A stretch of 52,259 bases of DNA. Origin: Thiemannella venezuelensis. Its GTDB lineage: Bacteria; Actinomycetota; Actinomycetes; Streptosporangiales; Streptosporangiaceae. The DNA lies in the NCBI RefSeq assembly GCF_014203605.1, contig NZ_JACHJJ010000037.1, forward strand, positions 1-52,259, in the 5' to 3' direction. Shown one piece after another: positions 1 through 52,259 of this stretch. A program made the position numbers and the translations under genes. The stretch's first letter is position 1. Each line of letters begins with the position of its first letter. The notes beneath the pieces were generated by a model, which was not told the origin of the DNA, did no database searches, and saw only the letters and a program-made list of their open reading frames with translations.

Positions 1-51
1 GCGCCGCACCACCTCGTGGTCGTCCACCAGAACCACCCGGATCACACCCAT
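1..51 (-). CDS. NarL/DevR-type response regulator, N-terminus only
   Basis: Only the first 17 codons lie in the window. They read MGVIRVVLVDDHEVVRR, the start of a receiver domain: a beta-1 hydrophobic strand followed by the acidic DD pair that binds Mg2+. DDHEVVRRG is typical of NarL/FixJ-family regulators, including DevR/DosR. The gene runs off the left edge. The DevS-like kinase at 15767-17464 and the repeated DevR-like boxes make a DevR role likely, but the output domain is not visible here. A near-identical N-terminus with the same promoter recurs at 26740 as a deleted copy. Confidence 0.8.
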   Translation of the reverse strand, partial: MGVIRVVLVDDHEVVRR

Positions 52-108
52 ACCCCTCAGCACCCCTCACCGCCGCCGACCGGACCCCCCGGCCGTTAAG
101 CCATCATC

Positions 109-120
109 TTTCGCGAAAAA
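109..120. promoter_or_regulatory. TTTCGCGAAA palindrome upstream of response regulator
   Basis: A palindromic TTTCGCGAAAAA lies about 60 bp upstream of the response-regulator start. The same element, as TTTTTCGCGAAAAA, sits at the same distance upstream of the deleted copy at 26740. Conservation in both copies suggests a real operator; the binding protein is unknown. Confidence 0.45.
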
Positions 121-228
121 CCATCAAAACACGGACCCCGCCCGAAGAGGCCCGCGGATCACCGTCGACCAGGAACGGATGAGGCCGGTCCGGTCGCCGA
201 TTCTCCCGAAGGCGGTGACGGTCCGGCG

Positions 229-242
229 CGGCCCTTCGTCCC
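229..242 (-). promoter_or_regulatory. DevR-like box, distal, upstream of nitroreductase
   Basis: Read on the minus strand this is GGGAC-GAAG-GGCCG, fitting the 5-4-5 imperfect palindrome found upstream of many genes in this window. It is one of two copies ahead of the gene starting at 368. Confidence 0.5.
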
Positions 243-295
243 GCCGCGGTGTGGCCCTGGACCGCGGCAAGGAGGGCCGGAGGTCTCCGGCCGCC

Positions 296-309
296 GGGAC
301 CTTCGGCCT
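296..309 (+). promoter_or_regulatory. DevR-like box, proximal, upstream of nitroreductase
   Basis: GGGAC-CTTC-GGCCT is a close match to the GGGAC-N4-GTCCC layout of mycobacterial DevR boxes. Its centre lies about 65 bp before the GTG start at 368. Confidence 0.6.
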
Positions 310-367
310 CTGTCGCGGACGCCCGTCCCGCGGTCGGATGAAAGCCGATCCCGGGAGGTGCGGCATC

Positions 368-1306
368 GTGACAACGCATACGGCGCGTCCGGCCGGTCTG
401 AAGCGTCCGCTCGCCGGGCGGTCCGCCTGGCGGCGGCTGGACGGCCTGCAGAACCGCGTGGTCAACCCGGTGGTGCGATGGCTGCTCCGCTCCACGCTGC
501 ACGACCTGCTGAGCGGCTCGGTGCTGCTGCTGACGGTTCGGGGCCGCCGGTCCGGGCGGCAGATCACCGTTCCCGCCGGCTACGTGGAGCGAGACGGAGA
601 ACTGCTGCTGATCAGCCACCGGACGCGGCGGTGGTGGCGCAACCTGCACGACGGGGCGCCGGTCCGCGTGCTGCTACGGGGCCGGGAATGGAACGGCACC
701 GCACGCGCGTCCCTGGAGAGCGGGCGGATCCTGGACACCCTCATGGCGATGGCCGCGGACCGTCCGGCCGGAGCCGCCCGGTCGGCCTGGGCCCGGGACG
801 GGGTAGCGATCCGCATCAGCCTGCGCGCCCCGCTCCCCCGCGCCCGCGCCACCGGCCTGTGGCGGCGCTGGTTCTGCGCCGCCGCGATCGGGGGAACCGC
901 GGGCTTCGCCGTTCCCGCGGTGGTCGCCGCCCTGGTCGCCGACTCCTCCCGGCTCGGACCGCCGCCCCGGGCCGCGCTGATCGTCCTCGCCGGTCTGGGC
1001 GGAGGCGCCGCACTCGGCCTGGCCCAGGCCTGGGCTCTGCGCGCCGCCCTGCCCGCCGTACCGACCCGCGCCTGGGTACGGGCGACCGCGGCCGGCGCGG
1101 GGATCGCCTGGTCGGCCGGCGCGGTACCCGTGCTCCTCGGCGACACCGCGGCGGCCGTCGCCTGGCCGGTTCCCGCCGTCATGGGCGTGACGGCGCTGGC
1201 GTCCATGAGCCTGCTCCAGGTGGCGGTCCTGCGCGGCCGTCATCGCGGCCACCGCCACCGCGCCGGTCCGGATCCTGCGGGCAGGCCCCGGTCCCCGCTG
1301 CCGTGA
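368..1306 (+). CDS. Deazaflavin (F420)-type nitroreductase with membrane tail
   Basis: 312 aa. The first ~150 residues look like the F420-dependent (Ddn-like) split-barrel nitroreductase family: a strand ending in TVRGRRSGR, then a TVPAGYVERDGELLLIS stretch, WWRNL, and APVRVLLRG. The remainder has about four hydrophobic segments (from about residue 165 to 300), an unusual membrane extension for this family. The GTG at 368 is chosen because GGGAGGTG sits 7 nt upstream; the longer frame from 179 lacks a ribosome site and is low-complexity. Two DevR-like boxes precede it, which implies hypoxic induction, as for Ddn-family genes near DosR in mycobacteria. Substrate unknown; F420 use is inferred from family. 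Confidence 0.75.
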   Translation: MTTHTARPAGLKRPLAGRSAWRRLDGLQNRVVNPVVRWLLRSTLHDLLSGSVLLLTVRGRRSGRQITVPAGYVERDGELLLISHRTRRWWRNLHDGAPVRVLLRGREWNGTARASLESGRILDTLMAMAADRPAGAARSAWARDGVAIRISLRAPLPRARATGLWRRWFCAAAIGGTAGFAVPAVVAALVADSSRLGPPPRAALIVLAGLGGGAALGLAQAWALRAALPAVPTRAWVRATAAGAGIAWSAGAVPVLLGDTAAAVAWPVPAVMGVTALASMSLLQVAVLRGRHRGHRHRAGPDPAGRPRSPLP

Positions 1307-1391
1307 CCGGGACACGGTGCGGGCGCGAAGCGCGGCGGGCAGCCGGGAACGCCCCAGCATGGGAGCCGCGCCCCCGCTACGGCTCTACCAC

Positions 1392-1588
1392 GGCACCGGA
1401 CCCGGATCGTCTGCTCCCCGATCCAGACCCTGGCTCTGCCCCGGACCTTCGATCTGGTGCTGCTGATGTCGTTCGTCGTCGAGACCGCCGACGACGACCG
1501 CCTCGGCCGCGAACTCGGCCGGGCCGGACTGACCATCGCCGGATTCCTCGACGACGACCGCGGATGGGTGCGTGCCGTACCCCGCTGA
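1392..1588 (+). other. Possible coding relic, unrecognised
   Basis: This stretch is open in the frame of the preceding gene, right after its stop. It gives a plausible protein tail (DLVLLMSFVVETADDD, then LGRELGRAGLTIAGFLDDDR) with strong GC3 bias. No ribosome site or convincing start is visible; the first ATG is at 1466 and would give 40 aa. It is either the 3' end of a lost gene or a small protein. The rest of 1307-1702 shows nothing recognisable. Confidence 0.3.
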
Positions 1589-1702
1589 CCCACCTGCGCT
1601 CGGACGCCGGCGGGCCCGGCCCGGAACCGCCACCGGGCGTCATGTCCTCAGGCGCCGACCGCGGCCGCTCCACCGAGACGGCCCGTGCGGCCGGACGGCG
1701 GG

Positions 1703-2239
1703 TCAGCGGGGCCAGCCGTCCGGGTTCGAACACGACTCGCGCGAGATCCCCGATCCGGTGTCCGGGAAGCCCCCGTAACGCTCCTCGTACAGGTGGGCGA
1801 AGAAGTAGCACATCTCCTCGCATTCGGCGTCCGGCACCGCCTTCCGCGGATCGGCCGCCACCGCGGCGTGGAAATCGCGGCCCATCGCGACGATGAAGCC
1901 GCGCGCGTAGAGGAAGCCGTCATCGGAGCCGTCGGTGACCGCGTGGACGTCCGCGCGGTCGATGTCATGGAGCTTGCGCTCGGCCACCCGGTCGAGCGCC
2001 GTCAGCTCCTCCGCCGACAGCCCCTCGCCGAGGGAGGCGAGGTTGCCCAGGAAGTCCTCCAGAGCGGCTTCGACCAAGGAGAACGGCGGCACGCCGTGAA
2101 GCTCCTCGTCAGCGTCGGGCGTGCGATGCGCCAGCGCCCGCCGCGCCTGGCCGACGTCCGCCCCCAGGGGTGCCCACGCCGCCTCCACCAGGTCCCAGAA
2201 ACGTTGCTCGTCCCCCGCCGGGAGCTGCCGGTCCTTCAC
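1703..2239 (-). CDS. DUF4240-like protein
   Basis: 178 aa, soluble and acidic. The N-terminus (RFWDLVEAAW), central GFLYARGFIVAMG and MCYFFAHLYEERYG segments suggest the DUF4240 family, whose function is unknown. The start is a GTG preceded by an AGAGG-like site. No signal peptide or membrane segment. It is transcribed away from the arsenic genes that begin at 2382, so it probably has its own promoter within the short divergent gap. Confidence is good that it is a real gene, moderate on the family. Confidence 0.7.
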   Translation of the reverse strand: MKDRQLPAGDEQRFWDLVEAAWAPLGADVGQARRALAHRTPDADEELHGVPPFSLVEAALEDFLGNLASLGEGLSAEELTALDRVAERKLHDIDRADVHAVTDGSDDGFLYARGFIVAMGRDFHAAVAADPRKAVPDAECEEMCYFFAHLYEERYGGFPDTGSGISRESCSNPDGWPR

Positions 2240-2319
2240 CTTCGCCGCCTCTCTGACCTGTCCTGCGATCTGTGCCGATCACACAATCAGAAGGCACCGA
2301 CAATGGCCGGCAACCCATC

Positions 2320-2340
2320 GACATATGTCAATATAGATGC
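2320..2340. promoter_or_regulatory. ArsR-type operator
   Basis: A perfect GACATATGTC palindrome (2320-2329) is followed by AATATAGAT, an A+T-rich island in very GC-rich DNA just upstream of arsR. SmtB/ArsR repressors bind such imperfect ATA-rich dyads. An ATG at 2337 lies inside it and is therefore an unlikely start. Confidence 0.55.
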
Positions 2341-2381
2341 TGGACGAAGCCGTCGGAGCGCCGCCCTGGGCAGGGAGAACG

Positions 2382-2738
2382 ATGGAACCACTGGAGCTGC
2401 TGGAGTGCTGTGCGCCGCTGGCGCGCGAACCGATCGACGCCGAGCGGTCGACCGCCGTGGCGCGGGTGTTCAAGGCGCTGGGCGATCCGGTACGGCTGCG
2501 CATCATGTCGATCGTGGCCAGCCACGCCGACGGCGAGGCGTGCGTGTGCGACCTGACCGCGGCCTTCGAGTTGTCCCAGCCCACCATCAGCCACCACCTC
2601 AAGGTGCTCAAAGAGGTCGGGCTGCTCACCTCCGAGCGACGCGCCTCCTGGGTGTACTACCGGGTGGTGCCCGAGCGGCTGGCCGAGCTGTCGGCCCTGC
2701 TGAGCCTGCCCGCCGGCACGGCCGGAGCGGCCGCGTGA
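2382..2738 (+). CDS. arsR: ArsR-family metalloregulatory repressor
   Basis: 118 aa winged-helix repressor. ALGDPVRLRIM opens the DNA-binding domain, and ACVCDLT carries the two cysteines of the classical ArsR arsenite site. TISHHLKVLKEVGLL is the recognition helix and WVYYRV the wing. A further Cys-Cys pair near the N-terminus (LLECCAPLA) could supply more thiol ligands. ATG 2382 is chosen over ATG 2337 because GGGAG lies 5 nt upstream and 2337 falls in the operator. It is translationally coupled to the aquaporin gene by a GTGA overlap. It should release DNA when As(III) or Sb(III) binds. Confidence 0.85.
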   Translation: MEPLELLECCAPLAREPIDAERSTAVARVFKALGDPVRLRIMSIVASHADGEACVCDLTAAFELSQPTISHHLKVLKEVGLLTSERRASWVYYRVVPERLAELSALLSLPAGTAGAAA

Positions 2739-3463
2739 CTCCGCTGCCGCGCCGGCTCCTGGCCGAGTTCCTGGGCACCGCTCTGCTGGTGGCGGTGGTG
2801 GTCGGCTCGGGGATCGCGGCACAGACCCTGTCCCCGGACGATGCGGGACTGCAGCTGCTGGAGAACGCTCTGGCCACGGTGCTCGGCCTGGGTGTACTGA
2901 TCGTCGTGCTCGGGCCGGTCTCCGGCGCGCACTTCAACCCGGTGGTCTCGGCCGCCGAGTGGTGGCAGTCGCGCGGCTCCGGCACCGGGCTGGGCACCCG
3001 CGAGCTGGCCGCCTACGTGATCGCCCAGAGCGGTGGTGCGATCGGCGGGGCGGTGCTGGCCAACACCATGTTCGCCAGACCCGCGGTCAGCTGGGCGGCG
3101 ACCGAGCGGGCCGCCGCCCACCTGTGGCTGGGCGAGGTCGTGGCCACCGCGGGCCTGGTCCTGGTCGTCTTCTGCCTGGTGCGGACCGGCCGCACCGCGG
3201 TCGCCCCGGCGGCGGTGGCCGGATACATCGGCGCGGCCTACTGGTTCACCTCCTCCACCGCCTTCGCCAACCCCGCCGTCACGGTCGGGCGGGCGTTCTC
3301 CGACTCCTTCGCCGGCATCGCCCCGGCCTCGGTGCCCGCCTTCGTCGCCGCGCAGCTGGCCGGCGGGGTGATCGGCCTGCTGCTGGTGGCCGGATTGTTC
3401 GGCCGTGCTCCGGCGGGCCGGGACCAGGAGGCGGTCATGCCGCATCCGGCGTCGCGGTCGTGA
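2735..3463 (+). CDS. Aquaporin-family channel (arsenite-type context)
   Basis: 242 aa MIP-family membrane protein with six predicted helices and the two half-helix motifs: HFNPVVS (NPV, first) and FANPAVT (NPA, second). GTG start overlaps the arsR stop by 4 bp (GTGA). Its place between arsR and arsC, with no ArsB or Acr3 pump nearby, matches ars operons in which an aquaglyceroporin (AqpS type) lets As(III) made by ArsC leave the cell down its gradient. The first NPA box is altered to NPV, which may widen selectivity. Specific arsenite transport is inferred from context. Confidence 0.8.
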   Translation: MTPLPRRLLAEFLGTALLVAVVVGSGIAAQTLSPDDAGLQLLENALATVLGLGVLIVVLGPVSGAHFNPVVSAAEWWQSRGSGTGLGTRELAAYVIAQSGGAIGGAVLANTMFARPAVSWAATERAAAHLWLGEVVATAGLVLVVFCLVRTGRTAVAPAAVAGYIGAAYWFTSSTAFANPAVTVGRAFSDSFAGIAPASVPAFVAAQLAGGVIGLLLVAGLFGRAPAGRDQEAVMPHPASRS

Positions 3464-3521
3464 CCGGCCGGACCCGTCTTCACCCGCCGCACCCGGCGGC
3501 CTGCGGAAAGGACTGCGAGAG

Positions 3522-3926
3522 ATGAGCGACAAGCCCAGCGTGCTGTTCGTGTGCGTGCACAACGCCGGACGTTCCCAGATGGCCGCCGGCTGGCTGGCCC
3601 ATCTGGCCGGAGACGCGATCGAGGTCCGCTCGGCCGGGTCCGCGCCCGCCGAGACGATCAACCCCGTCGCCGTGCGGGCGATGGCCGAGGTCGGCGTCGA
3701 CATCACCGGCGCGCGTCCGAAGATCCTCACCACCGAGGCGGTCCAGGACTCCGACGCGGTGATCACCATGGGCTGCGGGGACGCCTGCCCGTTCTTCCCG
3801 GGCAAGCGGTACGAGGACTGGAAGCTGGCGGACCCGGCCGGCCAGGGCATCGAGGCGGTGCGGCCGATCCGCGATGAGATCCGCACCCGCGTCGAGAAGC
3901 TGATCGCCGACCTGCTGCCCGCCTGA
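3522..3926 (+). CDS. arsC: Arsenate reductase, low-MW phosphatase fold
   Basis: 134 aa. The phosphatase loop is C11-VHNAG-R17-S (CX5R), with C11 as nucleophile. C85 and C89 in MGCGDACPFFPG are candidate resolving cysteines, followed by the conserved YEDWKLADP. It reduces As(V) to As(III) in the cytoplasm; actinobacterial relatives use mycothiol/mycoredoxin or thioredoxin as electron donor, and the sequence does not settle which. A GGAAAGGA site precedes the ATG by about 10 nt. It is third in the arsR-channel-arsC operon and converges on the second arsR. Confidence 0.88.
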   Translation: MSDKPSVLFVCVHNAGRSQMAAGWLAHLAGDAIEVRSAGSAPAETINPVAVRAMAEVGVDITGARPKILTTEAVQDSDAVITMGCGDACPFFPGKRYEDWKLADPAGQGIEAVRPIRDEIRTRVEKLIADLLPA

Positions 3927-3980
3927 CGCCGCCGTCCGCGGTCCTCTCACCCGGTGCGGCCCGCGGGGCGGACGCGCCGG

Positions 3981-4370
3981 TCACGGGTGCGGTCGTACGA
4001 GGGTGAGCTCCAGGTCGGCCGGGCGGCCGGGAGCCGGTTCGCCCAGCGGCGCGAACAGGGCGCCGAGCCTGTTCACCGCCGCGGGGACGATCCGGTAGTA
4101 GACCCACGTACCACGCCGCTCGCCATCGATCAACCCCGCGGTGCGCAGCACCTTGAGATGGTGGGAGATGGTGGGAGCGGTCAGCTCGAAGGCGTCGGTC
4201 AGGTCGCACACGCACGCCTCGCCGCCCGCATGCGAGCCGATCATCGACAGCAGGCGCAGCCGGACCGGGTCGGCGACCGCCTTGAGCAGCACCGCCAGCT
4301 CGGCCGCCTCGCCCTCGCCCAGCGGCTCACGGGCGATCGGCGCGCAGCACTGAATCGTGACGGCGGTCAT
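3981..4370 (-). CDS. arsR: Second ArsR-family repressor
   Basis: 129 aa, clearly paralogous to the repressor at 2382: the N-terminal CCAPIAREPL, VADPVRLRLL, EACVCDLT metal site, ISHHLKVLRTAGLI and WVYYRI all recur. The ATG follows AAGGGG at good spacing. It has a different, TTAGA-type operator just upstream and probably represses itself. No other gene on its strand follows closely, so the wider target is unknown; the convergent ars operon is the obvious candidate. Confidence 0.85.
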   Translation of the reverse strand: MTAVTIQCCAPIAREPLGEGEAAELAVLLKAVADPVRLRLLSMIGSHAGGEACVCDLTDAFELTAPTISHHLKVLRTAGLIDGERRGTWVYYRIVPAAVNRLGALFAPLGEPAPGRPADLELTLVRPHP

Positions 4371-4384
4371 GCGTAGCCCCTTAC

Positions 4385-4400
4385 TTAGAGATTCATCTAA
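4385..4400. promoter_or_regulatory. ArsR-type operator, TTAGA dyad
   Basis: TTAGA-GATTCA-TCTAA is an inverted repeat 15 bp upstream of the second arsR start, between it and any -10 region. Its sequence differs from the GACATATGTC operator of the first arsR, which suggests the two repressors do not simply share sites. The rest of 4401-4630 shows nothing recognisable. Confidence 0.6.
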
Positions 4401-4630
4401 ATCATAGGCGATGGCAGGCGGCCGGGACCAAGCCCGCGGTCGTGCAGCCGGTGCCGCCGCGCCCACATCTCAGCCGGGCACGCCGCCGGTCGGCCTCCTC
4501 GCGGCGGCAAGCCCTCGGGACCCCTCGGGGCACGGAAGGGGCGTGTCCGCTGCACGGGCTCCCCTCCGGCGGCGCGGGGATCCCGCCACCGGAGAGTCCT
4601 GCCGGAGAGGTCCGCGGTCCGGGCGGAAGG

Positions 4631-5305
4631 TCACGGGTGGTGCCGGATGCGGCGGCCGGACACCTCAGCGGGAATGATCTTGACGTAGAGGTCGCGTTCG
4701 CCGCCCACCCAGGACTGCACGCCCGCCGCCTGCACGACCGCCTGCTCCTCGGCGGAGGTGACCAGGTGCGCGCCGCCCCGGATGAGCACGCTCCAACCCT
4801 CCCGGCCGGGGTCGTCGATCCGGTCGACCTCGAAGGCGACCTTGAACTCGACGCCTTCCACGCCGGTGCGCAGGTTCTCGTCGAACGGGCCGCCGGCGGC
4901 GGTGCGGAAGACCACGGCGTTGTCGTGCAGCAGGTAGTTGACCGGCAGGATCGCCGGCCCGCCGCCGTCGTCGAAGGCCACCCGGCCGACCCCGCCGGGG
5001 AAGATCAGATGCAGGCACTCGTTGGGATCGAGCCTCTCCAGCGAGGGCTTGTCGGCGGCGGAACCGCGCCCGGGCGGCAGCTCGACCGTGCCGCCGAGCA
5101 GTTCCTCGGGGGTCGTCTCCAGGGCGGCGGCCAGGCTCTGCACGGTCTCACTGGTCGGGGACGCCGCGGTCTCCTCCAGGTAGGCGAGGTAACCGGTGTC
5201 GATCCCGGCGCGCTCGGCCAGCTGCTCACGGCTGAGGCCGAGGTCCCCCCGCCGCGCGCCGACCCGCCTGCCGAGGTCGCCCGGGGCCGTGGTGTGTTCG
5301 CTCAT
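4631..5305 (-). CDS. HTH (XRE) plus PNPOx-like flavin domain protein
   Basis: 224 aa. Residues ~8-75 form a lambda-repressor-type helix-turn-helix (LGLSREQLAERAGIDTGYLAYLE). Residues ~90-220 form a pyridoxamine 5'-phosphate oxidase-like split barrel (GVGRVAFDDG, PAILPVNYLLHDNAVVFRT, VEFKVAFEVDRID, GWSVLIRGGA). This HTH-PNPOx fusion is recurrent in actinobacterial stress islands. GGGAGAAG lies directly upstream of the ATG. A related stand-alone PNPOx protein is encoded at 26962. It may bind flavin or F420; no ligand can be assigned from sequence. No clear DevR-like box was found upstream. Confidence 0.8.
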   Translation of the reverse strand: MSEHTTAPGDLGRRVGARRGDLGLSREQLAERAGIDTGYLAYLEETAASPTSETVQSLAAALETTPEELLGGTVELPPGRGSAADKPSLERLDPNECLHLIFPGGVGRVAFDDGGGPAILPVNYLLHDNAVVFRTAAGGPFDENLRTGVEGVEFKVAFEVDRIDDPGREGWSVLIRGGAHLVTSAEEQAVVQAAGVQSWVGGERDLYVKIIPAEVSGRRIRHHP

Positions 5306-5477
5306 GGACTTCTCCCAGTGGAAATACGGAAAACCAGCTCGGATTCGGATTCCTTCAGAGGTTCGGCGCACCCTGATCCGGATCTCCCCCGGGGCGGGGA
5401 ACTCTAACCGGTGGGATGCCCGGCCCGGACGGCTCCGGGAGCCCTCCCGTCTCAAACGAGCGGCACGGGCTCGATGT

Positions 5478-5905
5478 TCATCGCTCCTCCCGGCGGGGCC
5501 GGACGACGGCGACCGGGCAGTGCGCGCGGTGCAGCACACCGTGGCCGACCGAGCCCAGCACCGCCGAGCCGTACGGGCCTCGTCCTCGAAGAGCCCCTCC
5601 AGCACCGGGCCGTAGCCCAGGATGCAAGCGGAGAACACCGGCATCTGCCAGGCGTGGATCGCCCGCAGCCGGACTCCGCGCAGCCCGGCCAGGCCGAGTC
5701 CCACCGAGCCGAGCACCAGTCCGGCGAAGCCGCCGACGCCCCTGCTGCCGACCGCGATCGTGCCGGCCCGCTCGGATTCGCTCTTCAGCGTCCCGACCAC
5801 CGTCTTCAGTGCCGCGCCGCCGCGCGCGGCGTCCTCGGCCGCCCATTCCACCGCCGCCAGCGCGGGCGCGGATCCGTCGACGCCGGCAACGATCAGTCCG
5901 GCCAT
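5478..5905 (-). pseudogene. Collapsed tandem universal stress protein
   Basis: The start is intact: GGGAGGAGG site, then MAGLIVAGVDGS and a normal first-domain opening. The ATP-loop GSRGVGGFAGLVLGSVG is reached early and then jumps directly to VRLRAIHAWQMPVF, which belongs to the start of a second USP domain. After LEGLFEDEARTA the frame slips: the true tail (VLGSVGHGVLHRAHCPVAVVRP, ending at 5478) is in another frame. A full tandem USP, such as those at 17666 and 18811, has about 290 residues; this has about 140. At least two internal deletions and one frameshift are needed. Its promoter and DevR-like box look intact. Confidence 0.8.
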
Positions 5906-5997
5906 GACCGGCCTCCTCCCAGAGGATCCCTTTACCTTCGCCTCCATCGCACACCCGCAGGAGAGTCCCGGGCACCGGCCGAACGTCACCTGCCGCA

Positions 5998-6011
5998 AGG
6001 ACCGACGTCTC
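5998..6011. promoter_or_regulatory. DevR-like box upstream of collapsed USP
   Basis: AGGAC-CGAC-GTCTC fits the recurrent 5-4-5 palindrome. It lies about 95 bp upstream of the USP pseudogene start, showing that the dead gene still carries a regulatory site of the same type as its live relatives. Confidence 0.5.
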
Positions 6012-6098
6012 CCGCGGATGCCTGCGCGAGCCCATGGCCGGCAGGCCCGCCCCGGCACCGGCCCGCCGTCCGGGTAAGGCAGGGCGACCACCCCTCCA

Positions 6099-6119
6099 TT
6101 AATTAGGAATCCTGCCCAA
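6099..6119. promoter_or_regulatory. Operator-like A+T island, distal, sugar operon
   Basis: TTAATTAGGAATCCTGCCCAA contains TTAGGAATCCT, sharing TTAGGAA with the proximal site at 6209. It is upstream of the sugar operon and is a candidate second site for the ROK regulator encoded at its 3' end. Confidence 0.4.
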
Positions 6120-6169
6120 GCGGTTGCGGGACGCAGTGAACAGGTGACGTCACGAGTTGATTTCGAGAC

Positions 6170-6198
6170 TTGACCGCATCGATGGACCCACCTACCGT
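6170..6198 (+). promoter_or_regulatory. Candidate sigma-70 promoter of sugar operon
   Basis: TTGACC (6170-6175) and TACCGT (6193-6198) are separated by 17 bp. This is the best -35/-10 pair before the operon. The operator-like repeat at 6209-6225 begins 10 bp downstream, where a repressor would block initiation. Confidence 0.4.
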
Positions 6199-6208
6199 CC
6201 TTCTTGAG

Positions 6209-6225
6209 TTAGGAAACCTTACTAA
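6209..6225. promoter_or_regulatory. ROK-type operator candidate
   Basis: TTAGGAAACCTTACTAA is an imperfect inverted repeat (TTAG...CTAA) in an A+T-rich patch 49 bp before the first gene of the operon. It resembles TTAGGAAA-type dyads commonly assigned to actinobacterial ROK sugar repressors. Binding by the ROK protein at 12377 is inferred. Confidence 0.5.
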
Positions 6226-6273
6226 TACTCTGGCGGACGACGAACCCCCCACACCAGCCCATAGGAGACCCTC

Positions 6274-7629
6274 GTGCGCTTCGTCCCTCTCGCGGCGGCC
6301 GGGTTGCTGGCCCTGTCGCTGACCGCGTGCACCGCGGGCAAGGAGGCGCCGCCGCCGCTCGGCGCCCAGCCCGGACCCACCGCGAACGGCACCGGCCCGG
6401 CCGCCGACGCGCTGCCCCCCGCCACGCTGGAGCTGTGGCACGGCTTCTCCACCGACGTCGAGACGAAGGCGTTCGAGGAGGCGGTCGCGGGCTTCACGAA
6501 GAAGTTCCCGCAGATCAAGGTCACGATGAAGAAGGGCGTCCAGGACGACCGGATCACCCAGGCGATCCGCGGCGGCAAGGCGCCCGACGTGGCGGCCTCG
6601 TTCACCACCGACAACGTCGCCCAGTGGTGCAAGAGCGGCGCGTTCCAGAACCTCACCCCGGTCATCGAGCAGGACGGCATCGACCTGGGCGTGCTGCCGG
6701 CCGCGTCCCGTGCGTACACCGAGTTCGAGGGCAAGCGGTGCATGATGCCGCTGCTCGCGGACGCGTACGGGCTGTACTACAACAAGGCGCTCATGAAGGG
6801 CGCGCAGCCGCCGAAGACCTTGTCGGAGCTGACCGAGCTGACCAAGAAGCTCACGGTCCGCGACGCCGACGGGAACATCGAGGTCGCCGGGTTCATCCCG
6901 AGCTTCCAGTACTACGAGAACTCCCCCAGCCACCTCGGCCCCATGGTCGGCGCGAAGTGGTACAACGACGACGGCACCTCGGCCATCGGCTCCGACCCGG
7001 CGTGGAAGCAGCTCCTGCGCTGGCAGAAGGAACTGGTCGACTGGTACGGCTACGACAAGCTGGAGAAGTTCCGCAAGGGACTGGGCGACGAGTGGGGCGC
7101 CGAGCACCCGTTCTTCGAGGGCAAGGTCGCGATGATCCTCGACGGCGAGTGGCGCAACGCCATGATCGCCAACGACCCCGACGCCAAGGACATGGACTAC
7201 GGCACCGCCCCGCTGCCCGTCGCCGACGACAAGCCCGACCTGTACGGCAGCGGCTTCACCGCCGGCACCGTGATCGGCGTGCCGAGAGGCGCCGCGCACC
7301 CGCAGCACGCCTGGGAGCTGGTCAAGCACCTCACCACCGACACCGGGTCGCTGGTGACGCTGTCGAACGCGCTGCGCAACGTGCCGACCACCAGGGCCGC
7401 CATGGAGCACCCGGACCTGGCCAGGGACGACGACTTCGCCACGTTCCTCGGCATCTTCACCCATCCCAAGACCTCGACGCTGCCGGCCAACGTCAACAGC
7501 GTCTTCAACCAGGACGCCTTCTCCACCTTCCTCACCCAGTGGGAGAAGGGCGCGGTCAAGGACCTCGACGCCGGCCTGGCCGGGGTGGACAAGCGGATCG
7601 ACGACAAGCTGAAGCTCTCCGGGGGCTGA
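6274..7629 (+). CDS. CUT1 sugar ABC transporter binding lipoprotein
   Basis: 451 aa extracellular solute-binding protein (family 1). The signal peptide ends in a lipobox LTAC with lipid-modified C19; a Gly/Pro-rich linker follows. The mature start LELWHGFSTDVETKAFEEAVAGF is typical of oligosaccharide-binding proteins, and later ADAYGLYYNKALM and FFEGKVAMILDGEW are family hallmarks. GTG start with GGAG about 7 nt upstream. It heads the operon and the next gene overlaps its stop (ATGA). The bound sugar is unknown; the downstream GH9 enzyme and kinase suggest a beta-linked glucosamine or glucose oligosaccharide. Confidence 0.9.
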   Translation: MRFVPLAAAGLLALSLTACTAGKEAPPPLGAQPGPTANGTGPAADALPPATLELWHGFSTDVETKAFEEAVAGFTKKFPQIKVTMKKGVQDDRITQAIRGGKAPDVAASFTTDNVAQWCKSGAFQNLTPVIEQDGIDLGVLPAASRAYTEFEGKRCMMPLLADAYGLYYNKALMKGAQPPKTLSELTELTKKLTVRDADGNIEVAGFIPSFQYYENSPSHLGPMVGAKWYNDDGTSAIGSDPAWKQLLRWQKELVDWYGYDKLEKFRKGLGDEWGAEHPFFEGKVAMILDGEWRNAMIANDPDAKDMDYGTAPLPVADDKPDLYGSGFTAGTVIGVPRGAAHPQHAWELVKHLTTDTGSLVTLSNALRNVPTTRAAMEHPDLARDDDFATFLGIFTHPKTSTLPANVNSVFNQDAFSTFLTQWEKGAVKDLDAGLAGVDKRIDDKLKLSGG

Positions 7630-8615
7630 TGATGGCCTCCACCCGCACCGCGCCGCCGCGCCGCCGGCGCGGCGGCGCGCCCTCCCCCGCTGCCCCCTCG
7701 CCGCACCGGCGGCGCGGCGAGGGGGCGCGCGCCCTCCTGTGGCTGTCGCCGTGGATCATCGGCGTCGCCGTCTTCTTCGTCTATCCGCTGCTGTCCACGG
7801 TGTACTTCTCCTTCCACCGGTACGACCTGTTCACGCTGGAGTTCGTCGGCCTGGACAACTACCGCTACGCCTTCTCCGACGCCCGCGTGCTGCAGTCGGC
7901 CCTGAACACCCTCTGGCTCGTGGTGTTCATGGTCCCGGCCCAGGTCCTGTTCGCGCTCGGCGTGGCACAGCTGCTGGCCAAGCTGAAGCGCGGCGGCGGA
8001 ATCCTACGGACGATCTTCTATCTGCCGTCGCTGGTACCGGTGGTGGCGGGCACGGTCGCCTTCGTGTACCTGCTCAACCCGGCGACCGGCCCGGTCAACC
8101 AGGTGCTGGCGTGGTTCGGGATCACCGGCCCCGACTGGTTCGGCAGCGCCGCCTGGGCCAAGCCCAGCCTCACGCTGCTCGCCCTGTGGGGTGCCGGCAA
8201 CACCATCATGATCTTTCTGGCGGCACTGCTGGACGTGCCCAGGCACCTGTACGAGGCCGCCGCGATCGACGGGGCTGGCGCCTGGCGGCAGTTCCGCAGC
8301 ATCACGCTGCCGATGATCTCCCCCGTGCTGATGTTCTCGGCCGTCACCGGCGTGATCTACGCCGTGCAGTACTTCACCCAGGCGATGATCGCCTCCCGGG
8401 TGGCGTCCGGCGCAACCGACTCGGCCGGCAGCACGTTCACCCCCGGCTATCCGGACGGCTCCCTGCTCACCCTGCCCCAGCACCTGTTCCACACCGGTTT
8501 CCGCGACTGGTCGATGGGGCTGGCCTGCGTGCACGCGCTGCTGCTGTTCGCGGTCGCGATGCTGTTCACGCTGATCCTGCTGCGCCGGTTCGGCAAGGCG
8601 GAGGTGGCATCGTGA
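7629..8615 (+). CDS. CUT1 ABC transporter permease (first)
   Basis: 328 aa, MalF-type permease with six predicted helices after a cytoplasmic, Arg/Pro-rich N-terminal tail. The EAA loop is present (YEAAAIDGAGAWRQFRSITLPMI), which docks the ATPase. Translation probably starts at the ATG overlapping the previous stop (ATGATG; the second ATG at 7632 is equally possible). It pairs with the permease encoded next. No ATPase gene lies in the operon, so a shared MsiK-type ATPase encoded elsewhere probably energises it. Confidence 0.9.
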   Translation: MMASTRTAPPRRRRGGAPSPAAPSPHRRRGEGARALLWLSPWIIGVAVFFVYPLLSTVYFSFHRYDLFTLEFVGLDNYRYAFSDARVLQSALNTLWLVVFMVPAQVLFALGVAQLLAKLKRGGGILRTIFYLPSLVPVVAGTVAFVYLLNPATGPVNQVLAWFGITGPDWFGSAAWAKPSLTLLALWGAGNTIMIFLAALLDVPRHLYEAAAIDGAGAWRQFRSITLPMISPVLMFSAVTGVIYAVQYFTQAMIASRVASGATDSAGSTFTPGYPDGSLLTLPQHLFHTGFRDWSMGLACVHALLLFAVAMLFTLILLRRFGKAEVAS

Positions 8616-9439
8616 GACTCAGGCGCCGCCTGATGTGGATCGCCCGGCACGCGCTGGCCATCGCGCTCGCGCTGATGTTCCTCGGCCCGATCGTGCTCGT
8701 GGCGCTGACCGCTCTCATGACAGACGAGCAGGCGCTCACCAGCACGTTGTGGCCCGAGCGGTGGAACTGGTCCAACTTCGCCGACGTCTTCACCCACTCG
8801 GAGCTGCTCACCTGGACGGTCAACACGTTCGTCTACGCCTCGCTGGCGACGCTGTTCATGCTGGTGTCGTCCATTCCGGCGGCATACGCGCTGGCGCGCT
8901 TCCGCTTCCGGGGGCGCAAGACGGCGTTCCTCGTCGTGATCAGCACCATGATGCTGCCTCCGCAGGTCGTGGCGGTGCCGATCTACCTGGTGTGGGCGCG
9001 GCTGGACCTGACGGACTCGCTGTGGCCGCTGATCCTGCCGATGCTCTTCGGCGACGCCTTCTCGATCTTCCTGCTGCGCCAGTTCCTCATCACGATCCCG
9101 CGCGAGTACACCGAGGCGGCCACGGTGGACGGCTGCTCGGACGTGCAGATCCTGTTCAGGGTCATCCTGCCGATGGCCCGCCCCGCAGTCGCGGCGGTGG
9201 CACTGTTCTCGTTCTTCTACTGCTGGAACGACTACTACGGACCGCTGCTGTACGCCGGTGTCGACCAGGAGGGCTGGACCCTGTCGCTCGGACTGGCCAC
9301 CTTCAAGGCCTTCCACAGCGTGCAGTGGAACCTCACCATGGCCGCCACCCTGCTGGTGACCGCCCCGGTGATCATCGTTTTCCTCTTCGCCCAGCGGGTC
9401 TTCATCGAGGGCGTGACATTGACGGGGGTGAAGGGGTGA
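8612..9439 (+). CDS. CUT1 ABC transporter permease (second)
   Basis: 275 aa, MalG-type permease with six helices. The EAA loop reads YTEAATVDGCSDVQILFRVILP. GTG start overlaps the stop of the first permease (GTGA), implying translational coupling. Conserved features include PAAYALARFRFRGR before the core and a FLLRQF stretch. The product forms the membrane channel with the preceding permease. Confidence 0.9.
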   Translation: MRLRRRLMWIARHALAIALALMFLGPIVLVALTALMTDEQALTSTLWPERWNWSNFADVFTHSELLTWTVNTFVYASLATLFMLVSSIPAAYALARFRFRGRKTAFLVVISTMMLPPQVVAVPIYLVWARLDLTDSLWPLILPMLFGDAFSIFLLRQFLITIPREYTEAATVDGCSDVQILFRVILPMARPAVAAVALFSFFYCWNDYYGPLLYAGVDQEGWTLSLGLATFKAFHSVQWNLTMAATLLVTAPVIIVFLFAQRVFIEGVTLTGVKG

Positions 9440-9575
9440 AACCCGCCGTGGCCGGGGACGGCTCGACGTGCACACCCGGGCCGGTCGGCGGGTCCGCGCG
9501 GTCGGGGGAGGACCCGCCGCCGACCGGGCCGCCGCCGGAGCCCGGCCGTACGCACCCGCCCCGGGCGGGATCGCG

Positions 9576-10544
9576 GTGAGGACGGTCCTGGCGGTGGACG
9601 GCGGCAACAGCAAGACCGACCTCGCGCTGGTGGCCGGGGACGGAACGGTGCTCGCCACGGGCCGGACCGGCCCGTTCGTGCCGCAGAGCGCCGGCGTGAG
9701 CGCCGCCGCCGACGTGGTGGAGCGGGGAGCCGGCGCGCTGCGCGACGGCATGGCCGCGCCGTACGCCGACGTGATGGCGGCCTTCCTGGCCGGAGCCGAC
9801 TTCCCTCCCGAGGAGGAGGCGCTGCGCGCGGAGTTCCGGGCGCGCGGCTGCGCGGGCGAGGTGTCGGTGGCCAACGACGCCTTCGCGGTGCTGCGCGCGG
9901 GCGCCTCGCAGCCGTGGGGCGTCGTCGTGGTGTGCGGAGCCGGCATGAACGCCGCCGGGGTCTCCCCGTCGGGCGAGGTGGCGCGCTTCCCCGCGCTCGG
10001 CAGGCGGAGCGGCGACTGGGGCGGCGGCGAGGACCTGGCCGACCTGGTGCTCTGGCACGCCGCCCGGATGGAGGACGGGCGCGGCCCGGCGACGGCTCTG
10101 GCGGAGCTGGTCGTCACGCACTTCGGCACCACCGGCGTCGCGGAGGTGGTGCTCGCCCTGCACTTCGGCGAACTGGACCCGGTCCGGCTGCACGAACTGG
10201 TGCCGGGCCTGTTCGCCGTCGCGGCCGACGGCGACTCCGTGGCCAGGGGCGTGGTCGCGCGGCAGGCCGAGGAGGTGGCCGTGATGGCCGAGGTGTGCCT
10301 GGAGCGGCTCGACCTGCTGGACACGCCTGCCGAGGTGGTGCTCGGCGGGAGCGTGCTGACCGCCCGGGACCCGTACATGCACGGCCTGATCGAGGCCGCG
10401 GTCGGCGCGGCCGCGCCGCTCGCGCGGGTCGTGGTCGGCTCCCTCCCGCCTGTCGCGGGCGCCGCCCTGGCGGGACTCGACCTGCTCGGTGCGGCCGAGA
10501 CCGCGCGGACCCGGGTTCGTGAACACTTCAGGAGGAACAGATGA
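9576..10544 (+). CDS. BadF/NAGK-family sugar kinase
   Basis: 322 aa. VLAVDGGNSKTDLALV is the phosphate-1 motif of the BadF/BadG/BcrA/BcrD ATPase and N-acetylglucosamine kinase family; VVVVCGAGMNAAG and the GDWGGGEDLADL segment are the corresponding nucleotide and sugar-side motifs. GTG 9576 is chosen because upstream sequence in the same frame (from 9468) is low-complexity; the ribosome site is only moderate, so the start is uncertain. The 136-bp gap after the permease is the only sizeable one in the operon. It probably phosphorylates the monosaccharide released by the GH9 enzyme; GlcNAc or glucosamine is the likeliest substrate by family. Confidence 0.8.
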   Translation: MRTVLAVDGGNSKTDLALVAGDGTVLATGRTGPFVPQSAGVSAAADVVERGAGALRDGMAAPYADVMAAFLAGADFPPEEEALRAEFRARGCAGEVSVANDAFAVLRAGASQPWGVVVVCGAGMNAAGVSPSGEVARFPALGRRSGDWGGGEDLADLVLWHAARMEDGRGPATALAELVVTHFGTTGVAEVVLALHFGELDPVRLHELVPGLFAVAADGDSVARGVVARQAEEVAVMAEVCLERLDLLDTPAEVVLGGSVLTARDPYMHGLIEAAVGAAAPLARVVVGSLPPVAGAALAGLDLLGAAETARTRVREHFRRNR

Positions 10545-12355
10545 GAAGACTGGTCCCTGCCGCACTCGCGCTGGCGCTGCTGGCGTCCGCGAACGTCGCC
10601 CCCGCCCAGGCGGACCCGCCCGGGCTCATCCGGGTGGACCAGGTCGGTTACCGGCCGGGCGAGAGCAAGCACGCCTACCTGATGACCCGCGGCCGGGCGG
10701 GGCGGTTCGCCGTGGTCGACCGCCGCGGGCGGGTGGCGCTCAGCGGGCAGGCGGGCCCCGACCGGGGCGCCTGGAACGACCGCTACCCGCACGTCTACGA
10801 CCTCGACCTGACCCGGCTGCGCGTCCCCGGCCGCTACCGGATCAAGGCCGGTGGGGCGACATCGGCCGAATTCGAGATCGCGCCGTCGCGGAATCCCGCG
10901 GCCGGGGTGCTGGGCTTCTTCGGCCTGCAGCGCGACGGCGCCGACGCGCTGCGCAGACCGAGCCACCTCAACGACCGGGCCGCCTCCGTCTACGGCTGGC
11001 CCGAGTTCACCGGCCCCGACACCGACCAGATCAAGGGCGAGCTGACGAGGATCGGCGGCCCGGTCGACGTCGAGGGCGGCTGGTTCGACGCGGGCGACTA
11101 CCTCAAGTTCACCCACATCCTGGCGTACGTGGACACGCTGCTGTGGGCCGCGCAGCGGGATGGGAGGGCGCCCGGCCGCGCCCTGCGGGACGAAGCAGTC
11201 CATGGTCTGAAATATCTGGACAAGATGTGGGATGAGAAGTCGAAGACCCTCTACATCCAGGTCGGCATCGGCGCAGGCAACGCCGAGGGCACGTTCGTCG
11301 GCGACCACGACATCTGGCGCCTGCCCGAGGCCGACGACGGTGACGACGCCGAAGGGCACCGGTTCATCCGCCACCGCCCGGTCTTCCGCGCCGCCGCCCC
11401 CGGCGAGCCGATCAGCCCGAACCTGGCCGGACGCACCGCCGCCGCCTTCGCCCTGGCCGCCCAGCTCGAACCGTCCCGCCGGCACGCCGCCCACCTGCTC
11501 GACCAGGCCGCCTCCGTCTACGCGATGGCCAGGACCACCGGCGTGGACCGGCTGGTCACCTCCCTGCCGCACGCCTTCTATCCCGAGAGCGTCTGGCGCG
11601 ACGACATGCAGCTCGGCGCCGCCGAGCTGGCCCTGGCCGCGCAGCGCCTGCGCGACCCGCGCGCCGGGCGGTGGCTGGCGGAGTCGGCCCGCTGGGCGCG
11701 CGGCTACCTCGACAAGGAGCAGGGCGACACGCTCAACCTGTACGACGTGAGCGCCCTGGCCCACGCCGACCTCGTCAAGGCCATGCGGGCCGCCGGGACC
11801 GGCGGGCTCGCCGTCACCGAGGCCGACCTGGTCGCCGGGCTCCAGGCCCAGCTCGACATCGGCGCCCGCCGCTCCGCCACGGACCCGTTCCGCGCCGGAG
11901 CGCGGTACGACACGTTCGACTCGGTCCCGCACGCGTTCGGCCTGGCCGCCACCGCGCACCTGTACCGGTCGGTGACCGGCGACCGCGCCTACGACGCCTT
12001 CGGCACCCAGCAGCGCAACTGGGCACTCGGCGCGAACCCGTGGGGGGTGTCCTTCATCGCCGGGTCGGGCGAGAACGCGATCCGCTGCCCGCACCACCAG
12101 ATCGCCAACCTCACCGGCGAACCCGCCACGGGCGCGGTCGTCAACGGACCCAACGGCGCGAGCCTGTTCGAGGGCGGCCTGGGCGGGCACTTCGAGGAGA
12201 TGCCGCCCTGCCCGCCGGACGGCGCGGACCGCTACGAGGGGTTCACCGGGCACGGCAGCCGCTTCGTCGACGACGTGCGCTCCTGGCAGGCCTCCGAGCC
12301 GGCCGACGATTTCGCGGCGATCGCCCTGTACGCTCTCACGTTGGCGTCGACGTGA
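10541..12355 (+). CDS. Glycoside hydrolase family 9 enzyme
   Basis: 604 aa. Residues 1-25 are a signal peptide (cleavage near AQA). Residues ~28-115 form the N-terminal Ig-like module of GH9 theme C/D enzymes (IRVDQVGYRPGESK...). The catalytic (alpha/alpha)6 barrel contains GGWFDAGDYLKF, with D183 and D186 as base pair, and ends with WQASEPADDFAA, where E586 matches the catalytic acid. CPHHQ near the C-terminus is the conserved His region. Its ATG overlaps the kinase stop (ATGA). GH9 covers cellulases and exo-beta-glucosaminidases; the kinase neighbour favours the latter. If the signal peptide works, the oligosaccharide is cut outside the membrane, although it sits in an uptake operon. Confidence 0.88.
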   Translation: MRRLVPAALALALLASANVAPAQADPPGLIRVDQVGYRPGESKHAYLMTRGRAGRFAVVDRRGRVALSGQAGPDRGAWNDRYPHVYDLDLTRLRVPGRYRIKAGGATSAEFEIAPSRNPAAGVLGFFGLQRDGADALRRPSHLNDRAASVYGWPEFTGPDTDQIKGELTRIGGPVDVEGGWFDAGDYLKFTHILAYVDTLLWAAQRDGRAPGRALRDEAVHGLKYLDKMWDEKSKTLYIQVGIGAGNAEGTFVGDHDIWRLPEADDGDDAEGHRFIRHRPVFRAAAPGEPISPNLAGRTAAAFALAAQLEPSRRHAAHLLDQAASVYAMARTTGVDRLVTSLPHAFYPESVWRDDMQLGAAELALAAQRLRDPRAGRWLAESARWARGYLDKEQGDTLNLYDVSALAHADLVKAMRAAGTGGLAVTEADLVAGLQAQLDIGARRSATDPFRAGARYDTFDSVPHAFGLAATAHLYRSVTGDRAYDAFGTQQRNWALGANPWGVSFIAGSGENAIRCPHHQIANLTGEPATGAVVNGPNGASLFEGGLGGHFEEMPPCPPDGADRYEGFTGHGSRFVDDVRSWQASEPADDFAAIALYALTLAST

Positions 12356-12376
12356 CGCCCCTCACGCGGAGGTGAC

Positions 12377-13600
12377 GTGAAACCCCCTGTCCACGGGACG
12401 CCGAGGCTGATGCGCGCGATCAACGAACGCGCCGCGCTGCGCATCCTGCTGGAGAAAGGCCCGCTGACCCGCCCCGAGCTGAGCGAGCTGACCGGCCTGT
12501 CCAAGCCGACGGCGTTCCAGCTCCTGGCCCGCCTGCAGGAGGCGGGCCTGGTGGTCAACGACGGCGTCCGGGCGGGCCAGCCCGGACGTACGGCCGAGGT
12601 GTACCGGGTCAACGCCGCCGCCGCGTACGTGGCCGCACTGGACGTCACACCCGAGCGGATCGGCGTACAGGTGGCCGACATCACCGGCGCCGTCGTCGGC
12701 GAGGCCGGCCCGCCCGCCCCCTCTCCGGAGGGCGGCGGCCTGGCCGAGCGGCTGCGGGCGGCGATCGGGGCGGCACGGCCGCCCGGTCCGCTGCGCCGCG
12801 TCGTCATCGGCGTGCAGGGCGCCGTCGACCCCACGACCGGCAGGCTCGACTACGCCACCGCCGAGGACATGCCCGGCTGGCAGATCCCCGACCTGGTGCC
12901 CACGCTCGGCGACGGGCTCGGCGTCACCGTCGACGTGGAGAACGACGTCAACCTCGTCGCCCTCGCCGAGCAGGCGCACGGCGCGGCGACCGGCTGCCCG
13001 GACTTCGTGCTGCTCTGGGCCGACGAGGGGCTCGGCGCCGCCCTCGTGATCGGCGGTCGGCTGCACCGCGGATTCTTCGGCGGCGCCGGCGAGGTGGGGT
13101 ACATGCCCGTCCCCGGCGCGGCCACGGCCCGCGACGGCGGCCGGTTCGCGCACCACGGCTACCAGGCGCTGGTCGGCGGGCCGGCGGTGCAGGACCTGCT
13201 GCGCTCGTACGGCGTGCACGGGACCGACTTCCGGGAGTCGGTGGCGGCCGCTGTGCGCCTGGCCGAGGGCACCGGGAGGGCCGCCGAGGAGGCGGCCGCC
13301 GGCCTGCGGACGGTGGCCGCCCGGGTCGCCCTCGGTCTGGCGACCATCGCCTCGGTCGTCGATCCGGGTCTCGTCGTGCTGGCGGGGAACCTGATGTCCG
13401 TCGGAGGCGAGCGGCTGCGCGACCTCGTCGAGCGCGAGCTGCGGGTGCTCGGCGTCGAGCGGCTGCGGGTGCGGCTGTCCGCCGTCCGGGGCAACCCGGT
13501 GCTGGTGGGCGCGATGGACCTGGCACTCGCCCGGGTCAGGGACGAGGTGTTCGGGCAGGCCACCCGCGACGGCGGCCCGGCCGCCGCGGCGGGCCGCTGA
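12377..13600 (+). CDS. ROK-family transcriptional regulator
   Basis: 407 aa. Residues ~20-75 are a winged helix-turn-helix (RPELSELTGLSKPTAFQLLARL). The remainder is a ROK sugar-binding fold: VVIGVQGAVD, ENDVNLVALAE and FGGAGEVGYMPV. The usual ROK zinc motif (CXCGXXGC) following that block is missing; FAHHGYQALVGG stands in its place. GTG start with GGAGGTG just upstream, 20 bp after the GH9 stop, so it is probably the last gene of the operon and an autoregulated repressor. Candidate operators are at 6099 and 6209. Confidence 0.88.
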   Translation: MKPPVHGTPRLMRAINERAALRILLEKGPLTRPELSELTGLSKPTAFQLLARLQEAGLVVNDGVRAGQPGRTAEVYRVNAAAAYVAALDVTPERIGVQVADITGAVVGEAGPPAPSPEGGGLAERLRAAIGAARPPGPLRRVVIGVQGAVDPTTGRLDYATAEDMPGWQIPDLVPTLGDGLGVTVDVENDVNLVALAEQAHGAATGCPDFVLLWADEGLGAALVIGGRLHRGFFGGAGEVGYMPVPGAATARDGGRFAHHGYQALVGGPAVQDLLRSYGVHGTDFRESVAAAVRLAEGTGRAAEEAAAGLRTVAARVALGLATIASVVDPGLVVLAGNLMSVGGERLRDLVERELRVLGVERLRVRLSAVRGNPVLVGAMDLALARVRDEVFGQATRDGGPAAAAGR

Positions 13601-13763
13601 GGTCCGGAGCCTTGCACCGAGCCGGGACCGCATCCGCACTCCGGACGACTTCTGACCGCGCCTCCCGCCTGATCGGCCTGGCCGGCGTTCTCGCCCCGCA
13701 CGCGCCGGCCAGGCGATCCCGCTCCGGCGGCATATCGTCCGGCCCCGGGGGCACGGGGAGCGC

Positions 13764-14237
13764 ATGGTCACCACTTCCGCTCTCCGCCGCTGGGCCGTGC
13801 TGCCGGTCTTCCTGGTCGCCGTGGCGCTGGTCGCCGTCACCGGGTCGCTGGCCGCCTCCGGTTCCGGCGCCGAGTACCTGGCGCTGGAGCGTCCCGCGTG
13901 GGCGCCGCCGCAGTGGCTGTTCGGGCCCGTCTGGACGGCGCTGTACGTTCTGATCGCCGTAGCGGGCTGGCTGGCCTGGACGGCGCGGGGCTGGTCGAGT
14001 GCCCTGACCGCCTATGCGGTGCAACTGGTGCTCAACACTGCGTGGACCCCGCTGTTCTTCGCCGCCGGGCAGTACGGCCTGGCCTTCGCCGAGATCTGCC
14101 TGCTGTGGATCGCCATCGTGGCCACCATGGCGCTGATGTGGCCGATCAAGCGTCCGGCCGCGCTGCTGATGGCCCCCTACCTGGTCTGGGTCACCTACGC
14201 CGGCGCGCTGAACCTGGCCGTATGGCAGCTCAACTGA
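13764..14237 (+). CDS. tspO: TspO/MBR-family membrane protein
   Basis: 157 aa with five hydrophobic helices. Family hallmarks are present: LERPAWAPPQWLFGPVWTALY, then NTAWTPLFF and the C-terminal YLVWVTYAGALNLAVW. TspO proteins bind tetrapyrroles such as haem precursors and cholesterol-like ligands and respond to oxygen or stress. GGGGAGCGC precedes the ATG. It lies at the edge of the dormancy-type island, beside two sensor kinases; no clear DevR-like box is visible upstream. 13601-13763 and 14238-14491 hold no other gene that I can see. Confidence 0.88.
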   Translation: MVTTSALRRWAVLPVFLVAVALVAVTGSLAASGSGAEYLALERPAWAPPQWLFGPVWTALYVLIAVAGWLAWTARGWSSALTAYAVQLVLNTAWTPLFFAAGQYGLAFAEICLLWIAIVATMALMWPIKRPAALLMAPYLVWVTYAGALNLAVWQLN

Positions 14238-14491
14238 GGCTCGGAAGAGCCGCCGGGCCGGCATCAGCGCCGGAGCGGTCATTCATCCCGCGGGCGCCGG
14301 AACTCCGGCCGCAACGTGGCGGATCACCGTGCCGGCCCGGCGAGTACGCCGGTGACAGCGCGTCCGGCGCTCGCCGGGCACCACTCTGATCTGCTTTTTT
14401 ACACACCGCTCGGGGCGTGGCACACCCTCCGCATGATCTCGGCGGGATACAGGTGACTCCAACCGGGTGCAGGCGGCGGACGGGAATGCGC

Positions 14492-15712
14492 ATGAGCGAG
14501 GGACGGGTTCCACATGACGAAGAGGAGCGCCTGCGGGAGCTCGACGAGCTCGGTGCTCTCGACGTCCTGGCGGAACCGGTTTTCCAGGCGATCGCCGAGT
14601 TGACCGCGTACGTCTGCCAGGCGCCGATCGCTCTGGTCAACCTGTCGGGCCGCGATCGGCAGTACTTCAAGGGCCACGTCGGCACCAGCTCCACCGATAT
14701 GGACCGGCGAGTGCGGTTCTGCCCCTACACCATCGAGATCCGCCGGCTGCTGGAGGTGCCCGACGCTCTGGCCGACGCGCGCTTCCGCGACGACCCCGTG
14801 GTCTCCGGAGAGCCGTACGTGCGCTTCTACGCGGGTGCCCCCATGATCAGCAGCCGGGGCCACGCCCTGGGCGTGGTGTGCGTCTTCGATCACCGGCCCC
14901 GCCGGCTGGCGACCGCCCAGCACCGGGCGCTGAACATCCTCGCCGTGTGCGCCACCGCGTTGCTGGAACTGCATCACCACGGCCGTCAGGCCGACGAGCT
15001 CATAACTCGGCTGCGCGAGGTGGCCGAGCTGAAGAACCAGTTCCTTCGAACGGTCAACCACGAGCTGCGCACTCCGCTCACCTCGATCCGCAGCTATCTT
15101 CAGCTGATCCAGGAAGGGGACCTGGACGGACCCACCGAGCGGAACTTCCTGGCCGTGATCGACAGCAACAGTGAGCGCATCCTGCATCTGATCGATGAAC
15201 TGCTGCTGGTGGCCAGCCTCAACGCCCGCACCGCGGCTTTCCGGCCGCAGCGATGCGACCTGTCCCGGCTGGCCCGCTCTGCCATCGACGCGGCCGCCAC
15301 CAAAGCGCGGAACAAGGGTCACGATCTTGTCCTGGACGCCCCGGCCGAGGTGACGGTCTGGGCGGACGAGCAGCGAATGCAACAGGTGATCGCTCAACTG
15401 CTGGACAACGCGGTCAAGTTCACCTCCGGTGGCGGCACGATCACGGTGACCGTTCGCGCCGACCCCCTCCCCACCCTGGAGGTCCAGGACACCGGTATCG
15501 GCATCTCGCCGGATGCCGTGGGGCGCGTCTTCGAGGATTTCTACCGCGCTCCCGAAGCCGAAGAGCAGGCGATCGGCGGTACCGGTCTGGGACTGCCCAT
15601 CGTCTCCAAGATCGTCCGGATGCACGGAGGGAGCGTGGCGATCGACAGCCGGCCGGGAGAAGGCACTCGGGTGCGGCTGACCTTACCCTGTCCGCCACCG
15701 GAGCCGCAGTGA
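14492..15712 (+). CDS. GAF-domain sensor histidine kinase
   Basis: 406 aa, soluble. Residues ~15-170 form a GAF domain (AELTAYVCQAPIALVNLSGRD ... GAPMISSRGHALGVVCVFD). The HisKA box is LRTVNHELRTPLTSIRS, followed by the HATPase_c N box LLDNAVKF, G1 DTGIGI and G2 GGTGLGLPIV. ATG 14492 is chosen with GGGA 6 nt upstream; ATG 14486 is in frame and nearly as good. No response regulator is adjacent. A relic of a similar kinase tail (FYRAPEA) occurs at 42300. It converges on the DevS-like kinase gene. Confidence 0.88.
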   Translation: MSEGRVPHDEEERLRELDELGALDVLAEPVFQAIAELTAYVCQAPIALVNLSGRDRQYFKGHVGTSSTDMDRRVRFCPYTIEIRRLLEVPDALADARFRDDPVVSGEPYVRFYAGAPMISSRGHALGVVCVFDHRPRRLATAQHRALNILAVCATALLELHHHGRQADELITRLREVAELKNQFLRTVNHELRTPLTSIRSYLQLIQEGDLDGPTERNFLAVIDSNSERILHLIDELLLVASLNARTAAFRPQRCDLSRLARSAIDAAATKARNKGHDLVLDAPAEVTVWADEQRMQQVIAQLLDNAVKFTSGGGTITVTVRADPLPTLEVQDTGIGISPDAVGRVFEDFYRAPEAEEQAIGGTGLGLPIVSKIVRMHGGSVAIDSRPGEGTRVRLTLPCPPPEPQ

Positions 15713-15766
15713 ACGCAAGGCGGTCGGCCCGCCCCGGCGGTGGCTCGACCCCGGACGGCGTTCCGG

Positions 15767-17464
15767 TCACAGCGGGACGCTCCAGCACAGGCGGGTGCCG
15801 CCCTCCTCCCTCGCCGCGGCCTCGAAGGAGCCGCCCGCCTGAACGGCCCGCTCCTCGAGGTTGCGCAGGCCGCTGCGCCTGCCGTCGGGCGGCAGGCCGA
15901 CCCCGTCGTCCCGCACGACCAGCGTCAGCCGCCCGCCGGCGACCTCCACCGACACGTCGGCCTTGCTCGCCTTGGCGTGGCGCACCAGGTTGGACAGCGC
16001 CTCGCGCAGCACCGCCAGCAGGTGCTCGGTGACCGGCTCGGGCACCTGGTTGTCCAGCGGACCCTCCATCCGCAGGCCCGGCATGAAGCCCAGGTGCCCG
16101 CGGGCCCCCTCGACCAGCTCCACGATCTGCGCCCGCAGGCTGGGCGCGGCCTCATCGCCCGTCGTCTGCAGGGCGAAGATGGTCGAGCGGATCTGCCGGA
16201 TCGTCTCGTCCAGCTCGTTGATCGCGTTCTGCAGGCGCCCGGATGCCTCGGGGCGCTCCACCAGCCGCACCGTGCTCATCAACGTCATCGCCACCGCGAA
16301 CAACCGCTGGATGACCACGTCGTGCAGGTCCTTGGCGATCCGGTCGCGGTCCTCCAGCAGCCCCAGCCGCTCGGCGTCCTTACGCGTCTCGGCCAGCTCC
16401 AGCGCGATCGCGGCCTGCCCGGCGAACGCCGCCAGCATGCGCAGATCAGCCTGGCTGAACGGACTGCGTCCCGGCTTCTTGACCAGGGCCAGCACCCCGC
16501 GCACTGCCCGGGCCGCCCCCAGCGGCACCAGCAGCCCGGGACCGAACCCCGACTCGCGCAGCGGAGAGATCCGATAGGGGACGTCCTGCAGGTTGGCGTA
16601 GTTCGCCGGCTCACCACCGGTGAAGACCGCGCCCGCCGCCGATCCGTCGACCGGGAACACCGTCTCGCGCACCGCATCGGCCGCGGAACCTTCGGAGATC
16701 TCCACACGCAGCGTCTGTCCGCCGGCATCGGGCAGCAGGACCTGGGTCAGGTCGGCGTCGGTCATCTGCCGCGCCTGGCGGGCGATCAGCGTGAGCACCT
16801 CCTCGGGCCCGGCCCCCGACAGCAGGCTGGTCGTGACCTCCGACGAGGCCTGCAGCCAGGTCTCCCTGCGCCGGGTCTCCTCGTACAGCCGGGCGTTCTC
16901 GATCGCCACACCGGCCGCGGTGGCCAGCGCCACCACGATCGCCTCGTCCTCTTCGTCGAACTCCCCACCACCGCGTTTCTCGGTCAGGTACAGGTTGCCG
17001 AACACCTCCTCACGCACCCGCACCGGCACCCCCAGGAACGACCCCATCGGAGGGTGGCCGGGCGGGAACCCGTACGACTCCGGATGGTCGGAGATGCGCG
17101 CCAGCCGCAGCGTCTGCGGCTCCTTGATCAGCAGACCGAGCAGGCCCAGCCCGTGCGGCCAGTGCTCGATCGCCGCGATCTCCTCCTCGCTCAGCCCGAC
17201 GGGGACGAACTGCACCAACGTGCTCTCCTCCCCCACCACGCCCAGCGCGCCGTAGGAGGCGTCCACCAGTGTGGTCGCCGTCGCCACGATCCGCCGCAGC
17301 ACCGTCTCCAGATCCAGATCACTGCCGACCGACACGACCGCGTCCATCAGCGCGTGCACCCGGTCGCGGGTGGCCAGCACCGCCGCCAGCCTGCCCTGCA
17401 ACTCCGCCAGCAGCTCATCCAGCCGCATCCCCGGCAGCAGCGTCCGCGACTCGTTCTCCGTCAT
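15767..17464 (-). CDS. devS: DevS/DosT-like GAF-GAF sensor histidine kinase
   Basis: 565 aa. LRLDELLAELQ opens the family. GAF-A spans ~45-195 and contains GFPPGHPPMGSFLGVPVRVR: H137 aligns with H149, the haem ligand of mycobacterial DevS. GAF-B spans ~210-355. The HisKA_3 box is DRIAKDLHDVVIQRLF with H381, followed by a NarL-pathway ATPase domain (REALSNLVRHA, DDGVGLP, RSGLRNLEERA). It would sense O2, NO or CO through haem and phosphorylate a DevR-type regulator, plausibly the one at 1-51. No strong ribosome site precedes the ATG, and a 13-bp-stem hairpin lies 27-62 nt upstream. The haem claim rests on one aligned histidine plus overall similarity. Confidence 0.9.
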   Translation of the reverse strand: MTENESRTLLPGMRLDELLAELQGRLAAVLATRDRVHALMDAVVSVGSDLDLETVLRRIVATATTLVDASYGALGVVGEESTLVQFVPVGLSEEEIAAIEHWPHGLGLLGLLIKEPQTLRLARISDHPESYGFPPGHPPMGSFLGVPVRVREEVFGNLYLTEKRGGGEFDEEDEAIVVALATAAGVAIENARLYEETRRRETWLQASSEVTTSLLSGAGPEEVLTLIARQARQMTDADLTQVLLPDAGGQTLRVEISEGSAADAVRETVFPVDGSAAGAVFTGGEPANYANLQDVPYRISPLRESGFGPGLLVPLGAARAVRGVLALVKKPGRSPFSQADLRMLAAFAGQAAIALELAETRKDAERLGLLEDRDRIAKDLHDVVIQRLFAVAMTLMSTVRLVERPEASGRLQNAINELDETIRQIRSTIFALQTTGDEAAPSLRAQIVELVEGARGHLGFMPGLRMEGPLDNQVPEPVTEHLLAVLREALSNLVRHAKASKADVSVEVAGGRLTLVVRDDGVGLPPDGRRSGLRNLEERAVQAGGSFEAAAREEGGTRLCWSVPL

Positions 17465-17490
17465 GCAGGAAGTTTCGCACCGAACCCGTG

Positions 17491-17526
17491 CCGGTTCCCA
17501 CCCTGCTCCTGCGGGGTGGGAACCGG
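17491..17526. terminator. Perfect 13-bp hairpin ahead of devS-like gene
   Basis: CCGGTTCCCACCC and GGGTGGGAACCGG are separated by a 10-nt loop. It lies after the USP gene at 17666-18529 and just before the kinase start on the same strand. It could terminate the USP transcript, act as an attenuator in the kinase leader, or be an operator; there is no T-run. Confidence 0.5.
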
Positions 17527-17665
17527 CTGCCGGGCCGTGGCGCTCCTTCAGGAGGGGACGGCGTGCCGTCCTTCGGTGGTGGCCGTGTGGTACCGCCGAC
17601 CGTCAGCCGACCTCCGGTGGCGGAAAGACCAGCCGACGATCAGGGGCCGGTTCCCGGCCCGGAGG

Positions 17666-18529
17666 TCATCGTGGCGGGACGACGACCAGCGGGCAGACCG
17701 CGTGGTGCAGCAGCGAGTGGCTGACCGACCCGAGCAGCAGACCGGTCAGGTCGCCGCGCCCGCGCGAGCCCACGACCAGCAGGCCCGCCCGGGCAGCGGC
17801 GTCCTTGAGCACGTCCACCGGGTGGCCGTTGACCGCCTGCGCGGTGACCTTGACGTCCGGATAGCGCTCACCCCAACCGGCCAGCGCCTCGGCCAGCACC
17901 CGCTGCTCGTCGCCTTCCTGCCGTGCGGCGCTCTCCAGCAGGTGCGGCGCCCCCTCGATCACGGGCCCGCTCCAGGCGTGCACCGCCCGCAGCCCGACCC
18001 CGCGCGCCGAGGCCTCGGCGAAGGCGAGGGCGAGCGCGTCGGCTCCCACCGGCGAGCCGTCGACCCCGACCACCACCGGGCCCTCCGGCACAGACCGCTC
18101 CTGCCCGGCGGGCGCGGCACGGACCACGGCCACCGGGCAGGCGGTGTGCCCGCACACGCCCAGCGCCACCGAACCCGCCAGCATGCCCAGGAAGCCGCCC
18201 AGCCCGTGGCTGCCGACCACCAGCAGCTCCGCCTCTCCGGTGACCTCGATCAGGCCCCGCCTCGGATCGCCCGGCAGCAGCAGCGACTCCACCTCCACCG
18301 GCAGTCCCTCGGCTCGGGCCCGCTCCACCCCTTCGGCCAGCATGCCGGCGGCGCCGTCGCGCATCCACCGCCCCACATCGGCGTGCGGCACGTCCTCGGG
18401 CATCTCGAACGCCCAGGCCGGCATGACGTGCACGACGCGAAGCCGCGCACCGCGCAGTCCGGCCTCCCGCACCGCCCAGCCCACCGCCTCCAGAGCGGCG
18501 TGCGAGCCGTCGACCCCCACAACGATCAT
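17666..18529 (-). CDS. Tandem universal stress protein
   Basis: 287 aa with two USP domains. Domain 1 (1-145) starts IVVGVDGSHAA and carries the ATP loop GSHGLGGFLGMLAGS. Domain 2 (~150-287) starts VVVGVDGSPVGA and carries GSRGRGDLTGLLLGS. Both G2XG9G(S/T)-type loops suggest ATP binding. The ATG at 18529 follows AGAGGAC; the longer frame upstream belongs to a permease relic. Such proteins (Rv2623 type) are typical DosR-regulon members linked to slowed growth in hypoxia. No convincing DevR-like box lies directly upstream, possibly because the relic disrupted the promoter region. Confidence 0.88.
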   Translation of the reverse strand: MIVVGVDGSHAALEAVGWAVREAGLRGARLRVVHVMPAWAFEMPEDVPHADVGRWMRDGAAGMLAEGVERARAEGLPVEVESLLLPGDPRRGLIEVTGEAELLVVGSHGLGGFLGMLAGSVALGVCGHTACPVAVVRAAPAGQERSVPEGPVVVGVDGSPVGADALALAFAEASARGVGLRAVHAWSGPVIEGAPHLLESAARQEGDEQRVLAEALAGWGERYPDVKVTAQAVNGHPVDVLKDAAARAGLLVVGSRGRGDLTGLLLGSVSHSLLHHAVCPLVVVPPR

Positions 18530-18535
18530 GATGTC

Positions 18536-18800
18536 CTCTTCCAGTCGTTCACGGTGCCGCGAGCGGGGCCTGCCCGTCTTCCCGACCGCCCCGGCGGCCT
18601 CGCCACGGGTGCGCTCGCGGCCCCTGAGCCGGACGTAGCCGGGGATCCCGGCCATCAGCAGCGGCGAACCCCGTAGACGACCTCATACCCGCAGCCGTCG
18701 ACGGTGCACGATGCGGACGACGGCGGTGACGGCCGTGCCGATGGCCATGGCGCGCGGGATGGTCTTCTCCGGGTTCTCGACGTCCTCGGCCGGCACGGCG
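18536..18800 (-). pseudogene. APC-family amino-acid permease relic
   Basis: Two pieces survive on the minus strand. The upstream one (about 18683-18800) reads AAVPAEDVENPEKTIPRAM then IGTAVTAVV, the highly conserved internal segment of APC amino-acid/polyamine permeases. The downstream one (about 18536-18650) reads LMAGIPGYVRLRGRERT, matching the cytoplasmic C-terminal end of such permeases. Everything between is deleted and the frame is shifted. The relic fills the gap between two USP genes. Confidence 0.6.
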
Positions 18801-18812
18801 GCCGAGGACGTC
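18779..18812. terminator. Perfect 14-bp hairpin after USP gene
   Basis: GACGTCCTCGGCCG and CGGCCGAGGACGTC flank a 6-nt loop (GCACGG). It overlaps the last bases of the USP gene at 18811-19671 and is well placed to end its transcript. One arm is part of the permease relic, so the hairpin may have formed by chance duplication. Confidence 0.5.
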
Positions 18813-19671
18813 AGGCGCGCGGTGAGCGGACCACGGCCACGGCGCTGCGGGCGTGGTGCAGGACGCCCCGGCTGACCGAGCCGAGGGCCAGCGACCCGAG
18901 GGCTCCCCGGCCGTGGGAGCCCACAACGAGCAGGTCCGCCCCCTCCGAGGCCGCGCTCAGCGCTTCGACCGGGTGCGCGGACCGGACGTCCTCGACCACC
19001 TTCACCTGCGGATACGTCTCCCGCCACGATGCGAGTTTGCCGGTCGCGACCTGGTGCTGGGCCTGCCGGACCTCGTCCATGTCGTAGACGATCTCCGGAG
19101 CGTAGGCGTGCACCGGCGCCTGCCAGGCATGGACCGCCCGCAGCGTGGCACCGCGGAGCGCGGCCTGCTCGAAGGCGTAGGCGAGGGCCGGATCGCACTC
19201 GGGCGAGTCGTCGACGCCGACGACGACCTCCCCGCGGACGGTCCGCGGGCCGGGGTGGACGACGACCACGGGCCCGCGGGCGTGCCCGGCCACGTGCATG
19301 CTCACCGAGCCGAGCACGGCACCGGCGAATCCGCCCAGGCCCCTGCTGCCGATCACGATCTCGGCGGCGTCGGCGGCCTGATCGCGCAGGACAACGGCAG
19401 GCGCCCCCTCGGCCATCCGGGTGGTGACCTCGATCTCCGGCTGCCGCTTGCGGGCGAGGGCTCCGGCCTCCGCCAGGACCTGTTCCGCGTTGCGGGTCAG
19501 GGCGTCGCCCCACTGGCGGGTGGAGAACTTCGGGATGTCGTACGGCGAGCGGTCCAGGGCGAAGACGACACGCAGCGAGGTGTGCATGCGCGCCGCGTCA
19601 TCGGCGGCCCACTCCACGGCGGCCGAGCCGGCGGCCGAACCGTCGGTACCCACGACGACAGGGTCGGACAT
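18811..19671 (-). CDS. Tandem universal stress protein
   Basis: 286 aa with two USP domains. Domain 1 starts VVVGTDGSAAGSAAVEWA and has the loop GSRGLGGFAGAVLGS; domain 2 starts VVVGVDDSPECD and has GSHGRGALGSLALGS. LRAVHAWQAPVH in domain 2 is shared with the collapsed gene at 5478, so the two are close relatives. AGGAG precedes the ATG. The leader carries a long inverted repeat containing two DevR-like boxes (19737-19772). Expected role: ATP-binding stress/dormancy protein. Confidence 0.9.
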   Translation of the reverse strand: MSDPVVVGTDGSAAGSAAVEWAADDAARMHTSLRVVFALDRSPYDIPKFSTRQWGDALTRNAEQVLAEAGALARKRQPEIEVTTRMAEGAPAVVLRDQAADAAEIVIGSRGLGGFAGAVLGSVSMHVAGHARGPVVVVHPGPRTVRGEVVVGVDDSPECDPALAYAFEQAALRGATLRAVHAWQAPVHAYAPEIVYDMDEVRQAQHQVATGKLASWRETYPQVKVVEDVRSAHPVEALSAASEGADLLVVGSHGRGALGSLALGSVSRGVLHHARSAVAVVRSPRA

Positions 19672-19736
19672 GGCTTTTCTCCTTTACTCTTCCGTGAGCT
19701 CTTTCTCATCCCAGCTCTGCGGCGTCGCACCGGCCA

Positions 19737-19772
19737 GGGCCGATGGGCCCACGACCGCGGGCCCATCGGCCG
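19737..19772. promoter_or_regulatory. Inverted repeat with two DevR-like boxes
   Basis: GGGCC-GATG-GGCCC (19737-19750) and GGGCC-CATC-GGCCG (19759-19772) are each DevR-box-like and are inverted copies of one another, forming 13-bp arms around an 8-nt centre. The block lies about 65-100 bp upstream of the USP start at 19671. It could bind two regulator dimers side by side or form a hairpin in the leader. Confidence 0.5.
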
Positions 19773-19878
19773 TAGCCGCCCGCCCAGGCGGATGGACGAC
19801 CGGTGAGGTCACCGCGTCGGCGCTCGGCAGGATCGCTGCCCGGACTCTCTGCCGACCGGAGCGGCACCGGGCCGGTCG

Positions 19879-20406
19879 CTACGCGATCCGGTGGACGCCG
19901 GCCTGGCATGCCGCGGCCAGCGACACGCCCCAGAGGCGGGCCCGCTCACCCTCCCCGTCCAGCAGGGGTCCCGGCGTGTCGGAGACGTAGAAGCTCTGCG
20001 ATCCGGTCAGGATCGCGAAGCCGCGCCTGTGCAGGAGTTTCTCGGCGCCCCGCCGGGCCGAGCCGGGGATCCAGCGGTTGTCGATCCGGGTGTCGAACGC
20101 CGCGGCGGCCACGTCCTGAGCCCCGCCGGTCAGAGTGGTGAGCCACTCGCGCAGTCCGCCCCCTCTGGACACCAGGCCGCGGGGAGCCTGCTGGGCGGCT
20201 GACTGCCGGGTGGCGGGCCGGCTCATGCCGAAAGCGTGGGTGGGCCCGCCGACGACGAGCAGATCCACGCCTTCGGGGACGGCCTTCGGGGCCTCACCGA
20301 CCTCGACGAGGTCCACGTCCATGCGGGTGGACAGGCCCTCGGCGATCGCCTCGGCGATCGTCTGAGTGTTACCGAACATCGACTCGAATACGACGAGCGC
20401 GCGCAT
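19879..20406 (-). CDS. Flavodoxin-domain protein
   Basis: 175 aa. ALVVFESMFGNTQTIAEAIA is the FMN phosphate-binding loop of flavodoxins, and LLVVGGPTHAFGMSRP matches the 50s isoalloxazine loop. TGSQSFYVSDTPGPL near the C-terminus is typical of the short flavodoxin-like proteins found with USP genes in actinobacteria. AGGAG lies 9 nt before the ATG. A DevR-like box lies 130 bp upstream. Likely a cytoplasmic FMN redox protein; partner unknown. Confidence 0.87.
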   Translation of the reverse strand: MRALVVFESMFGNTQTIAEAIAEGLSTRMDVDLVEVGEAPKAVPEGVDLLVVGGPTHAFGMSRPATRQSAAQQAPRGLVSRGGGLREWLTTLTGGAQDVAAAAFDTRIDNRWIPGSARRGAEKLLHRRGFAILTGSQSFYVSDTPGPLLDGEGERARLWGVSLAAACQAGVHRIA

Positions 20407-20535
20407 GGGAGTTCATCTCCTTTGCCTGCACCCTTCCAGAGGGTGGATCCCGAGGGCCGGTCCGGCCTCCTGCCGTTCACCTCCAGCGTTTCGCCCACCG
20501 CTCCGCGCGTGAAGGGGCCGACGGTCCCCGCTGGG

Positions 20536-20549
20536 GGGACCAAAGGCCC
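20536..20549 (+). promoter_or_regulatory. DevR-like box upstream of flavodoxin gene
   Basis: GGGAC-CAAA-GGCCC is a near-ideal member of the repeated palindrome. It is immediately preceded by GGTCCCCGCTGGGGGGACC (20523-20541), a second dyad, so the region may hold two overlapping sites. Confidence 0.6.
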
Positions 20550-20602
20550 GCCGGCCGAGTACGGCGGGCGGAGCCGATGATCTGCGGTGCCGGCCGGGGC
20601 CG

Positions 20603-23149
20603 TCATGCACGGGCCTGCTCCTCGCGGGGACGGCCCAGGCGCAGCAGGTCGCACAGGAACGGGGTGGCCAGGCCCGCAGCCAGCGCCATGGCCCAGCCGA
20701 GCGGCGGCAGCGCCGTCAGCGCGAGCAGCGCGCCGAGCGCGGGCACCAGCGTCACCAGCACCTGCAGCACCAGGGTGGCGGCGACCGCGGTCAGTACGGC
20801 GCGCCCGCGCCACCAGCCGTGCTCGAACGTCCAGCGGCGGGCGCGGGTGACGTAGGCCAGGGTGAGCCGGGCGAAGACGAGGGCCAGGACGGCCTGGGCG
20901 CGGACCTGCTCGTCGCTCCAGCCCAGGCCGCGCGCGACCTCGACGGCGGCGAAGACGAGTGCGCCGATGAGCAGCGCCCGCGCCGCGATGCGGGTGACGG
21001 TCTGCCGGGAGAGCAGGCCGCCCCGGCGGGGGCGCAGGGCGAGCGGGTCGCCGGCGGGCCGGTCGACGCCCAGGGCGATGGCGGGGATGCCGTCCAGGAC
21101 CAGGTTGATCCAGAGCAGGTGGACCGGGAGCAGCGGGATGACGAGCTCGGGCCAGAGCAGCAGGCCGGCCAGGACGAGGAAGATTTCGGCGAGGTTCCCG
21201 GTGAGCAGGTAGCCGATCATCGAGGCGACGTTGTGGTGGAGTCGGCGGCCTTCGCGGATCCCGGTGACGATGGTGCCCAGCTCGCCGTTGGTGACGACGA
21301 CGGCGGCGGCCTCGCGGGCCACGTCGGTGCCTTCGTCGCCGGCCATGGCGACGCCGACGTCGGCATGGCGCAGCGCGGGGGCGTCGTTGACGCCGTCGCC
21401 GGTCATGGTGACGATCTCGCCGTGCTCGCGCAGGGCGCGCACCAGGTCGAGTTTGGTGGCCGGGTCGACGCGGGCCAGCACCCCGGCCTCGCGCAGCAGC
21501 GCACGGCGGGCGGCGCCGTCCGCGCCATCCGTGCCCGCGCCATCCGTGCCCGCGCCGTCCAGGGACGCGCCGGTGACGACCGGGTCGGGCTCGATGCCGA
21601 CGTCGGCGGCGACGGCGCGGGCGGTGTCGGCGTGGTCGCCGGTGACCATCACGACGCGGATGCCCGCGGCGCGGCAGTCGGCCACGGCCTGGCGGGCCGA
21701 GGGGCGGATCTCGTCGCTGAGGGCGACCAGCCCGGCCGGGGCCAGCCCGGTGGCGTCGAGGTCGTCGGTCTCGGCGGTGGCCAGGGCGAGGACCCGCAGG
21801 CCGCGGCCGGCCAGTCCGGATACGGCGACCGCCAGCCGGTCTATCTCCGGGCCGGGCGCGCAGCGGTCCAGGACCACCTCGGGTGCGCCCTTGACGGTCA
21901 ACAGCGGTCCGCCGCCGGTGGCGGTGATCACGGTCATGGAGCGGGTCTCGGCGTCGAAGGGGCGCTCGGCCAGGCGCTTCTCACCGGGCGGCAACCGTAC
22001 CCCGCGGGCGGTCGCGGCGGCCTGCAGGGCGACGTCGACGGCGTCGCCGAGACCGTCGCGGGCGTCGTTGCAGCGCAGCGCGGCCCGCCACAGACCGGTG
22101 CCGTCGGCGGTGGGAGCGGTCACCTGATCGGCGGCAGTGGAAACGGTCACCTGATCGGTGACGGTGAGGCGTCCGGTGGTCAGCGTGCCGGTCTTGTCGG
22201 TGGCGATGACGGTGGTCGCGCCGAGCGCCTCGATCGCCGAGAGCCTGCGGACGATCACGCCGAGCTTGGCCATGCGCTGCGAGCCGAGGGCCATGGCGGT
22301 GGTCACCGCCGCGGCCAGGCTCTCGGGGACGGCGGCGATGGCCAGGGCGACCCCGGCCAGGATGATGTCCAGCAGCGCGGCCTGGCCCTGGCTGACCCGG
22401 GTCAGGCCGATCAGCACCATCACGGTGCCCGCGGCCAGGGCCAGGACACCGATGCGCCGGGAGGCCTGGGCCAGGTCCCGCTCCAGAGGACCCTTTCCGC
22501 CGCCCTCCAGCGCGGCGGCGATGCGGCCCATCTCGGTGTCCGCGCCGGTCCGCATCACCAGCGCGGTCGCCGAGCCGCGCACGATGAGCGTTCCGGAGAA
22601 CAGCTCCCCCTTGCGGTCGCCGAGCGGCGTGCCGTCCGCGGCGGGCCCGGAGGGGTGCTTGTTCGCCGACAGGGACTCCCCGGTGAGCATGGACTCGTCG
22701 GCGGCCAGCGCGCCGGCGGCCAGGACGCGGGCGTCGGCGGGCACGCGGTCCCCGGCGGCGACCTCGACGACGTCTCCGGGCACGACCTCGGCGGCGGGGA
22801 TACGCCGCAGCACCCCGTCGCGCCGGACCTTGGCCATCGGCGCGGTGAGCGTGCGCAGCGCGCGGACCGCCTGGTCGGCCTTGCTCTCCTGGGTGACTCC
22901 GATGACGACGTTGACCACCAGGATGGCGACGATGGCCACGCCCTCGGGGATCTCGCGCAGCACGAGCAGAGTAATCAGGCCGGCAATGAGCAGCAGGACC
23001 GAGAGCGGGTCGGCGAGCTGGCGGGCCGCGCGGGCGGCCATCGTCGGCGGCTCGGGCTGCGGCAGCGCGTTGGGCCCATGCTCGGTCAGCAGCCGTGTCG
23101 CGGCCTCCTGCGAGAGCCCGTGCGAAACCTTCACCTCGACGTCTTCCAT
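20603..23149 (-). CDS. Cation-transporting P-type ATPase (calcium-type, CtpF-like)
   Basis: 848 aa. Motifs in order: N-terminal cation ATPase domain; actuator loop MLTGES (near 154-159); TM4 AIAAVPESLAA; phosphorylation site D318 in ATDKTGTLT; hinge TGDGVNDAPAL; and C-terminal helices containing NLAEIFLVLAGLL and LLWINLVLDGIPAIALG, which match the ion-binding helices of P2-type (SERCA-like) pumps. Exports Ca2+ or a similar divalent cation. Mycobacterial CtpF belongs to the DosR regulon, and here two DevR-like boxes lie 58-98 bp upstream. The ribosome site is weak. It is at the usual length for bacterial P2 pumps (about 850-900). Confidence 0.9.
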   Translation of the reverse strand: MEDVEVKVSHGLSQEAATRLLTEHGPNALPQPEPPTMAARAARQLADPLSVLLLIAGLITLLVLREIPEGVAIVAILVVNVVIGVTQESKADQAVRALRTLTAPMAKVRRDGVLRRIPAAEVVPGDVVEVAAGDRVPADARVLAAGALAADESMLTGESLSANKHPSGPAADGTPLGDRKGELFSGTLIVRGSATALVMRTGADTEMGRIAAALEGGGKGPLERDLAQASRRIGVLALAAGTVMVLIGLTRVSQGQAALLDIILAGVALAIAAVPESLAAAVTTAMALGSQRMAKLGVIVRRLSAIEALGATTVIATDKTGTLTTGRLTVTDQVTVSTAADQVTAPTADGTGLWRAALRCNDARDGLGDAVDVALQAAATARGVRLPPGEKRLAERPFDAETRSMTVITATGGGPLLTVKGAPEVVLDRCAPGPEIDRLAVAVSGLAGRGLRVLALATAETDDLDATGLAPAGLVALSDEIRPSARQAVADCRAAGIRVVMVTGDHADTARAVAADVGIEPDPVVTGASLDGAGTDGAGTDGADGAARRALLREAGVLARVDPATKLDLVRALREHGEIVTMTGDGVNDAPALRHADVGVAMAGDEGTDVAREAAAVVVTNGELGTIVTGIREGRRLHHNVASMIGYLLTGNLAEIFLVLAGLLLWPELVIPLLPVHLLWINLVLDGIPAIALGVDRPAGDPLALRPRRGGLLSRQTVTRIAARALLIGALVFAAVEVARGLGWSDEQVRAQAVLALVFARLTLAYVTRARRWTFEHGWWRGRAVLTAVAATLVLQVLVTLVPALGALLALTALPPLGWAMALAAGLATPFLCDLLRLGRPREEQARA

Positions 23150-23206
23150 GGATTCAGTAGATCACCGGAGGTGCCGCGGGGCCCGGACCGAACGGCACCT
23201 CCTCGA

Positions 23207-23220
23207 AGGACCTTCGGCCC
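23207..23220 (+). promoter_or_regulatory. DevR-like box upstream of P-type ATPase
   Basis: AGGAC-CTTC-GGCCC, 58 bp before the ATPase start at 23149. It fits the shared 5-4-5 pattern. Confidence 0.6.
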
Positions 23221-23233
23221 CGGTCGGACGCAC

Positions 23234-23247
23234 GGGACCGAAGCCCT
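23234..23247 (+). promoter_or_regulatory. Second DevR-like box upstream of P-type ATPase
   Basis: GGGAC-CGAA-GCCCT, 13 bp beyond the first box. Paired boxes are common in mycobacterial DevR promoters. Confidence 0.45.
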
Positions 23248-23283
23248 CCGGGGCGAAGGTTCACGCCGGTGCCGGCCTGCCGG

Positions 23284-25599
23284 CTACTGCGTCCAGGTCC
23301 AGTTGCGGATCTCGGCGGGGTCCTCGCCGTACTCGCGGGTGTGGGCACGGGCGTGCAGGCGGGTGTCGGACATCTGCTGGCGCAGGTGCGCGGCGGTGGT
23401 GCCCAGGCCGGGGACCCGGTCGATGACGTCGATGACCAGGTGGTAGCGGTCGATGTCGTTGAGCATGGCCATGTCGAAGGGCGTGGTGGTGGTGCCCTCC
23501 TCCTTGTAGCCGCGGACATGGATGTTGTGGTGGCCGGCGCGGCGGTAGGTGAGGCGGTGGATCAGCCACGGGTAGCCGTGGAAGTTGAAGATGACCGGCT
23601 TGTCGGGGGTGAACAGGGCGTTGAACTCGGCGTCGGGCATGCCGTGCGGGTGCTCCGACGGCGGCTGCAGGCGCATCAGGTCCACGACGTTGATGACGCG
23701 GACCTTCAGCTCGGGCAGGTGCTCGCGCAGCAGCGCGGCGGCGGCGAGGGTCTCCAGGGTGGGCACGTCGCCGGCGCAGGCCAGCACGACGTCGGGTTCG
23801 GCTCCGGCGTCGTTGGAGGCCCAGTCGATGATGCCCAGGCCGCGGGTGCAGTGCACGACGGCCTCGTCCATGGTGAACAGGTCCAGGACGGGTTGCTTGC
23901 CGGCGACCACGACGTTGACGTAGTCGCGGGAGCGCAGGCAGTGGTCGCCGACCGACAGCAGGGTGTTGGCGTCCGGTGGCAGGTAGACGCGCACCACGTC
24001 GGCTTTCTTGTTGACCACGACGTCCAGGAAGCCGGGGTCCTGGTGGCTGAAGCCGTTGTGGTCCTGGCGCCAGACGTGGGAGGACAGCAGGTAGTTGAGT
24101 GAGGCGACCGGACGGCGCCAGGGGATGTCGCGGCAGGCGTCGAGCCATTTGGCGTGCTGGTTGAACATGGCGTCGACGATGTGGATGAAGGCCTCGTAGC
24201 AGTTGAACAGGCCGTGGCGGCCGGTGAGCAGGTAGCCTTCCAGCCAGCCCTGGCACAGGTGCTCGGAGAGCACTTCCATGACGCGTCCGCCGGGGGCCAG
24301 GTCGGTGTCGCCGGGCAGGAGTTCGGCGTTCCAGGCGCGGCCGGTGGCCTCGAAGACCGCGCCGAGCCGGTTGGAGGCGGTCTCGTCGGGCCCCATCAGG
24401 CGGAAGGTCTGAGGGTTGGCGGCCATGATGTCGCGCAGGAAGGTGCCCAGCACGCGGGTCGGTTCGGTCAGCTGGGCGGCGGGGGCTTTGACCTCCACGG
24501 CGTAGGTGCGGAAGTCGGGGATGGCCAGCGGGCGCAGGATCTCTCCGCCGTTGGTGTGCGGGCTGGCGCTCATCCGGCGGGGTCCGGCCGGTACCAGCTG
24601 CAGGATCTCGGGTGTCGGGCGGCCGTCGGTGTCGAAGAGTTCTTCGGGCCGGTAGGAGCGCATCCACTGCTCCAGCGTCGCGCGGTGGGCGGCGTCGTCG
24701 CGGACGGCGGCCAGGGGGACCTGGTGGGAGCGCCAGGTGCCTTCGACGCGGACGCCGTCGACCTCGCGGGGGCCGGTCCAGCCCTTGGGAGACCGCAGAA
24801 TGATCATGGGGAGGCGGTCGGCGTGGCCGTTCTTGAACTCGGCGATCTGGTCGAAGACGGTGTTCAGGGTGTCTTGCATGAGCTGGTGCATGGTGGCGGG
24901 GTCGTCGCCGGCCACGATGTGCGGGCGGTAGCCGTACCCTTCCATGAGTTTGACCAGCTCGGTTTCGGGGATGCGGGCCAGCACCGTCGGATTGGCGATC
25001 TTGTAGCCGTTCAGGTGCAGGATGGGCAGGACGGTGCCGTCGCGGTAGGGGTCGAGGAACTTGTTGGAGTGCCAGCTGGCGGCCAGCGGTCCGGTCTCGG
25101 CCTCGCCGTCGCCGATGATGCAGGCGACCACCAGGTTCGGGTTGTCGAAGGCGGCACCGTAGGCGTGGGCCAGGGCGTAGCCGAGTTCGCCGCCTTCGTG
25201 GATGGAGCCGGGGGTCTCGGGGGCGACGTGGCTGGGTACGCCGCCGGGGAAGGAGAACTGGCGGAACAGCCGGCGCATGCCGTCGGCGTTCTGCGGGATG
25301 TCGGGGTAGCGGTCGGTGTAGGAGCCTTCCAGCCAGGCGTGGGCGACCGCGGCGGGGCCGCCGTGGCCGGGCCCGGCGATGTAGATCATCTCTTGGTCGC
25401 GTTCCAGGATGACCTGGTTGAGGTGGGCGAAGCAGAAGTTCAGGCCGGGGGTGGTGCCCCAGTGCCCCAGCAGGCGGGGCTTGACGTGCTCGGCGGCCAG
25501 GGGTTCGTTCAGCAGCGGGTTGTCCAGCAGGTAGATCTGCCCCACCGACAGGTAGTTGGCGGCGCGCCAGTAGGCGTCGATCCTCTGAAGTTTCTCCAT
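23284..25599 (-). CDS. xfp: Phosphoketolase (xylulose-5-P/fructose-6-P)
   Basis: 771 aa, near full family length (about 790-800). It begins with [20 protein letters not shown] and contains [19 protein letters not shown], the TPP/Mg site [31 protein letters not shown], and the C-terminal [19 protein letters not shown] and [17 protein letters not shown]. It splits xylulose-5-P or fructose-6-P with phosphate to acetyl-P plus a triose or tetrose phosphate, allowing ATP from acetyl-P without oxygen. The ATG follows the family N-terminus; a GTG 9 nt upstream (25608) is possible. A DevR-like box lies 37 bp upstream, tying the enzyme to the hypoxia island. Confidence 0.95.
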
Positions 25600-25635
25600 G
25601 GGACTCACGGTGCCCGCATTTTCCTTGATCACATA

Positions 25636-25649
25636 GGGGATTTGGTCCC
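25636..25649 (-). promoter_or_regulatory. DevR-like box upstream of phosphoketolase
   Basis: On the minus strand this is GGGAC-CAAA-TCCCC. Its centre is about 43 bp before the proposed ATG, the classical class II activator position if the mRNA is leaderless. The remainder of 25650-25897 shows nothing recognisable. Confidence 0.6.
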
Positions 25650-25897
25650 TGCTCGACAAGACTCCGGAAAGCCCGATAGCCGACAAAGAATGTTTTCCTG
25701 GGCTGCGACGCGCCAGACCGGCGACCGGCTCCTGCCGGATGCCGGCCGGCCGGCGGAGAAGGGGCTTCAGCGGTTCTTCCGGCGGACGGTTCCCACGGAC
25801 CTGCCGGCTGTCACCTCGACCGCCGGAAGGCACTCGATCTGGTGGATGTGCATCGTCCCGGCCTTTTCGTTTTCCCGGACTTCGCCCTTCATGGCGA

Positions 25898-25929
25898 ACG
25901 CCCGTCCCCTTCGGTCAGGGGACGGGCGT
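25898..25929. terminator. Hairpin downstream of DoxX-like gene
   Basis: ACGCCCGTCCCC and GGGGACGGGCGT form a perfect 12-bp stem with an 8-nt loop, starting 11 bp past the stop of the minus-strand gene at 25941. No T-run follows, as usual in high-GC actinobacteria. Confidence 0.65.
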
Positions 25930-25940
25930 CGTGCGGGCGG

Positions 25941-26528
25941 TCACTTCAGCACGGGGAGTCGCTTGACCAGGGCGGTCCTGCCCCACCAGGCGCCGATGCC
26001 CAGGGTGTCACCGGCGTGGGCCAGGGCCAGGCCGGCCAGGACGATGGCGTAGACGATGTGGTCGTCCATGAACGGGTTGGTGTCCAGGGGTAGCTGGGCC
26101 GCCCACATCAGCAGCATCATGGCCGCGCCCGCGCCGGCCGCGATGCGCATGCCCGCGCCCAGCAGGAGGGCGGTGCCGACGCCGAGCAGGCCGAGCATGA
26201 ACAGCCAGTCGACCCAGGCCTGTCCGGCCAGGCCGCCGAAGAGGCCGCCGAGGGCGTTCTCGCCGGTTCCCTTGAGGAAGCCGGTGGTCGGGCTGCCGCC
26301 GTTGGTCCACGCCTTGGCGGCGGGGGTGGCGAAGCCGAGGCCGAAGGTCTTGTCGGCGAAGGCCCACAGGAACACCCAGCCCAGCGCGATCCGGGCGGCG
26401 GCCCAGGCGTAGGCGGCGGGGGCGCGGGTGGCGGCTGCGGCGGCGCGGGTGCCGGCGGGGGCGGTCGCGGTGGGAGCGGTGGCGGTGTGGCCGTCGAGCG
26501 GCCGGGGGCGCCTTGCGATGGTGGCCAT
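25941..26528 (-). CDS. DoxX-like membrane protein
   Basis: 195 aa. After an Ala/Thr-rich N-terminal tail of ~40 residues come four hydrophobic helices (AARIALGWVFLWAFADKTFGLGF, WVDWLFMLGLLGVGTALLLGAG, AGAGAAMMLLMWAAQLPL, HIVYAIVLAGLALAHAGDTLG), the DoxX/TQO small-subunit layout. Members include subunits of thiosulphate:quinone oxidoreductase and redox-linked membrane proteins. AAGGAG lies 6 nt before the ATG, which fixes the start. A DevR-like box is ~115 bp upstream. Exact reaction unknown. Confidence 0.82.
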   Translation of the reverse strand: MATIARRPRPLDGHTATAPTATAPAGTRAAAAATRAPAAYAWAAARIALGWVFLWAFADKTFGLGFATPAAKAWTNGGSPTTGFLKGTGENALGGLFGGLAGQAWVDWLFMLGLLGVGTALLLGAGMRIAAGAGAAMMLLMWAAQLPLDTNPFMDDHIVYAIVLAGLALAHAGDTLGIGAWWGRTALVKRLPVLK

Positions 26529-26640
26529 GATCGGCTCCTTGTGGATTCCTCTTCGTGATGACACCCAGTACATCGGCTGGAGTGGGGTTTTCCGCAGTGC
26601 CGTACGACTCGCCTCTGCGCTGCCATCGTCCTGAACCGGC

Positions 26641-26654
26641 GGGTCTTTGGTCCT
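26641..26654 (-). promoter_or_regulatory. DevR-like box between DoxX-like gene and regulator relic
   Basis: On the minus strand this is AGGAC-CAAA-GACCC, about 115 bp upstream of the DoxX-like gene. It lies 85-98 bp before the relic regulator on the other strand and could serve both. Confidence 0.6.
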
Positions 26655-26673
26655 TCGCCTCCGTGTTTGATGG

Positions 26674-26687
26674 TTTTTCGCGAAAAA
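26674..26687. promoter_or_regulatory. TTTTTCGCGAAAAA palindrome
   Basis: A perfect 14-bp palindrome, about 55 bp upstream of the regulator relic. The equivalent element is at 109-120 ahead of the intact regulator start, and the flanks up to the ATG also align. It is a strong operator or DNA-bending candidate. Confidence 0.5.
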
Positions 26688-26739
26688 TGATGTCTAAAGG
26701 CCGGGGTCCGGTCGGCCGCGGTGAAGAGCGCTGAGGGGT

Positions 26740-26931
26740 ATGGGTGTGATCCGGGTGGTCCTGGTGGACGACCACGGGGTGGTGCGGCGCGGGGTGGCGG
26801 CGCTGCTGGAGCGGCAGATCCTGGAGTTGATCGGTGAGGGGCTGACCAACCGGCAGATCGGTGAGCGGATGTTCCCGGCCACCCGGCTGAAGGCCGAACG
26901 CGGTGAACGGGGAGACCTTCGTCCCTGGTGA
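26740..26931 (+). pseudogene. Internally deleted DevR-type response regulator
   Basis: The first 17 residues equal those of the regulator at 1-51 with one change (E to G after VDDH). After RRGVAALL the sequence jumps to ERQILELIGEGLTNRQIGERMF, the LuxR-type recognition helix region of the C-terminal domain, then degenerates and stops. About 130 residues of receiver and linker are gone and the reading frame happens to stay open for 63 codons. The promoter region is retained. It could still make a small HTH-bearing peptide, but it lacks the phosphorylated aspartate and most of the DNA-binding helix bundle, so I call it a pseudogene. Confidence 0.8.
26912..26925 (+). promoter_or_regulatory. DevR-like box upstream of PNPOx protein
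   Basis: GAGAC-CTTC-GTCCC, inside the 3' end of the relic regulator. Its centre is 43 bp before ATG 26962, again the class II spacing if transcription starts at the ATG. Confidence 0.6.
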
Positions 26932-26961
26932 GGTGGAGTGTCCGAGGCCGATGCTGGAGGT

Positions 26962-27393
26962 ATGAAAGTCGACTCCACGGGCCTGCGGGTGCTCTCACGG
27001 GCCGAGTGCCTGGAACTGCTCGCCTCGGCGCCGATCGGGCGGATCGTCTTCACCGACCGTGCGCTCCCGGCCGTCCAGCCGGTCAACTACATGCTGGACG
27101 GCGAACGGCTGGTGGTCCGCGCCAGGGCCGGGTCCAAGCTGGCGCTCGCGGTGCGCGACGCGGTCGTGGCGCTGGAGGCCGACGCGTTCGACCCGGCCGG
27201 CCGGACGGGATGGTCGGTGACCGTGGTCGGGCACGCGCACGCCGTACCGCAGGGCCGCGAGTCCAGCCGCCTGGCCCACCTGCCGCTGGCGCCCTGGACG
27301 CCCCGGGACGGGCAACGGCCGGACGGCCGGGACCACTACATCGTGCTCCCGGTGGAGCAGATCTCCGGCCGCCGGGTCGAAACCCACCCCTGA
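26962..27393 (+). CDS. PNPOx-family flavin-binding protein
   Basis: 143 aa single-domain split barrel: LSRAECLELLASAPIGRIVFTD, ALPAVQPVNYMLDGERLVVRAR, WSVTVVGHAHAVP and C-terminal YIVLPVEQISGRRVE. This actinobacterial PNPOx-like family often accompanies DosR/DevR-type genes and USPs. ATG 26962 is chosen on N-terminal similarity to the family and on box spacing; GGAGG is only one base away, and a GTG at 26938 is in frame, so the start is uncertain. Probable FMN- or F420-binding reductase of unknown substrate. Confidence 0.82.
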   Translation: MKVDSTGLRVLSRAECLELLASAPIGRIVFTDRALPAVQPVNYMLDGERLVVRARAGSKLALAVRDAVVALEADAFDPAGRTGWSVTVVGHAHAVPQGRESSRLAHLPLAPWTPRDGQRPDGRDHYIVLPVEQISGRRVETHP

Positions 27394-27451
27394 CCGGACC
27401 GGAGCCCCGCGGCGTCTGCGAGGCCGAAGCCGCCCCGCTGACCTCGCAGAC

Positions 27452-27898
27452 GTGACCACCTGCAAAGCCGTCAAGGTCTCGGGCCTGCTCCCGTCCGAAC
27501 GCGCCGCGATCTTCGGCATCGGCGGCCTGGGCCACCTGGCCCAGCAGTACGCACAGATCTTCGGCGCCGAGACCGTCGCCGTCGACATCACCGCCGACAA
27601 GCTCCGCCTGGCCGAGGAACTCGGCGCCACCCACACCGTCGACGCCGCCACCGACGACCCGGTCACCGCGATCCAGGCGCTGGGCGGGGCCGACGTGGCG
27701 ATCGTGCCGGCCGCCAGCCCGCGCGTGCTGGAGCAGGCCCACGCCTGCCTGCGGCGCGGCGGCCGCCTGGTCCTGGTCTCCCTGCCCAAGGACAACGCGA
27801 TGAACCTGCCGATCTTCGAAACCGTCCTGGGCGGCATCAGCGTGATCGGCTCCATCGTCGGCACCACCATTGCCGCAAAGCGGTGCAGGAAGCCGTAG
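27452..27898 (+). pseudogene. Zinc-type alcohol dehydrogenase fragment
   Basis: The frame gives the nucleotide-binding half of a medium-chain zinc alcohol dehydrogenase: FGIGGLGHLAQQYAQIFGAE (Rossmann GXGXXG), VDITADKLRLAEELGATHTV, LGGADVAIVPAAS, LRRGGRLVLVSLP and PIFETVLGGISVIGSIVGT. The ~150-residue N-terminal catalytic domain with zinc ligands is missing, and the C-terminus breaks after IVGT. The upstream bases still resemble the normal CAGVTTYKA linkage but with a frameshift. An intact enzyme would have about 340 residues. Confidence 0.8.
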
Positions 27899-27911
27899 GG
27901 ACCAAGGACCC
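27898..27911 (+). promoter_or_regulatory. DevR-like box upstream of CBS-BON gene
   Basis: GGGAC-CAAG-GACCC, one of the best matches in the window, about 112 bp before the CBS-BON start. Confidence 0.65.
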
Positions 27912-28016
27912 CCCGGTGCGGCGCGATGTCCCGGCGACGGAGGACTTCCGGCTCTGCCCGCGCGACCGCGAGCGCGGTGGAATGAGAGAGCACCCCCACC
28001 CCTCAAGGAGGACACG

Positions 28017-28718
28017 ATGCGCGTCAAGGTCAGCGAGGTCATGACCCACAAGGTGGTGTCCGTCGACGGCGCCACTCCGTTCAAGGACATCGCCGAGGTG
28101 CTCGTCTCCCACGGTGTGAGCGCGGTCCCCGTCCTCGACGCCGGCAACCATGTCATCGGTGTCGTCTCCGAGGCGGATCTCCTGCACAAGGAGGAGTTCA
28201 AGGAGCAGTACCACCGCGAGGGCTACCGGCCCCCGCTGCGCACCCGGCTGCGCCACCGGCTCGCCCAGGAAGGCGCCTCCGGGCGCGGCAAGGCCCGCGG
28301 CGACACCGCCGCCGGGCTGATGACCTCCCCCGCCGTCACCGTCCGCCCCCAGTCCGCGATCGTCTACGCGATGCGGCTGATGGACGAGCGCGGCGTCAAG
28401 CGCCTGCCGGTCGTCGACGAACACGGGGTCCTGCAGGGCATCGTCAGCCGCCAGGACCTGCTCAAGGTCTTCCTCCGCCCGGACGCGGCGATCACCGAGG
28501 AGATCCGGAAGGACATCCTGGACCACTCCCTGTGGACCGACACCTCCCAGGTGGAGGTCTCGGTGCACCGGGGCGTGGTGACCCTGACCGGCCGGATGGA
28601 GCGGCGCAGCGAGGCGCTGATCGCCGCACGGATGGCGCTGCGGGTCAACGGCGTGGTCGACGTCGTCGACGAGATCCGGTGGGACGAGGACGACTCCCCC
28701 GCCTGGACGGGCCGGTAG
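28017..28718 (+). CDS. CBS-CBS-BON domain protein (Hrp1-like)
   Basis: 233 aa. CBS1 (~5-60: VSEVMTHKVVSVDGATPFKD ... VIGVVSEADLL) and CBS2 (~97-152: GLMTSPAVTVRPQ ... LQGIVSRQDLL) form a Bateman pair that would bind adenylate ligands. A BON domain follows (~165-225: VEVSVHRGVVTLTGRM, NGVVDVVDEIRW). AAGGAGGA before the ATG is the strongest ribosome site in the region. Hrp1, a CBS protein, is among the most induced DosR genes of M. tuberculosis; a DevR-like box upstream fits the same control here. Ligand unknown. Confidence 0.88.
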   Translation: MRVKVSEVMTHKVVSVDGATPFKDIAEVLVSHGVSAVPVLDAGNHVIGVVSEADLLHKEEFKEQYHREGYRPPLRTRLRHRLAQEGASGRGKARGDTAAGLMTSPAVTVRPQSAIVYAMRLMDERGVKRLPVVDEHGVLQGIVSRQDLLKVFLRPDAAITEEIRKDILDHSLWTDTSQVEVSVHRGVVTLTGRMERRSEALIAARMALRVNGVVDVVDEIRWDEDDSPAWTGR

Positions 28719-28736
28719 GCCACCCCGTACGGCTCC

Positions 28737-28830
28737 CGCCCGCAGTTCGGCGATCACCTGGGCGCGGAATTCCGGGGTGTCGCAGTCCGGGTCGCCCTCG
28801 ATCCGGACGACTTCGGCCGCGGCGCAGCGG
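28737..28830 (-). other. Short coding relic, unrecognised
   Basis: The minus strand gives VVRIEGDPDCDTPEFRAQVI followed by AELRAG, with nearly every third base G or C and sensible residue composition, but no start, stop or ribosome site in range. It looks like a surviving piece of a lost gene. The rest of 28719-28904 shows nothing I can name. Confidence 0.25.
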
Positions 28831-28904
28831 GCTGTCCGGATCGGTCCGGAGTCTGACCGGGTGACGCCTTCAGCTCGCGGCCCCCTCTGGCCAGGCTGAA
28901 AGGC

Positions 28905-29489
28905 ATGACCAGCGCCCTCGTCGTCATCGACGTCCAGAACTCCTTCCTCCAGCTCCCCGACTGGCGGCACACCTCGCGGCCGGACATCGTCCCCCAGGTC
29001 AACCGCCTGGCCGCCGCCGCCAGGACCGCGGGAGACGCGGTCGTGTGGGTGCTCGGCTCGCGCCCCGGGTCGGGCTCCGTCTTCGACCCCGCCCGCGGGT
29101 TCGTCCGCCTGATGGACGGCATCCGGCCTCTCGACGGCGAGCCGGTCCTCACCAAGTCCGCGCACAACGCCTTCACCACCACCGGCCTCCACCGGTTCCT
29201 CACCCAGCGCGGCATCAGGAAGCTGACCGTCTGCGGCATCCGAACCGAGCAGTGCTGCGAAACCACCACGCGCCTCGCCTCCGACCTGGGCTTCGAGGTC
29301 GACTTCGCCATCGACGCCACCGCGACCACGCCCATCCCGCACCGCGACGCCCCGGACGACGTGCCCTTCGACGAACTCGTCCAGGACCCGCGAACGCTCG
29401 GCGTGGAAGAGATCATCGACCGCACCGCATACGCTCTGTCGGGCCGTTTCGCCACCGTCAAGACCGTGGACGAGCTCACCGGAAACTAG
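28905..29489 (+). CDS. Isochorismatase-like cysteine hydrolase
   Basis: 194 aa. The catalytic triad of the family is visible: D9 in VVIDVQNSF, K84 in TKSAHNAF and C117 in GIRTEQCCETT. Members hydrolyse amides or vinyl ethers (nicotinamidase, isochorismatase, N-carbamoylsarcosine amidase); the substrate here is unknown. The ribosome site is weak (AAAGG). It sits 12 bp ahead of a GlxA-type regulator, a common pairing in which the regulator controls the hydrolase. Confidence 0.87.
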   Translation: MTSALVVIDVQNSFLQLPDWRHTSRPDIVPQVNRLAAAARTAGDAVVWVLGSRPGSGSVFDPARGFVRLMDGIRPLDGEPVLTKSAHNAFTTTGLHRFLTQRGIRKLTVCGIRTEQCCETTTRLASDLGFEVDFAIDATATTPIPHRDAPDDVPFDELVQDPRTLGVEEIIDRTAYALSGRFATVKTVDELTGN

Positions 29490-29501
29490 GAGGTACCGGC
29501 C

Positions 29502-30413
29502 ATGTCCCGAGTCGTCTTCCTGCTCATCCCGCGGGTGCACCTCCTCGACGTGGCCGGACCCGCCCAGGTCTTCTCCACCGCCGACGACCTCGGCCACCCC
29601 TACACCCTCACCTACGTCGCCGAGGACGGCGAGGCCGCCGCCGTCCAGGGGCTCGTCCTGCGGGCGGAGACCGCCTGGCCGCCGCTGGCACCCGACGATC
29701 TGATCATCGTGCCCGGCTGGCGCGGCCCGACCCGCCCGGCGAGCACCGCGACGTTGCGGCACCTGCGCGACCACCACGCATCAGGTGGCACGGTCGCCGG
29801 CGTGTGCGCGGGCGCCGACGCGCTGGGCCGCGCCGGACTGCTCGACGGCCGCCGCTGCACGACCCACCACACCGTCCAGGACGAGCTCGCCCGCCTCCAC
29901 CCGCGAGCGGAGGTCGTCAGAGACGCGTTGTACATCGAGGACGACCGGATCGTCACCTCAGCGGGCGTGGCCAGCGGAATCGACGTCGCGCTGCACCTGG
30001 TGACCACACGCCACGGCCCCCGCGCCGCGGGGCAGGTGGCCCGTGCCATGCTCGTCCACCTCCACCGCGGCGGTACGGCGGAGCAGATCAGTCCTCTGTT
30101 CCGGTGGCGTTCGCACGCGGACGAGACGGTTCATCGCCTCCAGGACCTGATCGAGACCCGCTTCACCGAGCGGCTGCCGCTGAGCCTGCTGGCCGAGGCC
30201 ACCAGTTGCAGCGAACGGACCGTGACCCGGCTGTTCAGCCGGGCGACCGGCCTCACTCCCCTGGCCTATCAGACCGCCCTGCGGCTGGAGCGTGCCGAGC
30301 ACCTTCTCGGGACGGGCGCCACGGCCGAGGTCGCCGCGCGCGAGGTGGGATTCGAAGACGCCCGGACGCTGCGCAGGCTCCGCGCCCGGGCCGCTGCTCC
30401 AGCCGGTCGGTGA
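29502..30413 (+). CDS. GlxA-family AraC-type regulator (DJ-1/PfpI domain)
   Basis: 303 aa. Residues ~1-170 are a DJ-1/PfpI-like domain (VVFLLIPRVHLLDVAGPAQVF, IIVPGWRG, GVCAGADALGRAGLLDGRRCTTHH). C98 in the nucleophile elbow VCAGA is present. Residues ~205-300 are an AraC/XylS double HTH (LSLLAEATSCSERTVTRLFSRATGLTPLAYQ and VAAREVGFEDARTLRRL). AGGAGG lies upstream of the ATG. Probably controls the upstream hydrolase in response to a small amine or amide. Confidence 0.88.
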   Translation: MSRVVFLLIPRVHLLDVAGPAQVFSTADDLGHPYTLTYVAEDGEAAAVQGLVLRAETAWPPLAPDDLIIVPGWRGPTRPASTATLRHLRDHHASGGTVAGVCAGADALGRAGLLDGRRCTTHHTVQDELARLHPRAEVVRDALYIEDDRIVTSAGVASGIDVALHLVTTRHGPRAAGQVARAMLVHLHRGGTAEQISPLFRWRSHADETVHRLQDLIETRFTERLPLSLLAEATSCSERTVTRLFSRATGLTPLAYQTALRLERAEHLLGTGATAEVAAREVGFEDARTLRRLRARAAAPAGR

Positions 30414-30431
30414 CCGTGCCCCTCCGACGTG

Positions 30432-30479
30432 GCTCCGCCGCGGCGCCGGGCGCCCCGGGGCGGTCCGCGGCGGCGGAGC
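30432..30479. terminator. Hairpin downstream of GlxA-type gene
   Basis: GCTCCGCCGC and GCGGCGGAGC form a 10-bp stem around a 28-nt GC-rich interior, starting 19 bp past the stop. Plausible rho-independent terminator lacking a T-run. Confidence 0.4.
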
Positions 30480-30591
30480 GCAGCTTGATCGCCGTCGTGG
30501 TACCGTCGCCGTGGAAGCCCGCACGTGCTTGCCCCGGACGAGATGTGCGCCGTACCCGGCCTGCAAAGACGACGCACTCGGAGGAGACGTC

Positions 30592-31470
30592 ATGGATGCG
30601 GGCATGCCCCTGATCGATTTCACCGGGGTGACTCCACGGCCTGGTGCGCTGGACGTCCGGTGGATTCACGGTTCACCGTCGGCCAAGCACAACACCGATC
30701 CGGACATCCAGGTCCACACGTACGACGAGCACACGTTCATCCTGCGGCAGAACATGGCGATCGACTACGAGGCGCCGTTCCTGTTCCTGCTGTTCGGAAA
30801 CGCACGGGCGGTGCTGATCGACACCGGCGCCACGGCGTCCGCCGAGTTCTTCCCCTTGCGCCGGGTGGTCGACGGGCTCGTCGCCGGCTGGCTCGCCCGC
30901 CACCCCCGGGAGGAGTACCACCTGCTGGTGCTGCACACCCACCCGCATGGCGACCACGTCGCGGGCGACGGCCAGTTCGCCGACCGCCCCGATACCACGG
31001 TGGTCGGCGCGGACCTGGCCACCGCCTGGGAGTACTTCGGGTTCGGTGAGGATCCCGACGCCGTGGCCCAGGTCGACCTGGGAGGCCGTGTGCTGGAGTG
31101 CCTGGCCGCCCCGGGCCACCACGAGGCGGCGGTTGCGTTCTACGACCGGTGGACCGGGTTCCTGCTCACCGGCGACACGGTCTACCCGGGCCGTCTCTAC
31201 ATCCAGGACTGGGCGGCCTTCGCCCGGACCATCGACCGCCTGATCGACTTCTCCGACCGCCGCCCGGTCACCCACGTTCTCGGCTGCCACATCGAGATGA
31301 CCGGGCGACCGGGCGTGGACTACCCGATCCGCACCACCTACCAGCCCGACGAGCCCCCGCTGCAGATGACCACCGGGCACCTGCACGAGATCCGCGCGGC
31401 GATCAAGGAGATCGGCGACCGGCCCGACCGGCGCGCCCACCCTCTCTTCATCCTCTGGCCGACCCCGTAG
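30592..31470 (+). CDS. MBL-fold metallo-hydrolase
   Basis: 292 aa. LVLHTHPHGDHVAGD is the HXHXDH dinuclear metal motif; APGHHEAAVAFYDR provides the next His, and FLLTGDTVYPG the bridging Asp; HVLGCHIEM gives the late His. GGAGGAG precedes the ATG. The ~50-residue N-terminal extension before the barrel is seen in actinobacterial members of unknown substrate. It is transcribed alone and converges on the sigma-factor operon, 31 bp apart. Confidence 0.85.
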   Translation: MDAGMPLIDFTGVTPRPGALDVRWIHGSPSAKHNTDPDIQVHTYDEHTFILRQNMAIDYEAPFLFLLFGNARAVLIDTGATASAEFFPLRRVVDGLVAGWLARHPREEYHLLVLHTHPHGDHVAGDGQFADRPDTTVVGADLATAWEYFGFGEDPDAVAQVDLGGRVLECLAAPGHHEAAVAFYDRWTGFLLTGDTVYPGRLYIQDWAAFARTIDRLIDFSDRRPVTHVLGCHIEMTGRPGVDYPIRTTYQPDEPPLQMTTGHLHEIRAAIKEIGDRPDRRAHPLFILWPTP

Positions 31471-31501
31471 CCGCAGGAGTCCGCCGGGCCCTGAGCGGGG
31501 T

Positions 31502-32530
31502 TCAGCAGGTGGTGGGGAGGCCGAACGCGGGGAGCAGGCCGGGAGCGAACGAGGTGATCTCCACGATCCGGCCCTCGGCCACCCGCAGCACCTCCAGCAC
31601 CTGTGCCCGGTACAGCGTGTCGCCCGGCCGGCGGAGGTAGTGCGCGACCGCCGGCTGCCGGTTGGCCCGGGTCGGCAACCGGCGCCAGTGCCCCAGGTAG
31701 CCCGGTGCGGCCGGGTCCAGGATCTCGGCGAGTGCCGCGGCGAACGCCTCACGCCCGACCCACAGCGTCTCCCTCGTGCCGGACTCGCACGGCTGCGGCA
31801 TCGGCATGGTCACGCGGATGTCCTCGTGGAGCAGTTCCGCCATGGCACCGGTGTCCGCCCGCTCCAGCAGCACCAGGTAGCGCTGCACCAGCGTGCGTTC
31901 GGCCTCCGTCGGATCCGTGGCGGGCGCCCACTCCAGCCGCCGTGGCGGGAGGTGGGAGCGCAGGGCGGCGCGGGCCCGGGGTAGCGCGCTGTTCACCGAC
32001 GCGACGCTGAGGCCGAGCATGTCCGCGGTGTCCGCGGCCGGCCAGCCCAGGATGTCGCGCACGATGAGCACGGCCCGCTGCCTCGGCGGCAGGTGCTGGA
32101 CGGCGATCAGGAACGCCAGCTCGATCGTCTCCTTCTCGATGACCGCGGCGTCGGGCTCGGCGTCGTGCGGCGCGGCCCGGTCGAGCAGCAGGTCCGGATA
32201 CGGCTCGAGCCAGGGGATCAGATCCGGTGACCGCGCCACCGATCCGGCTTCCGGCGCGCCGGCCCCTCCTTCGGCGCGCGGCCGGCGCCGGGCACCGTCG
32301 AGGAAATCGAGGCACACGTTGGTCGCGATGCGGTAGAGCCAGGCCCGCGCGGTCGACCGCCCCTGGAAGGTGTCCCGCTTACGCCATGCCCGCAGCAGGG
32401 CCTCCTGCACCAGGTCCTCGGAGTCCGAGAACGACCCGACCATCCGGTAGCAGTGCACCCGCAACTCGTGCCGGTGCGCCTGCACCAGACCGCTGAACGC
32501 GGACTCGTCGAGCACCTGCCCCGGGCTCAC
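31502..32530 (-). CDS. ECF sigma factor with SnoaL-like tail
   Basis: 342 aa. Sigma-2 spans ~10-80 (HRHELRVHCYRMVGSFSDSEDLVQEALLRAW, TARAWLYRIATNVCLDFLD), and sigma-4 ~140-195 (LIAVQHLPPRQRAVLIVRDILGW, MLGLSVASVNSALPRAR). A SnoaL/NTF2-like domain follows (~205-342), as in ECF41/ECF56-type factors, where the tail replaces an anti-sigma factor and tunes activity. GTG 32530 overlaps the stop of the MFS gene (GTGA). Being last in an operon with an exporter suggests it senses the exported compound or drives the operon. Confidence 0.87.
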   Translation of the reverse strand: MSPGQVLDESAFSGLVQAHRHELRVHCYRMVGSFSDSEDLVQEALLRAWRKRDTFQGRSTARAWLYRIATNVCLDFLDGARRRPRAEGGAGAPEAGSVARSPDLIPWLEPYPDLLLDRAAPHDAEPDAAVIEKETIELAFLIAVQHLPPRQRAVLIVRDILGWPAADTADMLGLSVASVNSALPRARAALRSHLPPRRLEWAPATDPTEAERTLVQRYLVLLERADTGAMAELLHEDIRVTMPMPQPCESGTRETLWVGREAFAAALAEILDPAAPGYLGHWRRLPTRANRQPAVAHYLRRPGDTLYRAQVLEVLRVAEGRIVEITSFAPGLLPAFGLPTTC

Positions 32531-34131
32531 CGGCGGTCCTCCGCCGTCTGGCCGGACTCCGCCGGCGTGCCCGGCATCGGCATGTCGCCGAGGGACGGCA
32601 GGTGCCCGAGACCGATCCGCGCGACCGCCGCGAGCGCCAGGAAGATGACGACCGACACGATCGCGATGATATGCAGTCCATCGGTGAACGCCGCACGTGC
32701 CGAGGTCAGCAGGGCGGTACCGGCATCGGCCGGCAGCGCCGGCACGGCCGCGACCGCGCCGGCGATGCTGTCCTGGGCCGCGGCCGCGACGTCTCGCGGC
32801 ACGCCGTCGGGGACGTCGATCCGGGTCCGGTAGGTGGCGGTGCCGATGATGCCGAGGATCGCCACGCCGAGCGCGACACCCAGTTCGCCGGCGGTCGACG
32901 CCAGCGAGCCGGCGGCGCCCGCCTTCTGCGGTGGCGCCGACGACATCACCAGGAACGGCGCCATCGGACCGACCGACGCGCCGCCGACGTACACGACCGT
33001 GATCCCGGAGAGCAGGACCGCGAGGCCGGAAGCGTCGGGCACCCGGGTGAGCACGACCATGCCGGCCGCGGCGGTGATCGACCCGGCCATGAGAATGTAC
33101 GCGGGGCGCACCTTGCGCGCGAGCGCGGGTGCCGCGTTCCCGACGATGATCATGACCGCCGACGGCAGCAGCAGCCACAACCCTGTCTCGAACGGCGAGA
33201 GGCCGGCGACCAGTTGCAGGTACAGCGTCCCCATCAGGCCGACCCCGCCCATCACGAACGCGATGAGCAGCGCGAGCACCAGCGTGGCGGACAGCGCCCG
33301 ATCGCCAAACAGGCCGAGGTCCAGCAGCGGGTTGGTGACGCGGCGCTGCCGCAGGACGAACACCACCCCGAACAGAAGACCGGCGGCCAACGCCGCCACC
33401 GGCGCCGCCTCCCAACCGCCGCGCGCCAGGGTCTTGAGCCCGTAGATGAACGGCAGCACCGCCGCCACCGACAGCACCACGCTGACGAGATCCAGCCTCC
33501 GCGCGTCCGGGTCGCGGGAATCCGGTACCAGGAACGGCGCCGCCAGCAGCAGCAGCGCCATGACCGGCACCGCCATGAGGAAGATCGACCCCCACCAGAA
33601 CGACCTGAGCAGCAGGCCGCCGAGCACCGGGCCGAGGACCATGCCGGCCATCAGCGAGGTGCCCCACGCGCCCATGGCCGCGCCCATCTGCTTCGGGTCC
33701 TTGAACATCTCGCGCAGCAGCGCCAGGACCGACGGGATCAGGGTGGCACCCGCGATACCGAGCACCGCCCGCGCGCCCACCAGCATGCCCGGTGAGACGG
33801 CGTACGCCGCCATGATCGACGCGACGAGGAACAGCGCCGCACCGCCGAGCAGCACCGTCCGCCGTCCGATCCGGTCGCCGAGGTTTCCCGCCGTGATCAG
33901 CAGGCCGGCGATGAGAAAGCCGTAGATGTCCGATATCCAGAGCTGCTCGGTGCCGTTCGCGCCGAGGTCCGCGCTCAGGTGCGGCAGCGCCAGGAAGGTG
34001 ATGTTGACGTCGACCGCCGCGAACATGGTCGGCAGGCACAGCACGGCCAGGCCGAGCCACTCCCGCACGGTGGCCCGGTGCGGGCGATCCGGTACCGCCG
34101 GCGCGGCGGCCGGCGCGTCGAAGGCGGTCAC
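32527..34131 (-). CDS. MFS drug exporter, DHA2 (14-helix) family
   Basis: 534 aa with about 14 hydrophobic segments. Motif A appears as GNLGDRIGRRTVLLGG and motif C near GTSLMAGMVLGPVLGGLL, typical of proton-driven exporters of the EmrB/QacA type. VDVNITFLALPHLSADL in helix 1 is motif D1. GTG start overlaps the stop of the upstream gene (GTGA), and its own stop overlaps the sigma gene. Substrate is unknown; the isomerase-like and sigma partners suggest a xenobiotic response. Confidence 0.9.
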   Translation of the reverse strand: MTAFDAPAAAPAVPDRPHRATVREWLGLAVLCLPTMFAAVDVNITFLALPHLSADLGANGTEQLWISDIYGFLIAGLLITAGNLGDRIGRRTVLLGGAALFLVASIMAAYAVSPGMLVGARAVLGIAGATLIPSVLALLREMFKDPKQMGAAMGAWGTSLMAGMVLGPVLGGLLLRSFWWGSIFLMAVPVMALLLLAAPFLVPDSRDPDARRLDLVSVVLSVAAVLPFIYGLKTLARGGWEAAPVAALAAGLLFGVVFVLRQRRVTNPLLDLGLFGDRALSATLVLALLIAFVMGGVGLMGTLYLQLVAGLSPFETGLWLLLPSAVMIIVGNAAPALARKVRPAYILMAGSITAAAGMVVLTRVPDASGLAVLLSGITVVYVGGASVGPMAPFLVMSSAPPQKAGAAGSLASTAGELGVALGVAILGIIGTATYRTRIDVPDGVPRDVAAAAQDSIAGAVAAVPALPADAGTALLTSARAAFTDGLHIIAIVSVVIFLALAAVARIGLGHLPSLGDMPMPGTPAESGQTAEDRR

Positions 34132-34748
34132 TGCCGCCGCCCGAGGTAGGCCAGCAGGCGTGCCTGCTCGTCGGCGTCCGGGCCGACCTCCATCTCGGGG
34201 CCCGCCATCATGCCCCGCACGACGTCATGCCCGACGATCATGAGCGAGGCCCGGACCTGCTGGATCTCCACCGGGTCGATCCGGTCGTCTTGGCCGGTGG
34301 CTCGGGCCAGATCCCATCCATGGACGACGAGCTCGGTGCATATCGATCGATCGATTCCCTCGGCGAAGGTCCACCGGCCGAACCGGCCGGTGTACCTCTC
34401 CTCCGCCCGCTCCTGGTCGTCGAGGTCGGCCTGCACCTGATCCCGGATCACCGCGAAGGCGCCGAGCGGATCCCGGTCGACGCCCGGGCGGGCAGGCGGC
34501 CGGCGGTTCACCTGGAACAGGTGGACTTCGTGCATCGCCACCACGTGACCCACGAGGTCGCTCACCGACCAGTCGGTACACGGCGTCGGACCGTCCCACT
34601 CGTCCGCGCCGACGCCTTCCAGTTTCGCGGTGAAGGCCGCGGCCAGGCCGCGGTACCGGTCGGCGGTGGCACCGTACGGCCGACCGCCTCCTGGCGCGTG
34701 CGCCTCGGGTACCAGATCCTCCGTACCGCCCGGACTTGCTGATGTCAT
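34128..34748 (-). CDS. TIGR03086-like DinB/MDMPI metal-binding protein
   Basis: 206 aa. WDGPTPCTDWSVSDLVGHVVAMH matches the N-terminal metal-binding four-helix bundle of mycothiol-dependent maleylpyruvate isomerase and the TIGR03086 family; a further His is in VVHGWDLARATG. GGGAGC precedes the ATG. It is first in a coupled three-gene operon with an exporter and ECF sigma factor. Members may transfer mycothiol to electrophiles, which would suit a toxin-efflux operon, but the reaction is not established. Confidence 0.8.
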   Translation of the reverse strand: MTSASPGGTEDLVPEAHAPGGGRPYGATADRYRGLAAAFTAKLEGVGADEWDGPTPCTDWSVSDLVGHVVAMHEVHLFQVNRRPPARPGVDRDPLGAFAVIRDQVQADLDDQERAEERYTGRFGRWTFAEGIDRSICTELVVHGWDLARATGQDDRIDPVEIQQVRASLMIVGHDVVRGMMAGPEMEVGPDADEQARLLAYLGRRQ

Positions 34749-34866
34749 GCGAGCTGCTCCCTGTCACCGATACCGCTCGCCGGCGCCGATCGCCGGACCT
34801 CACACCGGTATGACGGTCGGCGCCGCGAAAACTGAGCACCGCGTCTCCGGCAGGGGTGGACCGGTG

Positions 34867-35253
34867 TCACCGGCGCGGGATCGAGGTGCCTGCTGCCGGA
34901 GGATCACCGTCGCGAGAGGTACGGCGGCGGCGGGGCGAGGTGAAACGGTGCAGTTCGAGGACCGGCGGCAGCGGAACCAGACCGGGACCACCGGCGCGGA
35001 CCCATTCGGCGACGTCGGCGGTGGCGTTCTCGTCGTTGACGAAGGCCAGCCAGACCGGACGGCCACCGGCCGCCCGCCCTTCCGGCGTCGGCTGCACGAT
35101 CAGGACGTTGGCCTGGTCGCACACGTCGAGACAGCCGGTCACCCGGACCTCGGCGACCCCGGCCAACCGGCGGATCTGCTCGTCGTGGTCGAGGGCGGGC
35201 ACTTTCCGGGCACTCCCGCAGCAGCAGTCCCGGCACACGGTGATCCTTTTCAC
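34867..35253 (-). CDS. Thioredoxin-like 2Fe-2S ferredoxin
   Basis: 128 aa. ITVCRDCCCGSARK and VTGCLDVCDQANVLIVQP supply the four-cysteine pattern of the thioredoxin-like [2Fe-2S] family. Residues ~60-105 (VWLAFVNDENATADVAEWV) complete the fold. GTG 35253 overlaps the stop of the FhuF-like gene (GTGA) and is preceded by AAGGA. Being coupled to a FhuF-type reductase suggests it supplies electrons for ferric-siderophore reduction. Confidence 0.8.
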   Translation of the reverse strand: MKRITVCRDCCCGSARKVPALDHDEQIRRLAGVAEVRVTGCLDVCDQANVLIVQPTPEGRAAGGRPVWLAFVNDENATADVAEWVRAGGPGLVPLPPVLELHRFTSPRRRRTSRDGDPPAAGTSIPRR

Positions 35254-35957
35254 GTATTCCTTCCCCGGACGGGCCGGTGGCGCAGCACGCAGTCGCCGCA
35301 CGTGCCACCGCCGGGCACCCGGTAGTAGAGACAGCAGGTGCGCCGGGTGAAGAACGGCCGCGTGGCGAACGTCCCCTGGCCGCGCAGACGTCCCATGGCC
35401 AGCAGCTCGCGCCCCAGTGACAGGGCGGCCGAGGCGTGCTGCGGCCGATGCCGGGCCAGTGTTTGCACGCTCCCGGCCAGTGCCGAGGCGGCATTGCCCC
35501 ACAGGATCGCCGGCGCGACCGGGACGATGCGGCCGACCGTGTCCGCCAGCGGCTCCAGAAAGCCCGCCACGATCGCCCGGTAGAGCAGGGCGGCGCCGTC
35601 GCCCTGCGCTACCGGCAGGAAGGGCCATTCCTCCAGCCGCAGCGGCAGGGGCCCGTGCGGCACCGGGCGCCAGTGCACCCTCTGTGGATCGAAGCCGCCG
35701 GCCGCGCCGTACAGCACCAGCAGCCCGACCGGCGGGGACAGGAACCGTGCCGCCAGTCCCTGGAACAGGATGGACGCCGCCACCCGGCGCTCACCGGTGC
35801 CGAGGCGCCCGGCGGCGCCGGCGACGCGGGCGGCGAGCAGATCGGCGTCCTGGATCAGCTCGCCGACGGGTCGCCATCCCTCCCCCGCAGGTCCTGCCTC
35901 GACGGCGAAGTAGTCTCCCATCGCGGCCAGGTCACGCACGTGCGCGCACGCAGGCAC
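35250..35957 (-). CDS. FhuF-like 2Fe-2S ferric-siderophore reductase
   Basis: 235 aa. The C-terminus FFTRRTCCLYYRVPGGGTCGDC matches the FhuF cysteine signature (CC-X10-C-X2-C) that holds an atypical [2Fe-2S] cluster. The N-terminal part (MGDYFAVEAGPAGEGWRPV, ILFQGLAARFLSPPVG) matches the FhuF fold. GTG 35957 is chosen because AGAGGAC lies 9 nt upstream; the frame extends to 36092 without a ribosome site. It probably releases iron from siderophores in the cytoplasm together with the ferredoxin downstream. Confidence 0.8.
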   Translation of the reverse strand: MPACAHVRDLAAMGDYFAVEAGPAGEGWRPVGELIQDADLLAARVAGAAGRLGTGERRVAASILFQGLAARFLSPPVGLLVLYGAAGGFDPQRVHWRPVPHGPLPLRLEEWPFLPVAQGDGAALLYRAIVAGFLEPLADTVGRIVPVAPAILWGNAASALAGSVQTLARHRPQHASAALSLGRELLAMGRLRGQGTFATRPFFTRRTCCLYYRVPGGGTCGDCVLRHRPVRGRNT

Positions 35958-36401
35958 AGGCGCCCGTCCTCTCTCGGGGAGATCCGCCCCGGCTGGTGAG
36001 GAGGCGACCGCGTGAGTCTCCTGGCTCTCGGGTCGACGCTCGTCCCGGCCTTCCCACCCCGCAGGGCAGTGGCTCGCTCGGGAGTCGCTCACCGATCACA
36101 GTGGCGGGACCGCACCGGAGTCGCACCGGTTTCCTCGTTCCGCCGTCGCCTTTCCGGGCATCGTCTCACACCCGCCCGGGAGGCGGTGGCGCCGCCGGCC
36201 GGCGCGAGCGCAAGTCCACCGCGGTGGCCGGGTAGAGGAATCGGCCGGTCGGGAGCCGGACGGGTGAACCGTTCGGGTGCGGTTCCTCCTCGGAGACCGG
36301 TTGACCTGGGAAGATCGACGTTCGCCGGCGTGTGGGCCCGCGTGGCCACCAGCAGTGGCCGGGGCGATCAATGATCGAAGCTGCGCACCCGCGCGTCCGC
36401 C
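35958..36401. other. Intergenic stretch, nothing recognised
   Basis: About 440 bp with no frame of convincing composition, no ribosome site and no clear repeat. It separates the FhuF-like gene from a phosphotransferase relic. A Fur/DmdR-type iron box was looked for and not seen. Confidence 0.5.
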
Positions 36402-36506
36402 GTGGCTGAGCTGGTCGTCGAGCCCGGCGACCGCCTGCTGCACTGGGACCTGCACTACGGCAACGTCCTGGCGGGGCAACGGGAACCCTGGCCGGCCGCG
36501 ATGTGA
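36402..36506 (+). pseudogene. Aminoglycoside phosphotransferase-type relic
   Basis: Thirty-four codons survive: VVEPGDRLLHWDLHYGNVLA then GQREPW. HWDLHYGN is the catalytic loop of APH (streptomycin 6-kinase-like) enzymes, normally followed by IDPKP; here a stop comes after PAAM. Nothing upstream matches the N-lobe. Confidence 0.7.
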
Positions 36507-36646
36507 CGCGCCGCGAACGCGACGACCTGGGCCTTCAGCGCGCGGTCAGCCGCTTGAGCTCGGAGCGCACGCCTTCGCGCTTGGCCGCCTGGGTGCCCGG
36601 CCCCAGCACCGCGGCGTCCTTGATCGATCCGGGTATGCTGCCGGTC

Positions 36647-37909
36647 ATGTCCGACCAGTGTTCTCATCCCGGACCGCAGGCGCGAAACGGGCTGCTGGAT
36701 GATATGCGGTTCCTCATCACTGCGGCTCCCGGACAGGTCGACGCGCTGCTGGAGCAGACTGCCGATGCGCACGACAGCCTGATCGCGGCGGTGTATCGCG
36801 CTTCGGCGCATCTGCACCGCGGCATGTCCGAGGCCGCCCGTCGGCAGATCCTGGCACTGGATGCGGCCCGGCTGGGCGGAGATGAGCTGGCGTCCAGGAT
36901 CACCGCGACCCGGCTGGACGGCCATCCTCCGCCACGATGGAGCCCGACCTGGGTTGCCGGGTCCCGGACGGCCGGTGCGGCGCCGCAGGCCCGGCCAGGC
37001 CACGATGCCGCGATACGCGCGGTGTCGGTGACGGCGGACGGCCGTTTCATGGTCACCGCCGACGAGGCCGGCGAGGTACGGCTGCGCGAGCCTGCCGCCG
37101 GGCAGCAGATCGGCAGGCCCGTTCGTGACGAGGGCGGAGCCGGACAGGTGGCCGTGACCGTGATCGGTGATCGTCCACGGGTGATCACCGGCAGCGGCCC
37201 GGAGGGGACGGTGCGCGTCTGGGACCCGGCCACCGGCGAGCAGGTCGGGGAGATCCTCACCGACGCGGGTTACGCCCCGGCGATGGCCGTCGCGGTGCTG
37301 GACGGACGGCCGGTGCTGATCGCCGGATGCCTGGACGACACGGTGCGGCTGTGGGATCCGGCCACCGGCCACGAGGTCGGGGCGCCGCTCGCCGAGGAGG
37401 GCCGCCTGGTGTCGGTGGCCACGGCCTCGCTCCACGACCGGCCGGTCGCCGTCACCGTGACCGATGCCGACGGTGACAACGGCTGCGGGACGGTGCAGGT
37501 GTGGGATCTGAGCACCTGCCGTCGGATCGGGGTGCCGTTCGGGGAGGAGTACGAGGTGTCCCTGGCGGCGGTGGCGTCGGTCGGCGGGCGGCCGGTGGTC
37601 GTCACCAAGGGCTGGGATCACACGGTGCGGCTCTGGGATCCGGCAGCCGGTCGGCAGGTCGGTGCACCCGTGGCCGATGACGTCAGAGCCCATGCGTTGG
37701 CAACGGTGACCGCGGCCGGCAGGCCGCTTGCCGTCAGCGGCGAATGGCACGACGGGTACGGACGACTCCGAGCGTGGGATCTGGCCACCGGCCGTCAGGC
37801 GGGCCCGGCGCTGGTGTTTCCGGCTCGCATCACCGCGTTGGCCGCACCGTCGCAGGATCGCCTGGTGGTCGGCTTCGGGTCCGACGTCGCGGTGCTGGAT
37901 CCCTGCTGA
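36647..37909 (+). CDS. WD40-repeat protein
   Basis: 420 aa. Residues 1-110 form a helical domain (LLDDMRFLITAAPGQVDALL, AAVYRASAHLHRGMS) that precedes WD40 propellers in many Streptosporangiales proteins. From ~120 there are about six blades, with repeats ending TVRVWDPATGEQVGE, TVRLWDPATGHEVGA, TVQVWDLSTCRRIGV, TVRLWDPAAGRQVGA and RLRAWDLATGRQAGP. No signal or membrane segment. ATG 36647 is taken; ATG 36635 is in frame and the ribosome site is weak for both. Likely a scaffold; partner unknown. The last blade may be incomplete. Confidence 0.82.
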   Translation: MSDQCSHPGPQARNGLLDDMRFLITAAPGQVDALLEQTADAHDSLIAAVYRASAHLHRGMSEAARRQILALDAARLGGDELASRITATRLDGHPPPRWSPTWVAGSRTAGAAPQARPGHDAAIRAVSVTADGRFMVTADEAGEVRLREPAAGQQIGRPVRDEGGAGQVAVTVIGDRPRVITGSGPEGTVRVWDPATGEQVGEILTDAGYAPAMAVAVLDGRPVLIAGCLDDTVRLWDPATGHEVGAPLAEEGRLVSVATASLHDRPVAVTVTDADGDNGCGTVQVWDLSTCRRIGVPFGEEYEVSLAAVASVGGRPVVVTKGWDHTVRLWDPAAGRQVGAPVADDVRAHALATVTAAGRPLAVSGEWHDGYGRLRAWDLATGRQAGPALVFPARITALAAPSQDRLVVGFGSDVAVLDPC

Positions 37910-38001
37910 AAGGCATGGCGCCCCGGGGCCGGCCGAAGAACGTGGTTCGAGACAGTGAGGACTCGCCACGGCGAGCCCGCTGTCACCTTCGAAAGGACGG
38001 C

Positions 38002-38247
38002 ATGGACGTTCCCGTGCACTACCGCAAGCGGCTGGTCGGGTTCATCGAGGATTCGACGGTGGACAACTTCCGCACCTACGGCCGCTGGCGGGCCGTCGCC
38101 TCCGAACAGACGACGGTGTTCCTGCGGGCCGTCGCCGCGGAGGCGGAGCCGGCGATCGGGATGGGCGAGGCAGGGCAGGTTCCCGGTTACGTGACGGGCA
38201 TCGACGACGGATGGATCGAGGTCGTGACGGTGCCGCCGGTGCCGTAG
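38002..38247 (+). CDS. Small hypothetical protein
   Basis: 81 aa, starting VPVHYRKRLVGFIEDSTVDN, no membrane segment, no family recognised. The ATG follows GAAAGGA at good spacing and composition is plausibly coding. It lies 92 bp after the WD40 gene on the same strand and could be co-transcribed. Its last 61 bp overlap the 3' end of the convergent gene at 38187. Confidence 0.55.
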   Translation: MDVPVHYRKRLVGFIEDSTVDNFRTYGRWRAVASEQTTVFLRAVAAEAEPAIGMGEAGQVPGYVTGIDDGWIEVVTVPPVP

Positions 38248-38471
38248 GAGTCCTCGCTCACGCATGCCGTGCGCGGCTCGTCGCTCCTCCCGATCAGCCC
38301 GTCCGCCCCCGTGGCCAGGTCCCACCTGCCCAGCAGGTCCTCCCGCAGGGCCAGGGCGACCGGACGACCGGCCACCACCGTGGCGGCGACCTGCCATACC
38401 ACCGCGCCCAGCGGCTGCGGCCGGTCCATCTCCACCGGCAACCAGCCGATCATGCCCTCGGAGTCCAGCAT
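38187..38471 (-). CDS. Small hypothetical protein
   Basis: 94 aa, not recognised: MLDSEGMIGWLPVEMDRP then VVWQVAATVVAGRPVALALRE. The ATG follows GAAGGACGG about 9 nt upstream and third positions are strongly G/C. The convergent overlap of 61 bp with the previous gene means one C-terminus is constrained by the other or one frame is not real. Confidence 0.5.
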   Translation of the reverse strand: MLDSEGMIGWLPVEMDRPQPLGAVVWQVAATVVAGRPVALALREDLLGRWDLATGADGLIGRSDEPRTACVSEDSYGTGGTVTTSIHPSSMPVT

Positions 38472-38590
38472 GGTGCCCGTCCTTCCCGTTCCGTCATCGT
38501 CCACCGGCGCAGACCTGCGATGGTGGTGACCCGGGGCCGCGGCCGACTCCCGGCGTGGCCCGCGGGTCGGGGCTGCGGGCGGCGGGAAGC

Positions 38591-40114
38591 TCAGGCCTGG
38601 AGCCTCAGCTCCACCGACGGGGCCCCCAGCAGGCGCTTGGCTTCGCGGATGCCGGAGACGAAGGCGCCGTCGGCGTGGCCGAACCGCACCGGGCAGGTCG
38701 CCTCACCGGCGAACAGCACGCGACCGGCCAGGGGGACCGCCAGTTCCTCGATCGCGGCGACGCCGGCGCCGGGGGTGAGGTGGGTGTAGGCGCCGCGGGC
38801 GAACGGGTCGTTGCGCCAGCCGGTGACGGCCCAGGCCGCCGGAGCCGGGAGCCGCGCGCCGGTCGCGGTGACGAGCACGTCCTGGGCGCGCCGCAGCACC
38901 TCCTCCGCCGCCAGGGCGGACAGCGCGCGCCCTGCCGGGCCGCCGGCCAGCGCGACCAGGGTGGGCGCGCCGGCCGGGCCGGTGGCGTCGATCCAGGCGC
39001 GCAGCGGGGTGCCCCCGTGCCGGACCAGGAACCCGGTGGCGGCCTCGTCCCAGTGCCGGGAGCCGTAGCGCAGAACCACCTTCTCGAAGTCGCCGAAGCC
39101 GAGCGCCGCAACGGCCCGCGCCTTCGACGCGGGCAGGGCCGGCTGGAATCCGATCGTCCCCGCTTTGAGGACGCCGAGGGGAACGGTGACCAGCACGTGC
39201 GAGCCGCGCTCGGTGCGGCCGTCGGTCGTCTCGACGGTCACGCCGGCGCCGTCGGCACGGACCGTCCGCACGGCCGCACCCGTCCGGACGGCCGCATCGG
39301 GGGTGAGCGCCGCGATCAGACGGCGGTATCCGCCTTCCGGGACGTCATCGCCGCCGCCGTACGGCTCGGGAACCTCCAGCACCGCAGCCGACAGCTCGGC
39401 GGCCGGAGCGGCGAGTTCCGTCTCGACGACCGTCTGGAGGATGAACCGCATCCACTCGCGGCGGCCGGTGTCGGGCTCTGCGGCGCAGTAGGCGTCGATG
39501 AGGCCGCCGAGAGTCGTCTCCCGCCCTCCCCCCGCGGCCCGCCCCGGGCCGGTGGGAGCGCCGGAGGGCGTGGACCGGGCGGCGAGTTTCGCCGCGGCGC
39601 CCTCGAAGCCGGCCGCGCTGCGGATCAGGCTCGATCGGCCGGATCCGCGCACCTGCGCGCCTCCTCCGTCCACCAGTGCGACTCCGGCGGTCAGGTCGTC
39701 CAGGGCGTACGGCAGCCGCCGGATGCCCGTCCGCTCGCACAGCTGTGCCAGTGGGTTGCCCTGGGGGGTGTGGATCCACGCGGCGCCCAGGTCGATGTCG
39801 GTCCCACCGATCTCGGCGGTGCGGATCCGCCCGCCCAGGCGATCTCTCGCCTCCAGGACCAGCACCTCCACCCCCGCCGAGGTCAGAGCGTTGGCCGCGG
39901 CGAGACCGGCGAACCCCGCCCCGATCACGATGACGCGGGTGACGTCGCCCGCGACGCCGCCCGGCGGGGGGCCGCCGTCGCGGCCGACCTCCCATCGGTT
40001 CCCGGTCCGGTACCGGGCCGACGAGGCACCGGCCTGGTAGGCGGCGGCGGTCCCGGCGGCGGCAGCGGACAGCCCGGCTATCCCCGCCAGCAGTCCTCTC
40101 CTGCTCAGGCGCAT
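38591..40114 (-). CDS. Tat-exported flavin amine oxidase
   Basis: 507 aa. LSRRGLLAGIAGLSAAAAG is a twin-arginine signal with a hydrophobic core. VIVIGAGFAGLAAANALTSAG and a later LEARDRLGGRI are the dinucleotide-binding and GG-doublet motifs of FAD amine oxidases; the C-terminal GRVLFAGEATC and GAFVSGIREAKRL are the second FAD contact. It oxidises an amine outside the membrane to aldehyde, NH3 and H2O2; the amine is unknown. It is divergent from the TetR gene, with two operator-like repeats in the 72-bp gap, so its repression by that protein is likely. Confidence 0.88.
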   Translation of the reverse strand: MRLSRRGLLAGIAGLSAAAAGTAAAYQAGASSARYRTGNRWEVGRDGGPPPGGVAGDVTRVIVIGAGFAGLAAANALTSAGVEVLVLEARDRLGGRIRTAEIGGTDIDLGAAWIHTPQGNPLAQLCERTGIRRLPYALDDLTAGVALVDGGGAQVRGSGRSSLIRSAAGFEGAAAKLAARSTPSGAPTGPGRAAGGGRETTLGGLIDAYCAAEPDTGRREWMRFILQTVVETELAAPAAELSAAVLEVPEPYGGGDDVPEGGYRRLIAALTPDAAVRTGAAVRTVRADGAGVTVETTDGRTERGSHVLVTVPLGVLKAGTIGFQPALPASKARAVAALGFGDFEKVVLRYGSRHWDEAATGFLVRHGGTPLRAWIDATGPAGAPTLVALAGGPAGRALSALAAEEVLRRAQDVLVTATGARLPAPAAWAVTGWRNDPFARGAYTHLTPGAGVAAIEELAVPLAGRVLFAGEATCPVRFGHADGAFVSGIREAKRLLGAPSVELRLQA

Positions 40115-40144
40115 GCTGTTTCACATCATCCCTGGTAGATCTCA

Positions 40145-40185
40145 CTGTACGGTGAACAATAGGGAATTTATTGTACGGTGGACAA
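40145..40185. promoter_or_regulatory. Paired TetR-type operator between amine oxidase and tetR
   Basis: Two related sites: CTGTACGGTGAACAAT (40145-40160) and ATTGTACGGTGGACAA (40170-40185), 25 bp apart. Each is an imperfect dyad, TTGTnC...GnACAA. The second abuts the TetR start. The same pair recurs at 41657-41696. Confidence 0.65.
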
Positions 40186-40186
40186 C

Positions 40187-40861
40187 ATGGTCAAGGAGAT
40201 AGCCGGAGCGCACGCCCGCCAAGCGGCCGATCCGGAGCGAGAGCCGCTGTCCCGGGAACTGATCCTGCGACGGGCCCTGGAAATGATCGACGAAGCCGGC
40301 GTGGAGGCACTGAGCATCCGGCGGCTGGCCGCCGACCTCGGCGTGTTCCCCACCGCGCTGTACTACTACCTGCCGACCCGCAACGCGGTGCTGCGCGGCG
40401 TGGTGGAGACCGTCCTGGAGGAGATGGACTTCACCCGGGCCCGCACCGGCACCTGGCGGGACCGGGTGCGGGCGCTGTGCCTGGCCCTGCGGCAGGTCGC
40501 GCACGCCCATCCGCGGCTGTTCCCCTACCTGGTCTCCTATCCGGAGAGCACCGTGCAGGAGTACAGGATCTACGAGGAGCTGTACCGCGCACTGGAGGAG
40601 GCCGGCCTTGCTCCGGTGCGCATCGTGCAGGCGGGCACCCTGATCTTCTCCTACGCCACCGGCTTCACGCTCGCCGAGGTCAACGCCACCATCGGCCCGC
40701 CGGACGAGAGCGAGTTCGACCAGTTGTCGGCGCTGCCCGCCGCCGAGTTCCCCAGCACCCACCGGCTGGCCGGGCAGATCCGCGACCTGGATCTGGAGGC
40801 GAGTTTCGAGGCCGGGATCGAGGCGATCCTGGACGGCTTGAGCGCACGAGCGGCCGGGTGA
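40187..40861 (+). CDS. TetR-family regulator
   Basis: 224 aa. HTH at ~20-65: LSRELILRRALEMIDEAGVE, then ALSIRRLAADLGVFPTALYYYLP. A ligand domain follows with C-terminal TetR_C-type helices (RVRALCLALRQVAHAHPRLF). ATG 40187 is chosen with GGTGGA 5 nt upstream; GTG 40178 is in frame but inside the operator. It is divergent from the amine oxidase and probably represses both genes and itself; the inducer is perhaps an amine. Confidence 0.88.
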   Translation: MVKEIAGAHARQAADPEREPLSRELILRRALEMIDEAGVEALSIRRLAADLGVFPTALYYYLPTRNAVLRGVVETVLEEMDFTRARTGTWRDRVRALCLALRQVAHAHPRLFPYLVSYPESTVQEYRIYEELYRALEEAGLAPVRIVQAGTLIFSYATGFTLAEVNATIGPPDESEFDQLSALPAAEFPSTHRLAGQIRDLDLEASFEAGIEAILDGLSARAAG

Positions 40862-40873
40862 GCAGGAGCCGAC

Positions 40874-40901
40874 CGGCCCGGCGGGAATTCCCGCCGGGCC
40901 G
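40874..40901. terminator. Bidirectional hairpin between convergent genes
   Basis: CGGCCCGGCGGG-AATT-CCCGCCGGGCCG, a perfect 12-bp stem with a 4-nt loop, 13 bp after the tetR stop and 42 bp before the stop of the convergent secreted-protein gene. Confidence 0.7.
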
Positions 40902-40911
40902 CCCGGAGTGG

Positions 40912-40951
40912 TCAGAACGCTGCCGGTTGGTTCAGAACGCTGTCAGTTGGT
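40912..40951. repeat. 20-bp tandem duplication across a stop codon
   Basis: TCAGAACGCTGCCGGTTGGT (40912-40931) is followed directly by TCAGAACGCTGTCAGTTGGT (40932-40951), two mismatches in 20. The second unit contains the stop codon of the minus-strand gene at 40943. Confidence 0.8.
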
Positions 40952-41521
40952 GCAGTCCTGGCTCTTCAGGGCCAGGATCATTTCGCTGACCCTGCCGCGC
41001 GACAGCTGGAAGAGGTAGTCGGCCTTCGCATTGCCCGGAACGGTGATGACGGCGTATCCGTTGACCGCCTTCCGTATCCCGGGGTAGGCCTTCTTCAGTT
41101 GCCTGCCGGTGGAGCCGATCGTGATTCCCCGGGGGGTCTTCACTCCCTTGGGCGCGGCGATCACGGCCACGCCGTGCCTCTTGGAGATGTACAGGCCCAC
41201 ACCGTCGCCGCCGCTCGGGTATGCCTTCAGGTCCCATGCCGTGCACGGGCCGGAGCCGAAGGTGGACACGATCTTCTTGGTGGCCCTGGCCTTCTTGACG
41301 CTCATCCCGAGTCGCACACCTCCGAATCCGAACGGCCCGAATTTTCCGGCCGAGGCCGAGGGGGCGGCCGCCGCCGTGGCCGAGTGCGACAGTGCCGCCG
41401 CGCCGGCCGGAGCCGCCGCAGCCCCCAGCACGAGTGCCGCCGCCAGCACGGCGGCCGACGCCGTTCGCCGCCCGGTAGGTGCTGCCGACGCGGCCTTCCC
41501 GGCCCGGTTCAGTACGGACAT
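40943..41521 (-). CDS. Secreted protein of unknown function
   Basis: 192 aa. An N-terminal signal peptide (positively charged, then ASAAVLAAALVLGAAAAPAGA) is followed by an Ala/Ser linker and a compact domain: FGFGGVRLGMSVKKARAT, SGPCTAWDLKAYPSGGDG, KGVKTPRGITIGSTGRQLKK and ALKSQDCTN. Two cysteines may form a disulphide. AAGGAGAG precedes the ATG by 6 nt. Family not recognised; LGMS-type proteins are common in actinobacterial secretomes. The leader carries the same paired operator as the tetR gene 1.5 kb away. Confidence 0.75.
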   Translation of the reverse strand: MSVLNRAGKAASAAPTGRRTASAAVLAAALVLGAAAAPAGAAALSHSATAAAAPSASAGKFGPFGFGGVRLGMSVKKARATKKIVSTFGSGPCTAWDLKAYPSGGDGVGLYISKRHGVAVIAAPKGVKTPRGITIGSTGRQLKKAYPGIRKAVNGYAVITVPGNAKADYLFQLSRGRVSEMILALKSQDCTN

Positions 41522-41656
41522 CCTGCTCTCCTTCGGTTGCCGGCGGCCTGGCGACCGCCGTCCTCGGCGCGCGTCCCTCACGCGCCCTGCAGGGGCACGG
41601 TTCGGTACCTGTCCCGGATTCGGCATCCGCTGGTCCCCGCATCCCCCGCGAACTTC

Positions 41657-41696
41657 CTGTACAGTGACCAAGAAGATCGTATTGTACGGTGGACAA
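41657..41696. promoter_or_regulatory. Second copy of the paired TetR-type operator
   Basis: CTGTACAGTGACCAAG (41657-41672) and ATTGTACGGTGGACAA (41681-41696). The second site is identical over 16 bp to the one at 40170. The copy continues with GACAGTCAACGG, similar to the first codons of tetR, which suggests a duplicated promoter. It lies 136 bp upstream of the secreted-protein gene. Confidence 0.6.
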
Positions 41697-41819
41697 GACA
41701 GTCAACGGGGGATCGGAGCGCCGCCGGACCTCCCGGGGCGGGCCCGGATCCCCGCGCCATCAGCGCCGCTTCTGCGCCAAGGGCCGCAACGGCGGGTCGA
41801 CCTGCGACCAGGGACGGAA

Positions 41820-42062
41820 TCAGCCGTGGATGCTGTTGGCGCCGGTGAGGTCGGCGGCCGCCCGCATCGCGACGTGCGAGCGGGCCGGGGCCGACAGGCC
41901 GATGGCGGCATGCAGGATGTCGACGACGGCCAGGTGGGCGAGCCGGCTGCTGGAGGCGGCCATCTGGAAGCCCAGGTCCGGGCCTCCGGCCACCAGCAAC
42001 GCATGGGCACGCCCGGCCAGCGGCGATGACGAGAAACTGGTGATCGCCGCGATCTCCGCCCA
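41820..42062 (-). pseudogene. RpiR/MurR-type SIS-domain regulator, 3' relic
   Basis: The minus strand reads ITSFSSSPLAGRAHALLVAG, then GPDLGFQMAASSSRLAHLAV, then VDILHAAIGL, the end of the SIS domain of RpiR-family sugar regulators, ending in a stop. The HTH and most of the SIS domain are absent. 41697-41819 shows nothing more. Confidence 0.65.
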
Positions 42063-42070
42063 CCTTGAGC

Positions 42071-42208
42071 GTGGTGAAGGGCAGCGCCGGGGAGGATGCC
42101 GTCGGACGGCCCATCGAGGAGATGGGGATCACCTACGCCGACATCGACGACGCCACCCACGACTGGCTGCGGGAGAACGTCGACGACTGGAAGCCCGCCG
42201 ACCCCTGA
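42071..42208 (+). other. Coding relic or small protein, unrecognised
   Basis: 45 codons: GEDAVGRPIEEMGITYADID then DATHDWLRENVDDWKP. Composition and GC3 are coding-like, but no ribosome site is visible and it starts abruptly next to the SIS relic. Probably the 3' end of a deleted gene. Confidence 0.35.
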
Positions 42209-42294
42209 GATCCCTTTGAGAGGTTCCCCTGGGTCCTGGTCACCCCGGCGGATCAGGACCCTGCGCGGACAACGTCATCTGCTCGCGGATTTTG

Positions 42295-42392
42295 ACGATC
42301 TGAGGACGGATGTCGGTTCCGGCGATCCGGCGCGGGTCTTCGGCGGCTTCTACCGCGCCCCCGAGGCCGGAGCCCAGGCGACCGGTGGGCGT
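42295..42392 (+). pseudogene. Histidine-kinase C-terminal relic
   Basis: The plus strand reads RVFGGFYRAPEAGAQATGG, matching RVFEDFYRAPEAEEQAIGG of the GAF kinase at 14492-15712. The G2 box is cut off. It looks like the residue of a paralogue. Confidence 0.55.
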
Positions 42393-45034
42393 CACTCCCC
42401 GGGCTGGGGGCCGTCCGGAGCGGGCAGGGTGAAGACGAAGCGGGCACCGCCGCCGGGGTTGTCGTGTGCGGTGATGGTGCCGCCGTGGCGTTCGACCACG
42501 CGTTTGCAGATGGCCAGGCCCAGGCCGGTGCCGGTGTAGCCGGTGGCCGCGCGGTGGAACCCGGTGAAGATCGCGGCGTGCTCGCCGGGAGGGATGCCGA
42601 TGCCGCGGTCGGCGACCTCGATGCGGGCCCAGCCCGGCTCGGCCGGGACGGCGGTGACGTCGACGTGGGCGGCCTGGCCGGGCGGGGTGTACTTGATCGC
42701 GTTGCCGATCAGGTTGTTGATCAGCTGGCGGGTCAGCGGGGCGTCGGCGCACACCACCGGCAGCGGCCCGACATACACCCGCGGCGGCGGGAGGTTCGGG
42801 TCGGCGGCCGCGGCGGCCAGGTGCTCGGCGACGGCCTCCTGCACCAGCGTCTTCAGGTCGACGCTGGTGAGGGTCAGTGTGGCGTCGCGAGCGGTGGCGT
42901 AGGCGAGCAGGTCATCGATCAGGCGGCTCATGCCGGTGACCGCGGCCAGGATCCGCTCCAGGTGCCGGGCATGGTCACCGGCCACGATGCCGCTGGAGCC
43001 GTCCGCGCCGGCCGCCGGTGCACGCGAACCGGCCGGTCCGGCGGGGTCGGTCAGCTCCTCGTGCAGGAGTTCGGCGAATCCGCGCACCGTGGCCAGGGGG
43101 CGCTTGAGGTCGTGGGCGACGATGCCGGCGAAGGCGGCCAGTTCGGCTTCACGCTCGCGCAGGGCGGTGATGGTGAAGGAGGAGGCGACCGCGCCGATGA
43201 TGCGGCCGTCGGCGTCGCGCAGGGGCCGGGCGTGGGCCATGAGGATGTGCCGATCGCCGCCGGGCAGGGTCATGATCAGCTCCATACCGTCGATGTCCTC
43301 ACCCGCCAGGGCCCGCGTCAGCGGGTTCTCCTCAGGCGGGACGGGGCGGCCGTCGGGGTAGGCCACGGCCAGCAGCGGGGTGGCATCGGCGATGACCAGC
43401 GTCCGGCCGTCCCTGGGCAGGGCGCTGCGGGCGACCCGGTTGGCGTGCACGATCACTCCGTCGGCGTCGCAGGTGATCACGGTGACGTTGATGGCGTCCA
43501 GGACCTGGGTCAAATACGCCTTCTGGGCGGTCAGCTCGTCGTGGGCGGCCCGCAACCTGGCGGCCGTGCGGGCCAGTTCCTCCTCGGCGCGGGCGCGATC
43601 GGTGATGTCGTGGAAGACCGCCACCGCACCGGCTCGCCCAGCGGCTTCCAGCGGCCGGGCCGACACCGAGATGACGGCCCCGCCGGGGCGGGCATCGTTG
43701 CGGATCATCATCGGCACCTGCTCGACGTGCTCACCGGCCAGCGCCCGCACCAGCGGCAGCTGCTCGGTCGGGAACGGAGCCGTGCCGTCAGGGGTGAAGA
43801 GGCCGTAGTGGCGCTGCCAGGCGGCGATCTCACCGGTATCGGCTCCGGTGCCGAGCATGGTCGTGGCGGCCGGGTTGTGCAGCAGGAACGTCCCGTGCTC
43901 GTCGATCACGCCGACCCCGTCGCTGATGCTGTCCAGGATCGCACTCATGAGCTCCGCCTGGCCGCGTGCGGCCGTCTCGGCCGCACGCAGGTCGGCGGTG
44001 GCCGCTTTGATCCGTGCGCGGGCCCGGGCCCGGCCGCCGCCCAGGGTGAAAACCAAGATCGTCAGCAGCAGGCTGAGCGTGCCGCCGACGATCATCACGG
44101 CGGTGCCGGCCAGGCCGCGGGCCCCCGGCACCTGCGTCCGCGCGATGGACACATCCAGCTGCCAGGACTGCTGGGCGACAGGGATGCGCACGCTGCGGTG
44201 CAACTCCTTTCCACCGGCGGTGACCAGCGAGGCGACGGTGGCCGAGGTGGCGTCGCTCTGGCGGGCGCGCAGGTGCACGTCAGCCCCCTGGGCGATGCGC
44301 GAGAGCACAGCGCCCAGAAAGTCCTGACCGCGCAGGCCCAGCATCACCCAGCCCGCCAGCGGCCGTCCGCGGCCGCCACCGGCGGCGGACCCGTAGACCG
44401 GGGCGGTCAGCACGAACGACAGCTGCCGCCGATCATCGGGCAGATCACGATCACCGAGCAGATGGAAGGCGTCGGAGACGGCGACCTGGCCGCTGCGGCG
44501 GGCCTCGGCCGCCGCCCGGGCCGGTGCGGCACTCGCGGTCAGATCGGTACCGAGCACGGGGACCGCGCCCGGCGCCATCTCCTGCGCCAGCACGAAGAAG
44601 ATGTGCTCATCGACGTGTCCTTCGGGCCTCAGCCGCAACGCCGGTTGCCCGCGCGTCCGCCAGCGTGCCTGCACGGCGGGCAGCTGCGCGTCGGTGGCGG
44701 GCACCAGGAAGGTGATCGAGGTGGCGCCGGGCAGGCGCCGCTGGCGCAGCGGTTCCACCATGCGGGCGAACGCCGTACCGGTCAGCGGGTCGGCGGCACC
44801 GGCGGCAGCGGCCACCAGGCGCAACGCATCGGCGTAGCGGCCGGTCTCGGTCTCGATCACCTCGCGTATCAACGAGACGCGCCGCTGCACCGTCTCATCG
44901 GCCAGGCGCAACTGGCTCTCGCGCAGGGCATCGGCGACCACGGCCGTCGCCCCGGCCCCGGCCACGGCCACCCCGAGCGCGGCCAGCACCGCCAGCGTCA
45001 TCGCCGAACGCATCAGTTCGATCATGCGGCCCAC
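42392..45034 (-). CDS. Membrane sensor histidine kinase with CHASE and PAS domains
   Basis: 880 aa. Helix 1 (~13-36), then an extracellular sensor region (~40-310) resembling a CHASE domain (RVSLIREVIETETGRYADALRL, GATSITFLVPATD, WVMLGLRGQDFL), then helix 2 (~318-345). Two PAS domains follow (~375-490 and ~505-640). The kinase core has HisKA AGIVAHDLKRPLATVRGFAE, N box NNLIGNAIKYT, G1 ADRGIGIPP and G2 GTGLGLAIC. GTG 45034 is chosen with GGGGGA upstream; ATG 45025 is possible. No response regulator adjoins. CHASE ligands are usually small diffusible molecules. Confidence 0.85.
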   Translation of the reverse strand: MGRMIELMRSAMTLAVLAALGVAVAGAGATAVVADALRESQLRLADETVQRRVSLIREVIETETGRYADALRLVAAAAGAADPLTGTAFARMVEPLRQRRLPGATSITFLVPATDAQLPAVQARWRTRGQPALRLRPEGHVDEHIFFVLAQEMAPGAVPVLGTDLTASAAPARAAAEARRSGQVAVSDAFHLLGDRDLPDDRRQLSFVLTAPVYGSAAGGGRGRPLAGWVMLGLRGQDFLGAVLSRIAQGADVHLRARQSDATSATVASLVTAGGKELHRSVRIPVAQQSWQLDVSIARTQVPGARGLAGTAVMIVGGTLSLLLTILVFTLGGGRARARARIKAATADLRAAETAARGQAELMSAILDSISDGVGVIDEHGTFLLHNPAATTMLGTGADTGEIAAWQRHYGLFTPDGTAPFPTEQLPLVRALAGEHVEQVPMMIRNDARPGGAVISVSARPLEAAGRAGAVAVFHDITDRARAEEELARTAARLRAAHDELTAQKAYLTQVLDAINVTVITCDADGVIVHANRVARSALPRDGRTLVIADATPLLAVAYPDGRPVPPEENPLTRALAGEDIDGMELIMTLPGGDRHILMAHARPLRDADGRIIGAVASSFTITALREREAELAAFAGIVAHDLKRPLATVRGFAELLHEELTDPAGPAGSRAPAAGADGSSGIVAGDHARHLERILAAVTGMSRLIDDLLAYATARDATLTLTSVDLKTLVQEAVAEHLAAAAADPNLPPPRVYVGPLPVVCADAPLTRQLINNLIGNAIKYTPPGQAAHVDVTAVPAEPGWARIEVADRGIGIPPGEHAAIFTGFHRAATGYTGTGLGLAICKRVVERHGGTITAHDNPGGGARFVFTLPAPDGPQPGE

Positions 45035-45147
45035 GTCGTGTCCCCCACCAGACGATCAGGTCCTCACCAGCCCCTACGAGCGCCTGTCGCGGCGGCCGGA
45101 GACCTGAGATACCTGGGCCCGTACCGCTTCTGCGCCGGTGGGAAACC

Positions 45148-45302
45148 CCGAGCACCAGCAGAGAGGCGTCCGCCGCGCCCTGTTCCACCGCGATGGCACC
45201 ACCTACGCCCCGGTCCCCGGCGGCGAGGTCCGGGCCGGCTTCGGCCCCGCCCGCTTCACCCCCGCTCCCGAGCAGGCCGGTACGGCGAGGCTCTCAGCGT
45301 GA
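45148..45302 (+). pseudogene. Relic of SUMF-like protein (copy A)
   Basis: The plus strand reads RRALFHRDGTTYAPVPGGEV then GFGPARFTPAPEQAG, closely matching the segment at 47510-47640. At the position where the other copy has TAG, this one has CAG (Gln). It stops shortly after. Upstream bases (45090-45147) give a possible LRYLGPYRFCAGG fragment that I cannot place. Confidence 0.6.
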
Positions 45303-46154
45303 TGCCAACGCGCTGGGCAGCACCGGCAGTCCGTCCCCGGCGTCGAGCAGGAGCCGACCCCCCAGGGGCGCGTCGAGCGTGACGGTGATCCGGTCGATCT
45401 TGCCTATCGCAGGGCATACCCCGTCGCCGGTGGATTCGACGTCCACGTCGACCACCACCAGGTCACGGGTCTCGTAGGCACGGACACCGCGAGCCTGGTC
45501 GCAGGCGCCGTGCAGGTAGCGCAGTAGCAGGTCCCGCTCCTTACCCGGGACGGGGTCGAACGCCATCACCTCCGCGTGCTCGCCGCCGCCCTGAGCCGCC
45601 GGACGCGAAGTGATCGCCGACGGGTGGACGGCGACGCGGACGAACCTCGCGCTGAGGCCCTTCAGCGTGAAGTGCCAGGCGGGTACCTGGATCGTCCCCC
45701 GGTTGGTGCGCATCGGCACGTCGCCGAGCTTCACGCCGGTCACGTGCAGTTTCCGGCACCCGGCGGGCGGGCACTCGTCCTCGATGAGGCCGGCCGGCTT
45801 GCTGATCTCCTCGTACGCTTGCGCCGCCGTGACCAGCGGAACCGTCAGGGTGGAACCGTCCGGCCATTCCAGCCGCCGGGCGGGCGGGGTCTCCGCAGGC
45901 AGGTCGGTATCGAGGGTCCAGGCGCCGTTGTGGTCGCTCCGGTTCGCCCAGGCGGGCAGCCGTTTCCAGCCCGACGCCGCCTCCAGGTGCTCCAGCGGCA
46001 CGAAGCCCTCGCGCCACGTGCGGCCGGCCGCCGAGCCGTGCCAGCGCTCGGCCACCTCGCGGGCCCGGTCCTCGAACTCTCCCTCCGACATGCGGCCGCC
46101 GCCGCAGCCGGCCAGCAGCAGCACCAGCAAAAGAGGCCAGATCACTGCGCGCAC
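45294..46154 (-). CDS. Lipoprotein of unknown function
   Basis: 286 aa. The signal peptide WPLLLVLLLAGC has a canonical lipobox (LAGC). The mature protein is soluble, with WREGFVPLEHLEAASGWKRL and four or more cysteines (ECPPAGCRKLH, HGACDQARG) that may pair outside the cell. No family recognised. GTG 46154 is chosen with AGGAG 6 nt upstream; the longer frame to 46247 adds only Arg-rich sequence. Its 3' end overlaps the SUMF-like relic by 9 bp. Confidence 0.75.
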   Translation of the reverse strand: MRAVIWPLLLVLLLAGCGGGRMSEGEFEDRAREVAERWHGSAAGRTWREGFVPLEHLEAASGWKRLPAWANRSDHNGAWTLDTDLPAETPPARRLEWPDGSTLTVPLVTAAQAYEEISKPAGLIEDECPPAGCRKLHVTGVKLGDVPMRTNRGTIQVPAWHFTLKGLSARFVRVAVHPSAITSRPAAQGGGEHAEVMAFDPVPGKERDLLLRYLHGACDQARGVRAYETRDLVVVDVDVESTGDGVCPAIGKIDRITVTLDAPLGGRLLLDAGDGLPVLPSALASR

Positions 46155-46318
46155 GGCGGCTCCTGGAACACGGGCGGGGAAAGCACGGGGCCGCCGCATT
46201 CGAACGGCATCCGTGAACAGGCGAGCAGCGGATAATCCGGATCTCATGCTCTCGTCACGTATCCCGCCGGATGATGGTTCGATGTCGGCAGCGGATGTTC
46301 AGGAGCGGAGGGAGCGGC

Positions 46319-46492
46319 ATGAACGGCGAGACGACAGCCCTCCTCTCCGACGTGGTCGGCCGACTGGAGAAGAGCATCGTCGCCCGTGACCGCCCGGCCG
46401 TCGTGATCCTGGACGGTGAGCGTCGGCCCGTGCTCAGCGACTACGACTACCTGCGTGATCAGCCGGCCGCCACGGCGTTCGAGCGGCGGTGA
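46319..46492 (+). CDS. Small hypothetical protein
   Basis: 57 aa: NGETTALLSDVVGRLEKSIV, then ARDRPAVVILDGERRPVLSD, ending in AFERR. GGAGGGAG directly upstream gives a strong ribosome site, so it is probably translated. No family recognised; an amphipathic N-terminal helix is likely. Confidence 0.55.
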   Translation: MNGETTALLSDVVGRLEKSIVARDRPAVVILDGERRPVLSDYDYLRDQPAATAFERR

Positions 46493-46526
46493 ATCTCCGG
46501 AACCCGCCGACCGTTCGACGATCGAG

Positions 46527-46757
46527 GTCTGCGACGCCAAGGTGGACGACCTCGCCTACAAGGCGGTGTGGCACAACGACAACCCCGTCGACGCCAGGGA
46601 CTCCTTCGTCGTCCAGGCGCCGTAGGGCAGCTGCGCCACCGGCAGTTCCTTCCTCGGTTCGGTCAAGGTCTTCAAGCTCTGCCACGGGCGGACCGGTGCG
46701 AACAACCGCGTCACCTGGGACGGCTGCAAAGCGTCCGGCCGGCCGGGCGACCGCTGA
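46527..46757 (+). pseudogene. Secreted-protein relic with in-frame TAG
   Basis: One frame reads EVCDAKVDDLAYKAVWHNDN, DARDSFVVQAP, then TAG (46623-46625), then GSCATGSSFLGSVKVFKLCH and NNRVTWDGCKASG to a TGA. Four cysteines and the composition suggest a small secreted actinobacterial protein. The stop fits a CAG (Gln) to TAG change. The signal-peptide end is missing. Confidence 0.55.
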
Positions 46758-46843
46758 CCGACCGCACGCCGTCCCGGCAGGCGGGACGGGGAACACGCCG
46801 GCGGCCCCCGTGGCGAACGGCCCGGGCCGCCGGCATGCTCGCT

Positions 46844-47074
46844 TCAGGGCCGGCCGCCACCGCCGAGATTGCTCTGGATCTCGCCCTGCTTCTGCTCCAC
46901 CACGGTTTTGATCAGAGTGGCCAGGCCCAGCGCAACTCCCGCGATGATGGCGGTGATGATCACCCACTCGACGGCCGAGGCACCGCGCGTCGGAGCCGTA
47001 CGCGCACGATGAATGCGAACGGCCAAGCAGGCCTGCAGGTAAACAATCCAGGGATGGGCCACGAACCTCAACAT
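46844..47074 (-). CDS. Flp/TadE-like pilin candidate
   Basis: 76 aa. RGASAVEWVIITAIIAGVAL is a class III prepilin-type cleavage and hydrophobic motif: small residues, Glu at about +5, then a single helix, with a short polar tail. The N-terminal leader is unusually long and the ribosome site (GAAGG) abuts the ATG, so the true start may be further in. No tad genes are nearby, so it may be an orphan or relic. Confidence 0.5.
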   Translation of the reverse strand: MLRFVAHPWIVYLQACLAVRIHRARTAPTRGASAVEWVIITAIIAGVALGLATLIKTVVEQKQGEIQSNLGGGGRP

Positions 47075-47372
47075 CCTTCATTGCCGGGGGGCGCGCGGGA
47101 GTACGGGGCACGCGACTCTCACGTGACCTACGCAAACCGCACGTTTCTCATACACAGAGTCACTGTCTGTGTGCATATTGTGGTCGATGCCGTCGTGGGT
47201 CGCAGGCAGAACCACCCGGAACTTCCACGGACATCGACCCTGCAGACACTTCCTGAACCGCTGTCCGAAAAGTCACTGCCGAAGATCCAGTGCGCCCGAT
47301 GGCCGTCGCAGGGCCACACCCCCGGCTCAACACGCGACCTGCGCCGACAGGCGATTCGACAGACTGTCCGGC
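47075..47372. other. Intergenic stretch
   Basis: Lower GC than its surroundings. It contains CACAGA-GTCACTG-TCTGTG (47154-47172), a short dyad, and no convincing coding frame. Confidence 0.4.
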
Positions 47373-49119
47373 ATGTCCCCGGCAGACCTGACCACCACCC
47401 ACTGGAACGGCCTCGACGACCACCAGGCCCTCCACCACGTCGAACGCCCAGCGCAGGAGCTCTCGTCCGACCTGCTCCGCCTGGAGCAGGCCGACTACGC
47501 CGGACGGCGCTTCCGCCGCGCTCTGTTCCACCGCGACGACACCACCTGCACCCTGGTCCCCGGCGGCGAGGCCCAGGTCGGCTTCGCCCCCGCCCGCTTC
47601 ACCCCCACTGCCGAGTAGGAACGCGACTACGCCTGCAGCCTCCGCGACTCCGGTTTCCCGCCCGACATCCGTGATCTTCTCGCCGAGGCCACCAGCCCCC
47701 GCCGGACCGTCCACCTGCCGGCCCTGCTTGCCGCGATCGACCACATGGCCTTCACCGACCTGGCGCCCGGTGAGATCGGTGCCGAACTCGCCCGCGCCGG
47801 AGCCCGACCGCCCAACCTGTACGGCCTGCACGTCGCCTACGACTCCTACCAGGTGGAACCGACCGCGGACGAGCACGTCGTGTGCGGCGGCGGAGAGTCC
47901 CTGTGCGGCGGATACGGCCACCTCCTCGGCTGGCTCCCGCTGACCACCGCCCACCGCCGCAGCGCCCTGGCCGGACCGCTCCACGGCGAAGACGGCGGTG
48001 CAGGAGCCGGCACAGGTGCAGGGACAGGCTGCGGCGGACCACGGCGGAAGGTGCCGGAGCGTGCGCCGGCACCCAGAACTGCCAGCCAGGCGGCGGCGCG
48101 GGCCAGGACGGATCCGGCTGCCACCCTGACCACCCTGCTGCGCGGGCGCGTCCCCGTCGCCCACAACCTCCCCTTCGACCTCGGCTTCCTGTCCCACGAG
48201 TTCCAGCGCCTCGGCGTGAGCACGCCACTCCACCACGATCTCGGCGTGTGCACCATGACCGAGGCCACGCGTTTCCTCCCCGACGCTCCGCGCAACCTCG
48301 CCGGCTGCTGTGCCGTGGCCGACATCCCCCTGGACGGCCACCACGACGCGCTCGTCGACGCCCACGCCGCCGCCGGCCTGCTGCGCCACTACCTCACCCT
48401 GACAGGCCCCACTCCCCCGTGGCGCTCCCTGCTCGCAGATGCGGCGCGAGCCTCCTGGCCCGGCCTGCCCGACACCGGAACACCCTGGGTACGGCGCGGC
48501 GTCTCCGCCGAACGCGACAGCCACTTCCTGACCCGCATCCTCGACCGGCTCCCCCGCGTCCCCGAACCCGCGGCCGCCGACTCCTACCTCGCCCTGCTCG
48601 ACCAGGCCCTGCTCTACCAGGCCCTGCTCGACCGGCACGTCTCCGCCTCCGAAGCCGACGCCCTCGTCCGACTGACCGCCGACCTCGGCCTGACCCGCGC
48701 CGACGCCGAACGGCTGCACCGCGACTACCTGACCGCCCTGGCGCACGCCGCCCTGGCCGACGGCGTCGTCACCGACGCCGAGCGACAGGAGATCGACCTC
48801 GTCGCCTCCCTGCTCGGCCTGCCCGGTGACGCCGCCGACGAGGCACTCGACCGCGCCTCCCAGAAGCCCTCCCCCGCGCTCTCCCGCTTCCAGCTGAACC
48901 CAGGCGACCTGGTGGTCTTCACCGGCGAGATGGACGACGGCCGGGAAACCTGGGAGAACCGCGCGCGCCGGGCCGGCTACGTCCCCCACCCCGGCGTCAC
49001 CAAAAAGTCCGCCTCCTGGTCGCCGCCGACCCCGACACGCTCTCCGGCAAGGCCCGCAAAACCCGCGCCTACGGCATCCCATCGTCACCCCGAACGCTTT
49101 CGACCGCATGATCCGTTGA
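47373..49119 (+). pseudogene. Hybrid pseudogene: SUMF-like fragment fused to exonuclease-TerB-BRCT
   Basis: 5' part (47373-~47960): ALFHRDDTTCTLVPGGEAQ, GFAPARFTPTAE, TAG (47616-47618), then in the same frame RDYACSLRDSGFPPDIRDLL, PPNLYGLHVAYDSYQ and GGYGHLLGWLPL, a SUMF-like protein family. 3' part (~48110 on): VAHNLPFDLGFLSHEFQRLG and DGHHDALVDAHAAAGLL are DnaQ/DEDDh exonuclease motifs II-III; motif I is missing. A TerB-like helical domain (HAALADGVVTDAERQEIDLV) and a BRCT start (GDLVVFTGEMDDGRETWEN) follow. Two single-base deletions near 49005 and 49080 shift the BRCT frame; restored, it reads VRLLVAADPDTLSGKARK and VTPNAFDRMIR. Confidence 0.75.
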
Positions 49120-49392
49120 ACGACAACCCAGCCGATAGAGCTCGGGATGAAGGGCCTCATCGGCAGTGATGGCCGATCGGCTGGTGGTGACTGGTTGGAC
49201 CACGCCAGATTCCATGGAAGACAGGGCACATCACCTCCGCAAAAGCCGAGGCGGTTCACGTCGTGGTCGTAGACCGTCTGCGGGTGGAGCAGGAGTTCCC
49301 GCAGGAGGTGTTCCAGGCGCCGCATGGCGGTCACGTCCGGGGCAGGGACATCGCCGCCCGGAGCCGGTCGGCGGCGGGCCCGCCTATGGGGA
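49120..49392. other. Intergenic stretch, nothing firm
   Basis: The minus strand gives MRRLEHLLRELLLHPQTVYD with coding-like bias but no bounded gene. It may be part of the same broken gene as the next entry or a separate relic. Confidence 0.3.
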
Positions 49393-49871
49393 TCACGACG
49401 CCGCTCCGGCTGTGGTGCCCAGCTGCGCCACTCCGCCGACGAAGGTGACCTGCCGGGGCTCGTGCGGAGCATCCGGGCCGGGCCGCCATTGGCCGACCGC
49501 ACCAGTCCGGGCTCCCGCCAGGTCCACTCCTGGTCGAACAGGGCGCACGACTGCGTCCGCCGACGGAGCGTGAGGTCCGCGGTCGCGGTGCCGTACATCC
49601 GGGTGATGGCGGCGGCGGTGGCGAGGCCGTCACTGACGGCACAGGCGACGATCATGGGGAACTCGCCCAGGCCGGGATCGCGGTCACCGAGATCGAGGAC
49701 CTGGCCCTCCAGGGGAAGTCCGCCAACCGGCACCTGCTGGACGGCGAAAACTGATACCTCTCCTCTTGCCGCGATCCACGCACGCTGATCCTCTGTGGTG
49801 AGGAGGCGGTGGAGCTCAGCGGGGCCCCAGAGCCTCCCCGCTGAGTTCATGGTCGGCGCGGTGACCATCAT
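49393..49871 (-). pseudogene. Frameshifted hypothetical gene
   Basis: The minus strand reads GRLWGPAELHRLLTTEDQRA, VSVFAVQQVPVGGLPLEGQV and EFPMIVACAVSDGLATAAAI, then TWREPGLVRSANGGPARMLR. At that point a one-base loss is needed; the continuation RQVTFVGGVAQLGTTAGAAS ends at a stop in the other frame. No family recognised. The start is only 15 bp from the divergent gene and has no ribosome site. Confidence 0.5.
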
Positions 49872-49886
49872 CTGAGGGAGGAGCCG

Positions 49887-51038
49887 TTGGCCTGGCGTCA
49901 GCACGCTGAACATCTCGCCGCCGCAATCGTTCCCGCCGGATCCCGGTGGCATCAGCCCCTCGCCACCGTGCCGCGCCATGTGTTCCTGCCGTGCTGGTGG
50001 GCCGTCCCCGACGGCGCGACCTGGGGCACCTGGCAGGCCCGCACGGGCGCCGACGACAAAACGGCCTGGATGGCTGCGGCCTACCGCGACGCCTCGCTGG
50101 TCACCGAGATCGACCGGCAGCACGCCGACCACGCCCGGCCCGGTGAGATCCTGTCGGGCACCCCGACCTCGTCGTCGGCCATGCCGCGTCTGGTCATGCG
50201 GATGCTGCGTCACGGCCAGGTCTACGCCGGCGACGACCTGCTGCTCATCGCCACCGGCTCCGGCTACAGCACCGCCCTGGCCGCCCAGCTGCTCGGCGAC
50301 GACCACCTCACCAGCGTCGACGTCGGCCCCTACCTGACCGCGGCCGCCGCCGCGCGCCTGGCCGCGATCGGCCTGCACCCGCCGGTGCTGTGCGCTGATG
50401 GCACCGGCCCGCTGCCGGGCACCTACGACCGGATCGTCTCCATGACCGCGGTCCGGCCGATCCCGCCGACCTGGCTGGCCGCGCTGCGGCCCGGCGGCCG
50501 GCTCGTCACCGTCATCTCCGGCACCAGCTTGCTGCTGACGGCGACCGCGAGCGGTGACGGCGGCACCGAGGGCCGGATCGAGTGGGAACGGATCACGTTC
50601 ATGCCCGCCCTGCCCGGCGATGCGCTGCCACCGGACCAGCAGGCGCTGATCGCCGCCATCGGCGACCAGGACGGCGAGGAGATCACCCGAGGCCGCTACC
50701 CGCTCGGGCGGGTGGCGCCCTTCGGTGAGGTCGCCTCGATGCTCGAGGTCGCGGTGCCCGGCATCGCGCACCACTACGAGGAGGACGACGGCATGCGCAC
50801 CGCGTGGATGGCGCACGCCGACGGGTCCTGGGCGCGGGCCCGCGCCTGCGGCGGCGAGTTGCCGCTCGTCCACCAGGCCGGTCCGCGCCGGCTGTGGGAC
50901 CTGTTGGAGGAGGTGCGCCGCGACTGGCTACTGACCGGCCGCATCCCGCTGTACGGTGCCAAGGCGCGCGTCGATCCCGCCGGGACGATTCACCTGACCC
51001 AGGCGGGAGGAACGGGCTGGCATGGCCGCATCGACTGA
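49887..51038 (+). CDS. PIMT-like methyltransferase (FxLD-type context)
   Basis: 383 aa. Residues ~85-215 hold a SAM-binding fold like protein-L-isoaspartate methyltransferase: SSSAMPRLVMRMLR, LLLIATGSGYSTALAAQLLG, SVDVGPYL, YDRIVSMTAVRPIPPTWL and LRPGGRLVTVISG. A C-terminal extension (~260-383) is shared by actinobacterial PIMT-like enzymes that modify RiPP peptides (FxLD systems). TTG 49887 is the start: GGGAGGAG lies 4 nt upstream. No lanthipeptide synthetase or precursor is in view, so it is an orphan or its partners are lost. Confidence 0.78.
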   Translation: MAWRQHAEHLAAAIVPAGSRWHQPLATVPRHVFLPCWWAVPDGATWGTWQARTGADDKTAWMAAAYRDASLVTEIDRQHADHARPGEILSGTPTSSSAMPRLVMRMLRHGQVYAGDDLLLIATGSGYSTALAAQLLGDDHLTSVDVGPYLTAAAAARLAAIGLHPPVLCADGTGPLPGTYDRIVSMTAVRPIPPTWLAALRPGGRLVTVISGTSLLLTATASGDGGTEGRIEWERITFMPALPGDALPPDQQALIAAIGDQDGEEITRGRYPLGRVAPFGEVASMLEVAVPGIAHHYEEDDGMRTAWMAHADGSWARARACGGELPLVHQAGPRRLWDLLEEVRRDWLLTGRIPLYGAKARVDPAGTIHLTQAGGTGWHGRID

Positions 51039-51089
51039 CCGGGCGACGAGTGCCCGACGCGGGGCCGAAGCGTCTGGGACCGTCCCCGG

Positions 51090-51145
51090 ACCCGAGCCGC
51101 GTGATCGGCAAACCCGGTGAACGTTCGTGGTCACCGCACTACAGA
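51090..51145 (+). repeat. Inverted repeat, left arm
   Basis: CCCGAGCCGCGTGATC then GTGAACGTTCGTGGTCACC: about 50 bp that recur inverted at 52106-52160 with roughly 85% identity by eye. The arms flank the methyltransferase gene. The core GGTGAACGTTCGTGGTCACC is itself a dyad. Confidence 0.7.
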
Positions 51146-51924
51146 GAGACCACGACCTCCAGATAGTCCAAGGGCAGCAACAGGGCTCCGGTGGTGTCGG
51201 CGTTGAGCTCCTCGGCCAGCGCCAGTAGGTCCCCGACCAGCGCGGCCCGTCCTTCCTCGCCGAGGGCGTCCATGGCCGTTGCGGTCGGACCGTACACCTC
51301 CGCCCAGACCTGGGCGTGCTCGGCGGGAGAGGGGAAGCGCCAGCGCAGGGTGCGGGGGGTGGCGTGGATCCCGGTCCCGGAGCCGAACAGCTCCGTCAGC
51401 CCTTCTCGGGTGCCCCACCGGGTGGGCGGGTGCGTGCCCTCCGGGACGGGGACGTACCGGGTGTTCAGCTCCAGCATGCGGCCCATGTAGCTGTCGGGGG
51501 TCCAGGTCGCCAGGCCGATCCGGCCTCCGGGACGGCAGACGCGCATCAGTTCGGCGGCGGCCCGTTCCTGGTTGCGGGCGAACATCACACCGAACGCGGA
51601 GGTCACCACGTCGAAGGAGGAGTCAGGGAAAGGCAAGTCCTCGGCGTCGCCCTCGTGGAAGGCGACGGCGAGCCCTTCCGCGTCGGCCCGGCGCCGCGCG
51701 TGGCCGAGCAGGTCCGGGACGAGGTCCAGGGCGGTCACGGCGGCGGCCCGGCGGGCGGCGGCGAGCGCCAGGTTGCCGGTGCCGGTGGCCACGTCGAGCA
51801 GCCGTTCGTTCGCCCGCAGGTCAAGCGCCTCGGTGAGCAGTTCGCTGGCGAGGAGGAACTGCGCCCCCACCGTCCGGTAGTCTCCTGCGGCCCAGATGGC
51901 CCGCTGCCCTTCCCGTGTCTCCAT
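51139..51924 (-). CDS. Class I SAM-dependent methyltransferase
   Basis: 261 aa. LLDVATGTGNLALAAARRAA is motif I, VTALDLVPDLL the acidic end of beta-2, EGDAEDLPFPDSSFDVVTSA motif post-I/II and RVCRPGGRIGLATWTPDSY motif III, as in UbiE-type small-molecule methyltransferases. A C-terminal cap (~150-260) would choose the substrate, which is unknown. AGGAGAGG precedes the ATG. It lies alone between the two arms of an inverted repeat, next to an IS element. Confidence 0.88.
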   Translation of the reverse strand: METREGQRAIWAAGDYRTVGAQFLLASELLTEALDLRANERLLDVATGTGNLALAAARRAAAVTALDLVPDLLGHARRRADAEGLAVAFHEGDAEDLPFPDSSFDVVTSAFGVMFARNQERAAAELMRVCRPGGRIGLATWTPDSYMGRMLELNTRYVPVPEGTHPPTRWGTREGLTELFGSGTGIHATPRTLRWRFPSPAEHAQVWAEVYGPTATAMDALGEEGRAALVGDLLALAEELNADTTGALLLPLDYLEVVVSL

Positions 51925-52105
51925 TGGCCTCTCCTGGATCGGTTTCCGGCTCGAAGGTAGGTTCGGGCGGCCGGATCGCAGCCCGAAGGACAGTGTTGGT
52001 CACCTCGCCGGGACGTTCCATCCCTTCGGGTGATCACGATGAGTGATCACCGCCCTGGGCTGCGCGGACACGCTCGGCCGGATGCGGACAGGCCGCATAG
52101 CCCTC

Positions 52106-52160
52106 TTTGGTGAGGTGACCACGAACGTTCACCGGATTGTCTGATCACGCGGCTCGGGCT
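52106..52160 (-). repeat. Inverted repeat, right arm
   Basis: Inverted counterpart of 51090-51145. It ends 10 bp before the presumed IS3 terminal repeat at 52171, so it is outside the IS. Confidence 0.7.
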
Positions 52161-52170
52161 TGGGTGGAGT

Positions 52171-52259
52171 TGACCCGGTTTGGTGGACACCTGACCTCTG
52201 GGGAACCCTGGTTCCCGGAAGAAGGAGTCCACTGTGCCGAACAACTATCCGCCGGAGTT
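52171..52259 (+). mobile_element. IS3-family element, left end
   Basis: TGACCCGGTTTGGTGGACAC has the TG start and sequence style of IS3-family terminal repeats. Sixty bp later a transposase reading frame begins. The element runs off the window. Confidence 0.6.
52234..52259 (+). CDS. IS3-type transposase OrfA, N-terminus only
   Basis: GTG start after GAAGGAG; the eight visible codons read VPNNYPPE, matching the usual start (MPNxYPPEF) of IS3-family OrfA helix-turn-helix proteins. Too short for subgroup assignment. Confidence 0.6.

Follow-up and report, generated by a model that had tools for sequence, protein, structure and literature searches.

Gene content of the locus

The window, the whole stretch of 52,259 nucleotides that was analysed, is contig C37 of the 8.18-Mb genome of a Streptosporangiaceae-like soil actinomycete. 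Its genes and sites are collected in Table 1. The names that the initial annotation gave to the genes downstream of the sites are right, with three reservations: the nitroreductase is a partial match of the F420H2/deazaflavin type, the DoxX-like protein falls below the Pfam cut-off and the universal stress protein (USP) at 5478-5905 looks broken.

Table 1. Genes, putative regulatory sites and promoter elements of the window (W1, W2: matrix scores; gap: distance in bp from site to gene)
Feature	Position	Strand	Evidence
devR 5' end (MGVIRVVLVDDHEVVRR...), cut by contig end	1..51	-	sequence
Box CGGGACCTTCGGCCTC, gap 57 to nitroreductase-like ORF	295..310	+	W2 9.4, rank 8; W1 9.15
ORF, partial F420H2/deazaflavin-dependent nitroreductase-type domain	368..1306	+	PF04075 E 1.9e-7; TIGR00026 below cut-off
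Universal stress protein, apparently broken	5478..5905	-	PF00582 in two stretches, E 3.6e-8
Box 5' of broken USP, gap 91	5997..6012	-	W2 11.0, rank 7
DevS/DosS-like sensor kinase	15767..17464	-	Pfam GAF domains, HisKA_3, HATPase_c
USP1, tandem universal stress protein	17666..18532	-	PF00582 E 1.3e-52, on longer ORF
USP2, tandem universal stress protein	18811..19671	-	PF00582 E 1.7e-52
Two OsdR-like GGGCC sites before USP2	19736-19751, 19758-19773	-	W1 15.5 (window best), 11.5
Flavodoxin-like protein	19879..20406	-	PF00258 E 1.5e-7
Sites 20453, 20514 (W1) and 20535 (W2 12.0) before flavodoxin	20453..20550	-	matrices
P2-type cation ATPase	20603..23149	-	PF00122, PF00689, PF00690; TIGR01522/TIGR01116 below cut-off
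Box before ATPase, gap 56	23206..23221	-	W2 13.1, W1 12.5
Phosphoketolase Xfp	23284..25599	-	PF09364/PF03894/PF09363; NF003619 1415 bits
Candidate xfp -10 hexamer CACCGT, 22 bp past box	25607..25612	-	sequence
Putative DevR box AGGGACCAAATCCCCT, 35 bp 5' of xfp start	25635..25650	-	W2 17.5, rank 2; position kept in relatives
DoxX-like membrane protein	25941..26531	-	PF07681 E 0.0037, below cut-off
Box AAGGACCAAAGACCCG before DoxX, gap 108	26640..26655	-	W2 15.8
devR remnant, receiver start fused to part of HTH	26740..26883	+	sequence comparison
Putative DevR box GGAGACCTTCGTCCCT, 35 bp 5' of PNPOx	26911..26926	+	W2 17.3; identical in G058
Candidate PNPOx -10 hexamer GATGCT	26950..26955	+	sequence
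Pyridoxamine 5'-phosphate oxidase-like protein (PNPOx)	26962..27393	+	PF12900 E 5.9e-28
Zinc alcohol dehydrogenase remnant, ADH_zinc_N part only	27452..27898	+	PF00107
Box AGGGACCAAGGACCCC before CBS-BON, gap 104	27897..27912	+	W2 18.0, best in window
CBS-BON protein	28017..28718	+	PF00571 (two stretches), PF04972

A haem-type DevS homologue had been noted in the window, and comparison with known structures agrees. The GAF-A domain of the kinase has DevS chains (2y8h, 4ynr, 2y79, 2w3d) as its best PDB matches and keeps the FPPxHPPM (haem-GAF His) motif of the DevS structures. The histidine of HPPM in DevS GAF-A is presumably the haem ligand. By its sequence, this protein is a predicted DosS/DosT-like haem-GAF kinase. 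The start of a NarL-type regulator, also noted earlier, is the 5' end of devR. It has a 90% DNA match to the copy at 26740, and contig C40 begins with the same bases. The genome as assembled holds a devR 5' end, a 3' end and the remnant, and no intact devR. DevR orthologues (NarL-type) are present at E <= 1e-60 in 106 of 120 related genomes; that of one relative (L016) aligns with M. tuberculosis DevR (3c3w) over 211 residues (E-value: 3e-80) and has an identical recognition segment, AEKTVKNYVS.

Frequency and placement of the palindromes

The initial annotation described ten copies of the palindrome [A/G]GGAC-N4-G[N]CCC. A palindrome-like 14-mer is present at each of the ten coordinates, but the literal pattern is matched at only four (20536, 23207, 26641 (minus strand) and 27898); the sites at 229, 296, 5998, 23234, 25636 and 26912 deviate from it. 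In the window, the literal pattern is no commoner than chance predicts (5 copies, where shuffles give 4.88), and GGGAC-N4-GTCCC allowing up to two mismatches is rarer than predicted (61 copies, where 95 are expected). Two scoring matrices were used, W1 built from 26 OsdR sites published for S. coelicolor (PMC5069765 Table 1) and W2 from xfp promoters of genomes other than that of the window; neither has an excess of matches in the window over column-permuted matrices. Counts of motifs or matrix matches, being at chance in the window and, for the loose pattern given below, unenriched genome-wide, were rejected as evidence.

Placement was controlled by comparing the noncoding share of the best window matches with that obtained from 1000 permuted matrices. 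The five best W1 matches are all noncoding and lie at 19.7-23.2 kb (equalled by 0/1000 permuted matrices), with 6 noncoding matches in the top 8 (1/1000) and 10 in the top 12 (0/1000). W1 also bears out the GGGCC variant pair noted at 19737/19759. W2 ranks 1-8 are 27897, 25635, 26911, 26640, 23206, 20535, 5997 and 295, which are eight of the ten sites noted and are all noncoding, as happens with 0/1000 permuted matrices; the top 5 contain 5 noncoding matches (2/1000) and the top 12 contain 9 (1/1000). Sites 229 and 23234 have low W2 scores (5.9 and 6.8).

W2 matches of at least 13 number 5 in the window against 2 in 746 kb of other sequence from the same genome (Poisson P 4e-7, or 1.4e-5 when the xfp site is left out); elsewhere, W2 density was 5 in 40 kb of contig C34. 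A genome scan, of the kind proposed with the initial annotation, found RGGGACNWWNGTCCCY (at most one mismatch) 18 times against 4 for the control; the looser GGGACCWWNGNCCC with one mismatch is not enriched (116/113 against 144/137 for the control). Motif frequency, named there as one refuting test, is at chance as a count in the window, whereas placement and density exceed the controls. Signal is separated from noise only by placement and by density relative to other sequence of the genome.

Boxes in related genomes

GGGAC-N4-GTCCC with at most one mismatch lies within 150 bp 5' of 18 of 45 close relatives of the xfp gene (0.57 expected), and the same search with two control palindromes found 0 and 0. 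With up to two mismatches, the box is found in 27/45 and the control palindromes in 7 and 7. Presence of the xfp box is associated with that of DevR/DevS in the locus as fetched (Fisher P 9e-5 for all 80 loci; P 0.005 for the 45 close ones) and with possession of a DevR orthologue by the genome (P 0.019, 50 loci). Of 42 xfp genes in genomes with DevR, 12 have no box, and two boxed xfp genes belong to genomes in which a search for DevR found none. The idea that one clade gained the xfp box once is not supported, as 9-10 changes are needed (quick tree, 51 rows).

In a genome of the same genus (G058), DevS, DevR, xfp, pflAB, narGHJI and a USP form one boxed island, in which the identity of NarG was confirmed by a separate comparison. 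An intact devR lies beside PNPOx in this genome, at the place matching the devR remnant of the window. A site with a W2 score of at least 9.5 is present within 260 bp of the DoxX-like gene in 13 of 15 rows (the window and one duplicate row counted). The flavodoxin site at 20535 lies 128 bp from its gene; G058 has the corresponding site at 127 bp, and in G015 a weak match stands at 134 bp. In the one row checked for the ATPase orthologue (L136), a box is present 81 bp away. The USP2 sites have no counterpart above threshold in G058 or in six of seven other homologues. Among relatives, eight distinct devR promoter rows have a box, six of them sharing it with a divergent xfp; no box was found for devR of G058 or L157.

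The earlier claim of a DevR/DosR-type regulon is upheld by the DevS/DevR homology together with the recurrence of boxes 5' of orthologues in other genomes, and the conserved boxes back its inclusion of the xfp and DoxX-like genes. A DevR/DosR/OsdR-type regulon is supported as the best reading of the window.

Promoter layout and alternative explanations

Where an xfp, PNPOx or devR promoter carries a box, it usually ends some 35 bp 5' of the start codon. Among rows with the box 33-37 bp from the start codon, NANNNT ends at -7 or -8 in 26/28 xfp, 14/14 PNPOx and 8/8 devR rows; the hexamer is of the TANNNT -10 type, with the first T often missing. Of 11 site-gene pairs checked in the window, two, those of xfp and PNPOx, show NANNNT at class II distance. 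Because the box spacing is fixed and the hexamer lies near the start codon, the proposed reading is a leaderless mRNA with DevR near -43; xfp, PNPOx and devR are apparently leaderless transcripts, with start site and activation deduced from spacing and hexamer.

Alternatively, the regulon may be real while transcripts of these three genes carry short leaders and the box works in a different geometry. Upstream of xfp, the bases G (positions -16 to -14) and A (positions -13/-12) are strongly conserved where a Shine-Dalgarno element would lie, and GGGAA could be one. The PNPOx and devR groups do not share GGGAA and nevertheless have NANNNT at -7/-8 in every row, so that short leaders seem rather unlikely.

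It is less likely still that a different NarL-family regulator of the genome, and not the DevR orthologue, recognises the boxes. There is no lack of candidates, as 116 places in the genome match DevR at E-values up to 0.001, and in 9 of 20 boxed xfp loci (at most one mismatch) the stretch fetched contains no DevR/DevS; however, the boxed devR promoters of relatives, the co-occurrence of box and DevR and the recognition segment shared with M. tuberculosis DevR all point to DevR itself. The palindromes might instead be transcription terminators, or GC-rich inverted repeats arising by chance, without regulatory function. This would suit the chance-level counts and the unenriched loose pattern but is very improbable given the noncoding best matches of both matrices, the near-constant spacing to the xfp and PNPOx start codons and the control palindromes at 0/45.

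Proposed model

The preferred reading, with a probability of about 0.83, is that the window comprises part of a hypoxia-dormancy island of the DevR/OsdR type working as follows. The haem-GAF kinase DevS would sense low oxygen (or NO/CO) and phosphorylate DevR, as its homology predicts. DevR dimers would bind palindromes resembling GGGAC-N4-GTCCC, judging from the protein match and the conserved sites. The putative box of xfp and PNPOx, and of devR in relatives, stands at a constant distance from the start codon and would have its centre near -43, where an activator touching RNA polymerase would be expected; in several relatives, a single box between divergent devR and xfp would serve both. DevR would thus switch on phosphoketolase along with USPs, flavodoxin, the P-type ATPase and the CBS-BON protein, as well as pyruvate formate-lyase and nitrate respiration on a probably adjoining contig. 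Related genomes suggest that the low-oxygen switch controls phosphoketolase, an enzyme of sugar fermentation, directly, through an unusually fixed promoter layout.

We infer hypoxic fermentation through Xfp, whose acetyl phosphate could yield ATP via acetate kinase (PF00871), for which one gene was found in the genome, at C6. Acetate kinase itself was rejected as a regulon member because its 4.1-kb locus has no W1 or W2 site of at least 8. If the boxes on phosphoketolase and pyruvate formate-lyase act, energy in dormancy could come from acetyl-phosphate/acetyl-CoA fermentation beside nitrate respiration.

The genome studied also has a W2 site of at least 13 at sdhC, as do four of the 20 relatives fetched (G058, G044 and G015, and G037 elsewhere in the promoter). 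sdhC was rejected as a general target on this distribution, which is lineage-specific.

More tentatively, Streptosporangiaceae-like actinomycetes may combine one rigid class II leaderless design of core DevR promoters (xfp, PNPOx, devR), coupling of oxygen to fermentation and repression of sdhC, a conjunction that is conceivable though not quite probable. If so, the box centre would lie near -43 with the start codon as +1, one box would sometimes drive divergent devR and xfp, and the dormancy switch would act through mRNAs needing no Shine-Dalgarno element. Oxygen sensing would be tied to an Xfp and pyruvate formate-lyase module beside nitrate respiration. In this genome and those closest to it, DevR would also repress sdhC, having been recruited to a site between a -35-like and a -10 element of its promoter. 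The rigid box-to-start spacing could serve as a promoter rule for finding core targets in other actinobacteria.

Comparison with known systems

DevR/OsdR regulons have been studied mostly in mycobacteria and Streptomyces, where the energy supply during dormancy is unclear. The M. tuberculosis DevR box is GGGAC-N4-GTCCC, and USP, Hrp1 and CtpF are targets. DevR and DevS homologues are common to that regulon and the one proposed here; xfp, pfl and DoxX-like members may set the latter apart.

The OsdR/OsdK regulon of S. coelicolor and S. lividans (PMC5069765, PMC6302529) also has a palindromic site, with the consensus AGGGCCGATCGGCCCT as against GGGAC-N4-GTCCC for most xfp, PNPOx and devR boxes here. 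Predicted or co-transcribed OsdR targets in Table 1 of PMC5069765 include USP, nitroreductase, PNPOx, zinc dehydrogenase, nar, hemerythrin and osdR, and in S. lividans, according to PMC6302529, a putative pfl gene goes up along with osdR, as does a fragment of a pfl activase. The word phosphoketolase is absent from the main text of both papers, and a fixed 35-bp layout such as that seen here is not apparent in their descriptions of OsdR. Among the papers found on xfp or pfl in relation to DosR/DevR, the S. lividans case and that of Mycobacterium massiliense bear on the link; a passage on Xfp in R. equi draws no connection to DosR. The xfp gene of M. massiliense adjoins devR, a sensor kinase and USPs, and its authors suggested a role in hypoxic survival (PMC4263727). 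The gene order in this USP-phosphoketolase-DevR-sensor kinase locus differs from that of the window, and the passages of PMC4263727 describing it mention no DevR box on xfp. Although OsdR control of USP, PNPOx, nitroreductase and nar is already published, the conserved xfp box and the fixed box-to-start layout appear to be new.

A DevR-like site upstream of the phosphoketolase gene

A match to the phosphoketolase gene (xfp) is present in 109 of 120 family genomes. The window comprises the entire contig C37; among the named genomes scanned, its phosphoketolase most resembles those of Acrocarpospora, Streptosporangium, Microtetraspora and Nonomuraea (84-82% identity), on which basis the source genome is called Streptosporangiaceae-like here. 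We compared 80 xfp neighbourhoods (45 with at least 79% identity and 35 more distant). A GGGAC-N4-GTCCC palindrome (the DevR box) with at most one mismatch lies within 150 bp upstream of xfp in 18 of the 45 close copies; two control palindromes gave 0 and 0, and 0.57 was predicted from random stretches of the same loci. With 2 mismatches the count is 27 (controls 7 and 7; 4.4 predicted). The distant copies gave 2 sites at 1 mismatch (controls 0 and 1; 0.2 predicted) and 14 at 2 mismatches (controls 6 and 9; 4.5 predicted).

The xfp box (at most one mismatch) is associated with DevR/DevS in the fetched locus (P = 9e-5, 80 loci; both 11, box only 9, DevR/DevS only 6, neither 54) and, more weakly, with a genome-encoded DevR orthologue (P = 0.019, 50 loci with at least 76% identity, boxes labelled as for the 51-row xfp tree; both 30, box only 2, DevR only 12, neither 6); both tests ignore shared ancestry. 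Of the two box-only exceptions, L165 carries what resembles a devR start on the short contig that also holds its xfp.

In boxless xfp copies of the same clade, GTTTGAA is often found ahead of the start codon, followed by a GAGGAACTGTC-like element (8 of 51 rows). This pair is perhaps a promoter for another sigma factor, as if the xfp promoter had been re-wired in these copies. Xfp is followed in Lentzea by an ORF with an acetate kinase-like start and then a USP gene, and in Actinomadura by an ORF similar to that of Lentzea (kinase named by eye in both).

Promoter layout

To build matrix W2 we took 27 xfp loci of other genomes, which supply 23 distinct promoter sites, the window being excluded. 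A W2 site (score at least 5) lies 20-60 bp before the aligned xfp start in 31 distinct rows (54 loci tested), ending exactly 35 bp before the start in 24 and at 32-36 bp in 29. All 15 PNPOx loci gave rows, with the box at 34-36 bp in 14, none of which is the xfp-proximal box. For devR, the 12 loci tested gave 8 distinct rows with a box, always at 34-36 bp; six of these rows are not independent of xfp because the box is common to devR and the divergent xfp. A single palindrome lies between the two genes in L016, and no box was found at devR of G058 (a genome of the same genus) or of L157. Where the box is 33-37 bp away, NANNNT ending at -7/-8 occurs in 26/28 xfp, 14/14 PNPOx and 8/8 devR rows, against 0-4 at other offsets. 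TANNNT elements in M. tuberculosis lie 7-12 bp upstream of start sites (PMC3898074). From this spacing we infer that the transcripts would be leaderless, with DevR bound near -43. The conserved GGGAA before xfp could instead be a Shine-Dalgarno element, an explanation that applies to xfp alone. We tested 11 site-gene pairs of the window for the fixed layout proposed for leaderless transcription, and it is present at xfp and PNPOx alone.

Sites in the window and genome

The initial annotation had defined a DevR-type regulon by the pattern [A/G]GGAC-NNNN-G[N]CCC at ten coordinates. The literal pattern is no more frequent in the window than expected by chance, and four of the ten coordinates match it as written and six do not; we therefore used W2 and a second matrix, W1, based on 26 OsdR sites published for S. 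coelicolor (PMC5069765 Table 1). Neither matrix gave more window hits than its column-permuted controls. By our own CDS list 17.6% of the window is noncoding, and 5/5, 6/8 and 10/12 of the top 5, 8 and 12 W1 hits are noncoding, a placement equalled by 0, 1 and 0 of 1000 permuted matrices; for W2 the values are 5/5, 8/8 and 9/12 (equalled by 2, 0 and 1 of 1000). The eight best W2 hits are eight of the ten sites originally proposed. W2 sites scoring at least 13 number 2 in 746 kb of the same genome (background partly, in C33, C40, C44 and C17, also picked for earlier hits), compared to 5 in the window. Contig C34 has 5 within 40 kb, a density that is not blind because C34 was picked for its devR end and motif hits. 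Across the genome (8.18 Mb in 85 contigs), RGGGACNWWNGTCCCY with at most one mismatch occurs 18 times (reversed control, 4) and exact GGGACCWWNGGNCC 12 times with both strands summed (control, 3); GGGACCWWNGNCCC with at most one mismatch shows no genome-wide enrichment.

Regulators and island

The haem-type DevS homologue proposed in the initial annotation is supported: GAF-A structures of M. tuberculosis DevS/DosS can be aligned to the kinase, which has retained the FPPxHPPM motif; we take the His of this motif to be the haem-related residue. No whole devR is assembled in the source genome. Its 5' end lies in the window and the same first bases open C40, C34 and C17 both terminate on the right in a matching 3' end (DevR C-terminus read by eye), and the window holds a deletion remnant. 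These pieces appear to represent two near-identical copies split by the assembly, together with one remnant. In G058 an intact devR adjoins PNPOx, with an identical box, GGAGACCTTCGTCCCT.

TTTTTCGCGAAA is common to both window devR 5' regions, lying upstream; a full TTTTTCGCGAAAAA palindrome is found at the second, and the C40 copy lacks it. C40 also carries part of DoxX (99% identical) and an xfp fragment.

C34 likely adjoins the window's contig in the genome. In G058, about 36 kb of one contig holds DoxX, a CBS gene, xfp, pflAB, flavodoxin, USP2, DevS, NarK, narGHJI, PNPOx genes, devR and a second DevS-like kinase, with 12 W2 sites scoring at least 12; the P-type ATPase was not found in this island.

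Features and their positions (window unless a contig or locus is named)
Feature	Position	Remark
devR 5' end	1-51
TTTTTCGCGAAA, first devR 5' region	109-120 (-)
DevS-like kinase	15767-17464
P2-type ATPase	20603-23149 (-)
xfp	23284-25599 (-)
DoxX-like	25941-26531 (-)
TTTTTCGCGAAA/TTTTTCGCGAAAAA, second devR 5' region	26674-26687 (+)
devR remnant	26740-26883
PNPOx	26962-27393 (+)
Zinc alcohol dehydrogenase	27452-27898
devR start	C40:1-114
DoxX part	C40:884-1324
xfp fragment	C40, near 2365
NarK-like transporter	C34 right end	match below cut-off
PNPOx-like gene	C34 right end	named from similarity; no NCBIfam match
Oxidoreductase	C34 right end	weak FabK match
Cupredoxin protein	C34 right end	copper nitrite reductase match below cut-off
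NarGHJI	C34 right end
PflA and PflB, then devR end	C34 right end
sdhC box	L211:1501-1516 (own C5:221796)
xfp with GTTTGAA and GAGGAACTGTC-like element	L135, L138, L144, L159, L162, L167, L173, L175	no DevR box
Lentzea xfp, ORF, USP	L057:9998-14324
Actinomadura xfp, ORF	L024:9977-13463

Other candidate targets

W2 sites scoring at least 9.5 lie within 260 bp of DoxX in 13 of 15 rows (one a duplicate), at variable distance, and the ATPase has a W2 box in the window and in the one orthologue tested. Any PflB match is present in 20 of 120 genomes, and in 17 of them it is full or near-full; 13 of 17 pflB loci, a set without control, have a W2 site of at least 11 within 400 bp, 10 of the 13 at 83-97 bp before the start. 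The hemerythrin gene, on C9 in the source genome, is inside the island in G058; seven of its nine best homologues (at least 37% identity) have a W2 site of at least 12, and one more a site of 11.7, within 100 bp upstream. A W2 site is found at sdhC in the source genome and 4 of 20 relatives.

In the sdhC (b558 type) promoter, TTGGAC and TAGCGT stand on either side of the box, CGGGACCAAAGTCCCT. A similar TTGGAC/TAGCGT pair is present, with no box, in at least four relatives, which suggests recruited repression. The zinc alcohol dehydrogenase of the window is reduced to its ADH_zinc_N part; the osdR region of S. coelicolor includes a gene for such an enzyme (PMC5069765).

Comparison with known systems

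The literature searched, as far as its text was available, yielded no report of a DevR box on xfp or of the fixed layout. In S. lividans a pfl gene rises with osdR (PMC6302529). USP, nitroreductase, PNPOx, zinc dehydrogenase, nar and hemerythrin genes have been published as predicted OsdR targets (PMC5069765). M. massiliense has a published USP-xfp-devR-kinase locus (PMC4263727); as in that grouping, xfp is here found in the neighbourhood of DevR/DevS.
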